DNA from: Salinivirgaceae bacterium
Lineage (GTDB): Bacteria > Bacteroidota > Bacteroidia > Bacteroidales > Salinivirgaceae
Reading direction: 5' to 3'
Assembly (NCBI GenBank): GCA_002869335.1
Contig: PKTE01000359.1
Coordinates: 1 to 42,004, forward strand
DNA length: 42,004 nt
The translations under genes were made by a program, and so were the position numbers. The notes below the pieces were generated by a model. That model was given only the letters and a program-made list of their open reading frames with translations. It ran no database searches and had not been told where the DNA came from. Positions 1 through 42,004 of this stretch are shown one piece after another (position 1 is the first letter of the stretch; the number at the start of each line of letters is the position of its first letter).

Positions 1-2
1 GA

Positions 3-2063
3 TGTACACCGTTCACAGCTCAGTTTATCAATGTATCACAAGGTGCAAACACATATGAATGGACATACGGCGATGGAGACAACTACTCTATTAATCTTCC
101 ACAAACTGTTTCACATGAATACACAAACAATTCATATTCTAATAGTGCCAATTATACTGCCAAATTACTTGTTACCAACACAGGAGGAGCTTGTAGAGAT
201 TCAATGGAACAACAAATTACTGTGTACCCACAGATAAATGCTAGTTTCGCTACTAGTACCCTGGAAGGTTGTCATCCGGTAGAAGTTTCATTTACTAACC
301 TTTCACAGGGTGTAAATACTTATTTTTGGTACTTTTCTGATGAAACAAGATCAAGTCAGGTAAATCCTGTACATATTTTCCGCAATACTAGTAATACAGA
401 AAATAAAAGTTTTAATGTAACTCTTTATACTGAAAATGGCAACGAATGTACTGATGATACTACTATAACAATTCAAGTATATCATAACCCAAGAAGTCTG
501 TTTGACATTAACCAAACTGAAAGCTGTAGTCCTTTACAAATTTCAGCAAATAACAATTCGATTGGATTTGATAGCTTTGAATGGCGTACCGGCGATGGCC
601 AAACTAACACCGGAAATCCATTAAATTACATTTACAATAACACAAGTGGACAAGAAATAACCTATAAATTAGAATTATATACTGAAACAATCAGAAACTG
701 TAAAGATAGCACTTCGCTAATTTTAAATGTTTACCCAATTGCGGTTGCAGATTTCAACATCATTGATCCTGCAGGCTGTAATCCACTTATTACAGGCTTT
801 GAAAACCTTTCAATAAATACAGATAATTACTTCTGGGAATTTGGAGATGGTGTTACAAGTAGTCAACAGGAGCCAACTAAAAGATTTGCTATAACTGGCT
901 ATGAGAACGAAACAATTGACGTAAAATTAACAGCATCAAGTGCATTTGATTGTGTAGATTCCATTACTAAAGAGGTTACAGTTTACGTGCAACCAAGAGC
1001 AGAATTTGAAGCTGATCCAATGTTGCAGCAATGGGACGACAACATTGTAACACTTACTGATTTGACAAATGGCGGGCCATTTAATTACGTATGGAATTTT
1101 GGTGATGGAAATAGCTCTAATGAAGTTCCCGTTAGTACCATAAGTCATACATATGGAGATTGGGGAGAGTATGATATTACACTAGATGTAACTAATAGTA
1201 GTTATAACTGTACTGACTCAGACTCTGCAACAATAACTATTGACCCTCCTGTAGTTGTAGCAGAATTCACAATACCACATGTAGATACAGCAGGTTGTGT
1301 TCCTCATACTGTAACATTTACAGCAACATCTTCTGATGAAGAAGCTTACGATTTTAATTGGGACTTTGGTGATGGAACAACATCAACCGAACAAAATCCT
1401 ACAAAAGAATATAGAAGAGCAGGTATTTATATTGTAACCCTAACTGTAACCGGAGAAGATGGAGCGTCCTTTACTACAGGTAAAGTAACAGTATATCCAA
1501 AACCTGAAGTAAATTTCACAATGGAACCAAGATTTTTACAGATACCCGGTGATTTTACCCAATGCTATAACTTAACTCCATTTCCAAATAGTCTCGACTT
1601 CTTATGGAATTTTGGGGATGGAAGCACTTCAACTGAAGAAAACCCAGCTCAATACTACACCAGCCAGGGAGAGTATGATGTAACACTAACAGCAACTAGC
1701 GAATATGGCTGTGATTCTTCACTTACAAGAGAAAACTATATACTAGTAGAAGGAAAAGGTGATTTACAATTCCCTAATGCCTTTACACCATCATTATCTG
1801 GACCTTCTGGAGGTAATTATGATCCTAACTCTACAAATAATGACATTTTCTTCCCAATTGCTGAAGGAGTAATTGAATATAGTTTGTTTATTTACAATAG
1901 ATGGGGAGAACTCATGTTCCAAACTAAAGAAATTAATACTGGTTGGGACGGATATTATAATGGTAAACTATGCCCTCAAGATGTTTATATTTGGAAGGCA
2001 ACAGGTAAATTTAAAAACGGAAAAACATTTGAACAAACTGGAGATGTTACATTACTTAGATAA
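3..2063 (+). CDS. PKD-repeat surface protein with T9SS type B sorting domain (5' end outside window)
   Basis: The frame is already open at base 3, so the N-terminus and signal peptide lie upstream of the window; 686 residues are visible. I count about seven PKD-like Ig repeats of roughly 90 residues, each marked by a W-x-[FY]-G-D-G type motif (for example YEWTYGDGD, YFWEFGDG, YVWNFGDG, FNWDFGDG, FLWNFGDG). Paired cysteines recur near repeat starts. The last ~100 residues begin with FPNAFTP, contain YNRWGELMF and WDG, and end in a strand-rich block. That is the gliding-motility-associated C-terminal domain used as a type B T9SS signal. By family knowledge such proteins are exported by T9SS and displayed on the surface, often as SprB-like adhesins. 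The next gene overlaps by 20 nt and encodes a PorP/SprF protein, the usual partner of such cargo. The exact ligand or role is unknown. Confidence 0.9.
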   Translation, partial: CTPFTAQFINVSQGANTYEWTYGDGDNYSINLPQTVSHEYTNNSYSNSANYTAKLLVTNTGGACRDSMEQQITVYPQINASFATSTLEGCHPVEVSFTNLSQGVNTYFWYFSDETRSSQVNPVHIFRNTSNTENKSFNVTLYTENGNECTDDTTITIQVYHNPRSLFDINQTESCSPLQISANNNSIGFDSFEWRTGDGQTNTGNPLNYIYNNTSGQEITYKLELYTETIRNCKDSTSLILNVYPIAVADFNIIDPAGCNPLITGFENLSINTDNYFWEFGDGVTSSQQEPTKRFAITGYENETIDVKLTASSAFDCVDSITKEVTVYVQPRAEFEADPMLQQWDDNIVTLTDLTNGGPFNYVWNFGDGNSSNEVPVSTISHTYGDWGEYDITLDVTNSSYNCTDSDSATITIDPPVVVAEFTIPHVDTAGCVPHTVTFTATSSDEEAYDFNWDFGDGTTSTEQNPTKEYRRAGIYIVTLTVTGEDGASFTTGKVTVYPKPEVNFTMEPRFLQIPGDFTQCYNLTPFPNSLDFLWNFGDGSTSTEENPAQYYTSQGEYDVTLTATSEYGCDSSLTRENYILVEGKGDLQFPNAFTPSLSGPSGGNYDPNSTNNDIFFPIAEGVIEYSLFIYNRWGELMFQTKEINTGWDGYYNGKLCPQDVYIWKATGKFKNGKTFEQTGDVTLLR

Positions 2064-3057
2064 AAATATAACCACTAAAATAATAGCTATTTGCATTGTT
2101 GTAATTTTTGGGTTCAATGATTTAAAAGCACAGGACCCTCAATTCTCTCAATTTTATGCAACATCATTATATTTAGGTCCTTCTCTAGCAGGCTCAACAG
2201 ATGGATCAAGAGTAACTCTTAATTATCGAAATCAGTGGCCATTTATAGCCAATGGTTTTCAAAGCTACATGATGTCTGTGGATCATTTCTTCAGTAGAAT
2301 AAACAGTGGTGTTGGTATTATGGCAATGAGGGAAACAGCAGGAAGCGGTAATTTAAGTTCTCTTTATGTTGGAGGTGCCTATTCATACCACGTTAAACTG
2401 AATAGAAATTGGAGCATGCGTCCCGGACTAATGATGAATTACCTGCAGCGGAACATCGATTTTTCATCGCTAGTTTTTACAGATCAAATTGCTAGTGGAG
2501 GAGTAACAAATGAAACACTAAATGCTGCAAAAGTTTGGAAACTGGATTTTGCCTCATCAGTTATATTTTTTAATCGCTACATTTGGTTTGGAGCAACAGT
2601 AAAGCATTTAACTAAACCTAATGTTTCATTTCTAGGCGATGATATGCGATTAGGTAGAAATTACAGTATTTATGCGGGTTCTCGAATAGAACTGAAAAAA
2701 ATCAGTTCGGCCTTCCCTCGAGGACAATACCTTTACCCAAGTATTCAATTTAAGTGGCAGGATACATACAAACAACTAGACGCAGGAGCATATTGGGAAA
2801 TTAACCCTTTACTTTTTGGATTGAGATACCGTGGAATTCCAGTATTCAAAAAACTGCCTAATTCAGATGCAATTATTTTCGTTGCTGGTTTCAGGCAAGA
2901 AAGGATAACATTCTCATACAGTTATGACTTAACTATTTCGAGATTATTAGGATCTGGTGGTGGTGGAGCTCATGAAATCGCACTAATATACAATTTCAAT
3001 CAAAATCTTAAACTAAAGCGTAAACCAATGCCATGTCCACATTGTCAATGGGATTAA
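2044..3057 (+). CDS. PorP/SprF family T9SS outer-membrane protein
   Basis: This is a 337-residue protein with a signal peptide ending in LKAQ, followed by the family hallmark DPQFSQFYATSLYLGPSLAG and a series of amphipathic beta strands ending GAHEIALIYNF. PorP/SprF proteins sit in the outer membrane and help export or anchor T9SS cargo, particularly type B CTD proteins. I chose ATG 2044 because it puts a normal signal peptide at the N-terminus; it overlaps the upstream cargo gene by 20 nt, implying translational coupling. An in-frame upstream ATG at 1873 would add 57 residues read out of frame from the cargo gene and is rejected. The C-terminus contains CPHC, which could bind metal or form a disulfide. 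The family assignment is firm; the pairing with the upstream protein is inferred from gene order. Confidence 0.88.
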   Translation: MLHYLDKNITTKIIAICIVVIFGFNDLKAQDPQFSQFYATSLYLGPSLAGSTDGSRVTLNYRNQWPFIANGFQSYMMSVDHFFSRINSGVGIMAMRETAGSGNLSSLYVGGAYSYHVKLNRNWSMRPGLMMNYLQRNIDFSSLVFTDQIASGGVTNETLNAAKVWKLDFASSVIFFNRYIWFGATVKHLTKPNVSFLGDDMRLGRNYSIYAGSRIELKKISSAFPRGQYLYPSIQFKWQDTYKQLDAGAYWEINPLLFGLRYRGIPVFKKLPNSDAIIFVAGFRQERITFSYSYDLTISRLLGSGGGGAHEIALIYNFNQNLKLKRKPMPCPHCQWD

Positions 3058-3103
3058 TCTGCTTATTAAACAAAAAATATCCAAAGGAAATATTAAGAAT
3101 AAC

Positions 3104-4432
3104 TTATAAACTGTCTATTACTTTTTCCAGCTTAATACCTCTTGAACCTTTTAAAAGTATTGTTTTACCTTTTAAAGGATTATCTTTAAAATACGCAACT
3201 AGTTCATCTACATTTTTAAACCAATGTTGAGTGATTTCATTCTTAAGATTATAAAACTCCTCTCCTACAAAATAAGTATCATCAAATGCCTCCAACTCAG
3301 ATATATGATGAATTAACACATCATGCTCTCTCCTACTAACCCGGCCTAGTTCAAGCATATCGCCAAGTATTAGAATTTTATTATCAACCTTGTAACCAGC
3401 AAATCCATCTAAAGCTAGTTTCATTGATGTTGGATTAGCATTATAACTGTCTATTATTAATGTATTTGAGTCAGTTTCTTTAAATTGCGATCTTAAATTC
3501 TTCGGTTCATATGCTTCAAGAGCCTCTTTCATTGATTTTGCATCTACATCAAAATAGTTTCCGATACAAACAGCTGCAAGAGCATTTTCATAATTGTAAG
3601 CGCCCACAAGCTTTAGTTGAATCTGATTCTCAGGAGCAGACCAATCCAATTCTCCATCATCATAAACCATTTCACCAGTAGCTATCCATTTAAACGAAAC
3701 AAAAGGATATTCATTAATGAGTTGCCCCTGACAGTGCGTAAACCGAGATACGCCATAATGAATTGTTTTACGCGGAGGATTCATATCTTCAAGATACTCA
3801 TCATCATAATTAACGAAAGCTGTACCGTTGTTTAGATATAGGAAATCATATAATTCGCCTTTTGTCTTCATCACCTTTTCAAAAGACCCAAATCCTTCCA
3901 GGTGAGCTTTTCCCACATTAGTAATAATACCATGTGTTGGTTGTGCAATTTCACAAAGTTCTTTAATATCACCTTGCTTGGAGGCACCCATTTCAATTAC
4001 AGCTAATTCATGTTCAGTTGTAATCTCCAATAAAGAAAGAGGCACTCCTATATGATTATTAAAATTGCCTACCGTAGAATAAGCCTTATACTTTTTGTTT
4101 AAAACAGCGGAGATTAACTCTTTTGTAGTTGTTTTACCATTTGTTCCAGTAATAGCAATAATAGGTAAATCAAGGTGATTTCTATGAAAACGTGATAAAT
4201 TTTGCAATGCAATAAGAACACTACTTACAAGTAGATATCTATCATCCTCAACCACTTCCGGATCATCAACAACAGCATACTTACAAACTTTCAAAGCATC
4301 TTTTGCAAATCTATTACCATCAAAACTCTCGCCTTTCAAGGCAAAAAAGATGCTATCCGGTTTTGGATTTCTACTATCTGTAGAAATCAATGGATATTCC
4401 TTAAATATCTTATATAATTTAGCAATGTTCAT
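3104..4432 (-). CDS. murF: UDP-N-acetylmuramoyl-tripeptide--D-alanyl-D-alanine ligase
   Basis: This is a 442-residue Mur ligase that adds D-Ala-D-Ala to UDP-MurNAc-tripeptide in the cytoplasm, the last soluble precursor step of peptidoglycan synthesis. Visible marks are the N-terminal substrate domain (STDSRNPKPDSIFFALKGE), the ATP loop ITGTNGKTTTKELI, the central AVIEMGASKQGDI and TNVGKAHLEGFGS motifs, and the C-terminal LIIDSYNANPTSMKLAL and ILGDMLELG motifs typical of MurF rather than MurC/D/E. I start at ATG 4432 (MNIAKLYKIF) because the 13 extra residues of a longer frame do not look like MurF. It lies downstream of gldJ on the same strand, with a strong terminator hairpin between them, so it probably has its own promoter. 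It converges with the PorP gene at 3057. Confidence 0.93.
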   Translation of the reverse strand: MNIAKLYKIFKEYPLISTDSRNPKPDSIFFALKGESFDGNRFAKDALKVCKYAVVDDPEVVEDDRYLLVSSVLIALQNLSRFHRNHLDLPIIAITGTNGKTTTKELISAVLNKKYKAYSTVGNFNNHIGVPLSLLEITTEHELAVIEMGASKQGDIKELCEIAQPTHGIITNVGKAHLEGFGSFEKVMKTKGELYDFLYLNNGTAFVNYDDEYLEDMNPPRKTIHYGVSRFTHCQGQLINEYPFVSFKWIATGEMVYDDGELDWSAPENQIQLKLVGAYNYENALAAVCIGNYFDVDAKSMKEALEAYEPKNLRSQFKETDSNTLIIDSYNANPTSMKLALDGFAGYKVDNKILILGDMLELGRVSRREHDVLIHHISELEAFDDTYFVGEEFYNLKNEITQHWFKNVDELVAYFKDNPLKGKTILLKGSRGIKLEKVIDSL

Positions 4433-4479
4433 AAAGTAAAGATATAAATTCTTTGTTAAATAATATGCCAATAAATAAA

Positions 4480-4507
4480 AAAGGGATTATCCTTAGATAA
4501 TCCCTTT
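4480..4507 (-). terminator. Rho-independent terminator downstream of gldJ
   Basis: A perfect 12-bp inverted repeat (AAAGGGATTATC, loop of four, GATAATCCCTTT) is followed on the minus strand by a run of T (TTTTTTATTT). It sits 23 nt past the gldJ stop and about 50 nt before the murF start, so it separates the two transcripts. Confidence 0.8.
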
Positions 4508-4530
4508 ATATATTGATAACGAACATTCTG

Positions 4531-6009
4531 TTAATACGAAGCAGGTTTTCCTAGACGTGTCATAGCGCAACGGAAGCCAAGATCATCTCTTGCATCATCT
4601 TCCTGTAGATATCTTCTAGCTCCAGGACTTAACCAATATGTACGGTCTCTCCAACCACCACCTTTATATACACGTGTATGGTCATTGATTAAAGAAACAG
4701 CTGCAGGATCTTCCATACTTTTACCTGTATAGTACATGCGCTGACTTCCTTCACCAATTGCCGCTTCTTCATTATTATAATAAATACTTGAAGCTAAATC
4801 ACCATCAAGGTAATTAATATTATCTGCTTTACGATAATTTCTTCTTCCATAAGCTTCTTCATCACTTACTGGACGGTATTGGATTCTACCTAACGAGTCT
4901 TTTCTTGCGATTTTACCCTCGGCATCACGCACCTGTGTTTTGAATACATTACCACGGAAAGGACGGAATTCACCGAAATCTGCAAATGTCATTGGACGAT
5001 ATACATCAAGAACCCACTCATTCACATTTCCTGCCATATCATAAAGTCCAAAATCATTTGGCCAAAATTCACCAACTTTTGTTGTAATATCGCCTTCATC
5101 ATTCAAGGCTCCCGCAACTCCCATCATATCACCAGCTCCACGAACATAGTTTGCACGCATTTTTCCTTCATCAGAACTATTTTCTCTACGTAAACGATCA
5201 CCAGACCAAGGATAAATTCTTCTCTGATATACTCTCTCGCCTACTGACTCTCCTATAACTGCTAATGCAGCATATTCCCATTCAGCTTCAGTTGGAAGTC
5301 TGTACTTTGGCAAAAATGCTCCATCTTCCATACGAATTCTACGAGTATCTTTTGTTGGATCTAAATCTTCAATAGGTTGATCAACAGCACCTTCATACTG
5401 TCCAGCAAGATATGATTCTGTATTAAAGTTCTCAGCATCTTGTTGATTAGCATCTGGTAACAATACATTGAGATCAATAAGGCGTTGCTCATTTACTCTG
5501 TCTGTTCTCCATTGACAAAAATCATTAGCTTGTAACCAATTCACTCCAACTACAGGATAATCTTCGTAGGCAGGGTGTCTAAAATAATATTCTACATAAG
5601 GCTCATTATAAGCTAATGGTCTACGCCATACCAATGTATCAGGCAAGGCATTTTTATATACATCAGGATAACTTACAAAAACTCTACGCAACCAGTATAG
5701 ATATTCTCTATAACTAAGGTTACTTACTTCTTTTTCATCCATATAAAAAGATGATACCGTTACCTGACGAGGGAAATTGTCCCACTCATGCATTACATCC
5801 TGATCAGTACGTCCCATTATAAACGTACCACCTTCAACAAGTACCAAACCTGGACCTGTATCCTGTCCTAAAAATATCGCAGATCTACCAAACCCACCAT
5901 ATTCAGGATCATCATAATTCCACCCTGTAACACTAGAAGTCTCGTTAGAACAGGATGATACGGCTAATAAACCTCCTAACAATAATAAATTGAATGCTCG
6001 AATTTTCAT
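4531..6009 (-). CDS. gldJ: GldJ-type gliding motility / T9SS lipoprotein (FGE-sulfatase fold)
   Basis: This is a 492-residue lipoprotein: the signal peptide ends in AVSSC with Cys20 as the lipidation site. The rest has the formylglycine-generating-enzyme (sulfatase-modifying factor) fold: GLVLVEGGTFIMGR, the SFYMDEKEVSN block, PVVGVNWLQANDFCQWR, YRLPTEAEWEYAA, GNVNEWVLDVY, and the end block YKGGGWRDRTYWLSPGARRY followed by DLGFRCA. The TGWNYDDPEYGGF stretch after the lipobox and the DVMHEWDNFP motif match GldJ rather than GldK/PorK as I know them. GldJ is needed for gliding and stabilises the T9SS ring components; no enzymatic activity is established for it. It is read divergently from porU with a second porP/sprF gene in between, the sort of clustering seen in other Bacteroidota. 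Confidence 0.88.
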   Translation of the reverse strand: MKIRAFNLLLLGGLLAVSSCSNETSSVTGWNYDDPEYGGFGRSAIFLGQDTGPGLVLVEGGTFIMGRTDQDVMHEWDNFPRQVTVSSFYMDEKEVSNLSYREYLYWLRRVFVSYPDVYKNALPDTLVWRRPLAYNEPYVEYYFRHPAYEDYPVVGVNWLQANDFCQWRTDRVNEQRLIDLNVLLPDANQQDAENFNTESYLAGQYEGAVDQPIEDLDPTKDTRRIRMEDGAFLPKYRLPTEAEWEYAALAVIGESVGERVYQRRIYPWSGDRLRRENSSDEGKMRANYVRGAGDMMGVAGALNDEGDITTKVGEFWPNDFGLYDMAGNVNEWVLDVYRPMTFADFGEFRPFRGNVFKTQVRDAEGKIARKDSLGRIQYRPVSDEEAYGRRNYRKADNINYLDGDLASSIYYNNEEAAIGEGSQRMYYTGKSMEDPAAVSLINDHTRVYKGGGWRDRTYWLSPGARRYLQEDDARDDLGFRCAMTRLGKPASY

Positions 6010-6034
6010 AGTTTTCCTAATTATGTTCGTTCTA

Positions 6035-6063
6035 CAAATATATACAAAAACCTACTATTTCAA
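6035..6063 (-). promoter_or_regulatory. Candidate promoter of gldJ
   Basis: On the minus strand a TTG is followed after 18 nt by TATATTTG, matching the Bacteroidota -7 consensus TAnnTTTG. The -7 box ends about 26 nt before the gldJ ATG. Confidence 0.5.
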
Positions 6064-6072
6064 CACTTTTTG

Positions 6073-7026
6073 TCAAAAACTTAAACAATTCTTGGTCTTA
6101 ACATCTTTCCTTTTTTCTTTAAAGTCTGATAAATAATAAGTTAGCGCAATCTCATGAGCCCCTAAAAAAACGCCGGAACCATTGACTGGTATATCATAAC
6201 TATATGAAAACTCCCAATTCAATGTTTTTATTGTTCCCATTATAATCAAAGAGCTCATTTGCAATGGAAAGTGATTACGAATCCATAAGCCTGCTCCAAC
6301 TTTATTATAAGTTGCGTATACGCCAGTTGTCAACTGATTGTTTCCTTTTTGTTGCTCAAAAATGAAATGTGGGGCAAAATACCCGTAATTTTGCCCGGGT
6401 AATCTATAGTCAATCCTCGCTCCATAGTGATATAAAAAAGTCCTATACAACTGACTATTCACAATTAATGCCTTGGCTTGTGATTCTGTTAGATGCCGTA
6501 CAGCAAATCCCACGTAATGAACCTTATAGTTTAATCCTAAACCAGCAGCCACATCATAAGTTAAACTAGAGGGAGGCTTAGTATTTGAAGCTCCGCCAGC
6601 ATTTGTAATATCAGAAGGCAACACAATATCAGATACGTTCCAAGTGCGCGTCACCCCCCCCGCTTCCAAACCAAGTGTCAAAAAAAGATTTTCTCTTAGA
6701 CTGACTTTTCGAGAAAATTGTGCTCCGAAAAAACCAGTTCTTGCCATTCCGTCCTCAACCCACATAAACCTACCTCCTAGCCCAGAATTAGTGGCCTCAA
6801 AAGGCAAATCAAAAGAAACGCTATATGCTGTATTTTCCAATGCTCCAAAATCAGCATTGCGATAATTCACAAAGGCTCTTCCACATGATTGCAAAGCAGT
6901 TAATGACGGGTTCAAATAAATCGGATTTTTATAAAATTGAGAAAAAGTAACATCCTGAGCATTTAAGAAGCTGCTCATAATAAGATTTACAAATACAACA
7001 TATATTATTAAACCAATTCTCTTCAA
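6073..7026 (-). CDS. PorP/SprF family T9SS outer-membrane protein
   Basis: This 317-residue protein has a signal peptide ending in FLNAQ, then VTFSQFYKNPIYLNPSLTAL, the PorP/SprF signature, and a beta-barrel-like body that ends GAHEIALTYYLSDF. The start is TTG at 7026: an in-frame stop lies just upstream, no ATG precedes the signal peptide, and the first internal ATG would cut most of it away. It is the second paralogue in the window and, unlike the first, has no cargo gene next to it. It lies just upstream of gldJ on the same strand, about 60 nt apart, with a promoter-like site between. Its probable role is in T9SS assembly or cargo attachment at the outer membrane; which paralogue is the core PorP cannot be told from sequence alone. 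Confidence 0.85.
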   Translation of the reverse strand: MKRIGLIIYVVFVNLIMSSFLNAQDVTFSQFYKNPIYLNPSLTALQSCGRAFVNYRNADFGALENTAYSVSFDLPFEATNSGLGGRFMWVEDGMARTGFFGAQFSRKVSLRENLFLTLGLEAGGVTRTWNVSDIVLPSDITNAGGASNTKPPSSLTYDVAAGLGLNYKVHYVGFAVRHLTESQAKALIVNSQLYRTFLYHYGARIDYRLPGQNYGYFAPHFIFEQQKGNNQLTTGVYATYNKVGAGLWIRNHFPLQMSSLIIMGTIKTLNWEFSYSYDIPVNGSGVFLGAHEIALTYYLSDFKEKRKDVKTKNCLSF

Positions 7027-7041
7027 CTTATTTATTTTTCA

Positions 7042-7049
7042 CAAAACTA
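7042..7049 (-). promoter_or_regulatory. Candidate -7 box for the PorP/SprF gene at 6073-7026
   Basis: Minus-strand TAGTTTTG matches TAnnTTTG about 15 nt upstream of the TTG start. A TTTTG lies 17 nt further upstream, a shorter spacing than the usual 19. Confidence 0.35.
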
Positions 7050-7170
7050 TTTATAAAATGCCAAAACAAAAGATTATCTCTTTTTTTTTTGATGTATTCA
7101 AATAAGCATATTTTATTTGCAATAATGTGACGCCTATTGGCGTTTAAATTCCGAAATATAATTTAACAAC

Positions 7171-7178
7171 TATCTTTG
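7171..7178 (+). promoter_or_regulatory. Candidate -7 box upstream of porU
   Basis: TATCTTTG fits TAnnTTTG in the 267-nt divergent gap between the porP/sprF gene and porU. It lies about 115 nt before the porU ATG. The position expected for the -33 element reads TTC, so only the -7 half is convincing. The rest of the gap is AT-rich with a ten-base T run and holds no other feature I can support. Confidence 0.4.
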
Positions 7179-7293
7179 ACAAAAACGATCTTTTTTGAGC
7201 AAACATTGTAATAGATAGTATAATTATTATTGAAAAGCATCAAATAGTTAAAAGTAGATTTCAACAATTAGATTAAAAATAAAATTGCAATAA

Positions 7294-10200
7294 ATGAAGT
7301 ATTTAGCAGTCATTTTACTGAGTTTTCTTACTATAAACATTACGGCGCAAAACAAAGTCGAATATTCAATTTCAAATGATTGGTATACCAATAAAAATAT
7401 CAATAAGCCTCTTTTTAAAGATGTGTATTTTTTTGATTAAACACCCAATATTCCTTATCATATTATCACAATCGATATTCCAGATAATGCTGAAGTAAAA
7501 AATATCGAATTCAAAAGTACAGAATTTAAATCCTGGAGTAGATTCAATAGTATTATTAATGAAAATCTAAAAAACGAAATTGAGATTATTAATAAGACAA
7601 GCATCACTAAAAAACAAAAACAAGTAGAAATATGGGTTTCATGTGCCATTAATCAAAATGGGAACTATGCCGTATTAGAGAAAGCAGATATTACAGTTAA
7701 TTTGGAATCATCAAGAAACAGTCAAAAAATATCGAGAGATTACCCAGCAAACTCAATTTTATCAACAGGTGAGTGGAAAAAAATAAGCGTTGTAGAAAGT
7801 GGCGTTTATAAAATAACCTACAATCAAATTTCTAATTGGGGACTTGATAATCCTGAAAATATTAGAATTTATGGTTTTGGAGGCAAACAATTATCATTCA
7901 GAGTAAACTCAGATGATCCTTACGAACTACCAGAAGTGCCTATATGGATAAATACAGGAAGTGATGGAATTTTCAACAGTGGAGATTATTTGCTTTTTTA
8001 TGGACAAGGCATTGAAAACAGATATACAATAGATAATGAAACAATCATGGTTAAAGAGCATGATTACACATTAAAAGGACACTATTTCATAACCACATCT
8101 CATGGACCTTCGAGTCAAATAAATACTGTAGATTACAACTCACAATCATCATCAATTACTGTTAATCAATATACAGATGTACAACTGGTAAACTATAGGG
8201 ATAATAATTTAAATCATACAGGAAGAATATTCTTTGGAGAACCTCTCCAACCTGCAGACAGACAAACAATTGAGTTTGATTTCCCCAACCTAGTTTCATC
8301 AGAAAATGTAAAACTAAATGCTCAGGTTGGTGCAATTAGTTCGGGAGTTAATTCCTATATGCGCTATTATCTAAATGATAACTACATCAGTCAGGTTTCA
8401 ATTTTTAAAAGCACCAGTTACTTTAAAGGTCGCGGAGCAACATTTACAACAAACTTAACTGTTCCCGAAGATCAATTTGATTTTACATTTGAATACTCAT
8501 CAACAAATGTTACTGCTCAGGGATATATTGGATATGTTCAGGCTATGGCTAAAAGGCAAATGAAATATATTGGCGAACAACAAATAATGCAGGATCTTGA
8601 CCATATTAATACTTCAGAAATTATTAATTACGAAATTTCTGACTTGCCGGAAAATGCCTTGATTTGGAACATCTCAAACCCTGGAAACCCAGAAAACATT
8701 GCTAAAATGAGCATTAATAGCAGCACAATCAGTTTTAAAAAACCTGCAGATGATGAAAATATGTTCATTGCATTTGAAGAAGATGATGCTTTATCACCTA
8801 GCCTTGAAGGAAGTATTGATAATCAAGATTTATACAATATTGGTTTTTATGATTTTATAATCCTAACTCATCCTGACTTTAAGTCCTATGCTGAAGAGCT
8901 TGCAGAATACCACAGGACAAATGACAACCTATCAGTGCTAGTAATAGACCCACAACCCATTTACAATGAATTTTCGAGTGGTAATCAAGATGTTTCAGCC
9001 ATTAGAAACTTTCTAAAAACACTTTACGATAAAGCAACGAATGAAGAGGAACGACCAAAACACTTACTTTTATTTGGTGACGGCTCTTATGATAATATTT
9101 CAACTACAGATAATACTAACTTTATCCCTACTTTCCAAACAAACAGAATAGATTCCTACTTATCGGTAGCATGTGATGATTTTTTCGTTATGCTTGATGA
9201 AGGAGAAGGTGGTGATGAATTTGATTACTCTTTAAATGGTAAACTTGACATGGGTGTGGGCCGGTTTCCAGTAAACACTGGCAGGCAAGCTGAAATTATT
9301 TTGGAAAAGACATTGGATTATATGCAAAATCCAAATCTTGGACCTTGGAAAAACAATTTAGTATTTGTAGGCGATGACGCTGACAAAACCGATTACTATT
9401 TGCAAGAGGATGCCTATGAGCTTGCAGATATTATTATGACTAATTACAGGTGGATGAATCCAAAACTAATTCTTTTAGATGCTTACCCACAAGAATCTAC
9501 GCCTGCCGGTGAAAGATATCCAGAAGTAACAAAAGCAATAAACGGGCATATCCATAATGGAACTTTAATTTTTAATTATACTGGACATGGAAGTGAAGAA
9601 AGATTGGCGCACGAAGCAATATTGGACAAAAACACCGTTAAAGGTTGGAGCAATGATAAACTACCATTTTTCATGACTGGTTCTTGTGAAGTTAGCCGTT
9701 ACGATAATAAAAACCTCCAATCATTAGGTGAAGCCATTCTGCTAAAAGAAAACGGAGGAGCAATTACTCTTTTTTCAACTACCAGGGTTGTATTTGGGGG
9801 CTCTAACCAAACATTAAGCCGGAACTTTTACAATAACATATTTAAACCCAACGAAGATGGCTCTTATAAAACTTTAGGAGAAGTGATTCAAATCACAAAA
9901 AACAAAACATCAGGTGATAATATGCGAAATTTCACACTATTTGGGAATCCAGCTTTAAGACTAGATATACCACCATTCAGGGTCGTAACCGATTCAATAA
10001 ATGGCAACATGGCTATCAATGAACCTGATACAGTTATTACTGATACTTTAAAAGCATTAAAAAAGATAACTATACACGGACATATTGTTGATTCTTCAAA
10101 TAGCAGACAAAACTTCAATGGAACTATTTATCCGATTGTTTATGATAAAATGAAGAATAAAACCACATTAAATAATGATGATAACAGTAATGGTCCTTTT

Positions 10201-11070
10201 ACATACAGTGAATACAGCAACATTATTTATAAAGGTAAAGCAACCATTGAAAATGGAAAATTCCGTTTTGATTTTATAGTACCTATTGATATTGATTACG
10301 AATTTGGAACAGGTAAAATATCTTTTTATGCCGAAAATAATGAAACGGATGCTTACGGACATTTCGATAATTTTATCGTTGGTGGCTCAGACACAACAAA
10401 CGTATCAGACAATAGCGGTCCGGAAATGTCCCTCTTTATGAACGATACAACTTTTATAAACGGAGGAACAGTTGATGAATCTCCAATGCTTATTGCCAAA
10501 TTATTTGACGATTATGGTGTAAATACTACAGGAAATGTAATAGGCCATGACCTTACAGCAACCTTAAATGGCGATATTCTTAATAAAATTGTATTAAATG
10601 ATTTCTACGAAAATGATCTAAATAGCTATCAATCAGGTAAAATTGAATATCAATTAATAAATCTGGAAGAAGGCACACATACACTTGAAGTAAAAGCCTG
10701 GGATATTTTAAATAATTCCTCAACAGAACTCATCGAGTTTATTGTGGCAAATTCAGAAGATGTGGTTTTATCACATGTACTTAACTATCCTAATCCTTTT
10801 ACAACAAAAACAAGTTTTATTTTTGAACACAATCAACCAAATGAAATCATAGATGTTAGAGTACAAGTATTCACTGTTTCAGGTAAGTTGATAAAAACAA
10901 TGGAAACTACCATAAGTGGAACACAATATATGAATAATCCTATCGTTTGGGATGGAAGGGATGACTTTGGTGATCCTATTGGAAGAGGAGTTTATATATA
11001 TAAGGTGAGATTATCCACATCGGATGGAAAAAGTGGAGAAAAATTTGAAAAGCTTGTAATATTACGATAA
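7294..11070 (+). pseudogene. porU: T9SS C25-family sortase PorU, interrupted by in-frame TAA at codon 49
   Basis: The frame opens at ATG 7294 with a signal peptide (MKYLAVILLSFLTINITAQ), meets TAA at 7438-7440, and continues in the same frame to 11070; full length would be 1258 codons. Downstream sequence is clearly PorU: an N-terminal beta domain (WKKISVVESGVYKITY), then the gingipain-like C25 peptidase domain with YTGHGSEER (His765) and MTGSCEVSRYD (Cys798), and a C-terminal T9SS-type domain from about residue 1165 (NYPNPF, WDGRDD, GRGVYIYKV). PorU cleaves the sorting domain from T9SS cargo at the cell surface and attaches the cargo to A-LPS. It works with PorV, encoded next. No ATG lies between the stop and 7702 in this frame; a TTG at 7702 would lose the signal peptide, so restart cannot give an exported protein. 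Nonsense mutation, sequence error or readthrough are all possible. Confidence 0.85.
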
Positions 11071-11084
11071 TTCCAAAAAAAACT

Positions 11085-11092
11085 TAATTTTG
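11085..11092 (+). promoter_or_regulatory. Candidate -7 box upstream of porV
   Basis: TAATTTTG fits TAnnTTTG and ends 19 nt before the porV ATG, implying a short leader. I see no TTG at the expected distance, so porV may also be read from the porU transcript (gap 41 nt). Confidence 0.35.
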
Positions 11093-11111
11093 TACCCTTA
11101 TTGAAAAAAGA

Positions 11112-12299
11112 ATGATGATGAGAATTTTGAAAATTACAGTAGTTTTAACAGTACTTGTTGGATTAAATATCAATGGGGCATTTGCTCAGTACGACTACAA
11201 TGAGTTGCTTTCAGAGAAAGAATATAACCCAATACGAACGGGAGTTCCTTTTTTGATGATAGCACCCGACTCCAGATCAGCAGGAATGGGAGATGCTGGC
11301 GTAGCTACTACACCAGATGAAGCATCTATTTTTTGGAATCCCGCAAAATTAGGTTTCATTGAAAACGATTTTGGAGCTAATGTATCATACACGCCCTGGT
11401 TAAGACAATTAGTAGATGATATTAGCTTATACTACATTTCTAGTCACTACAGAATTGATGAAAATCAAACTATTGGAGCTTCTATCAGATATTTCTCACT
11501 GGGAGACATCCAATTCACGGATGAAAGTGGTAATGAATTAAACACATTTAACCCAAACGAGTTTGCCATTACTGGTTCATATGGACGTAAATTAGGAGAA
11601 TTTTTCTCAATGGGTATTTCAGCTAAATATATCCATTCAAATTTGACAGGATCAAATACTACTACACACCCAGGTAATGCATTTGCTTTCGATTTAGGTA
11701 TGTTCTATACTAAAGAACTCCGGGTAAACGGACAAAATGCACTTATGAACTATGGTATGAGTTTTACTAATATCGGTTCAACAATCAGTTACTCTGACGA
11801 TATTAAAAACTTTCTGCCAATGAACCTTAGACTTGGTGGTGCCTTTATGTATGAGATTGATGAGTATAATTCAATCGGTGCTACTGTTGACTTTAACAAA
11901 CTTTTAGCTCCGACAACGACTTATATTAAAAACGAAGATGATGACTTTATCATTGCTGAGGAAACCACTGATGTATCAGTAGCCACTGCAATTGTAGAAT
12001 CATTTTATGATGCTCCAGGAATCAATGGAATGAGTCCATTTGAAGAAGAGATTAAAGAGATCAATACTTCTGTAGGGATAGAATATTGGTATGATAAAAA
12101 ACTAGCCTTTCGCTCAGGATTCTTTTACGAACCTAAAGAAAAAGGAAATAGAAAATACGTTACAGTTGGAGCAGGATTTAAACTAAATGTTTTTGGAATT
12201 GATGTTGCATACTTGATTCCTACAACTGCCAACAACCCACTTAAAAACACAATTAGATTCAGTTTACTGTTTAATTTTGATGCTATAGCACAACCATAA
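11112..12299 (+). CDS. porV: T9SS outer-membrane protein PorV (LptO)
   Basis: This 395-residue protein has a signal peptide ending GAFAQ, followed by the PorV hallmark region GVPFLMIAPDSRSAGMGDAG and SIFWNPAKLGFIENDFG, then a FadL-like 14-strand beta-barrel pattern to the C-terminus. PorV is an outer-membrane barrel that collects folded T9SS cargo from the SprA translocon and delivers it to PorU for cleavage and anchoring. The gene follows porU by 41 nt, the conserved porU-porV order in Bacteroidota, and is followed after 1 nt by ispF. The start has three consecutive ATG codons (11112, 11115, and 11109 is not in the set), so the first few residues are uncertain. The gene is intact, in contrast to the interrupted porU before it. 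Confidence 0.92.
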   Translation: MMMRILKITVVLTVLVGLNINGAFAQYDYNELLSEKEYNPIRTGVPFLMIAPDSRSAGMGDAGVATTPDEASIFWNPAKLGFIENDFGANVSYTPWLRQLVDDISLYYISSHYRIDENQTIGASIRYFSLGDIQFTDESGNELNTFNPNEFAITGSYGRKLGEFFSMGISAKYIHSNLTGSNTTTHPGNAFAFDLGMFYTKELRVNGQNALMNYGMSFTNIGSTISYSDDIKNFLPMNLRLGGAFMYEIDEYNSIGATVDFNKLLAPTTTYIKNEDDDFIIAEETTDVSVATAIVESFYDAPGINGMSPFEEEIKEINTSVGIEYWYDKKLAFRSGFFYEPKEKGNRKYVTVGAGFKLNVFGIDVAYLIPTTANNPLKNTIRFSLLFNFDAIAQP

Positions 12300-12300
12300 C

Positions 12301-12780
12301 ATGCAAATACGAACAGGATTAGGATATGATGTACACCGCCTAGCACCAGGAGAAACCCTGATACTTGGCGGTGTTTCAGTTCCATACGAATTGGGAACTG
12401 TTGCCCACTCTGATGGAGATGTATTATTGCATGCCATTTCTGATGCCTTATTAGGAGCAGCAGCCCTAAAAGATATCGGGTACCATTTTCCCGATACTGA
12501 TGACCGCTTTAAAGATGCCAATAGTCTTGATTTACTTAAACAGAGCTACCAATTAGTTAAAGCTAAAGGGTTTACCCTAAGTAATATTGATGCAACTATC
12601 GCCATGCAAAGACCCAAGCTCAAGCCATTTATTGACGAAATGTGTGCTAAAATAGCCAATACACTTGGCATTGAAATTGATAGTGTCTCTGTGAAAGCCA
12701 CAACCACAGAAAAATTAGGGTTTGTTGGTAAAGAAGAAGGCATAGAAGCCTTCGCAACAGTTTTAATTATTTCAAAATAA
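12301..12780 (+). CDS. ispF: 2-C-methyl-D-erythritol 2,4-cyclodiphosphate synthase
   Basis: This 159-residue enzyme makes MEcPP in the non-mevalonate isoprenoid pathway. The N-terminal GLGYDVHRL supplies the zinc ligands Asp10 and His12, and AHSDGDVLLHAISDALLGA provides His44 and the conserved aspartates. Also visible are GYHFPDTD near the middle and KATTTEKLGFVGKEEGIEA at the end, which lines the CDP pocket. Length is normal for the family. It begins 1 nt after the porV stop, so it is almost certainly cotranscribed with porV; the function is unrelated to secretion as far as is known. No other MEP pathway genes are in the window. Confidence 0.96.
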   Translation: MQIRTGLGYDVHRLAPGETLILGGVSVPYELGTVAHSDGDVLLHAISDALLGAAALKDIGYHFPDTDDRFKDANSLDLLKQSYQLVKAKGFTLSNIDATIAMQRPKLKPFIDEMCAKIANTLGIEIDSVSVKATTTEKLGFVGKEEGIEAFATVLIISK

Positions 12781-12784
12781 AATA

Positions 12785-13039
12785 ATGATTATTAGATACT
12801 ATTCTACACCGCAATGCAATATCTGCAAATCACTTAAACCCAAAGTAATTGAGTTAGCTAAAAAATACAACATCACTTTTGAATACGTTGATTTAAATGA
12901 GAACGAAGAATTGAAAGGTCAGCTATTACTATTCTCAGTGCCAGCTGTAATCTTTTTTGATGAAGATAGAGAGATGAAAAGGTTTGTGCGTACTTTTGGT
13001 ATTATCGAATTAGAAGATTTTATACAAAGAGTAATGTAA
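12785..13039 (+). CDS. Small thioredoxin/glutaredoxin-like protein
   Basis: This is an 84-residue thioredoxin fold: beta strand MIIRYYSTPQ, the redox motif Cys11-Asn-Ile-Cys14, a helix, FEYVDLNENEEL, and the cis-proline SVPAVIFF loop. It has no signal peptide, so it should act in the cytoplasm as a disulfide reductant. It starts 4 nt after ispF and ends the porU-porV-ispF string. The conserved thioredoxin tryptophan before the CxxC is absent (the residue before Cys11 is Gln, preceded by Pro), which points to the short glutaredoxin-like group. The substrate is unknown. Confidence 0.75.
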   Translation: MIIRYYSTPQCNICKSLKPKVIELAKKYNITFEYVDLNENEELKGQLLLFSVPAVIFFDEDREMKRFVRTFGIIELEDFIQRVM

Positions 13040-13044
13040 TTGAG

Positions 13045-13431
13045 TTATTTTCTACTGTATTCTGAAAATACTGTTTCATTTATACTTCCGCCACTTACCT
13101 GAAATTCGAGTGATATTCCGGTATAATCTGCATTGATTGTACCAGCTCCCTGAATAAAATTATTATCTACTGTTTGTCCATTTATAAGTAATTCAAATCC
13201 ATCAACCTCAACTATAAGTTCTTCGTCATTTCCAGTTCTGTAAAAATTGATAATTTTATATAATGTTGAATCCGATGGCATTCTCTGAATACTAACATTA
13301 TACCTCCTATAAGAAGATACCTCACCATTATCCTCAACAAGCCATTCACCAATTATGGATGAATAATCGTTGTCTTTATCGCAACTAAAAACAACAAATA
13401 AGGAAATTATTAATATCGCCAGTAATCTCAT
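13045..13431 (-). CDS. Putative small lipoprotein of unknown function
   Basis: This 128-residue protein begins with a lipoprotein signal (MRLLAILIISLFVVFSC, Cys17). The mature part is predicted strand-rich (IIGEWLVEDNG, TLYKIINFYRTGNDEELIV, GAGTINADYTGISLEFQVSG), like the small lipocalin-type lipoproteins of Bacteroidota that start with a GEW motif. I chose ATG 13431; a longer reading from 13521 would run through the hutU terminator hairpin and lacks a signal. It converges with the thioredoxin-like gene, 5 nt apart. I do not recognise a specific family. Confidence 0.65.
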   Translation of the reverse strand: MRLLAILIISLFVVFSCDKDNDYSSIIGEWLVEDNGEVSSYRRYNVSIQRMPSDSTLYKIINFYRTGNDEELIVEVDGFELLINGQTVDNNFIQGAGTINADYTGISLEFQVSGGSINETVFSEYSRK

Positions 13432-13495
13432 AATTAATATTTTATTAGTGTGAATATAAGAAAAAAAAATGAGACAATAACTATCCAAAATAAAA

Positions 13496-13521
13496 ATGGA
13501 GTCATAAAAATATGACTCCAT
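13496..13521 (-). terminator. Rho-independent terminator downstream of hutU
   Basis: A perfect 11-bp stem (ATGGAGTCATA / TATGACTCCAT) with a four-base loop is followed on the minus strand by TTTTTATTTT. It lies 22 nt past the urocanate hydratase stop. Confidence 0.8.
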
Positions 13522-13543
13522 TCACTATTTTATATAATGTCTT

Positions 13544-15550
13544 TTATATTAGGTTATCGATTAGTTTGTCATCTGCATGATTTGGCAAAGTTACCTTTAA
13601 TCGAGGCTCCTGCTCCATGGCTCTTTTTATAGCAAACTCAGCACCTTCATTCCTTGCCCAGCTTCTACGTGAGATACCATTATTAACATCCCAATGAAGC
13701 ATCATTTTAAGTCTTCGGTCGGCGTCATCAGATCCATCTAGCAGCATACCAAAACCACCATTAATTACTTCACCCCAACCTACTCCACCACCATTGTGGA
13801 TAGAAATCCAGGTGGCGCCTCGGAAACCGTCTCCTATTACATTATGAATAGCCATATCTGCAGTAAACTGAGAACCATCATAAATATTTGAAGTTTCACG
13901 GAAAGTTGAATCTGTACCAGAAACATCATGATGGTCGCGACCTAATACTACCGGCCCAATCTTACCCTCTTTAATTGCATTATTAAAAGCCTCAGCAATT
14001 TTTATACGTCCCTCGTCATCGGCATAAAGAATACGAGCTTGCGAACCTACAACCAGTTTATTTTCTTGAGCCCCTTTAATCCATTGGATATTATCAGCCA
14101 TTTGCTGTTGAATTTCTTTAGGAGAATTCTTTCTTATCTCATCCAAAACTTCACTTGCTACTCTGTCTGTAGCTTCTAAGTCCTCTGGCTTTCCTGATGT
14201 ACAAACCCAACGGAATGGACCAAATCCATAGTCAAAACACATTGGTCCCATTATATCCTGAACATATGATGGATACTTAAAGTCAATGCCATTTGCGGCC
14301 ATAATATCAGCTCCTGCCCTGCTCGATTCCAACAAGAAAGCATTTCCATAATCAAAGAAATACATACCAATATCTACAAGTCTATTAATTGCGGCTACTT
14401 GTCTGCGCAATGATTCCTGAACCTTTTCTTTAAACTTTTCAGGATCTTCTGCCATCATTTTGTTTGATTCTTCAAAGGATACTCCTACTGGATAATATCC
14501 ACCTGCCCATGGATTATGTAATGAGGTTTGGTCAGAACCCATATCAACATATATATTTCTTTCCACCATTCGCTCCCACAATTCAACTATATTACCGAGA
14601 AAGGCGATTGAATGAGCTTCTTTTTTATTTTGATATTCGATGGCAGTATCAATTGTTTTATCGACATCTTCTATAACTTCATCTACCCAACCTTGCTCAT
14701 GACGCTTATAAGCTGCATCAGGATTAACTTCGGCTGTAATGCTTACAACACCAGCAATATTTCCAGCTTTTGGTTGAGCACCGCTCATACCTCCCAAACC
14801 AGCAGTAACAAAAAGACGAGGTTTTGATGCATCACCTTTATGTGCAATCATTCTGGAAGCATTCAAAACAGTAATAGTAGTACCATGAACAATTCCTTGT
14901 GGTCCGATATACATGTATGATCCAGCGGTCATTTGCCCATACTGCGTAACCCCAAGGGCATTAAATTTCTCCCAATCATCTGGTTTTGAATAATTAGGAA
15001 TCATCATACCATTCGTTACTACTACCCGTGGCGCATCTTTATGTGAAGGATACAATCCCATCGGGTGACCTGAATACATTACCAAAGTTTGCTCATTTGT
15101 CATTTCTGACAAATATTTCATAGCTAAACGGTATTGCGCCCAATTTTGAAAAACAGCTCCATTTCCTCCGTAAGTAATCAATTCATGTGGATGCTGAGCC
15201 ACAGCAGGATCCAGATTATTTTGAATCATCAACATAATAGCTGCAGCCTGCTTGCATTTTGCAGGATACCAATCAATTGGTCTGGCTTTCATCTCATAGT
15301 CAGGACGAAACCTGTACATATAAATTCGGCCATATTTCTCCAATTCTTCAGCAAATTCAGGAGCCAATTCAGCATGAAAAGACACATCAAAATAGCGAAG
15401 CGCATTTCTCAATGCAAGTTTTTTCTCTTCCTTTGATAAAATCTCCTTACGCTTTGGCGCATGATTAGCTTTTGGATCATATTCTTTTTTAGAAGGCAGA
15501 TTAGACGGGATACCCTCTATCAATAATTGTTGAAAATCTTCTTTAGTCAT
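13544..15550 (-). CDS. hutU: Urocanate hydratase (long form)
   Basis: This 668-residue urocanase converts urocanate to imidazolone propionate, the second step of histidine degradation, with tightly bound NAD used as an electrophile. Visible landmarks are HPHELITYGGNGAVFQNW near residue 115, MYSGHPMGLYPS, the NAD-fold stretch FVTAGLGGMSGAQPKA, DQTSLHNPWAGGYYPVG, and the active-site region FGPFRWVCTSGKPEDL. The end block GDGFRGATWISIHNGGGVGWGE is also conserved. The protein is about 110 residues longer than the ~550-residue enzyme of Bacillus or Pseudomonas and resembles the longer type found in animals and many Bacteroidota. No hutH, hutI or formiminotransferase gene is adjacent, so this is an isolated hut gene here. 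A TACTTTTG box (minus strand, 15570-15577) is a likely -7 element. Confidence 0.95.
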   Translation of the reverse strand: MTKEDFQQLLIEGIPSNLPSKKEYDPKANHAPKRKEILSKEEKKLALRNALRYFDVSFHAELAPEFAEELEKYGRIYMYRFRPDYEMKARPIDWYPAKCKQAAAIMLMIQNNLDPAVAQHPHELITYGGNGAVFQNWAQYRLAMKYLSEMTNEQTLVMYSGHPMGLYPSHKDAPRVVVTNGMMIPNYSKPDDWEKFNALGVTQYGQMTAGSYMYIGPQGIVHGTTITVLNASRMIAHKGDASKPRLFVTAGLGGMSGAQPKAGNIAGVVSITAEVNPDAAYKRHEQGWVDEVIEDVDKTIDTAIEYQNKKEAHSIAFLGNIVELWERMVERNIYVDMGSDQTSLHNPWAGGYYPVGVSFEESNKMMAEDPEKFKEKVQESLRRQVAAINRLVDIGMYFFDYGNAFLLESSRAGADIMAANGIDFKYPSYVQDIMGPMCFDYGFGPFRWVCTSGKPEDLEATDRVASEVLDEIRKNSPKEIQQQMADNIQWIKGAQENKLVVGSQARILYADDEGRIKIAEAFNNAIKEGKIGPVVLGRDHHDVSGTDSTFRETSNIYDGSQFTADMAIHNVIGDGFRGATWISIHNGGGVGWGEVINGGFGMLLDGSDDADRRLKMMLHWDVNNGISRRSWARNEGAEFAIKRAMEQEPRLKVTLPNHADDKLIDNLI

Positions 15551-15569
15551 AGCGATAATTTTTCTAGCG

Positions 15570-15577
15570 CAAAAGTA
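15570..15577 (-). promoter_or_regulatory. Candidate -7 box of hutU
   Basis: Minus-strand TACTTTTG matches TAnnTTTG and lies 19 nt upstream of the hutU ATG. No TTG is found 19 nt further upstream. Confidence 0.4.
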
Positions 15578-15640
15578 TCAAAAATCCAGTTATTTAAAAC
15601 TGTCAAAAGTCAGTAAATTGAAATTGCTCCCAACATAAAT

Positions 15641-15671
15641 TTTGGCAATAAAATAACATAAGGTATCTTTC
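15641..15671 (+). promoter_or_regulatory. Promoter of the PIF1-like helicase gene
   Basis: TTTG, then exactly 19 nt, then TATCTTTC, a close match to the Bacteroidota TTTG/TAnnTTTG pattern. The -7 box ends 19 nt before the ATG at 15691. Confidence 0.6.
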
Positions 15672-15690
15672 GGCACCAAAACAAGCAAAA

Positions 15691-17910
15691 ATGAGCGAAA
15701 ACAAATTAATTGAAATTGCTGCTAAGTATATCAATAGTACAAATAGAAATATTTTTCTTACAGGAAAAGCCGGAACAGGTAAAACTACATTCTTAAGAGA
15801 TATCACAAAAAAAACTCATAAAAATACTATCGTTGCAGCTCCTACAGGTATTGCAGCAATTAACGCTGGTGGTGTAACCTTACACTCATTGTTTCAACTA
15901 CCTTTTGGCACATTTATCCCTGACAGTAAAATACCTCAAGCTTCCTCTCATTTTGAATTGAACAGCAAAGCAACGCTTATCAAAAACTTGAAGCTCAATA
16001 AAGCTAAAAGGCAATTAATATACAGCATCGAGCTACTAATAATTGATGAAGTAAGTATGCTAAGGGCTGATATCCTGGATGCAATAGATACCGTATTAAA
16101 ATATATCAAACGAAATAAACATGCTTTTGGAGGCATTCAAATTCTTTTTATTGGGGACTTATTGCAATTGCCTCCAGTAGTAAAGCAAGATGAATGGAAC
16201 TTACTTAAAAGCTATTATGACAATTTATACTTTTTCAATGCTTTGGCTCTAAAAGAAGAAAAACCAATACACATTGAACTGGAAAAAGTTTATAGGCAAG
16301 AAGACCAGGATTTTATTGACATACTTAACAACTTAAGAAATAACAAACTCACAGACAAAGACATAGAAATTTTAAATAATCACTACAAGCCCTCACCAAA
16401 TCTCAACGAAGATGCAATTTTCATCACTACTCATAACCGTAAAGCTGATAGCATAAATGAAAAAGAGCTAAATAAGTTAACCGGCAGCTCACAAACTTAC
16501 GAAGCCTCCATAAAAAAAGATTTCAATGAATCACAATACCCTATAGATCCTAATATAACACTTAAAAAAGGGGCTAAGGTGATGTTCATTAAAAATGACT
16601 ATTCTGGGGAGCAAAGGTACTTTAATGGAAAAATCGGAACTGTAATTGAACTTGACGATGACGGTCCTGTAGTTGAATTTTCTGATGGCACAGATCCATT
16701 TATTGTTGAACCGTATACATGGGAGAATAAAAGATTTAAGCTCAACAAAGAAACAAATGAAATTGAAACTACGGTTAAGGGTACTTTCACACATTTGCCA
16801 CTTAAATTAGCATGGGCTGTAACTGTTCATAAAAGCCAGGGACTCACATTTGACAAAGCCATAATTGATGTATCAGAAGCATTTGCTCCGGGTCAAATTT
16901 ATGTTGCATTATCGCGCTTAAGATCATTGAATGGCCTTATTTTAAATGCTCCAATTAAGGGAAGAACTCATGACTTTGAAGATGCAATTATTGATTTCAG
17001 CAAGGAAAAGCTAGATTCTGGAATACTGGAAAAAAACTTTAAACCTGATGCATGGAACTATATTGTTTCTTATGCAAAAGAAGCTTTTAATCTTGAAAAC
17101 CTATATTATCAGTTTAAAAACCACGAGGAAAGCTATAATAAATCAACTATTCATTCCAAAAAACAACAATATAAATCTTGGGCAACAGATACAAAGAAAA
17201 GTATTCTCCCATATAAAACAACGGGAGAAAAATTCATTCAGAAAATAAATCAAATTGATTATAATTTTAATGAAAACAATACTGCATGGTTAGTTGAAAA
17301 AATTGATGGCGGTGCTAAATATTTCAATGAGAATTTATCGTTTATAGTTAAATCAATACAGGACCATGCAAAAGAGATAAACGAACAAACAGGCGTGAAA
17401 GCCTATCTAAAGGAGCTTGAAAATCTTGAACTCGCAATTAATTCGCAGATTGAAAAGTTTAATAAAGCCAAAGTATTTACAAAATCATTCATTGAAAACA
17501 CCATACCAAACAAGGCAACATTTTCAAAAGAAAAAAGAGAATCTGATTCAAATAATCCATATGCACCGAAAAAAAAGCAAAAAACACCCTCACATCAAGT
17601 CTCGTTCAATATGTACAAAGACAATATGAGCATTGAAGAGATTGCTGAAGCAAGAAATATGTCACACATTACCATTGAAGGTCATCTGGCAGAACATATT
17701 GAATCAGGAGAAATTGAATATACTGAGCTAATTGAGGAAGAAACTTATCAGCTAATTAAAAAAGCAACTGAAACATTAAAGACATATCACCTCACTCCGA
17801 TAAAAAAAGCTATTAGCAATGATTACAGTTTCAGCGATATAAAAATTGTAATTGCTGCTTTGAAAGCAAAAAAAATGTATAGAGAAGAATTTAGGAATAA
17901 ATCTGATTAA
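15691..17910 (+). CDS. PIF1-like AAA helicase with C-terminal helix-turn-helix domain
   Basis: This is a 739-residue cytoplasmic helicase of superfamily 1. It has Walker A TGKAGTGKTTFL (Lys31), the APTGIAAINAGGVTLHSLF motif, Walker B LLIIDEVSML (Asp119, Glu120), GGIQILFIGDLLQLPPV, and the C-terminal helicase motifs KKGAKVMFIKND and VHKSQGLTFDKAIID plus IYVALSRLRSL. That set is typical of PIF1/RecD-like 5'-3' helicases. The last ~120 residues are lysine-rich and contain a winged-helix/HTH_40-type unit (MSIEEIAEARNMSHITIEGHL), which in related proteins lies behind helicase domains. A likely role is DNA repair or replication-fork maintenance. It stands alone with its own promoter and shares a terminator with the convergent regulator gene. 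Confidence 0.9.
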   Translation: MSENKLIEIAAKYINSTNRNIFLTGKAGTGKTTFLRDITKKTHKNTIVAAPTGIAAINAGGVTLHSLFQLPFGTFIPDSKIPQASSHFELNSKATLIKNLKLNKAKRQLIYSIELLIIDEVSMLRADILDAIDTVLKYIKRNKHAFGGIQILFIGDLLQLPPVVKQDEWNLLKSYYDNLYFFNALALKEEKPIHIELEKVYRQEDQDFIDILNNLRNNKLTDKDIEILNNHYKPSPNLNEDAIFITTHNRKADSINEKELNKLTGSSQTYEASIKKDFNESQYPIDPNITLKKGAKVMFIKNDYSGEQRYFNGKIGTVIELDDDGPVVEFSDGTDPFIVEPYTWENKRFKLNKETNEIETTVKGTFTHLPLKLAWAVTVHKSQGLTFDKAIIDVSEAFAPGQIYVALSRLRSLNGLILNAPIKGRTHDFEDAIIDFSKEKLDSGILEKNFKPDAWNYIVSYAKEAFNLENLYYQFKNHEESYNKSTIHSKKQQYKSWATDTKKSILPYKTTGEKFIQKINQIDYNFNENNTAWLVEKIDGGAKYFNENLSFIVKSIQDHAKEINEQTGVKAYLKELENLELAINSQIEKFNKAKVFTKSFIENTIPNKATFSKEKRESDSNNPYAPKKKQKTPSHQVSFNMYKDNMSIEEIAEARNMSHITIEGHLAEHIESGEIEYTELIEEETYQLIKKATETLKTYHLTPIKKAISNDYSFSDIKIVIAALKAKKMYREEFRNKSD

Positions 17911-17914
17911 AAAA

Positions 17915-17942
17915 AGAGCGATCTCAAATTCCTGATCGCTCT
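17915..17942. terminator. Bidirectional terminator between helicase and CheY-like gene
   Basis: A 9-bp perfect inverted repeat (AGAGCGATC / GATCGCTCT) with a 10-nt loop sits between two convergent genes, 4 nt past the helicase stop and 18 nt past the regulator stop. An A run precedes it, giving a T run on the minus strand. Confidence 0.75.
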
Positions 17943-17960
17943 AAATATATAGAACATATA

Positions 17961-18326
17961 TTATCGTAAAACTTTCTTAATAGCTGCTTTCAATTTATCT
18001 GGAACAAATGGCTTAATGATCCATCCAGTAGCTCCGGCCTCTTTTGCCATAAGCTTTTTCTCGGTTTGAGATTCCGTAGTAAGAAACAAGATAGGAATTG
18101 TCTTATAGTGTTCGCTATTTCGAACATCTTTAATAAACTCAATTCCATCTTTATGCGGCATATGAAGATCTGTTATCACCAAATCAATATGGCGTCCATC
18201 AATAAATTTTCCCGCATCTACACCGTCTTTTCCGATCATAACCGAATATCCCTCTGTTTTTAGGGTGAAACTAATTAGCTCGCGGATACTCTCTGAATCG
18301 TCAACAATTAAAATATTTTTACTCAT
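17961..18326 (-). CDS. Single-domain CheY-like response regulator
   Basis: This 121-residue receiver domain has no output domain. The acidic pocket is Asp9/Asp10, the phosphoacceptor is Asp53 (VITDLHMPHKDG), the switch residues are Thr83/Thr84 and the conserved lysine is Lys105 in IIKPF. Such proteins pass phosphoryl signals by protein-protein contact, as in chemotaxis or phosphorelays. No kinase gene is adjacent; the nearest is the hybrid kinase at 31-34 kb, and no link is evident. A very good promoter lies upstream. Confidence 0.93.
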   Translation of the reverse strand: MSKNILIVDDSESIRELISFTLKTEGYSVMIGKDGVDAGKFIDGRHIDLVITDLHMPHKDGIEFIKDVRNSEHYKTIPILFLTTESQTEKKLMAKEAGATGWIIKPFVPDKLKAAIKKVLR

Positions 18327-18346
18327 AAAGTTTAATTTATCTTATT

Positions 18347-18377
18347 CAAAATTAAACTAAATATCACAATTCACAAA
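18347..18377 (-). promoter_or_regulatory. Promoter of the CheY-like regulator gene
   Basis: On the minus strand TTTG is followed after exactly 19 nt by TAATTTTG, a full match to the Bacteroidota consensus. The -7 box ends 20 nt before the ATG at 18326. Confidence 0.65.
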
Positions 18378-18434
18378 TAACATATTAAGACTCAAAACAT
18401 GATTTTTATCCATATTCATTGTAACTTATTTATT

Positions 18435-18442
18435 TACTTTTG
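18435..18442 (+). promoter_or_regulatory. Candidate -7 box upstream of the porin/OpuAC-like pair
   Basis: TACTTTTG matches TAnnTTTG about 80 nt before the porin ATG. The nearest TTG is only 13 nt upstream, so the -33 part is weak. The roughly 190-nt gap shows no other clear feature. Confidence 0.35.
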
Positions 18443-18520
18443 CGAAAACAAATCTATAGTATCAAGTTGACAAACTTAAGAACCAATAAACACCAACCAA
18501 CTTTAAAACCATAAGTTACT

Positions 18521-19777
18521 ATGTTTAAATCAAAATTCTTATTTAAAAAGCTTTTTAAACTGTTTACTGTAGTTTTTTTCTTAAGCATTTCAATGCATTC
18601 TAAAGCGCAGCAAGAAAACAAGGATGAATTTAAATTTGGAGGTGCAGTACGTTATAATATACAATCAACAAATTTTGAAAGTGATCCAACCGCTTTAAGC
18701 ACATCTGCAACCTGGGATACATGGAGATTAAATATTGATGGGTCTATGAAAGGGCTCGACTTGAGTTTCGAATATCGATTTTACCCTACATTTGGCACTC
18801 ATTTCATACATCATGGTTGGTTTGGTTATGCTTTTAATGATAAAATATATATGAAGCTTGGCGTTAGTCAGGTACCATTTGGCATTTTAAAATTTGCTTC
18901 TCACTCATTTTTCTTTCAAGGTCCATATTATGTAGGTTTAGAAGATGATTATGATATGGGAATCCGTTTTGACATTAAACCACTTGATAAACTTGACCTA
19001 GCCATTGCATATTACAGACAAGCTGAACCAGAGGGTCCAATAAATGGAGGGAGTGCAACTTTCGGTAATGCAGGGCCAGGGCGTTATTCGTATGATATTT
19101 CACCAACTGAAAACACGCCCGTAAGAGAACTCAATCATATAAATACACGTCTTGCATATCATATAAATGAAAACATTGAATTTGGGATTTCATCTCAAAT
19201 TGGGCAAAACTATAACTCATACCTTAACTCATCACAACTTTCAACAGCATTTGCTGTGCATGCATTAATTAATATTGGCAAGCTTAGTGTAAAATCGGAG
19301 TATATAAATTACAACTATAGAGCTAAAGATACGAGCAATAATAAAGTAAATCTCGTACCGGTTGGAGCCTATGGACTCATTTATAATATTTCTAGTAAGG
19401 CCAATATCTATTCATTAAGCCTTGCATATGATATTGATGTAAATTTAGGACCAATAACCAAAATACAACCATATATTGATCTGTCATTAATCGAAAAATT
19501 ACATTATGATTTTGAAAATACATACCATGTAATTCCAGGCTTTCTGATTCAGGCAGGTCCAATTTATGCCTTTGTAGACTTTGCTATGGGTAAGAATCAC
19601 CCATGGCTAACCGATGATTTTGGAGTAGGGATGGATCAAGGCAGGACCTACAGCACGCAAACAGACTCGCATTTCGATTACTACACCTCTGAAATAAAAA
19701 AAGATAATACTCCAGTGTCGATAAAAAAACTTGACTGGAACTATAGATTTAATATAAATTTAGGCTATTATTTCTAA
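18521..19777 (+). CDS. Outer-membrane porin-like protein
   Basis: This 418-residue protein has a signal peptide (to about SKAQ) followed by a body of alternating amphipathic strands: WRLNIDGSMKGLDLSFEYRFYP, a surface-loop-rich middle, and a terminal strand WNYRFNINLGYYF ending in aromatic Phe as usual for outer-membrane barrels. The pattern MKLGVSQVPFGILKF resembles phosphate-selective porin O/P and related porins. It is followed after 12 nt by a glycine-betaine-type binding lipoprotein, so the pair is probably one transcript. That suggests uptake of a small solute across the outer membrane, by inference from neighbourhood only. Substrate cannot be read from the sequence. Confidence 0.75.
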   Translation: MFKSKFLFKKLFKLFTVVFFLSISMHSKAQQENKDEFKFGGAVRYNIQSTNFESDPTALSTSATWDTWRLNIDGSMKGLDLSFEYRFYPTFGTHFIHHGWFGYAFNDKIYMKLGVSQVPFGILKFASHSFFFQGPYYVGLEDDYDMGIRFDIKPLDKLDLAIAYYRQAEPEGPINGGSATFGNAGPGRYSYDISPTENTPVRELNHINTRLAYHINENIEFGISSQIGQNYNSYLNSSQLSTAFAVHALINIGKLSVKSEYINYNYRAKDTSNNKVNLVPVGAYGLIYNISSKANIYSLSLAYDIDVNLGPITKIQPYIDLSLIEKLHYDFENTYHVIPGFLIQAGPIYAFVDFAMGKNHPWLTDDFGVGMDQGRTYSTQTDSHFDYYTSEIKKDNTPVSIKKLDWNYRFNINLGYYF

Positions 19778-19789
19778 TAATACTATCAT

Positions 19790-20704
19790 ATGAATTATAT
19801 AAAAAATCAAAAAAACAGTTTCTTCATTTCAATGTCCTCATTATTATTAATGCTGGTAATGATAAATATTAGCTGTTCGCAAAAATCAAATAAAACCAGT
19901 TCCCAATCAGACCAATCTGATACAAGTATTAAAATAGCTTATCCAAATTGGGCAGAAGGAATAGCATTTACGCATCTAGCTCAAGCAGCTTTGCTTGACA
20001 AAGGATATAAGGTAAAAATCACCCCTATGGAACCAGGCCCTATTTATGCAGCTTTAGCAAAAGGTGGCTATGATATTATGATGGATGCATGGCTACCAAA
20101 CACACATAACGATTATTGGGCAAAATATGGTGATAAACTCGAAAAAATTGGAGAATCTTTTAGCGATGGAACAACAGGTTTAGTAGTGCCTGCTTACGTT
20201 GAAATAAACTCAATCGAAGAGCTTAACGCAAATGCAGACAGATTTGACGGTAAAATAATGGGTATTGAAAGTGGTGCGGGAATACATGCCAACACTGAAA
20301 AAGCTATTGAAGAATACGCCCTTGATTTCAAACAAATCACATCCAGTGGTCCGGCAATGCTAGCTTCTTTAAAGAGGGCTTATGCTAAAAAAGAGCCCAT
20401 CATTATTACTGGATGGAAACCTCATTACATGTGGGGTGATTATGAATTAAAATACCTGGATGATCCCAAAGGTGTTTATCCAAAAGATGTTTGCGCTATT
20501 ATAACAAGAAAAGATTTTAAAAAGGATAATCCTGTTGTGGGAGAATTTCTTACAAATTTTAACATGAAAGAACCTGACTTAATAGATCTTTTAGCAAAAA
20601 TTAAAGAATCTGATGACACTGAAATAGCCGCAAAAAAATGGTACAATAACCATAAGGAACTTGTTGAAAGCTGGATGCCCGAAAAGATGAAGGCCAACAA
20701 ATAA
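19790..20704 (+). CDS. Glycine betaine/choline-type (OpuAC family) substrate-binding lipoprotein
   Basis: This 304-residue lipoprotein has a lipobox ending INISC (Cys29) and a two-lobed OpuAC/ProX-like domain. Marks are IKIAYPNWAEGIAFTHLAQA at the start of lobe 1, MDAWLPNTHNDYW, GLVVPAYVEINSIEEL, GIESGAGI and ITGWKPHYMW; the tryptophans are the kind that cage quaternary amines in this family. OpuAC proteins normally feed an ABC ATPase and permease (OpuAA/OpuAB). Neither gene is next to it; the partner here is an outer-membrane porin 12 nt upstream. It either serves a transporter encoded elsewhere or works with the porin. A strong terminator follows. Confidence 0.88.
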   Translation: MNYIKNQKNSFFISMSSLLLMLVMINISCSQKSNKTSSQSDQSDTSIKIAYPNWAEGIAFTHLAQAALLDKGYKVKITPMEPGPIYAALAKGGYDIMMDAWLPNTHNDYWAKYGDKLEKIGESFSDGTTGLVVPAYVEINSIEELNANADRFDGKIMGIESGAGIHANTEKAIEEYALDFKQITSSGPAMLASLKRAYAKKEPIIITGWKPHYMWGDYELKYLDDPKGVYPKDVCAIITRKDFKKDNPVVGEFLTNFNMKEPDLIDLLAKIKESDDTEIAAKKWYNNHKELVESWMPEKMKANK

Positions 20705-20728
20705 ACAATTAAATTTTAAGATTTTATT

Positions 20729-20759
20729 AACACCGGCACGTTTTGTCGGTGTTTTTTTT
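20729..20759 (+). terminator. Rho-independent terminator after the porin/OpuAC pair
   Basis: A 10-bp stem with one G-T wobble (AACACCGGCA / TGTCGGTGTT) and a five-base loop is followed by a long T run, 25 nt past the stop at 20704. Confidence 0.82.
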
Positions 20760-20863
20760 ATGCTGTTTCGCCATAAATCACTAATTTTAAAGCTGACTTA
20801 ATCAGGGATATAATAAAAAACATAGGCTTATTCGTTTGAAAAGCCAATTTAAGACATAAAAAA

Positions 20864-21775
20864 ATGAGAAAAATAATCGGCCTTACCTTAATCGTGATAT
20901 TCATTTACTCATGCGATCAAAAAGCAGATATTAGAGAAAAAGCATTCATTGGAAATGAGTGGACCATTGGAGATGAAGTCATTTTCAGAAATGATTCAAG
21001 CGTATCTTATGCTAAATTTGATCCTGTGAAAAAAGAGATGGTTGGAGAAAAACTTTTCCCAATAACGCTCACAGATTCTACTATATCTTACACGCTCATT
21101 AAAGGGAAAGGAAACTACAATGATCAACGCCAGTATGTATTATATGGTGATACAACTATTGTTTACAATTCCGGTTACGATTTTAAAATGGTAAATGACG
21201 AGCCCAAACTTATAATCTATGCCGAAAACTATCCAAAGATTTGCAGCTCAAAAAAATCGAAGCTTAATATTAAGCCAACCAGTAATTATGAGCAAATTAA
21301 ATTTGAAATTGGTAAATACTCAATAGGTACAAGAATTGATCGTGACATTCTAAAAACAAGGGGTATATACAACTATGACACCTATACAATTGAAGATTGC
21401 GAACTTAAAACTAATCATGACATTAAGATTAAAATCATTGGTTACAATCAGATTTATGCCATAGAAAGACACAACATTCCAAACTACAGAGTAGAAGAAA
21501 TTAAAAAGGTAGTAACTTCAAAAATGGGAGTTGAACCTGTTTATGTTCCAATGAGTCAACTTAGTGAAAGCTCAGATTATGCTTATGAGTTTTATCAGTG
21601 GAGCAAAAACGGTGTTAGGATAAAATTAGAGCGAAGCCGTTACGTAGGAGACTATGCATATATGAACTTGCTTGACAGTGATGCTTGGATTTTATATTAT
21701 GATGATGATGTACAAAAAGCGTTATTAATTGAGCAACATAAAAAGAGTAAGCCACATAGTACAATAATTAACTAA
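20864..21775 (+). CDS. Lipoprotein of unknown function upstream of porE-like gene
   Basis: This 303-residue lipoprotein has the signal MRKIIGLTLIVIFIYSC, with Cys17 as the lipid site. After the signal comes a strand-rich region (IGNEWTIGDEVIF, FPITLTDSTISYTLI, RQYVLYGDTTIVY) that looks like a small beta domain. A second region from about residue 145 (KFEIGKYSIGTRIDRDILKTRG) alternates strands and helices. I do not recognise the family. It is separated from the porE-like gene by a single base, so the two are almost surely cotranslated; a role in the same envelope complex is an inference from that alone. Confidence 0.7.
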   Translation: MRKIIGLTLIVIFIYSCDQKADIREKAFIGNEWTIGDEVIFRNDSSVSYAKFDPVKKEMVGEKLFPITLTDSTISYTLIKGKGNYNDQRQYVLYGDTTIVYNSGYDFKMVNDEPKLIIYAENYPKICSSKKSKLNIKPTSNYEQIKFEIGKYSIGTRIDRDILKTRGIYNYDTYTIEDCELKTNHDIKIKIIGYNQIYAIERHNIPNYRVEEIKKVVTSKMGVEPVYVPMSQLSESSDYAYEFYQWSKNGVRIKLERSRYVGDYAYMNLLDSDAWILYYDDDVQKALLIEQHKKSKPHSTIIN

Positions 21776-21776
21776 A

Positions 21777-23810
21777 ATGGGCTTCGGCCGATTGCACATA
21801 GCATGGATTTCACTTCTAACTTTGATTCTCCCAATCTCACTTATGGGACAATCAACACCATGTTTTGAGCCATCTCCCAAAAACTTAAAACTTTACGAAA
21901 AAGGCATAAGCTACTGGCAAACAGACAACAATAAAGCAAAAACACTGATTTTCAAAGCCATTGAAAATGAACCTCAATGGGTAATACCATATTACTATCT
22001 GGCCAGAAATTACTACCGAAAAGCACAAATGATTCAATACGATACGAGAAAAGTATCGGGCTTGAGTCGTCTATTGAATTTGGCAACTGACAACTTTGAA
22101 AAGGGAATAGACATTTGTCCCTCACATGACAATTACAAAGCTTTGTATTACCTGGGGAAAATATATTACGAGGGAGGCAACCTGAGTGGTACCTACAAAT
22201 TCCTTTCACAGTATATGCAAAATTCAAAAAAGGAAGAATGGCTGCCTAAAACAAAAATCATGTTTGACAAATGTACAGCATACCAACGTCTAGTTAATAA
22301 TCCCGTAGATTTTAACCCAATCCCCGTTGAAGGAATTTGTACTGAATATGATGAGTTTATGCCTCTAATTTCCGCTGATGGCACCTATATGTTTTTTACA
22401 CGTAGGATGTTTAAAAAAAGAATGGGAGATATTACAAAGCAATACAGAGAAGAATTTCATTTTAGTAATTTTATTAAATGGGACTCTCTGGGAAATCCTG
22501 TTTTTGCAGAATCACATCCTATGCCCTACCCTTTCAATGATCAAAGAAACGAGGGTGCGGCAACAATTACCATCGACAATAAAACTATGTTTATTACTGT
22601 TTGTGAGCAAATTGAAATGCCTGATGGACGTCCATACAAAAATTGCGACATATATCAAACCAGAACTATGTATGGCAAATGGACAGATTTCGAAAAACTA
22701 GGCAATGGAATAAACGGAATCACAACCTGGGAAGGACACCCAAGCATATCAGCTGACGGTAAAACACTCTATTTTGCTTCATATCGCCCCAATGGGATTG
22801 GTGGAATAGATATTTACTATTCTAAAAAAGACTCAGCAGGTAATTGGACATCACCTGTTAATTTAGGTGAGCCTATTAACACAGAACTCAACGAAAAGTC
22901 GCCCTTTATTCACCCCGATAATGAATCGCTATACTTTTCATCAGATGGGCATCCAGGTGTTGGTGGCTACGATATTTTTTTGGCAAGAAAAGCCAAAGAC
23001 CATTGGGAAGCTCCCTTTAACATTGGCTACCCTATAAACTCTACTAACGACGAGTCCGGCTTTATTGTATCCACCGATGGTCAATATGCATATTTCTCTG
23101 GAAACACATTGGAAGGTGTTGGTGGACATGACATATTTGGATTTGAACTTCCGGGGAATGCCAAGCCTCAAAAGGTATTATTTATAAAAGGCCGATTAAT
23201 TGATGGCAAGGGCGCTATGATTGATGATGCAGATATCGAAATAAAAAACATGAATACCAACGAAATCAGTACTGCCCTCCTCGATAAGTATACAGGTAAA
23301 TATACAATAGCCGTTTCAGCCAAAAATGACGACAATTATATGATGACGGTTAAAAAGCCAAACTATTCTTTCACATCAACAATAGTTTCTACAAAAAAAG
23401 ATACTGCTGTTGAAAAACAATTCAACATGGAACTCAATTTTGCCATGAAAGAATTAAATGTGGGAGCTAAAACAAAACTTAATAATATTCTATTCAACAC
23501 TAATAGTGCAGAATTAACCTCATTGTCAAGTGCAATGCTCGATAATTTTGCCTCATACTTGAAAGACAATCCCAATATTAAGATTAGAATTGAGGGACAT
23601 ACTGATAATATTTCCGACGCTGATTTCAATTTAAAATTATCTAAAAAGAGAGCTCACAGAGTATACAAATACCTCATCAAACAGGGCATAAAGCGCAACC
23701 GCATGACCTATGAAGGATATGGAGAAACCCAACCAGTAGCCGACAATAATACAGAAAAAGGAAGAGCTAAAAACAGAAGAACAGAATTTGTGATAACTGC
23801 TATAGAATAA
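21777..23810 (+). CDS. porE: PorE-like protein: TPR, beta-propeller, CRD and OmpA domains
   Basis: This 677-residue protein has a signal peptide (MGFGRLHIAWISLLTLILPI, ending near LMGQ). It is followed by a TPR-like helical region (about residues 30-150) and PD40/WD40-like propeller blades (about 185-450, recurring S-A-D-G-x-x-[LM]-[YF]-F motifs such as ISADGTYMFFT, ISADGKTLYFAS, VSTDGQYAYFSG). A carboxypeptidase-regulatory-like domain (about 455-550) and a C-terminal OmpA domain (about 560-677, IEGHTDN, LSKKRAHRVYKYL, GYGETQP) complete it. This order is that described for PorE, a periplasmic T9SS protein that binds peptidoglycan and links to the PorK/N/P/M complex. Similar multidomain OmpA proteins outside T9SS also exist, so the symbol is given with some reserve. 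It overlaps no gene but ends 3 nt from the convergent permease gene. Confidence 0.82.
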   Translation: MGFGRLHIAWISLLTLILPISLMGQSTPCFEPSPKNLKLYEKGISYWQTDNNKAKTLIFKAIENEPQWVIPYYYLARNYYRKAQMIQYDTRKVSGLSRLLNLATDNFEKGIDICPSHDNYKALYYLGKIYYEGGNLSGTYKFLSQYMQNSKKEEWLPKTKIMFDKCTAYQRLVNNPVDFNPIPVEGICTEYDEFMPLISADGTYMFFTRRMFKKRMGDITKQYREEFHFSNFIKWDSLGNPVFAESHPMPYPFNDQRNEGAATITIDNKTMFITVCEQIEMPDGRPYKNCDIYQTRTMYGKWTDFEKLGNGINGITTWEGHPSISADGKTLYFASYRPNGIGGIDIYYSKKDSAGNWTSPVNLGEPINTELNEKSPFIHPDNESLYFSSDGHPGVGGYDIFLARKAKDHWEAPFNIGYPINSTNDESGFIVSTDGQYAYFSGNTLEGVGGHDIFGFELPGNAKPQKVLFIKGRLIDGKGAMIDDADIEIKNMNTNEISTALLDKYTGKYTIAVSAKNDDNYMMTVKKPNYSFTSTIVSTKKDTAVEKQFNMELNFAMKELNVGAKTKLNNILFNTNSAELTSLSSAMLDNFASYLKDNPNIKIRIEGHTDNISDADFNLKLSKKRAHRVYKYLIKQGIKRNRMTYEGYGETQPVADNNTEKGRAKNRRTEFVITAIE

Positions 23811-23813
23811 TTA

Positions 23814-25010
23814 CTATACAGTTCCCTTCAAAGCAAGTCTGTGAATTAATCTAAATGCATTGAACCCCGTCAAAAGAATAAATACAAGCATTGTAATCAT
23901 CGAAATCTTTATGGCAAACATTGAGTCAAATGTTTTCAAATCGATGTAACGTTCAGCTAAAAATTCAAGAACTCCGGAGGTAACTATATTCATCGCCAAA
24001 ACAGCACCAATAAAAACCAGTGCCGCAATAATTAACTGAACTGTAAAATACAACCCAAATAAAATACGGGGTTTATAACCTAGTAATATAAGTTGGTATA
24101 TTTCATCCTTATTACGCTGAACTGTGAGCTGCAATGTAAGTGCATAAACTATTAGCGCCAATACAATAATTAATCCTGCTATAAAAAGCAGAATTGTTCC
24201 GCTAGTGTGCACAAATAGAGCTACTTTCCCACCCTGAAAAGCATCATGCGTTGTTTCATAGCCATGTTTTTCTAAAAAAGCATATAAATCCTTTTCCATA
24301 TTAGGTTTCAGTTTCAAAACTAATCGGTCAGGTGTCTGCTCTTCATTTTCAGTAAATCGTTTATTAGCCTCAACCAAAAACTCATAGGGTACCAAAAGGG
24401 ATTGAATACGATTTGAGAAGCCAACAATGGAGCCAGTGTACTTTTCGAAATGAAACCGATTATACAATTCCAATTCAAAATTAAATTGTCCAATAAGACT
24501 TTCAGAAACATTGGGTAAACCTTGTGCTTTGGCAAAACCAAAATTATATAGGTTCAAGTATTCTTTAGGTATAATAACAGGTATGTGATTATCTCCTTCC
24601 TGCCAACCCCATTCATCCGGTATTTTATCTAAAAAACGGTCAGGAACAGCTTCGAAAAACATTTCGGTGCGCATATAAGGCATATTTGCAGTACCTTTCC
24701 TTTTGGCCTCTACACCGAACGAGGACCTAACAAATGGGGCAATATCATCCACAAATGGAGCATTTTTGAGCGTGTCTAGTTCTGCATCAGTAAAAGAACT
24801 AAGTGCAGAACTAACAGTATTCAAAAAGTTAATCTTTTTATTAATTGTCACATACTGATCACTATCTCCTTCAGGGCTTTCAGTAAAAGTATTATAAAGA
24901 CTCCAGGCATTAAGGGTAATCATGAGAATCAAAAAGCCCACGAATGCTCCCAAAACAGCACCAATGAAATATCCGACCGGTATGTTACTAAATAATATCT
25001 TCTTAAGCAT
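23814..25010 (-). CDS. FtsX-like ABC transporter permease
   Basis: This 398-residue membrane protein has one N-terminal transmembrane segment (residues ~12-36), a large extracytoplasmic domain of about 220 residues, and three C-terminal segments (from about 265), the MacB/FtsX/LolC plan. The C-terminal part contains YALTLQLTVQRNKDEIYQLI then LGYKPRILFGLYF, the coupling region typical of the family. Starting 1 nt after the ATPase stop, it is the third gene of a tight minus-strand operon. Such systems move lipoproteins or regulate envelope enzymes rather than import solutes. The substrate is unknown. Confidence 0.85.
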   Translation of the reverse strand: MLKKILFSNIPVGYFIGAVLGAFVGFLILMITLNAWSLYNTFTESPEGDSDQYVTINKKINFLNTVSSALSSFTDAELDTLKNAPFVDDIAPFVRSSFGVEAKRKGTANMPYMRTEMFFEAVPDRFLDKIPDEWGWQEGDNHIPVIIPKEYLNLYNFGFAKAQGLPNVSESLIGQFNFELELYNRFHFEKYTGSIVGFSNRIQSLLVPYEFLVEANKRFTENEEQTPDRLVLKLKPNMEKDLYAFLEKHGYETTHDAFQGGKVALFVHTSGTILLFIAGLIIVLALIVYALTLQLTVQRNKDEIYQLILLGYKPRILFGLYFTVQLIIAALVFIGAVLAMNIVTSGVLEFLAERYIDLKTFDSMFAIKISMITMLVFILLTGFNAFRLIHRLALKGTV

Positions 25011-25011
25011 T

Positions 25012-25656
25012 CTACAATATAATTTGTGTACTACCCTCTAAAAATGTCTCTTCATTGAGTTTTGTAACAATAACACCCGCATTTCTCTCTTTACAAACAC
25101 TATGGATCAACTCCGATGCAATACCTGACGTTTCTTTATCTAAATGGCTAAATGGCTCGTCAAGCAGCAACCATTCAAAAGGTTGTGCAAAAGACCTGAT
25201 AATAGCCAGTCGTTGTTGCTGACCGTATGACATAAGTCCAGCCTTTTTATCTAACTGCTCAGCTATTTGAAGCCTTTTTGCATAATCAAAAATTAATTCC
25301 TTATCAATTGTACGAACCAATCTGTTCTTCAACTCTAGATTTTGCCAACCTGTCAAATGCTTAAACAACCTCAAACCCTGAAATACGTAGCTAATTTGCT
25401 CCGATCTTACAGAGGCCCATTTATTTAAAGTAAAACTCTAAATATTTTCATTATTAATAGTGATTTCCCCTTTATAGTCTTTTCGGCGACCAAATATCAT
25501 ATCAAGTAAAGTGGTTTTCCCTTTTCCTGAAGATGCTACAATTTCATAAATTTGGTTGGGTTCGAAAGTAAAATCACCATGATGCCACAGGCTGTCTTTC
25601 ACATACTGCATGCCTTCTAGAGGAAATGGCAAAACATGTGAAAAACTAATTTGCAT
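25012..25656 (-). pseudogene. ABC transporter ATP-binding protein interrupted by in-frame TAG at codon 73
   Basis: ATG 25656 opens a frame with Walker A VASSGKGKTTLLDMIFG (Lys47), then TAG at 25438-25440. The same frame continues without any shift through FTLNKWASVRSEQISYVFQ (Q-loop), the signature SYGQQQR (variant of LSGGQ), Walker B WLLLDEPFSHLD and the end at 25012; full length would be 214 residues, normal for a LolD/FtsE-size ATPase. The stop falls just before the Q-loop, so neither half could work alone. The upstream membrane protein overlaps it by one base-shared TAATG, and the permease starts 1 nt after its end, so the operon layout is intact. The position of the stop would normally hold Gln, Lys or similar, by analogy with related ATPases. 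Confidence 0.82.
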
Positions 25657-26348
25657 TATTTATCGTTATAAAGCGGTTTGCGAATAAAAAAGTAAATAAC
25701 TATTTCAATAAATTCAGCAAAAATATAGGTTGCAAACAGTATCCCAATTGACATAAAGCTACCCATAACTAAGCCCATAAATCCATCTCCAAGTAATTTA
25801 AAATAATCTGAGGCAGTCTCAATAAATACAGCAGCAAATGTGTTACCAACAAACTCATTTACCATTGATGAGCCAATACTACCTGCCATATTACCAAGTG
25901 ATTCAATCGGTGCGTAAGGAATAGCAGCCAATATAATTGCAAAGAATGAAATGAGAGCAGCAGTTACTGGAAGTATTGCAATAGCTTCTCCTATGGTTTT
26001 TATAAATCGTGGGAATAAGAATATAGCTCCACCAAAATCTTTATGTTTAAAATCATTTGCTCTTTTCCAGAATATGGCAGCAATACCTAAAAATAAACCA
26101 GCAGAGATTAAAAATGTAATTACAAAACATATTATTGAACGTACCAATTCAAAATCATTCAATGACTTTAACATTGTTAAGTATCCTGTTTTACCAAGTA
26201 ACCCAGTGACAAGTAGATAAATTCCATAAATTGCAATTCCTACAGCAGCTAATTTGAAAACGAAGTAAAAAACATTTTTAAAAACTTTACCGGCTTGTTG
26301 ATCCAGATTGTCGAGCGGTTTTGCAATTACTTTTGAATAGAATCCCAT
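25656..26348 (-). CDS. Multi-pass membrane protein of unknown function, first gene of an ABC operon
   Basis: This 230-residue protein has about five hydrophobic segments (for example FYFVFKLAAVGIAIYGIYLL, ICFVITFLISAGLFLGIAAI, ILPVTAALISFFAIILAAI and a C-terminal segment IGILFATYIFAEFIEIVIYF). There is a short N-terminal cytoplasmic part (MGFYSKVIAKPLDNLDQQ). The stop codon overlaps the ATPase start (TAATG), so the two are translationally coupled. I know of no function for this type. Its place in the operon suggests it assists the ATPase/FtsX-like permease, which is inference. Confidence 0.7.
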   Translation of the reverse strand: MGFYSKVIAKPLDNLDQQAGKVFKNVFYFVFKLAAVGIAIYGIYLLVTGLLGKTGYLTMLKSLNDFELVRSIICFVITFLISAGLFLGIAAIFWKRANDFKHKDFGGAIFLFPRFIKTIGEAIAILPVTAALISFFAIILAAIPYAPIESLGNMAGSIGSSMVNEFVGNTFAAVFIETASDYFKLLGDGFMGLVMGSFMSIGILFATYIFAEFIEIVIYFFIRKPLYNDK

Positions 26349-26471
26349 TTTTTCGGGTTTTATAAGATTTCTGTACTCAATAATTTTTAAATATAATACG
26401 ATTTTCTTGATTCAGAAAAAAAAATCCCTTTCAGAATGCTATTTTTAGCTATCATAACATTTCATTAGCAT

Positions 26472-27605
26472 TCAGCTAAAATATTGACGACTAAATTTAA
26501 CAACCTTCTCTATTCCCTTGGCAATTTCATTTTTAGGCCTTGCAATATTAAAACGCAAATAATCATTAGCCCTATCACTAAAGTGCATTCCCGGAATAAC
26601 TGCTACAGACTCATCTTCGTATAAATTCATTGCAAACTGGAAACCATCAATTTTATCGGGAAGCTTTGCCCACACATAATAACCACCATAAGCTTTGGGC
26701 ACTTCATATCCTAAATTTACCAGTTCATTTGACATTTGTTCATATGAAGACTTAAGTAGCTTGCGAGTTCGTTCGACATACATTTTTCCGAAAGACTCAC
26801 TTTTTAGATATCTGGAAAGAGCCTCCTGCAAAGGCGCATTGACACAAAGACCAATATAATCATGTATGTCTCTCAAAACCTCAGCGTGCTTTTTGTGACA
26901 AAACAAATAACCTATTCGCCAACCTGTAATGGACAACATTTTACTGAAACTATTAACATAAAAAACATTGACACTAAGCTCTTTTTCAGGCAAATAAATG
27001 GGTTCTTCATACCATAATTCACGATAAACAGCATCAATAATGAGGTAGGCATCATTGCGCTCACAAACTTCACGCAAATCATTCATTTGCTGCTCTGAAA
27101 AGACATATACAAAGGGGTTACCTGGGGAATTAATAAAAATTACGCGAATCTTATTATTTTGAATATATTGTTCAAGCTCCTCCTTTTCAAAATCCAATTT
27201 CTCATACGCATAAAAAGGAAGTTTAAATATACGGGGTAAATGTTTATAGCTTTCATAAACCGGATCAAAGGCCATCACAGCAAAGTCATCATGAATCACA
27301 TAACGGAGATATTGCATTACAAGCGATAATGCTTCAGTAGCTCCCTGAGTTACGAGAAGTTGACTTTCATCGTAGTTTAAATGACTATAATGCGTCAAAA
27401 TTTCCTGTCTTAAGCTTAAATTACCTATTCCCGGAGCATATTGATGGACATTTTCAGAAGCAACCTCAGCCACATATTGAAGCAACTACCCTGGAGGATC
27501 AATACCCGGAATACCCTGGGCAAAGTTTATACCTCCAAATTGTTTCACTTTATTACTCATAAAGCTTATTAAAGAACCTTGAGGAACTTGAAATTGCTTA
27601 ACCAT
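26472..27605 (-). pseudogene. PLP-dependent class I/II aminotransferase interrupted by in-frame TAG at codon 40
   Basis: ATG 27605 starts MVKQFQVPQGSLISFMSNKV, continues INFAQGIPGIDPPG, and meets TAG at 27486-27488. The same frame resumes LLQYVAEVASENVHQYAPG and runs to 26472; full length would be 377 codons. Fold-type I motifs are clear: the YAPGIGNLSLRQ region, NSPGNPFVYVFS, the PLP lysine Lys222 in NSFSKMLSITGWRIGY, and the C-terminal LRFNIARPKNE with the carboxylate-binding Arg. The downstream piece begins with TTG right after the stop, but a product from there would lack the N-terminal arm that closes the active site. It is the last gene of an operon with a MurU-like gene 4 nt upstream. 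Substrate is not deducible; methionine/kynurenine-type aminotransferases are the nearest in appearance. Confidence 0.82.
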
Positions 27606-27609
27606 GTTA

Positions 27610-28347
27610 CTATACTTTTCTTAAATAATATTCTGCGTTTTGTATTCTTTCAGGTGTACCTAAATCAAACCAATTATTAGCATCGTGTAGCCAATTAAAA
27701 ATCTTTAGTTTATTACAATTAGCAACATACCAGGGAATCAATGGAAAAACATCTTCTTTGGGAGCATTTGTTTTTACAACCCCTGCCTCAACCAAATGTA
27801 TTCCACTAAATGCCAAATACTTATCATCATCAGAATCGCTTTTACCAATTGTCTCTCCGGTTTTGAAATTTTTCCAACCTTTAAGCTGATTATCCACAAA
27901 AAGCAGTTTTCTAGAGGTATCTCTTTGGCTTACTGCCATTGTTATATCTGAACGATTTTCAAAATGGTAATCGATTAAAGATGTGTAATTAATTTGAGCA
28001 AAAACATCCACATTATGTACCAAAATTGTTTTTGTTTCATGGTGGAAACCAGCAGCTTTGACTAATCCTCCGCCTGTATCAAGCAATTGATTTGATTCAT
28101 CTGAAATAACTATATCATACTTTGATTGTAAACTGGAAATTTCTGTCATCATAAAATCAGCAAAATGATGGATATTGACAATGAATTTACGAATTCCTAG
28201 GTCAAACATCCTGCTAATTACTCCTTCGAGCATAGTTTTTCCAGCAAAATGCACCAGGGCTTTAGGTTTATTATCCGTTAATGGTTTTAAACGTGTTCCC
28301 AAACCGGCAGCTGGTATAAATGCAACTATATCATCTAATTTAGCCAT
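27610..28347 (-). CDS. Sugar-1-phosphate nucleotidyltransferase, MurU-like
   Basis: This 245-residue nucleotidyltransferase begins with the family loop IPAAGLGTRLKPLTDNKPKALVHFAGK, where the glycines and Arg bind nucleotide and Lys binds the sugar phosphate. Also visible are the metal-binding VHNVDVF, the GGGLVKAA loop and WYDLGTPERI-like end (WFDLGTPERIQNAEYYL). The size and end match MurNAc-1-phosphate uridylyltransferase (MurU) and related short enzymes. The gene overlaps the upstream AmgK-like gene by one base-shared TAATG, which supports a joint role in peptidoglycan recycling: AmgK phosphorylates MurNAc/GlcNAc at C1 and MurU makes the UDP-sugar. The UMP specificity is inferred from this pairing. 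Confidence 0.8.
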   Translation of the reverse strand: MAKLDDIVAFIPAAGLGTRLKPLTDNKPKALVHFAGKTMLEGVISRMFDLGIRKFIVNIHHFADFMMTEISSLQSKYDIVISDESNQLLDTGGGLVKAAGFHHETKTILVHNVDVFAQINYTSLIDYHFENRSDITMAVSQRDTSRKLLFVDNQLKGWKNFKTGETIGKSDSDDDKYLAFSGIHLVEAGVVKTNAPKEDVFPLIPWYVANCNKLKIFNWLHDANNWFDLGTPERIQNAEYYLRKV

Positions 28348-29777
28348 TACAAAGTGTATGATTTGTGCTGCATCATATGATTTACTTTTATTTGAATGTC
28401 AGGAAACATTTCCTTCAGCATTCTGGAAACATTCTCTGCACAATAAACGCTGCGGTGTTGTCCACCTGTGCATCCAAAATTCACAGCCAAATAACTAAAC
28501 CCTCGTTCTTGGTATGCTTCCACATGACGTTTTATTAAACTAAATGTATCATTCAAATATTCATCTACCTCAGGATATTGCTTCAACCATGCCTGTACAT
28601 CAGCATCCATACCAGTCAGCTTTTTATACTCTTGCAATCTACCAGGATTGGGCAGCAGTCTACAATCAAAAGCATATCCGCCACCGTGTCCGCTATAATC
28701 ATTAGGCACACCCCCGTTGATATAAGAGAAACTATTTACTACAACCTGAAAGTTGGAATCTTTTGACACTTTGTAAACATCCCTTTTGTCGATAAGCTCC
28801 AACAAACACCTCTTTAATGTGGGCACAAATTCTAAGGCCACTAAATTAGGAAGTAAGGATACCAAATTATCAAGGGCATAATTTATTGATTGTAGAAAAT
28901 GTGATTTCTTTTGATAAAAGCCACGATATCCATATGCACCAAGTGTTTGCAACACTCGAATGAGAGCAATTGGATAATAATAATTCAAAAATCGCTTTTC
29001 ATCTATATCAACCTTTGTTTTTAGTATTTCGATATAATGCTTAAGCAAAATACTTCTATCGCTGTCTGTAATTCTTGCTTTGGCCTGATACAAAAGTGAA
29101 GCAACATCATATGCCAAAGGACCTCTGCGCCCACCCTGATAATCAATAAACCATGGTTCATCATCTACTAACATAATATTTCTCGACTGGAAATCGCGAT
29201 ACATAAAATAACTAGTATTGTCATTTAAAACATGATCTATTAGTGTTTCAAAATCGTTATTTAAATCCCTATCGCTAAATGCAATATCATTTAATTTAAG
29301 AAAATAGTACTTAAAATAATCCAAATCCCAGCCAACACTGGCTCGATTAAAAGAGTGCACAGGATAAAATTTTGAGTGATCAAATAGATCTGATTTTACA
29401 GTCTGAAAATCTACCAGCTTACCAAGAACATTCTTATACAAATCAATCAGATCCGATCCCAAATATTGATCTGTTCGATTAATCACTTTATCGTACAAAT
29501 GATTATCTCCCAAATCGACTTGCAAGTAATATTTTCGCGATTCATCAATCTGTAAAATTTGGGGCACATTCAGATTTTGTTTTCTGAATATTTCTGTCAA
29601 ATGAAAAAAGGCTTCATTCTCATCTACATTTTCATTATAACAACCAATAACTGATGTTTCTCCATCTGAAAGCCTTGCATATTGTCGACTTGACCCGCTT
29701 TGCTTTAAAAGTTGTATTGTTGTAGGATTTGCTCCTGTGGTATGTGAAAAAAGTTGTTTTAAAATATCTATATTCAT
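28347..29777 (-). CDS. AmgK-type aminosugar kinase fused to a RapZ C-terminal domain
   Basis: This 476-residue two-domain protein has at residues ~1-330 an aminoglycoside-phosphotransferase fold. It has the catalytic MYRDFQSRNIML (Asp195, Asn200) and the metal-binding WFIDYQGGRRGPLAYDVASLL, like AmgK, the anomeric kinase for MurNAc and GlcNAc. Residues ~340-476 match the C-terminal half of RapZ: FSYINGGVPND, GGGYAFDCRLLPNPGR and VNFGCTGGQHRSVYCAE. RapZ's N-terminal P-loop kinase is absent. In Enterobacteria the RapZ C-terminal domain senses GlcN6P and binds small RNAs, so the fusion ties an amino-sugar kinase to an amino-sugar sensing fold; that link is inference. The gene leads an operon with the MurU-like gene and the aminotransferase and has a near-perfect promoter. 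Note FDCRLLPNPG carries the conserved Cys/Arg pair. Confidence 0.85.
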   Translation of the reverse strand: MNIDILKQLFSHTTGANPTTIQLLKQSGSSRQYARLSDGETSVIGCYNENVDENEAFFHLTEIFRKQNLNVPQILQIDESRKYYLQVDLGDNHLYDKVINRTDQYLGSDLIDLYKNVLGKLVDFQTVKSDLFDHSKFYPVHSFNRASVGWDLDYFKYYFLKLNDIAFSDRDLNNDFETLIDHVLNDNTSYFMYRDFQSRNIMLVDDEPWFIDYQGGRRGPLAYDVASLLYQAKARITDSDRSILLKHYIEILKTKVDIDEKRFLNYYYPIALIRVLQTLGAYGYRGFYQKKSHFLQSINYALDNLVSLLPNLVALEFVPTLKRCLLELIDKRDVYKVSKDSNFQVVVNSFSYINGGVPNDYSGHGGGYAFDCRLLPNPGRLQEYKKLTGMDADVQAWLKQYPEVDEYLNDTFSLIKRHVEAYQERGFSYLAVNFGCTGGQHRSVYCAENVSRMLKEMFPDIQIKVNHMMQHKSYTL

Positions 29778-29796
29778 CCCGGCATAATTTAGTATT

Positions 29797-29826
29797 CAAA
29801 AATACGAATCAATATACAAAAGCCAA
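29797..29826 (-). promoter_or_regulatory. Promoter of the amgK-rapZ / murU-like operon
   Basis: Minus-strand TTG followed by exactly 19 nt and TATTTTTG, with the -7 box ending 19 nt before the ATG at 29777. Confidence 0.65.
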
Positions 29827-29896
29827 TCAAAATATATCTTAAACATAAAAATTGTGGCTTATTTAGCGGAACCTTTTATTTTTACAAGAAAAAAAC

Positions 29897-30391
29897 ATGA
29901 TAGGACAACCAGAACTTTACAAACTACTAGAAGAATTAAACATCGAATTTGAATACCATGAGCATCCGCCATTAAACACTATAGAGGAGGCAATTAAACA
30001 TAAATCATGGATGGATGCTACTTTTTGCAAAAATCTTTTTTTTAGAAATCATAAAGGAAAAAAACACTATCTGGTTATTTTACACCACGCTTATCAACTT
30101 GATATACACGATCTCGAAAAACGGCTAAAACAGGGTAAGCTTTCATTTGCCTCAGAGTGGCGAATGGAGAAATATTTAGGTTTAAAACCTGGATCAGTTT
30201 CTCCTTTCGGACTTATCAATGATGAAGAAAATCATGTACATATATTCTTTGATGAAAACCTAAAAAAATCAACAAAGCTTAGTTTTCACCCAAATGATAA
30301 CAGAGCCACATTAAACATTAAACTAGATGATTTCATGAGGTTTATGGAGGCTACAAAGAATACTTACGAATTTTTAAAACTATACGATTAA
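29897..30391 (+). CDS. YbaK/ProX-type aminoacyl-tRNA deacylase
   Basis: This 164-residue single-domain protein belongs to the prolyl-tRNA editing superfamily (freestanding INS-like domain). It has the N-terminal EFEYHEHPPLNTIEEA, the catalytic-lysine region FCKNLFFRNHKGKKHYLVILH, and GLKPGSVSPFGLIND which lines the pocket. The ThrRS/ProRS catalytic domains are absent, so it acts in trans to hydrolyse mischarged tRNA, most likely Ala-tRNAPro (ProXp-ala/PrdX type) judging by the SVSPFGL motif. The exact mischarged species cannot be read from the sequence. It is divergent from the AmgK-type operon and convergent with the HIT gene. Confidence 0.88.
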   Translation: MIGQPELYKLLEELNIEFEYHEHPPLNTIEEAIKHKSWMDATFCKNLFFRNHKGKKHYLVILHHAYQLDIHDLEKRLKQGKLSFASEWRMEKYLGLKPGSVSPFGLINDEENHVHIFFDENLKKSTKLSFHPNDNRATLNIKLDDFMRFMEATKNTYEFLKLYD

Positions 30392-30405
30392 AGAGAATAT
30401 CAGGT

Positions 30406-30852
30406 TCAACTCCTTAGCTTCTTATTTATCTCGAGTAACTCAATTTCTGATAATCTAGAGCGAAAATGGCTATCTAAATTTTGGTTTTCTGCATTCTCTA
30501 GCAATTGATACCAATCTCCAGGATCAGGTAAATCTTTATCTCTACGAGGTATCAAATGAATATGAAAATGGCCAACAGTTTGCCCTGCCGAATTTCCATC
30601 TTGAATTGTCCAATCAAAACCCGTATTTGGAAAAAAATTACTAAGCTTTGCCACAACAGATTTCGTAAATGGAAGTATCCATTTTAGCTCATCTTCTGTT
30701 AATTCATTAAACCGCTCCACATGTCTATTGGGAACAATCAAAGAATGACCTGGTAAAATTGGTGATCTGTTATAAAGCGCGGTGAAAAGTTTATCCCGCA
30801 TGAAATACATTTCACTATTATCACTTAAGCAAAAAGGGCAATTTGCAACCAT
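30406..30852 (-). CDS. HIT family nucleotide hydrolase/transferase
   Basis: This 148-residue HIT protein has the active-site triad His95-Phe-His97-Ile-His99 (GHFHIHLIPR) and an N-terminal Cys5-x-x-Cys8 pair that often binds zinc in this family. The middle has LIVPNRHVERFNELTEDEL, the usual strand-helix unit. Such enzymes hydrolyse dinucleoside polyphosphates or AMP conjugates; substrate is unknown. It starts 3 nt after the nitroreductase gene on the same strand, so the two, and perhaps the histidine kinase upstream, form one transcript. Confidence 0.9.
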   Translation of the reverse strand: MVANCPFCLSDNSEMYFMRDKLFTALYNRSPILPGHSLIVPNRHVERFNELTEDELKWILPFTKSVVAKLSNFFPNTGFDWTIQDGNSAGQTVGHFHIHLIPRRDKDLPDPGDWYQLLENAENQNLDSHFRSRLSEIELLEINKKLRS

Positions 30853-30855
30853 AAG

Positions 30856-31371
30856 TTAACCGATAATGGAAACAGGCGAATAATTATCATTCGACCTAAA
30901 TTCTTTAAATTCTATATGATAGCCAACACCATACAAAGCTAGCACCTCCAAACTCTCATCAATACTCAATGTATTCTTTACATATTGTGATGATGAAATA
31001 GTTTCATCATAAAAGCGATTCCTTACTTGTACCCAGCACCCGCCAAGTTCAAGATTGACAACCTCTAACATCAAAAAGGTAGTGGCAATTGAGGCATCTT
31101 CAATCCATACATCAGAAACAGCAGGATCAGCAGTAATAACAACTACTAATGGTGCATCTTTTAAGAATGCTGCACCATGTGGTTTACACTGAGATAGTTT
31201 GTCAATCAGCAACTTATCTTTCACCAAATAAAAGTGACAAGGATAGCTAGCTTTTGATGAAGGTGCCTTTATAAGTGTATCCGACAATTTATCCAGTTTA
31301 TCACTTTCAATTGGTTGATTTGTAAATTTTCTTACACTATATCTTTCTAGCAGTAATTGTGAGAACTCCAT
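30856..31371 (-). CDS. Nitroreductase family FMN-dependent oxidoreductase
   Basis: This 171-residue protein has the short nitroreductase fold: LLERYSVRKFTNQPIESDKL (FMN phosphate-binding RxSxRxF/Y type), APSSKASYPCHFYLVKD (the second FMN loop), and DASIATTFLMLEVVNLELGGCWVQVRNRF near the dimer interface. It is a cytoplasmic NAD(P)H-dependent reductase of unknown physiological substrate. The gene begins 14 nt after the hybrid kinase stop and ends 3 nt before the HIT gene. Confidence 0.9.
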   Translation of the reverse strand: MEFSQLLLERYSVRKFTNQPIESDKLDKLSDTLIKAPSSKASYPCHFYLVKDKLLIDKLSQCKPHGAAFLKDAPLVVVITADPAVSDVWIEDASIATTFLMLEVVNLELGGCWVQVRNRFYDETISSSQYVKNTLSIDESLEVLALYGVGYHIEFKEFRSNDNYSPVSIIG

Positions 31372-31385
31372 TTGTGAATGTACTT

Positions 31386-34046
31386 CTAATTTCCAATTGA
31401 ATTGTGCAAATATTTATCGATCAATGCCAATAATTTCTTCAGTTTTATTGGTTTTGCAATAAAGTCATTGCACCCTGCATCGAGGGATTTAACAACATCA
31501 TTATAGTTTGCATAAGCTGTTTGTGCGATAATCGGAATATCGGGATAATCTTTGCGAATTATTCTGGTCGCTTCATAACCATCCATTTTAGGCAATTGAA
31601 TGTCCATTAGGATTAGATCCAGTTTTTCATCAGCTACGACCTCTACAGCTTCTACCCCATCCAACGCTCTGAACAATCTATAATTTCGCTTACGCAACAT
31701 CTCCTTCAGCAACTGATAATTAGCATCTTCATCCTCTACAATAAGCACATTATTAACGACTTCCTCTTTCGTCTCCGTCATTTTTTCAAGTGCACTACTT
31801 TCCCATTTATGAGGTAAGGTGAAACTAAAAGTAGTTCCCTCATCGGGTTTAGACTCTACCCAAATTTCACCACCCATCAATTCAACCAGCTGTTTTGAAA
31901 TGGCCAAGCCAAGTCCTGAGCCCTGAAATTTTCTACTTGTATGTTCCTCAACTTGTCTAAACCTATCAAATATAAACTCAAGCTTTTCTCTACTCATTCC
32001 CAAGCCGGTATCCTTCACATAAAATTTGATAAAATCCTGCTCATGAGCCGCTACACCAAATTCTATTGTTCCACTTTCGGTAAATTTAACACTATTGCTA
32101 ACCAGATTAGTTAAGATTTGCTGCAGCCTCATAGGGTCAGCCACTACAATTAACTCTTTATCAGGTAAATTATTAATAATTTTAATGTGGGTTTTTCCTT
32201 TATTTTTTAATGCAGCCGTATGTACCTTCTCTAATTCATTAAACAATGGTTCCAATTCAACCTCAGCTTTGGCAACTTTAAGTTCTCCTGCTTCAATCTT
32301 ACTAATATCAATAATATCATCAATCAATTTAAGTAAATGGGTTGAATTTGAATTAATAAGCTCAACATATTCATCTTTTGTTGATTGATCAAGATCTTCA
32401 AGATTTAATAAATCAGTAAAGCCAATAATTGCATTCATTGGAGTTCTAATCTCGTGACTCATATTAGCAAGAAAGGCACTCTTAAGCCTATCAGCTTCGA
32501 CGGCTTTTTCTTTTGCAGTAACTAAATCTATCTCTGCTTGCTTTCTCTTACTAATGTCGCGAGTTACCCCATTCATCCCTATATAGACATTACCTTGTTC
32601 AAAAACGGTGTTGGCAATAATTTCAACCGAAACATAAGTCCCATCTTTTCTTTTTTGCTGTGCTTCGAAAGTATAAGAATGCTGTAACTGCTCAATTTGG
32701 CCAGTTTTAATACCCTGATTAATTTGTTTTGTTATATCCTGAATAGCAACCATTCCTTCTTCATCGAATACTTCATAAATTTCCTGCTTTATGTATTCCT
32801 TGGCTTTAAATCCTGTTAGTTTTTCAATTCCAGGAGAAATATATTCAAGATTAAATGAAGAGTTTGTTATCCAAATGACATCAATCAAATTATTTATTAT
32901 CAACCGATACCGATTCTTCAGTTGATTTAATTCAATTTCCATTTTATATTTATCTGTAACATCTTCACAAATAATCAACGCTGTATCCATAGCTCCATTA
33001 ACATAAGTTTCCGGAACTACCACACATTTCAGATGTCTCAAATCATCAGGCAATTCGAGGTCTATATTTACCTCCTCTTTTTTCTGACTAGCAAAATTAT
33101 TAATTAAAACCCTCCTAAACTCTTCATAGTTTTTCGATGATAATCCAAAGTCCTTTAAATTCTTACCTATCAATTCATGCACTTCTTTGTTAAATAACTT
33201 TGCTCCATCCGGATTTAGATACTGACAGTTCAACTCACGGTTAAACAATGAAATTATAGACTTAGAGTTTTCTGCTAAAGCTTCAAACTCTTTTTCCTTT
33301 TGTTCGATTAAAATCTCAACCTCTTTACGCTGAGTAATATCTTGCGTTACAACATATTGGATTACGTCATCATCTATAACGTGCATCGAATAACTGTTAT
33401 GAATAAATTTACGATCCCCTTTGTGAGTCACTATCCAAAAGTCCATTTCATGATTTTTCTCAGGCTCTTTTTGCAACTTCTCAAGTAATTGTTTCACCTT
33501 GGCCTTTTCCTCAGGGGCTGCAAGCTTCTCAACACTTTCAACCAGCGTTCCTACTATACCTGAATTTAATCCGGTAATCTCCTCCATTGCTTTATTTGTA
33601 AAAACCATTTTTCGATTTTCAAGTATGGCTAAACCCTCATGCAGCTGAGCAGCCATTTTATAGAAGCGATTAGGAGCATCATTTGTTTCTTCAGAGACTT
33701 TTGACAGCGTTAAACAAATTAATTCAATGATTATATCGCCATCTTTTTCAATTTTATTAAAAGTGGTTGGAAAATTTACAATACAGTCATCTGCAGTAGC
33801 AAAAGCCATATCAAACTTTGCGTCTGAAAATTTATCATTTTCTATTTGAATTAACTTTTCTACTTTCCCATTATAGCTGAGATCATCAATTACTTTTTCT
33901 TTGAATTGCTCCTCATTATACTGAAATACTTTTTGAGCTCTCGAATTACTATAAATAATTTTACGAGTATCAGATTGCTTATCAAGTTTATAGATTATTA
34001 CAGGTTCATCCAGAAAAGAAAAGTATGATTTGGGAACGTATGCCAT
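31386..34046 (-). CDS. Hybrid histidine kinase with four PAS domains
   Basis: This 886-residue soluble signalling protein has no transmembrane segment and no signal peptide. Four PAS-like domains come first (roughly 5-115, 125-245, 250-370 and 375-505; the fourth ends with a PAC motif GVTRDISKRKQAE). HisKA follows with the phospho-acceptor His531 in MSHEIRTPMNAIIGF, then HATPase with NLVSNSVKF (N box), DTGLGM (G1) and GSGLGLAISKQL (G2), and a C-terminal receiver domain with Asp815 (LILMDIQLPKMDG). Such kinases detect cytoplasmic ligands or redox state through PAS; no cofactor is evident. The target regulator is not adjacent. A promoter with exact spacing lies upstream. Confidence 0.93.
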   Translation of the reverse strand: MAYVPKSYFSFLDEPVIIYKLDKQSDTRKIIYSNSRAQKVFQYNEEQFKEKVIDDLSYNGKVEKLIQIENDKFSDAKFDMAFATADDCIVNFPTTFNKIEKDGDIIIELICLTLSKVSEETNDAPNRFYKMAAQLHEGLAILENRKMVFTNKAMEEITGLNSGIVGTLVESVEKLAAPEEKAKVKQLLEKLQKEPEKNHEMDFWIVTHKGDRKFIHNSYSMHVIDDDVIQYVVTQDITQRKEVEILIEQKEKEFEALAENSKSIISLFNRELNCQYLNPDGAKLFNKEVHELIGKNLKDFGLSSKNYEEFRRVLINNFASQKKEEVNIDLELPDDLRHLKCVVVPETYVNGAMDTALIICEDVTDKYKMEIELNQLKNRYRLIINNLIDVIWITNSSFNLEYISPGIEKLTGFKAKEYIKQEIYEVFDEEGMVAIQDITKQINQGIKTGQIEQLQHSYTFEAQQKRKDGTYVSVEIIANTVFEQGNVYIGMNGVTRDISKRKQAEIDLVTAKEKAVEADRLKSAFLANMSHEIRTPMNAIIGFTDLLNLEDLDQSTKDEYVELINSNSTHLLKLIDDIIDISKIEAGELKVAKAEVELEPLFNELEKVHTAALKNKGKTHIKIINNLPDKELIVVADPMRLQQILTNLVSNSVKFTESGTIEFGVAAHEQDFIKFYVKDTGLGMSREKLEFIFDRFRQVEEHTSRKFQGSGLGLAISKQLVELMGGEIWVESKPDEGTTFSFTLPHKWESSALEKMTETKEEVVNNVLIVEDEDANYQLLKEMLRKRNYRLFRALDGVEAVEVVADEKLDLILMDIQLPKMDGYEATRIIRKDYPDIPIIAQTAYANYNDVVKSLDAGCNDFIAKPIKLKKLLALIDKYLHNSIGN

Positions 34047-34062
34047 ATCTCAATATTTGATA

Positions 34063-34092
34063 GAAAGTTACTACAATTGTTTAGTATATCAA
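34063..34092 (-). promoter_or_regulatory. Promoter of the hybrid histidine kinase gene
   Basis: Minus-strand TTG, exactly 19 nt, then TAACTTTC (one mismatch to TAnnTTTG), with the -7 box ending 16 nt before the ATG at 34046. Confidence 0.55.
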
Positions 34093-34099
34093 AACAATA

Positions 34100-35140
34100 T
34101 TACTCATTAAAAATTTTAACTTCTTGCACACCTTTTGAGTTGTAAGTTGCCCTAAACATTCCTGTAGTATTAAATGATGCAGCTACATTTCCAAAAGCGT
34201 CAACTCCTATCACCCCACCATGTCCACCAAGATCTTCTAGTTGTTTATGTATCACATTATCAGCAGCTGCCGATAAATTCATTTGCTGATATCGCATTAA
34301 TGCAGAAATTTCATGAGCCACGCCTAAGCGTATAAAATATTCACCCCAACCTGTACAAGAAATAGCGCATGTCCGATTATCCGCCCAGGTTCCAGCTCCA
34401 ATAATGGGTGAATCACCAATACGACCATACTTTTTGTTAGTCATGCCTCCTGTTGAGGTACCTCCTGCTAGATTTCCATATTTATCTAAAACTACACATC
34501 CAACAGTACCGTGCTGTTTTTTAGCTGCACTCAATCGCAACTTTGATCGCTCGGTAATAAAGTAACTATTATCAACCTGAGGTTCTCCCATTTTAGCACT
34601 GAACTCTTCGGCGCCTCTGCCTGAAAGTAAAACATGTTTACTGCTATCCATTACAAGCAATGCCGTTTTAATTGGATTTTTAATAGTTCTTACACCAGCT
34701 ATTGCGCCAGCATTTCGAGTCAAACCATCCATAATTGAAGCATCCAATTCTGCTAAACCATCATTGGTTAATACAGCCCCCTTACCCGCGTTAAAAATTG
34801 GATTATTTTCAAGCAATTGAATTACAGATACTACTACATCAGTAGCCTTAGCACCAGAATTCAGCATTGACTTCCCTTTTTCCAAAGCTTCAAATAAAGC
34901 CTTTTTATAGGCTAAAGTTTGCTCTTCTGTCAAATCTTGTGGCAAAAAATTTCCAGCCCCACCATGAATAGCAATTGCATAAGTATCGCTAATTGTATCA
35001 GCAATTTTGTTTTCCAAAGGCTTCTCATTATACATCATATTACTCTTTTCTTTAGCCATTTTTATAATGGGAATAAATAAAAGAGGAATAGCAAAAACCA
35101 GTAAAATGAATATGTAAGGCTTAATTTTAGTCAAGTTCAT
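34100..35140 (-). CDS. Isoaspartyl peptidase / plant-type L-asparaginase
   Basis: This 346-residue N-terminal-nucleophile hydrolase has a hydrophobic N-terminal segment (FILLVFAIPLLFIPI), so it is probably exported or membrane-anchored to the periplasm. The family start AIHGGAGN is followed by NPIFNAGKGAVLTNDG and LDASIMDG. The autocleavage site is KKQHGTVGCVVLD with nucleophile Thr212; TSTGGMTNKKYGRIGDSPIIGAG supplies the second-subunit pocket. It would cut isoaspartyl dipeptides or asparagine after self-processing into alpha and beta chains. It has a -7-like TATATTTG box at 35188-35195 (minus). It is separated from the membrane protein gene upstream by 85 nt. Confidence 0.92.
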   Translation of the reverse strand: MNLTKIKPYIFILLVFAIPLLFIPIIKMAKEKSNMMYNEKPLENKIADTISDTYAIAIHGGAGNFLPQDLTEEQTLAYKKALFEALEKGKSMLNSGAKATDVVVSVIQLLENNPIFNAGKGAVLTNDGLAELDASIMDGLTRNAGAIAGVRTIKNPIKTALLVMDSSKHVLLSGRGAEEFSAKMGEPQVDNSYFITERSKLRLSAAKKQHGTVGCVVLDKYGNLAGGTSTGGMTNKKYGRIGDSPIIGAGTWADNRTCAISCTGWGEYFIRLGVAHEISALMRYQQMNLSAAADNVIHKQLEDLGGHGGVIGVDAFGNVAASFNTTGMFRATYNSKGVQEVKIFNE

Positions 35141-35187
35141 GATGATAGATTTAAAAAATTGATCAATAGCAGTAATTACATGTCATA

Positions 35188-35195
35188 CAAATATA
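35188..35195 (-). promoter_or_regulatory. Candidate -7 box for the isoaspartyl peptidase gene
   Basis: Minus-strand TATATTTG fits TAnnTTTG 47 nt upstream of the ATG at 35140. I find no TTG at the correct distance. Confidence 0.35.
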
Positions 35196-35225
35196 ACATT
35201 TGATCAATTATAAATGGAAACAGAA

Positions 35226-35846
35226 CTAATTAAAAAAATATGAAATTGAAATACCCCCCGGGTAGATACTTGCGTATAAATCGTTATTTGACATCCATTC
35301 CTGAATTGCTGAATCGTTTATTCCATAAAGGATTAAATCAAATGCAAATAAAAAACTTCCTTGTAGAATTATAGAATTACCATAACCTTTTAATCGGTGC
35401 TGATGTTTTATTGTGTTTTTAGAACGTTCTCTCAAATAAACCCCTGACATTACATATGCCACATCAAGACCTGCATTAAACAATAAGATTTTACCAAATT
35501 TCTCTTGAGTTTGTAATGTAGTTAGAACATTTGCATCTGCATACTGGCCATTTACAGCGGCATAATAGGCACCACCCGCAATTCCAAGATTCACCACGTT
35601 CCAAAAAACATTCATTTCATGAAAATGATAATTAACACCCCTTGTGCGAGTCATCATAAAACCACTAACGGCAATATTACTTAAAGCCCACGTCCCCAAT
35701 ACAGTCATCCCACTCTTTTTTAGTTGAATATGATCTGTATTAATTTGCAAAAGCAATGAGTCATTCTGGGCGAGCAATGGACTATAAAACAAAAGCAGCA
35801 ACACTAATGTCAATATTGTCCATTTTATGTTGCTGCTTTTTATCAT
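35226..35846 (-). CDS. Membrane protein of unknown function downstream of the E1 dehydrogenase gene
   Basis: This 206-residue protein has an N-terminal signal (ending near LLAQ), then hydrophobic segments with small residues (GMTVLGTWALSNIAVSG, VNLGIAGGAYYAAV, ILLFNAGLDVAYVMSGVYL, SIILQGSFLFAFDLILYGI) and conserved-looking YHFHEMNVFWN. I associate this with an uncharacterised Bacteroidota family whose function I do not know. It starts 13 nt after the stop of the 2-oxoacid dehydrogenase gene and ends with TAG, so it may be read from the same transcript. Confidence 0.6.
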   Translation of the reverse strand: MIKSSNIKWTILTLVLLLLFYSPLLAQNDSLLLQINTDHIQLKKSGMTVLGTWALSNIAVSGFMMTRTRGVNYHFHEMNVFWNVVNLGIAGGAYYAAVNGQYADANVLTTLQTQEKFGKILLFNAGLDVAYVMSGVYLRERSKNTIKHQHRLKGYGNSIILQGSFLFAFDLILYGINDSAIQEWMSNNDLYASIYPGGISISYFFN

Positions 35847-35859
35847 TGATTAATGTTTT

Positions 35860-38286
35860 TTAGTATAAAATAGGAAATTTGTCTGGTTTAGCTTCATGCA
35901 TCAAATCGTAAACTACTTCAAATACATTTTCCGCATTCGGGTTTGAAAAATAATCACCATCTGAGCTAAATGCGGGTCTATGAGCCTTCGCACTCAATGT
36001 TTTAGGCTCAGCATCCAAATGGAAATAAGCTTTCTGTTCTTCCAATACTTTTTGCATCATATAAGCCGTTGCTCCTCCTGGTACATCCTCATCAAAAAAT
36101 ACCACTCGGCTTGTCTTTTTTATACTTTCAAGTATTGCATGGTCTTTATCAAACGGGATTAAAGTTTGTACATCAATAACCTCTGCTCCGATATTGAATT
36201 CTTTCAATTGTCTGGCAGCCTCCTCTGCAATACGCACACAGGATCCGTATGTTACTATTGTTACATCATCTCCTTCGTGTACAATTTCAGGTTGACCAAT
36301 AGGAACTGTGTATTCACCAATATTTTCAGGAACACGTTCACGCAATCGGTAACCATTCAATGGCTCAATAACCAGTGCAGGTTCATCACTTTGAAGCAGC
36401 GTATTGTACATTCCCGCAGCGTGGGTCAGATCGCGAGGTACACACACTAACATACCACGAATTGAATTAATTACCATACTCAATGGAGAACCTGAATGCC
36501 AAATTCCCTCTAATCGGTGTCCTCGAGTACGAATGATTGCAGGAGCCTTTTGACCTCCTCTTGTACGCCAAAGCAATGTTGCTAAATCGTCGCTCATAGT
36601 TTGCAATGCGTAAAGCAGATAATCAAAATATTGAATTTCAGCGATTGGTCTAATACCTCTTAATGCTAAACCAATAGCTTGTCCCAAAATAGTTGCTTCT
36701 CGTATACCAGTATCTGTAACTCGCAATTCACCATATTTGGCTTGCATGCCTTCCATACCTTGATTGACATCCCCAATTTTACCAGTGTCTTCTCCAAAGG
36801 TTACCACTTCTGGATATTTGGCAAATATTTTATCGAAATTATCTCTTAAAATTTCACGCCCAGGTTTTGTCTCCTCTTTATCGGCATATTTAATAGGAAC
36901 TTCTTTTATTTTAATTGCAGCCTTATCTGTTTCAGAATAAAGGTGCGAATGGTAATCAGGTCCAATTCGCTCATAGTTATCATGAAGCCATGTTCCTAAT
37001 TGCTCTTTTAATTCTTTCCGTTTAGGACAATCCATACAGATATTCCGAAGAATACGTTTGGCAGCACTAAAATTATCTTTTCGAATAGGGAATGCTATTC
37101 TTTTAAGATTTTGCGCTATTTCTCCAGCTTTATCGTAATGATCACGTTTACATTTACATGTGCGCGTTTCTATAATCTTAACCAGCTTATCACGTTCTTC
37201 TTTCAATGGTTTTGTGAAAGCATTCCAGGCATTTTTCTTAGCTGATTTTGCCTCATCAGAGGCCTTTTTTTCGATTGCTTCTAATTCTTTTTCAGTAGCT
37301 ACGCCCTCTTTTAAAATCCATTCTTTCATTTTCAGAATTGGATCGAACTGCTGCTCCCATTCCAAACGCTCTTTCGATTTATAACGCTCATGCGATCCAC
37401 TGGTAGAATGACCTTGTGGCTGGGTAACCTCCTCAATATGAAATAATACCGGGACATGTTCTTTTCTTGCTTTCTCTACTCCTTTTTCATATAATTCAAC
37501 CAACGAAGGATAATCCCATCCTTTACCTTTCATGATGTAAATTCCAGTTTGTCCTTTTTTCTTAATCTCAAAACCGGCTAATGCTTCAGAAATAGAACTC
37601 TTCGTAGTCTGATATTCTTTTGGAACGCTGATTCCATAACCATCATCATAAACTGACATCACCATAGGTACCTTTAATACTGCTGCAGCATTCATGGTTT
37701 CCCAAAAATGCCCTTCTGATGTACTAGCATCACCTATAGTTCCAAAAGCAACCTCATTGCCTTTATCAGTAAATTTCTTCATGTTGTGCAAATCTTCAAC
37801 TCCTCTGAAAATTTTAGAAGCATACGCTAAACCAAGTAAGCGTGGCATTTGCCCGGCAGTTGGTGAAATATCAGCTGATGAATTTTTTTGTGCCATCAGA
37901 TTTTTCCATTCCCCATTTTCATCTAAGCTTCGAGTTCCAAAATGGTTATTGAATGAACGACCACCATGGCTTGGATTATGTTTTAAGCTTGTATGTCCAT
38001 ATAATGATGCAAAGAATTCTTCAGGGGTATACATATCAGTTGCCAGCATTAAAGTTTGGTCACGATAATACCCAGACCTCCAATCTCCCTTTTTAAACTG
38101 ACGAGCCATTGCCAATTGTACAATTTCTTTCCCATCCCCGAAAATTCCAAACTTGGATTTCCCGGTAAGCACTTCTTTTCTTCCTAAAAAACTTAATTGC
38201 CGACTTAAATGAGCAGTATAATAATCTTCTAAAACACTTTTTTTGGATAATAAACTGTTAGTTTTCGCGGTTTTTTGATTTGCCAT
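35860..38286 (-). CDS. 2-oxoacid dehydrogenase E1, alpha and beta subunits fused
   Basis: This 808-residue thiamine-diphosphate enzyme decarboxylates a 2-oxoacid (pyruvate or branched-chain type) and hands the acyl group to an E2 lipoyl enzyme. The N-terminal half is E1 alpha: GTIGDASTSEGHFWETMNAA is the TPP/Mg loop, with YDDGYGIS following. The C-terminal half is E1 beta: YPEVVTFGEDTGKIGDVNQG, RVTDTGIREATILGQAIGLA and YFDYLLYALQTMSDDLATL, with VVFFDEDVPGGATAYM near the end. Between them, about residues 330-470, is an extra helical linker with two cysteine pairs (Cys377/Cys379 and Cys417/Cys420). E1 alpha/beta fusions of this length occur in Bacteroidota. No E2 or E3 gene is nearby, so the specific oxoacid is uncertain. 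Confidence 0.9.
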   Translation of the reverse strand: MANQKTAKTNSLLSKKSVLEDYYTAHLSRQLSFLGRKEVLTGKSKFGIFGDGKEIVQLAMARQFKKGDWRSGYYRDQTLMLATDMYTPEEFFASLYGHTSLKHNPSHGGRSFNNHFGTRSLDENGEWKNLMAQKNSSADISPTAGQMPRLLGLAYASKIFRGVEDLHNMKKFTDKGNEVAFGTIGDASTSEGHFWETMNAAAVLKVPMVMSVYDDGYGISVPKEYQTTKSSISEALAGFEIKKKGQTGIYIMKGKGWDYPSLVELYEKGVEKARKEHVPVLFHIEEVTQPQGHSTSGSHERYKSKERLEWEQQFDPILKMKEWILKEGVATEKELEAIEKKASDEAKSAKKNAWNAFTKPLKEERDKLVKIIETRTCKCKRDHYDKAGEIAQNLKRIAFPIRKDNFSAAKRILRNICMDCPKRKELKEQLGTWLHDNYERIGPDYHSHLYSETDKAAIKIKEVPIKYADKEETKPGREILRDNFDKIFAKYPEVVTFGEDTGKIGDVNQGMEGMQAKYGELRVTDTGIREATILGQAIGLALRGIRPIAEIQYFDYLLYALQTMSDDLATLLWRTRGGQKAPAIIRTRGHRLEGIWHSGSPLSMVINSIRGMLVCVPRDLTHAAGMYNTLLQSDEPALVIEPLNGYRLRERVPENIGEYTVPIGQPEIVHEGDDVTIVTYGSCVRIAEEAARQLKEFNIGAEVIDVQTLIPFDKDHAILESIKKTSRVVFFDEDVPGGATAYMMQKVLEEQKAYFHLDAEPKTLSAKAHRPAFSSDGDYFSNPNAENVFEVVYDLMHEAKPDKFPILY

Positions 38287-38321
38287 GATATCTATTTTTT
38301 CTCTATATGACTAAATTTTGG

Positions 38322-38329
38322 TATTTTTG
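38322..38329 (+). promoter_or_regulatory. Candidate -7 box upstream of the small membrane protein gene
   Basis: TATTTTTG matches TAnnTTTG, ending 29 nt before ATG 38359. The upstream -33 position is T-rich but not a clean TTG. Confidence 0.35.
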
Positions 38330-38358
38330 TACACTTCACAAACAAAATAATTTGCCTA

Positions 38359-38616
38359 ATGTTGATGCTAAAGGTTTTTTTAATTAGTTTAGGTTTGATG
38401 GCCATTGCTTTTGCAGCGCTGGGCATTAGAATTCTTATCAAGAAAAAAGGACAGTTTCCACACACTCATATTGGTGGAAATAAAGAGATGATAAAGCGCG
38501 GAATATACTGTGCACAAACTTTTGATAAGATTGAACAGAAAAAAGTTCAAAAAGAAAGACGAAAAGAAGCGTTAAAAAAGCTAAAACCAGATCCCGACTT
38601 TTTAACCGCTCAGTAG
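38359..38616 (+). CDS. Small single-pass membrane protein with basic C-terminal tail
   Basis: This 85-residue protein has one hydrophobic segment (VFLISLGLMAIAFAALGIRIL, shown here as residues ~5-25) followed at once by IKKKGQFPHTHIGGN, then Gly-Ile-Tyr-Cys, and a strongly basic helix (KVQKERRKEALKKLK). The short motif FPHTHIGGN after the membrane segment is characteristic of a small Bacteroidota protein family that I know only as uncharacterised. It faces a convergent, shorter gene whose N-terminal half is similar. Function unknown; the tail may bind a nucleic acid or anionic lipid, which is speculation. Confidence 0.7.
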   Translation: MLMLKVFLISLGLMAIAFAALGIRILIKKKGQFPHTHIGGNKEMIKRGIYCAQTFDKIEQKKVQKERRKEALKKLKPDPDFLTAQ

Positions 38617-38629
38617 TGAAAAAAAGAAA

Positions 38630-38656
38630 AGTGGCAGCCAAGGCTTGACTACCACT
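38630..38656 (-). terminator. Terminator downstream of the small Cys-rich gene
   Basis: AGTGG-CAG-CAAG pairs with CTTGACTACCACT, a stem of 11-13 bp with two G-T wobbles. On the minus strand it is followed by TTTTCTTTTTTTC, the T run expected for termination of the gene at 38691-38864. It may also stop the plus-strand gene ending at 38616. Confidence 0.6.
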
Positions 38657-38690
38657 AATCACATCATGAAAAATCCCAAAATCAAAAGAA

Positions 38691-38864
38691 TCATCTATCA
38701 CTATTTACACTACATGCGCATCCGGGTGTTTCGGAATTAGTTGTGCTACAACACGACTCCTTCTCAAACGTTCCATTCTTTTTAAGCAAAACTTTTATTC
38801 CGATCCCGGAAAAAGCTAATGCTAAAAGCACAATAGTAATCCCTATTAATTGTAATATTTCCAT
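38691..38864 (-). CDS. Small membrane protein with cysteine cluster
   Basis: ATG 38864 opens a 57-residue frame ending in TGA. Residues ~4-27 form one membrane segment (LQLIGITIVLLALAFSGIGI), then KVLLKKNGTFEKES, and a tail with four cysteines: Cys38-Cys39, then Cys49-Ala-Cys51. The stretch GIKVLLKKNGTF mirrors GIRILIKKKGQF in the convergent neighbour, so the two are probably paralogues with different tails. The Cys cluster could bind a metal or Fe-S cofactor, which is inference. A terminator hairpin follows the stop, supporting a real transcript. Similar short Cys-rich membrane proteins occur in Bacteroidota, function unknown to me. Confidence 0.6.
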   Translation of the reverse strand: MEILQLIGITIVLLALAFSGIGIKVLLKKNGTFEKESCCSTTNSETPGCACSVNSDR

Positions 38865-39005
38865 TATATAATATCGTATCTTTTTATCCGATTAACAAAG
38901 TGATTCGAGAAATGTTTTCATTTTTAGGAAAAATTTTAAAAAAAATTTACGATTTAACTCCCATTATTTCGTATTTTTATCTCAAATACAATAAACAGAG
39001 CCAAT

Positions 39006-39593
39006 ATGAGGACATTCGATCAGATAAAGAAATTTCTAGCAGACAAAAAAGTCGGAATTGCCGGAGCCGGTGGTTTAGGTTCAAATGTTGCCACGAGCTT
39101 AGCCCGTTGTGGCATTGGGCATCTGGTAATAGCAGATTATGACTCTGTAACAGCAGACAGTTTAAACAGACAATACTTTTTTTACGATCAGATTGGTAGA
39201 AAAAAAGTAGATGCTCTACAACATATTTTAGGAAAAATTAATCCTGATACTAAGGTAGAAGCCCACGATATAAAGCTTACAGAAGATAAAGTAATTGAGC
39301 TTTTTAGTGATTGTGAAGTAATTGTAGAAGCTATTGGAGATGCGCGTATTAAGCAAAGATTAATTGAATCAGTACTGGTTAAATTGCCAGAGAAAAATCT
39401 TGTAATAGCATCTGGACTAGCGGGTTACGGTAACAATAATCGATTCACAACTGAACAATACGACAAGTTGTGGGTATGTGGTGATCAAGAGGCTGAAGTA
39501 CATCAACTTAACCCTCCTCTTTCACCGGGAGTAGGCATTGTAGCGAACATGCAGGCAAATGTTGTATTAGAATTATTACTTGCCAAAGACTAA
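39006..39593 (+). CDS. thiF: ThiF/MoeB-family sulfur-carrier adenylyltransferase (short form)
   Basis: This 195-residue E1-like enzyme activates the C-terminal glycine of a ThiS-type protein by adenylation. The Rossmann nucleotide loop is VGIAGAGGLGSNVATSLARCG, then LVIADYDSVTADSLNRQYF with the conserved Asp/Arg that bind ATP, and VEAIGDARIKQRLIE. It matches the short ThiF family of ~200 residues that lacks the zinc-binding CxxC motifs of MoeB/ThiF long forms. A thiS-like gene follows after 121 nt. No thiC, thiE, thiG or thiH gene is in the window, so participation in thiamine synthesis is inferred from the thiS neighbour. Confidence 0.85.
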   Translation: MRTFDQIKKFLADKKVGIAGAGGLGSNVATSLARCGIGHLVIADYDSVTADSLNRQYFFYDQIGRKKVDALQHILGKINPDTKVEAHDIKLTEDKVIELFSDCEVIVEAIGDARIKQRLIESVLVKLPEKNLVIASGLAGYGNNNRFTTEQYDKLWVCGDQEAEVHQLNPPLSPGVGIVANMQANVVLELLLAKD

Positions 39594-39623
39594 TTGTTTG
39601 AATCAACTATATTACTATTTTTG
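39594..39623 (+). promoter_or_regulatory. Promoter of thiS and the DivIC-like gene
   Basis: TTG, exactly 19 nt, TATTTTTG: a full match to the Bacteroidota consensus, starting right at the thiF stop. The leader to thiS is about 85 nt and shows no TPP riboswitch core. Confidence 0.6.
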
Positions 39624-39714
39624 TAGGGGTCAAAATAAGCAAAAGAATTAAATCACAACTGCGCATCAAGTAACTCAAGCAGTGTGACTTAGCAAATTTA
39701 AGATTTAATAGAAA

Positions 39715-39918
39715 ATGAAGATATTTATTAATCGTAATGAGGAAGAGTTTGATGGAGACAAATTAGCTCTTTATGAATTACTTGAAAAAAAGGAACTTAC
39801 ATTCAAGCGCTTGCTTATCAGGGTGAATGGTGAAGTTATAAATGAGGAAAATAAAAGCAGTGTTATTCTTAATGAAGGAGACCAGCTTGATATAGTAAGA
39901 ATCATTAGTGGAGGCTGA
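39715..39918 (+). CDS. thiS: ThiS-like sulfur carrier protein
   Basis: This 67-residue ubiquitin-like protein ends in the required Gly-Gly (RIISGG), where ThiF forms an acyl-adenylate and sulfur is loaded as thiocarboxylate. The fold pattern MKIFINRNEEEF, LYELLEKKELTFKRLLIRVNGEVI and LNEGDQLDIVRII is typical of ThiS (ALLxxL, VNG, GDxxxIxxxIxGG). It follows thiF with its own promoter and precedes the DivIC-like gene by 8 nt. A TGA stop ends it. Use in thiamine thiazole synthesis is the normal role. Confidence 0.9.
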   Translation: MKIFINRNEEEFDGDKLALYELLEKKELTFKRLLIRVNGEVINEENKSSVILNEGDQLDIVRIISGG

Positions 39919-39926
39919 TTTTAAAA

Positions 39927-40241
39927 ATGAAAAAAGCAAACAAACTATACCGATTTTATCAAAAATACCTGGCTAACAAATTCGTGTTAGCCTCTTTGGT
40001 ATTTATTGTTTGGATGCTTTTCCTAGATACGAACAACCTGATTCAAAGAGTTAAAACAATAAGTCATATCAATAAACTCCAAGAACAAAAAGCTTATTAC
40101 GAAGAAAGAATAGAAGAAGACAAATAAAAACTTATCGAATTACGATCAGACAAAAATAAATTGGAAAAATTTGCTCGTGAGCAATATCTAATGAAAAAAG
40201 AAAATGAAGATATCTTCGTTATACTAATTGACGAAGATTAA
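39927..40241 (+). pseudogene. DivIC/FtsB-like septum formation initiator, interrupted by in-frame TAA at codon 67
   Basis: ATG 39927 starts a short basic cytoplasmic tail, then a membrane segment (FVLASLVFIVWMLFL), then a coiled coil (IQRVKTISHINKLQEQKAYY). TAA lies at 40125-40127. The same frame continues KLIELRSDKNKLEKFAREQY, LMKKENEDIFVILIDED and ends at TAA 40239-40241; full length is 104 codons. The FAREQYLMKKENEDIFVI block is the conserved end of Bacteroidota DivIC/FtsB, which joins FtsQ and FtsL in the divisome and is normally important for division. The 66-residue piece alone would lack this end. The true end overlaps the convergent glycosyltransferase gene by 23 nt. Lys or Gln at the stop position would fit related proteins. 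Confidence 0.82.
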
Positions 40242-41460
40242 TTTGCTGTTCCAGCTTTTTTAAATTTACCAAAACCTCCATTTTAGTTATCTCTCCATCT
40301 ACTTTTTCATCAAACAAACTTTTGCAAGCATCTAAAACAGGAACTTTATCATAATACCCTTTTTCATGAACAAAATTCAAGTATTTCACGATTTGAAAAG
40401 CATTAAAATGCTGAAATAACCTTTTTGTAAAAGTTAGCTGATTACCACTATTCTGGGCAGCTTCCCGGTATTTCTCTTTAAAATCATTTGAAATAAGGAA
40501 TTCTTGAAGTCCATCCCCTAAACGCTCAATATTATATGAATCTCGTTGTTCAAATCCTCCAAAAAAAGAATCAAACAATAGTCTAAGATCCTCAAAAGCA
40601 TTAGGATTATATACTGTATAGGGTTCTTTTTCTTCCAAAATTTTATTTAAGGCCGGCCCAGTTCCGAACGGCACACGATCTGATACTCGACCTGAAGGTT
40701 TAACCAGCGTATCATAATTACGTTTTACATTGCAATTTGGAAACAATTTATGTAAAAAATAGAAATCCTCTCCCGCATGTTTTTTATTCATACCCCCATT
40801 TTTCATATACGCATCAACAGTTAATGCGAAACATGATCCAATAGTATGATATGCATATGGGAATCCGGCCATTCTATTTACCAACACATAATAATGGAGG
40901 TATATTTCATAATCCAGCATTGCTTTTAACTGATCACAAGACAGTTCATCTTTCTGATGATCAAAGTTTAATACTTGTAAATCAAAGGCTCTCTCATTTA
41001 TCATTGCCTCAAAATAATTTTCAGCTACAAGGCAATCAGCATCAAGAGAAACAATTAATCCCTTCTCATTATTGTTTAAACTGAATATCTCAGTTGCAGT
41101 ATCCATACCAACTTTCCGAGCATACCCTGCACCTGCATGTTTCCTTCTCACATCAGGAGTCAATAATGTTCTGAATTTAATGTTTGTTGTTTCGTTTTTG
41201 TAACCCCATTCAGAAATCAATTGAAACAATTCACGATTAAATATCTTAGTTAAATCGCTAGCTTTTTCTGAATAATTCACCACAGTTAAAACAAGCACTT
41301 TACTACTTGTTTGAGCTTTCAAAAGGGACTCATAAGTTTTGAAAATATCAGGTTCATTAATGGCTGGAATAATTACAATTAATTCAGGAGAATCATTATA
41401 ATCAATCTCTTGAAATCGACTTTCACTATGCGCAAGATATTTCTGAAACAACTGATTCAT
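40219..41460 (-). CDS. Glycosyltransferase family 2-like protein
   Basis: This 413-residue protein has a GT-A Rossmann start (LIVIIPAINEPDIFKTYESL), a metal-binding DxD-type motif GLIVSLDADCLVAENYF, and the AGAGYARKVGMD region. HAGEDFYFLHKL resembles the ED motif of GT2 enzymes (catalytic Asp). The C-terminal part is helical. It lacks a signal or membrane segments, so it is a soluble enzyme that likely transfers a sugar in envelope or polysaccharide synthesis; donor and acceptor are unknown. The stop overlaps the DivIC-like gene's final 23 nt on the other strand. A terminator of the ompH-like gene lies just upstream. Confidence 0.8.
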   Translation of the reverse strand: MNQLFQKYLAHSESRFQEIDYNDSPELIVIIPAINEPDIFKTYESLLKAQTSSKVLVLTVVNYSEKASDLTKIFNRELFQLISEWGYKNETTNIKFRTLLTPDVRRKHAGAGYARKVGMDTATEIFSLNNNEKGLIVSLDADCLVAENYFEAMINERAFDLQVLNFDHQKDELSCDQLKAMLDYEIYLHYYVLVNRMAGFPYAYHTIGSCFALTVDAYMKNGGMNKKHAGEDFYFLHKLFPNCNVKRNYDTLVKPSGRVSDRVPFGTGPALNKILEEKEPYTVYNPNAFEDLRLLFDSFFGGFEQRDSYNIERLGDGLQEFLISNDFKEKYREAAQNSGNQLTFTKRLFQHFNAFQIVKYLNFVHEKGYYDKVPVLDACKSLFDEKVDGEITKMEVLVNLKKLEQQINLRQLV

Positions 41461-41475
41461 TAGCAGAAAATAAAA

Positions 41476-41503
41476 AGAGATTCATACAAAAGTATGAATC
41501 TCT
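41476..41503 (-). terminator. Terminator downstream of the OmpH-like gene
   Basis: Perfect 12-bp stem (AGAGATTCATAC / GTATGAATCTCT) with a four-base loop, followed on the minus strand by TTTTTATTTTC, 22 nt past the stop at 41525. Confidence 0.82.
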
Positions 41504-41524
41504 CACAAATATATATTGATTTTA

Positions 41525-42004
41525 CTATTTTGATGCCTCTCTTTTATCAAAACGGGCATTAAGTCCATTTAAAATTTCATCGGTAATATTATACTTTTCC
41601 TTACCTATAATAATTGCACCACCAGCTGTATGACTATAAATAAAGTCATACTTGTCGGCCTTATTATAATGGCTAACATAACTGGTTATACTATCATAAA
41701 GTTCCTGGTAAATACTTTGTTCTTTGGCCATTAAGTCAGTATTAAGCTTTTGATTTAATTGTTCAAGCTGTTGTTGTTCAGTCATTAGCTCTTGTTGCTG
41801 AGCCTCAGCTGATGCTTGAGATAAGAATCCACCACGCTGAACTTTCTCCTGAAATGACTGATAATTTTTCTGGAACTTATTCATTCGTTGTTCCAATTGA
41901 CGCTGAGATTCGCGTTTTTGAGATGCAAATTGATTTTCCAACTTACGGGCTAGTTTATAATGCAGAATTAAAGAATCAGTTTTAATATAAGCTACTCTTA
42001 ATCC
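41525..42004 (-). CDS. OmpH/Skp-family periplasmic chaperone (5' end outside window)
   Basis: The reading frame is open through the window edge, so the signal peptide and start are upstream (beyond 42004); 159 residues are visible. It begins GLRVAYIKTDSLILHYKLAR, the usual OmpH strand and helix start (cf. VNTDSLL-type), followed by a long Gln/Glu-rich coiled coil (RESQRQLEQRMNKFQKNYQ, AEAQQQELMTEQQQLEQL) and the closing DFIYSHTAGGAIIIGKEKYNITDEILNGLN, all typical of Bacteroidota Skp/OmpH. Such proteins chaperone outer-membrane proteins across the periplasm. A strong terminator follows. Confidence 0.88.
   Translation of the reverse strand, partial: GLRVAYIKTDSLILHYKLARKLENQFASQKRESQRQLEQRMNKFQKNYQSFQEKVQRGGFLSQASAEAQQQELMTEQQQLEQLNQKLNTDLMAKEQSIYQELYDSITSYVSHYNKADKYDFIYSHTAGGAIIIGKEKYNITDEILNGLNARFDKREASK

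Follow-up and report, generated by a model that had tools for sequence, protein, structure and literature searches.

Substitution errors are a recognised kind of artefact in draft and metagenome-assembled genomes. Recoding of stop codons by a suppressor tRNA is known from the crAss-like phages of Bacteroidetes. In the parts of the study by Shulgina and Eddy (2021; PMC8629427) on which we draw, in-frame stops in yeast pseudogenes led to false inferences of codon reassignment, which were deemed erroneous there. Here we describe in-frame stops in conserved genes of a Salinivirgaceae bacterium, and we conclude that they are most likely wrong letters in a draft sequence and no departure from the standard genetic code. 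The stretch of DNA analysed (the window, 42,004 nucleotides) is a single 42-kb contig with a G+C content of 35%, which together with the porU family points to Bacteroidota. It belongs to a draft assembly (G000, GCA_002869335.1) of 4.32 Mb in 364 contigs with a completeness of 85% and a contamination of 3.45%, which we infer to be a metagenome bin.

Four interrupted genes in the window

Single in-frame stops were located in the genes for PorU, an ABC transporter ATPase, a class I/II aminotransferase and a DivIC-like protein, exactly where the original prediction had placed them. All four frames continue directly after the stop and no frameshift is needed, as had been claimed. Open, family-specific sequence lies on both sides of each stop; the pattern is therefore beyond chance. 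The congener orthologues have an uninterrupted frame at each of the four sites.

Table. Interrupted genes of the window and their in-frame stops (positions in the window).
Feature	Position	Strand	Details
porU, type IX secretion C25 peptidase/sortase family, broken at codon 49	7294..11070	+	Peptidase_C25 at residues 521-890
In-frame TAA in porU	7438..7440	+	ATG at 7294; frame open again to 11070
ABC transporter ATPase, broken at codon 73	25012..25656	-	ABC_tran (Pfam) at 28-169 spans the stop
In-frame TAG in the ABC ATPase gene	25438..25440	-	ATG at 25656, gene end at 25012
Class I/II aminotransferase, broken at codon 40	26472..27605	-	Aminotran_1_2 (Pfam) at 30-371 spans the stop
In-frame TAG in the aminotransferase gene	27486..27488	-	ATG at 27605, gene end at 26472
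DivIC/FtsB-like septum gene, broken at codon 67	39927..40241	+	DivIC domain (Pfam) at 30-105 spans the stop
In-frame TAA in the DivIC-like gene	40125..40127	+	ATG at 39927, gene end at 40241

The congener PorU proteins are 61-65% identical over nearly the whole length and contain no stop. PorU was matched in 56 of 60 genomes including G000, and only the G000 sequence carries a stop among the matches listed. No Pfam match was found at the stop site of porU itself, and 14 of the 19 given loci from relatives could be aligned across it; at this column they carry Gly (4), Ser (2), Leu (2), Pro (2), Thr, Asn, Val and Asp (1 each). For the ABC ATPase the stop is likewise confined to G000 among the matches listed, and the seven relatives have Asn (2), Arg (2), Ala, Ser and Thr (1 each). 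Ten relatives of the aminotransferase show Glu (4), Ala (3), Leu, Gln and Cys (1 each), and 19 relatives of the DivIC-like protein Arg (4), Lys (3), Thr (3), Ile (3), Ala (2), Glu (2), His and Gln (1 each). All four sites are thus variable among relatives. The suggestion that they had once been Gln, Lys or Glu codons is only weakly borne out, the congener pairs being Ser/Thr, Ala/Ala, Asn/Asn and Ala/Glu. That TGA is absent among the four stops is true but unremarkable (P = 0.33 under uniform substitutions).

In the searches with the aminotransferase and the DivIC-like protein, no stop is seen in the congeners or in other close relatives, and a few matches list one stop. Three of these do not break the gene at our site: for L153 and L198 the stop falls where the match ends on the C-terminal side, and for L202 the query-aligned part covering our site is open. 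A distant match in G027 lists a TGA. A second intact copy of the aminotransferase and ABC genes was not found: window positions 25000-27620 have no other DNA-level match in the assembly, and protein paralogues of the aminotransferase in the assembly are only distant (26% identity or less). The DivIC-like gene has one match in the assembly.

In-frame stops across the assembly

We scanned 1,262,320 bases of the assembly (29%, window included) for stops flanked on both sides by coding-like sequence and without a nearby ATG. None of the four window genes had been picked up by an earlier, stricter scan for coding potential, which this one replaced; even so, the ABC ATPase gene of the window escapes it. 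In simulations 898 of 1500 single stops were recovered (60%). The scan gave 35 candidates. For 11 of them a domain match or a family alignment extends across the stop and supports it; five more are likely by eye (L015, L025, L030, L040, L138) and 19 were dropped as unsupported. Two supported stops lie beyond the scan filter, the one in the ABC ATPase of the window and one in another ABC ATPase on L136. Altogether, 13 in-frame stops are supported by matches across the stop, four of them in the window. The original prediction depended on further genes of this kind elsewhere in the genome, and nine were indeed found outside the window: besides the L136 ATPase they encode malate dehydrogenase, a SurA-like isomerase, threonyl-tRNA synthetase, an S51 peptidase, phosphomannomutase, a transglutaminase-like protein, PurH and an HpcH/HpaI aldolase. 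A separate no-start scan yielded 35 nonsense candidates in G000 and four in the single-contig congener G002; many were antisense noise by eye and the set was left out of the counts. A TGA candidate on L111 was among its results. A preliminary count of homologues in 400 kb of G002 showed little overlap and mostly antisense reading frames, and was not used.

The 13 supported stops comprise nine TAA, three TAG and one TGA. Uniform substitutions predict TAA, TAG and TGA at 48:28:24%, and the probability of at most one TGA in 13 is 0.14; the spectrum is compatible with random substitution, the numbers being small. Scaled from the 11 supported candidates and from the 16 that include the likely ones, the total for the assembly may be roughly 60 to 90 such stops. 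About one in twenty random coding substitutions yields a stop, and the implied substitution rate is about 0.05-0.07% per base if substitutions are uniform; within the window it is about 0.2% per base, assuming uniform substitutions and 90% coding sequence. The stops are denser in the window than elsewhere (three scan matches against about 0.5 expected, P about 0.017; P = 0.003 if all four stops are counted), the window having been chosen for its stops.

As a control, 400 kb of G002 gave seven scan matches and one supported stop (in an NYN gene), compared with 35 matches and 11 supported stops in 1,262 kb of G000; the difference is not significant with this small control (P = 0.18). Frameshift candidates, counted at the level of the scan and before any homology check, numbered nine in 1,262 kb of G000 and ten in 400 kb of G002. 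This lack of a frameshift excess fits substitution error as well as the earlier remark that the genes are hit by stops and not by frameshifts. Missense changes in invariant columns of eight genes were 14 in G000 (two stops left out), 13 in G002 and eight in G001. This is no clear excess in G000; at the inferred error rates a surplus of only about 1-4 would be expected, and the comparison is therefore weak and speaks neither for nor against error.

Several of the stops outside the window fall on conserved residues. The threonyl-tRNA synthetase, 90% identical to its congener counterparts and found in one full-length copy, has an in-frame TAA where seven of eight relatives have Tyr and the eighth Phe. 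The stop in malate dehydrogenase stands at a column with Gly in all five distinct relative genes; for this tally a G002 gene listed twice was counted once and a second G000 entry was left out. One malate dehydrogenase paralogue that also appeared with a stop was dropped, as its stop precedes the start codon. In phosphomannomutase the column is Phe in all six orthologues and Val in three distant paralogues, and the stop is more than one base change away from any Phe codon. Eight relatives of PurH carry Glu (5), Ala (2) and Lys (1). Alignments with solved structures, read by eye, have Glu at the site in the SurA-like protein (one alignment), Glu in the L136 ATPase (two alignments) and Gln, Glu and Asp in the HpcH aldolase (three alignments). 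For the S51 peptidase, a structure-database search was uninformative, showing a gap and a Val opposite the stop; for the transglutaminase-like candidate it returned two weak matches (E = 0.08), neither reaching the stop. The residues thus differ from stop to stop, with conserved Tyr, Gly and Phe sites beside variable ones, and no single suppressor tRNA explains them; the one consistent residue that a reassignment or a suppressor code would leave was not observed.

Translation machinery and contig ends

An Rfam search found 35 tRNA genes in the assembly, which is 85% complete, and ARAGORN assigned an anticodon to every one of them; none has a CUA, UUA or UCA anticodon. With loosened ARAGORN settings stop anticodons appeared in one of 39 predictions at 90% and in 36 of 479 at 80%, which were taken for noise. 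RF1, of which the original prediction had considered an altered form, is open and family-typical, scoring 514.9 bits against a curated cut-off of 423.25. A second release factor paralogue, also open, matches the RF1 model more weakly and is presumably RF2. A tmRNA is present. The 595 long open reading frames end in TAA (417), TAG (126) and TGA (52), so that all three codons terminate ordinary genes. Neither loss or change of a release factor, judged by the open frames and the RF1 model score, nor avoidance of a stop codon as terminator, which would mark a reassignment, was seen. Taken together, the lack of a stop-reading tRNA among the 35 found, the presence of RF1 and the paralogue and the use of all three terminators make suppression or reassignment very unlikely.

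Overlapping contig ends allow parts of the assembly to be compared with themselves, and the copies often disagree. Six inexact pairs are 93-99% identical, with 93 differences in 2022 bases, and four further overlaps are exact over 96-99 bases. In the pair L052/L053 one copy has a stop and the other Ser; this overlap lies within SprB repeats, and the copies could therefore stem from different units of the repeat. In the pair L126/L131, a segment that by eye we take to be metallo-beta-lactamase-like, one copy has Tyr and the other the Asp of an HxHxDH motif, presumably the metal-binding motif. In the five coding pairs (the non-coding pair L007/L010 was left out) 43 of 67 differences are synonymous, 24 of the 43 being transitions. 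The A/C and G/T classes, which represent a lean from G:C to T:A, make up 14 of 24 nonsynonymous but eight of 43 synonymous differences (P = 0.0023), a contrast noticed post hoc. Tested against other transversions the lean has P = 0.019, or 0.17 if L052/L053 is omitted. Since it was found post hoc and weakens in this way, oxidised guanine is offered as a possible cause only.

Origin of the stops

The four stops are very probably substitution errors in the consensus of a draft assembly of the metagenome type, the genes of the organism being intact and its code standard. Error had been named as the simplest reading at the outset, and it is now the best supported one in view of the spread of the stops, the mixed residues, the stop spectrum and the tRNA set, in which no stop-reading tRNA was found. 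Wrong single bases would be scattered over the contigs, and the roughly one in twenty in coding sequence that creates a stop would be those that become visible. As expected from such errors, the stops hit unrelated genes, essential ones such as the threonyl-tRNA synthetase gene included. The differences between overlapping contig ends and the draft state of the assembly count for this reading as well. In the living organism these genes would be intact and read with the standard code. The consensus error rate overall is perhaps 0.05-0.2% per base. On the other side stand the missense comparison with its want of a clear excess, the high density of stops in the window, the weak contrast with G002 and the phosphomannomutase stop with its distance from the Phe codons. 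Many of the errors may be G:C-to-T:A changes of the kind that oxidised guanine in the library would produce, which makes this a possible chemical cause.

That the bases at the stops are wrong and not truly mutated is our inference, and the main competitor is that they are real recent mutations, for example from a mutator lineage biased towards G:C-to-T:A changes, or else alleles of a mixed population merged during assembly. The contig-end copies do differ by 1-7%, with many synonymous differences as in strain variation, and their nonsynonymous differences lean towards A/C and G/T. Yet cells whose single full-length threonyl-tRNA synthetase gene carried a stop should not be viable, and decay following such mutations would add frameshifts, candidates for which are not in excess at the level of the scan; we consider real mutations improbable, though the least so among the alternatives. 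Ordinary gene decay could account for a few genes, such as those for the aminotransferase and the ABC ATPase, which might be dispensable, but nonsense changes free of frameshifts in well-conserved genes of translation, purine synthesis and division give it the smallest chance of all.

The original prediction had also listed a nonsense suppressor tRNA or leaky termination. That some stops are read as sense in this way would agree with the intact family sequence after each stop and with an affected essential gene, that for threonyl-tRNA synthetase, and the set of 35 tRNA genes may be incomplete. None of these tRNAs has a stop anticodon, however, both release factor genes are open, TAA, TAG and TGA are all affected and conserved Tyr, Gly and Phe sites are hit; we therefore give such reading scarcely any credence. 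A suppressor tRNA could lie in the approximately 15% of the genome that is lacking, but the mixed residues and the affected TGA make this unlikely. An even more far-reaching idea is that a Bacteroidota-like lineage generally reads through all three stops at a low level and so tolerates many nonsense mutations even in essential genes, perhaps on a G:C-to-T:A mutator background; this appears highly implausible. If the stops were real, it would be remarkable that the organism tolerates nonsense in its threonyl-tRNA synthetase. Genes broken by nonsense only in a draft assembly call for a genome-wide check before recoding is claimed. This can be tested quickly by looking at what relatives carry at conserved positions, at which tRNAs are present and at overlapping contig ends.

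The stops resemble the recoding of crAss-like phages in lying within otherwise intact genes; unlike there, no suppressor tRNA and no consistent residue were found in G000, and all three stops terminate its genes. With the cases described in the cited parts of PMC8629427 they share in-frame stops aligned to a family consensus and a search that found no suppressor tRNA, whereas those cases concern yeast pseudogenes and ours conserved bacterial genes for which we argue that the bases are wrong. Substitution errors of draft and metagenome-assembled genomes are compared last. The stops in G000 differ from them in being denser than in the congener sampled (though not significantly) and in a possible G:C-to-T:A bias, and they are like them in being scattered over conserved genes, with no shared residue and no matching tRNA, in a fragmented assembly.

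In-frame stops outside the window

The stop codon of the phosphomannomutase gene lies more than one base change away from the Phe codons of its relatives, and thus a single-base error is no simple account of it. The two adjoining malate dehydrogenase-like genes are approximately 65% identical to each other and only one of them carries an in-frame stop. An in-frame TAA was also seen in a congener, G002, which is assembled as a single contig.

Contig ends of the draft assembly

Contig ends of G000, the draft assembly containing the window, match other contig ends with 93-99% identity. The differences in these overlaps combine what looks like strain variation with odd replacements.

Locations of the features (G000 loci unless G002 is named)
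Feature	Location	Strand	Remark
Phosphomannomutase in-frame stop	L029:4185-4187		
In-frame TAA, NYN-domain gene	G002 L100, 16981	minus	inside NYN domain
Two adjacent malate dehydrogenase-like genes	L012:11205-13260	minus	
Overlapping contig ends	L052:1-362; L053:1-362; L126:1-280; L017:1-344		
Further overlapping contig ends	L004:1-311; L013:12956-13128; L007:3064-3615		
Transferase-like gene and adjoining long gene	window 27610-29777	minus	translations

Neighboring genes in the window

One translated gene is presumably sugar-nucleotide transferase-like; the long gene adjoining it we take, by eye, to encode a kinase fused to a RapZ C-terminal-like part.

Follow-up and report, generated by a model that had tools for sequence, protein, structure and literature searches.

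A premature stop codon in porU of a Salinivirgaceae draft genome belongs to a genome-wide set of single-codon interruptions and is probably an assembly error

Introduction

PorU is described as the sortase of the T9SS. In P. gingivalis, the porU deletion mutant is classed among the T9SS secretion mutants, which accumulate A-LPS in the periplasm (PMC8545088), and loss of PorU is therefore expected to be costly where cargo matters. A second published phenomenon concerns sequencing rather than secretion: oxidation of guanine in DNA that is outside the cell produces spurious G>T changes (PMC12390751).

Here we analyse a porU frame in a window of 42,004 nucleotides (the whole stretch of DNA studied), which is contig C249 of the metagenome-derived draft genome G000 (364 contigs totalling 4.32 Mb; completeness 85%, contamination 3.45%). 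Two congeners, G001 and G002 (one contig), were used for comparison. Like the described sortase, the G000 frame, when read on through its stop, spans the whole PorU profile, with a signal peptide, a C25 body and a C-terminal domain, and has porV directly downstream; it differs in that the assembled copy bears one in-frame TAA at codon 49.

Results

The porU frame and its interruption

The features at this end of the window are as follows.

7294..7437, + strand: codons 1-48 of porU, including the N-terminal signal peptide; aligns with the PorU starts of G001 and G002
7438..7440, + strand: in-frame TAA in porU (codon 49); relatives have T, S, N or V here
7441..11070, + strand: remainder of porU with the C25 body and the C-terminal domain, 1209 open codons; NF033707 1181.6 bits, PF01364 335 bits
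11112..12299, + strand: porV, intact; NF033710 464.5 bits

The frame opens at ATG 7294 with a signal-peptide-like start (MKYLAVILLSFLTINITAQ), meets TAA at 7438-7440 after 48 codons, and is then open for 1209 codons up to the stop at 11068-11070. Past the TAA, it matches NF033707 (NCBIfam PorU) over profile positions 2-1095 of 1095 with 1181.6 bits, against a curated cut-off of 420 bits, and Peptidase_C25 (PF01364) over the full profile length with 335 bits. By profile and C25 domain the read-on frame is thus a member of the PorU family, and its sortase activity on T9SS cargo is predicted. The split noticed by the first-pass annotation is confirmed as genuinely present in the assembled sequence: the continuous frame from signal peptide to C-terminus seen in close relatives is absent in G000, and the stop is isolated in an otherwise healthy gene, the long body of which has no second stop.

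In-frame start codons 3' of the TAA are TTG 7702, GTG 7936, TTG 7990 and ATG 8047, followed by later ones, and none of these four is followed by a signal-peptide-like stretch. The earlier view that a restart at TTG 7702 would lack export is borne out; its companion statement, that no ATG precedes the body, holds in that there is none before 8047, with the added precision that ATG does occur from 8047 on, well inside the body.

porU in relatives

G001 and G002 have one full-length porU match each, and no stop was found within the matched part of porU in any of the 37 genomes having a match. A second porU, which the first-pass annotation had raised as a possibility for an intact copy, was not found in the G000 assembly, an 85% complete draft. 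The alignment of codon 49 with close relatives, also proposed there, shows an uninterrupted frame at a variable column occupied by T, S, N or V. The codons of the relatives (ACT, AGT, AAC and GTT) are all more than one step from TAA, so codon 49 is not itself demonstrated as a G-to-T or C-to-A change, and the relatives do not reveal which residue it originally encoded.

The numbers of unique amino-acid changes in PorU are 137 in G000, 115 in G002 and 158 in G001, and those in PorV are 35 in G000 and 31 and 36 in the congeners. Because the body is intact and the rate equals that of the congeners, there is no sign of older decay of porU. Judged from these comparisons, the stop, if real, is very recent.

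The T9SS set of G000

The T9SS of G000 does not look decayed overall, as the first-pass annotation had held. In addition to the intact porV, the set looks otherwise complete: the window also has a gldJ-like gene, porQ and porZ lie outside it, sprA is present as two pieces at contig ends, and there are 125 CTD cargo matches. sprA bears an in-frame TAA in both draft genomes but at differing places (L105:2614 in G000 and L046:2479 in G001), and the G001 stop aligns with Glu. Nothing here supports a loss of the T9SS.

In-frame stops across the genome

Stops lying within coding frames were sought in 626 kb of G000 (the window included), 371 kb of G001 and 1.2 Mb of G002. Under the same criterion, G000 shows 17 in-frame stops (27 per Mb), whereas G001 shows 2 (5.4 per Mb) and G002 shows 13 (10.8 per Mb), those of G002 being partly repeats and gene ends. 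The excess in G000 over the two congeners has P = 0.012 and P = 0.016, and the strict criterion undercounts, as it misses the stops of porU and divIC themselves. In a homology scan that takes one coding ORF per place and leaves gene ends, repeats and tandem genes out of the clean count, there are, on our reading of the list, about 8 clean stop sites for G000 over 81,381 aligned codons, against 1 for G001 and none for G002; the frameshifts number 1, 1 and 0, respectively.

Two other genes of the window carry lesions of the porU type.

27486..27488, - strand: in-frame TAG in an aminotransferase gene (26472-27605); frame open in the congeners, with Ala
40125..40127, + strand: in-frame TAA in a divIC/ftsB-like gene (39927-40241); frame open in the congeners, with Ala or Glu

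Outside the window, the sole fabD copy of G000 (L066:5098, contig C300) has an in-frame TAA where the congeners have Ala or Glu; fabD is single-copy in each congener, and G000 has the interrupted copy only. Further stops lie in DNA polymerase I (polA), an ECF sigma factor, an M3 peptidase and an outer-membrane beta-barrel protein, and in genes that we named by reading their sequences as methylmalonyl-CoA mutase, a prenyltransferase, a CitE-like lyase and an RND-type transporter. A search of the window for Rfam families gave no match.

The porU stop is one of this genome-wide class of single-codon interruptions, and for that reason it is hardly informative about the biology of PorU or the T9SS. 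The interpretation in the first-pass annotation stands for the split and its T9SS context, but it missed the genome-wide stops, among them those in fabD, sprA and the two other genes of the window.

Kind of base change

The lost residues were read from the congener genes, as alignments to solved structures fixed them poorly. Among the 11 sites of G000 with a readable residue, 8 have Glu or Gly in a congener, whereas Glu and Gly together are expected in 20% of the one-step paths to a stop given the codon usage (P about 2.5×10−4). Two of the eight, fabD and divIC, have Ala in the other congener, and the lost residue is ambiguous at the remaining three, porU (Thr/Ser), sprA (Lys/Met) and the aminotransferase (Ala). 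The prevalence of Glu and Gly points to G-to-T changes. Among amino-acid differences, the same bias was not seen (132 vs. 129), in a comparison in which divergence would hide so low an error rate.

The published artefact of guanine oxidation outside the cell (PMC12390751) resembles this pattern in that the residues lost in G000 are mostly Glu or Gly, whose codons a G>T change can turn into a stop; it is, however, known from deep read data, and the G000 case would be recognized from the assembled consensus alone. The near absence of frameshifts in G000 would fit short-read data.

Discussion

We consider it probable that the TAA in porU is a single-base substitution error in the draft metagenome assembly. 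Such errors would be scattered as in-frame stops over unrelated genes of G000, porU among them, and their apparent bias toward G-to-T (or C-to-A) could have arisen from oxidized guanine in the DNA that was sequenced. Both the erroneous nature of these bases, as opposed to real mutation, and the chemical cause are what we infer from the excess and the bias. The living organism would then most likely encode an unbroken PorU, and reading the stop as a lesion of the T9SS is not needed.

The main rival, a genuine and recent nonsense mutation in the strain, either fixed or at an intermediate frequency in the population, appears unlikely, although it deserves more weight than any other alternative. 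In that case PorU would stay unexported and T9SS cargo could no longer be anchored. Both the sequence taken at face value and the undamaged PorU body agree with such a mutation, the latter being expected for a very recent change. However, such stops also lie in the sole fabD, polA, divIC and others, and a living lineage could hardly carry all of them together; the grouping of the P. gingivalis porU deletion with secretion mutants (PMC8545088) argues in the same direction. If the organism were a real mutator lineage accumulating G:C to T:A nonsense changes over the whole genome, the lost residues would be biased to Glu and Gly as observed. Repair genes give it some backing, since no match to mutM (TIGR00577) is present in G000, G001 or G002, and a second MutY-family match in G000, an Nth-like one (C201:48716-49327, - strand), has an in-frame TGA; but mutY itself is intact in G000, mutM is equally missing from the congeners, the PorU and PorV branches of G000 are not long, and the single fabD is interrupted. 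Taken together, we regard a mutator as improbable.

Decoding of the stops as amino acids, through readthrough, a suppressor tRNA or a changed code, would let PorU be made whole, and it would be in keeping with the location of the stops in otherwise sound genes and with the alignment of the TAA and TAG sites mostly with Glu and of the TGA sites with Gly. Yet TAA, TAG and TGA are all involved and all terminate ordinary genes, the interruptions are rare, a single G-to-T bias accounts for both residues, and the anticodons are normal among the tRNAs, which were found in about 14% of the G000 genome; this explanation is very improbable. Least probable of all is that PorU functions in two parts or is translated from a later start codon: TTG 7702, ATG 8047 and other such starts are all that could serve this reading, a signal peptide is absent 3' of the stop, and no relative is split at that place. 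The broader proposition that the organism has many real nonsense codons in core genes, those of porU and fabD among them, and tolerates them by readthrough or by being a G:C to T:A mutator, is likewise improbable.

An assembly error in porU, the reading that we prefer, implies that single stops in the G000 draft offer no safe basis for calling gene loss and that nonsense calls need read support. If the stops are real, one has to ask how the cell can live with nonsense codons in core genes such as fabD. Our search of the literature on premature stops in draft metagenome genomes found nothing. Some of the other stops in G000, mainly those in surface-protein genes, may be true pseudogenes.
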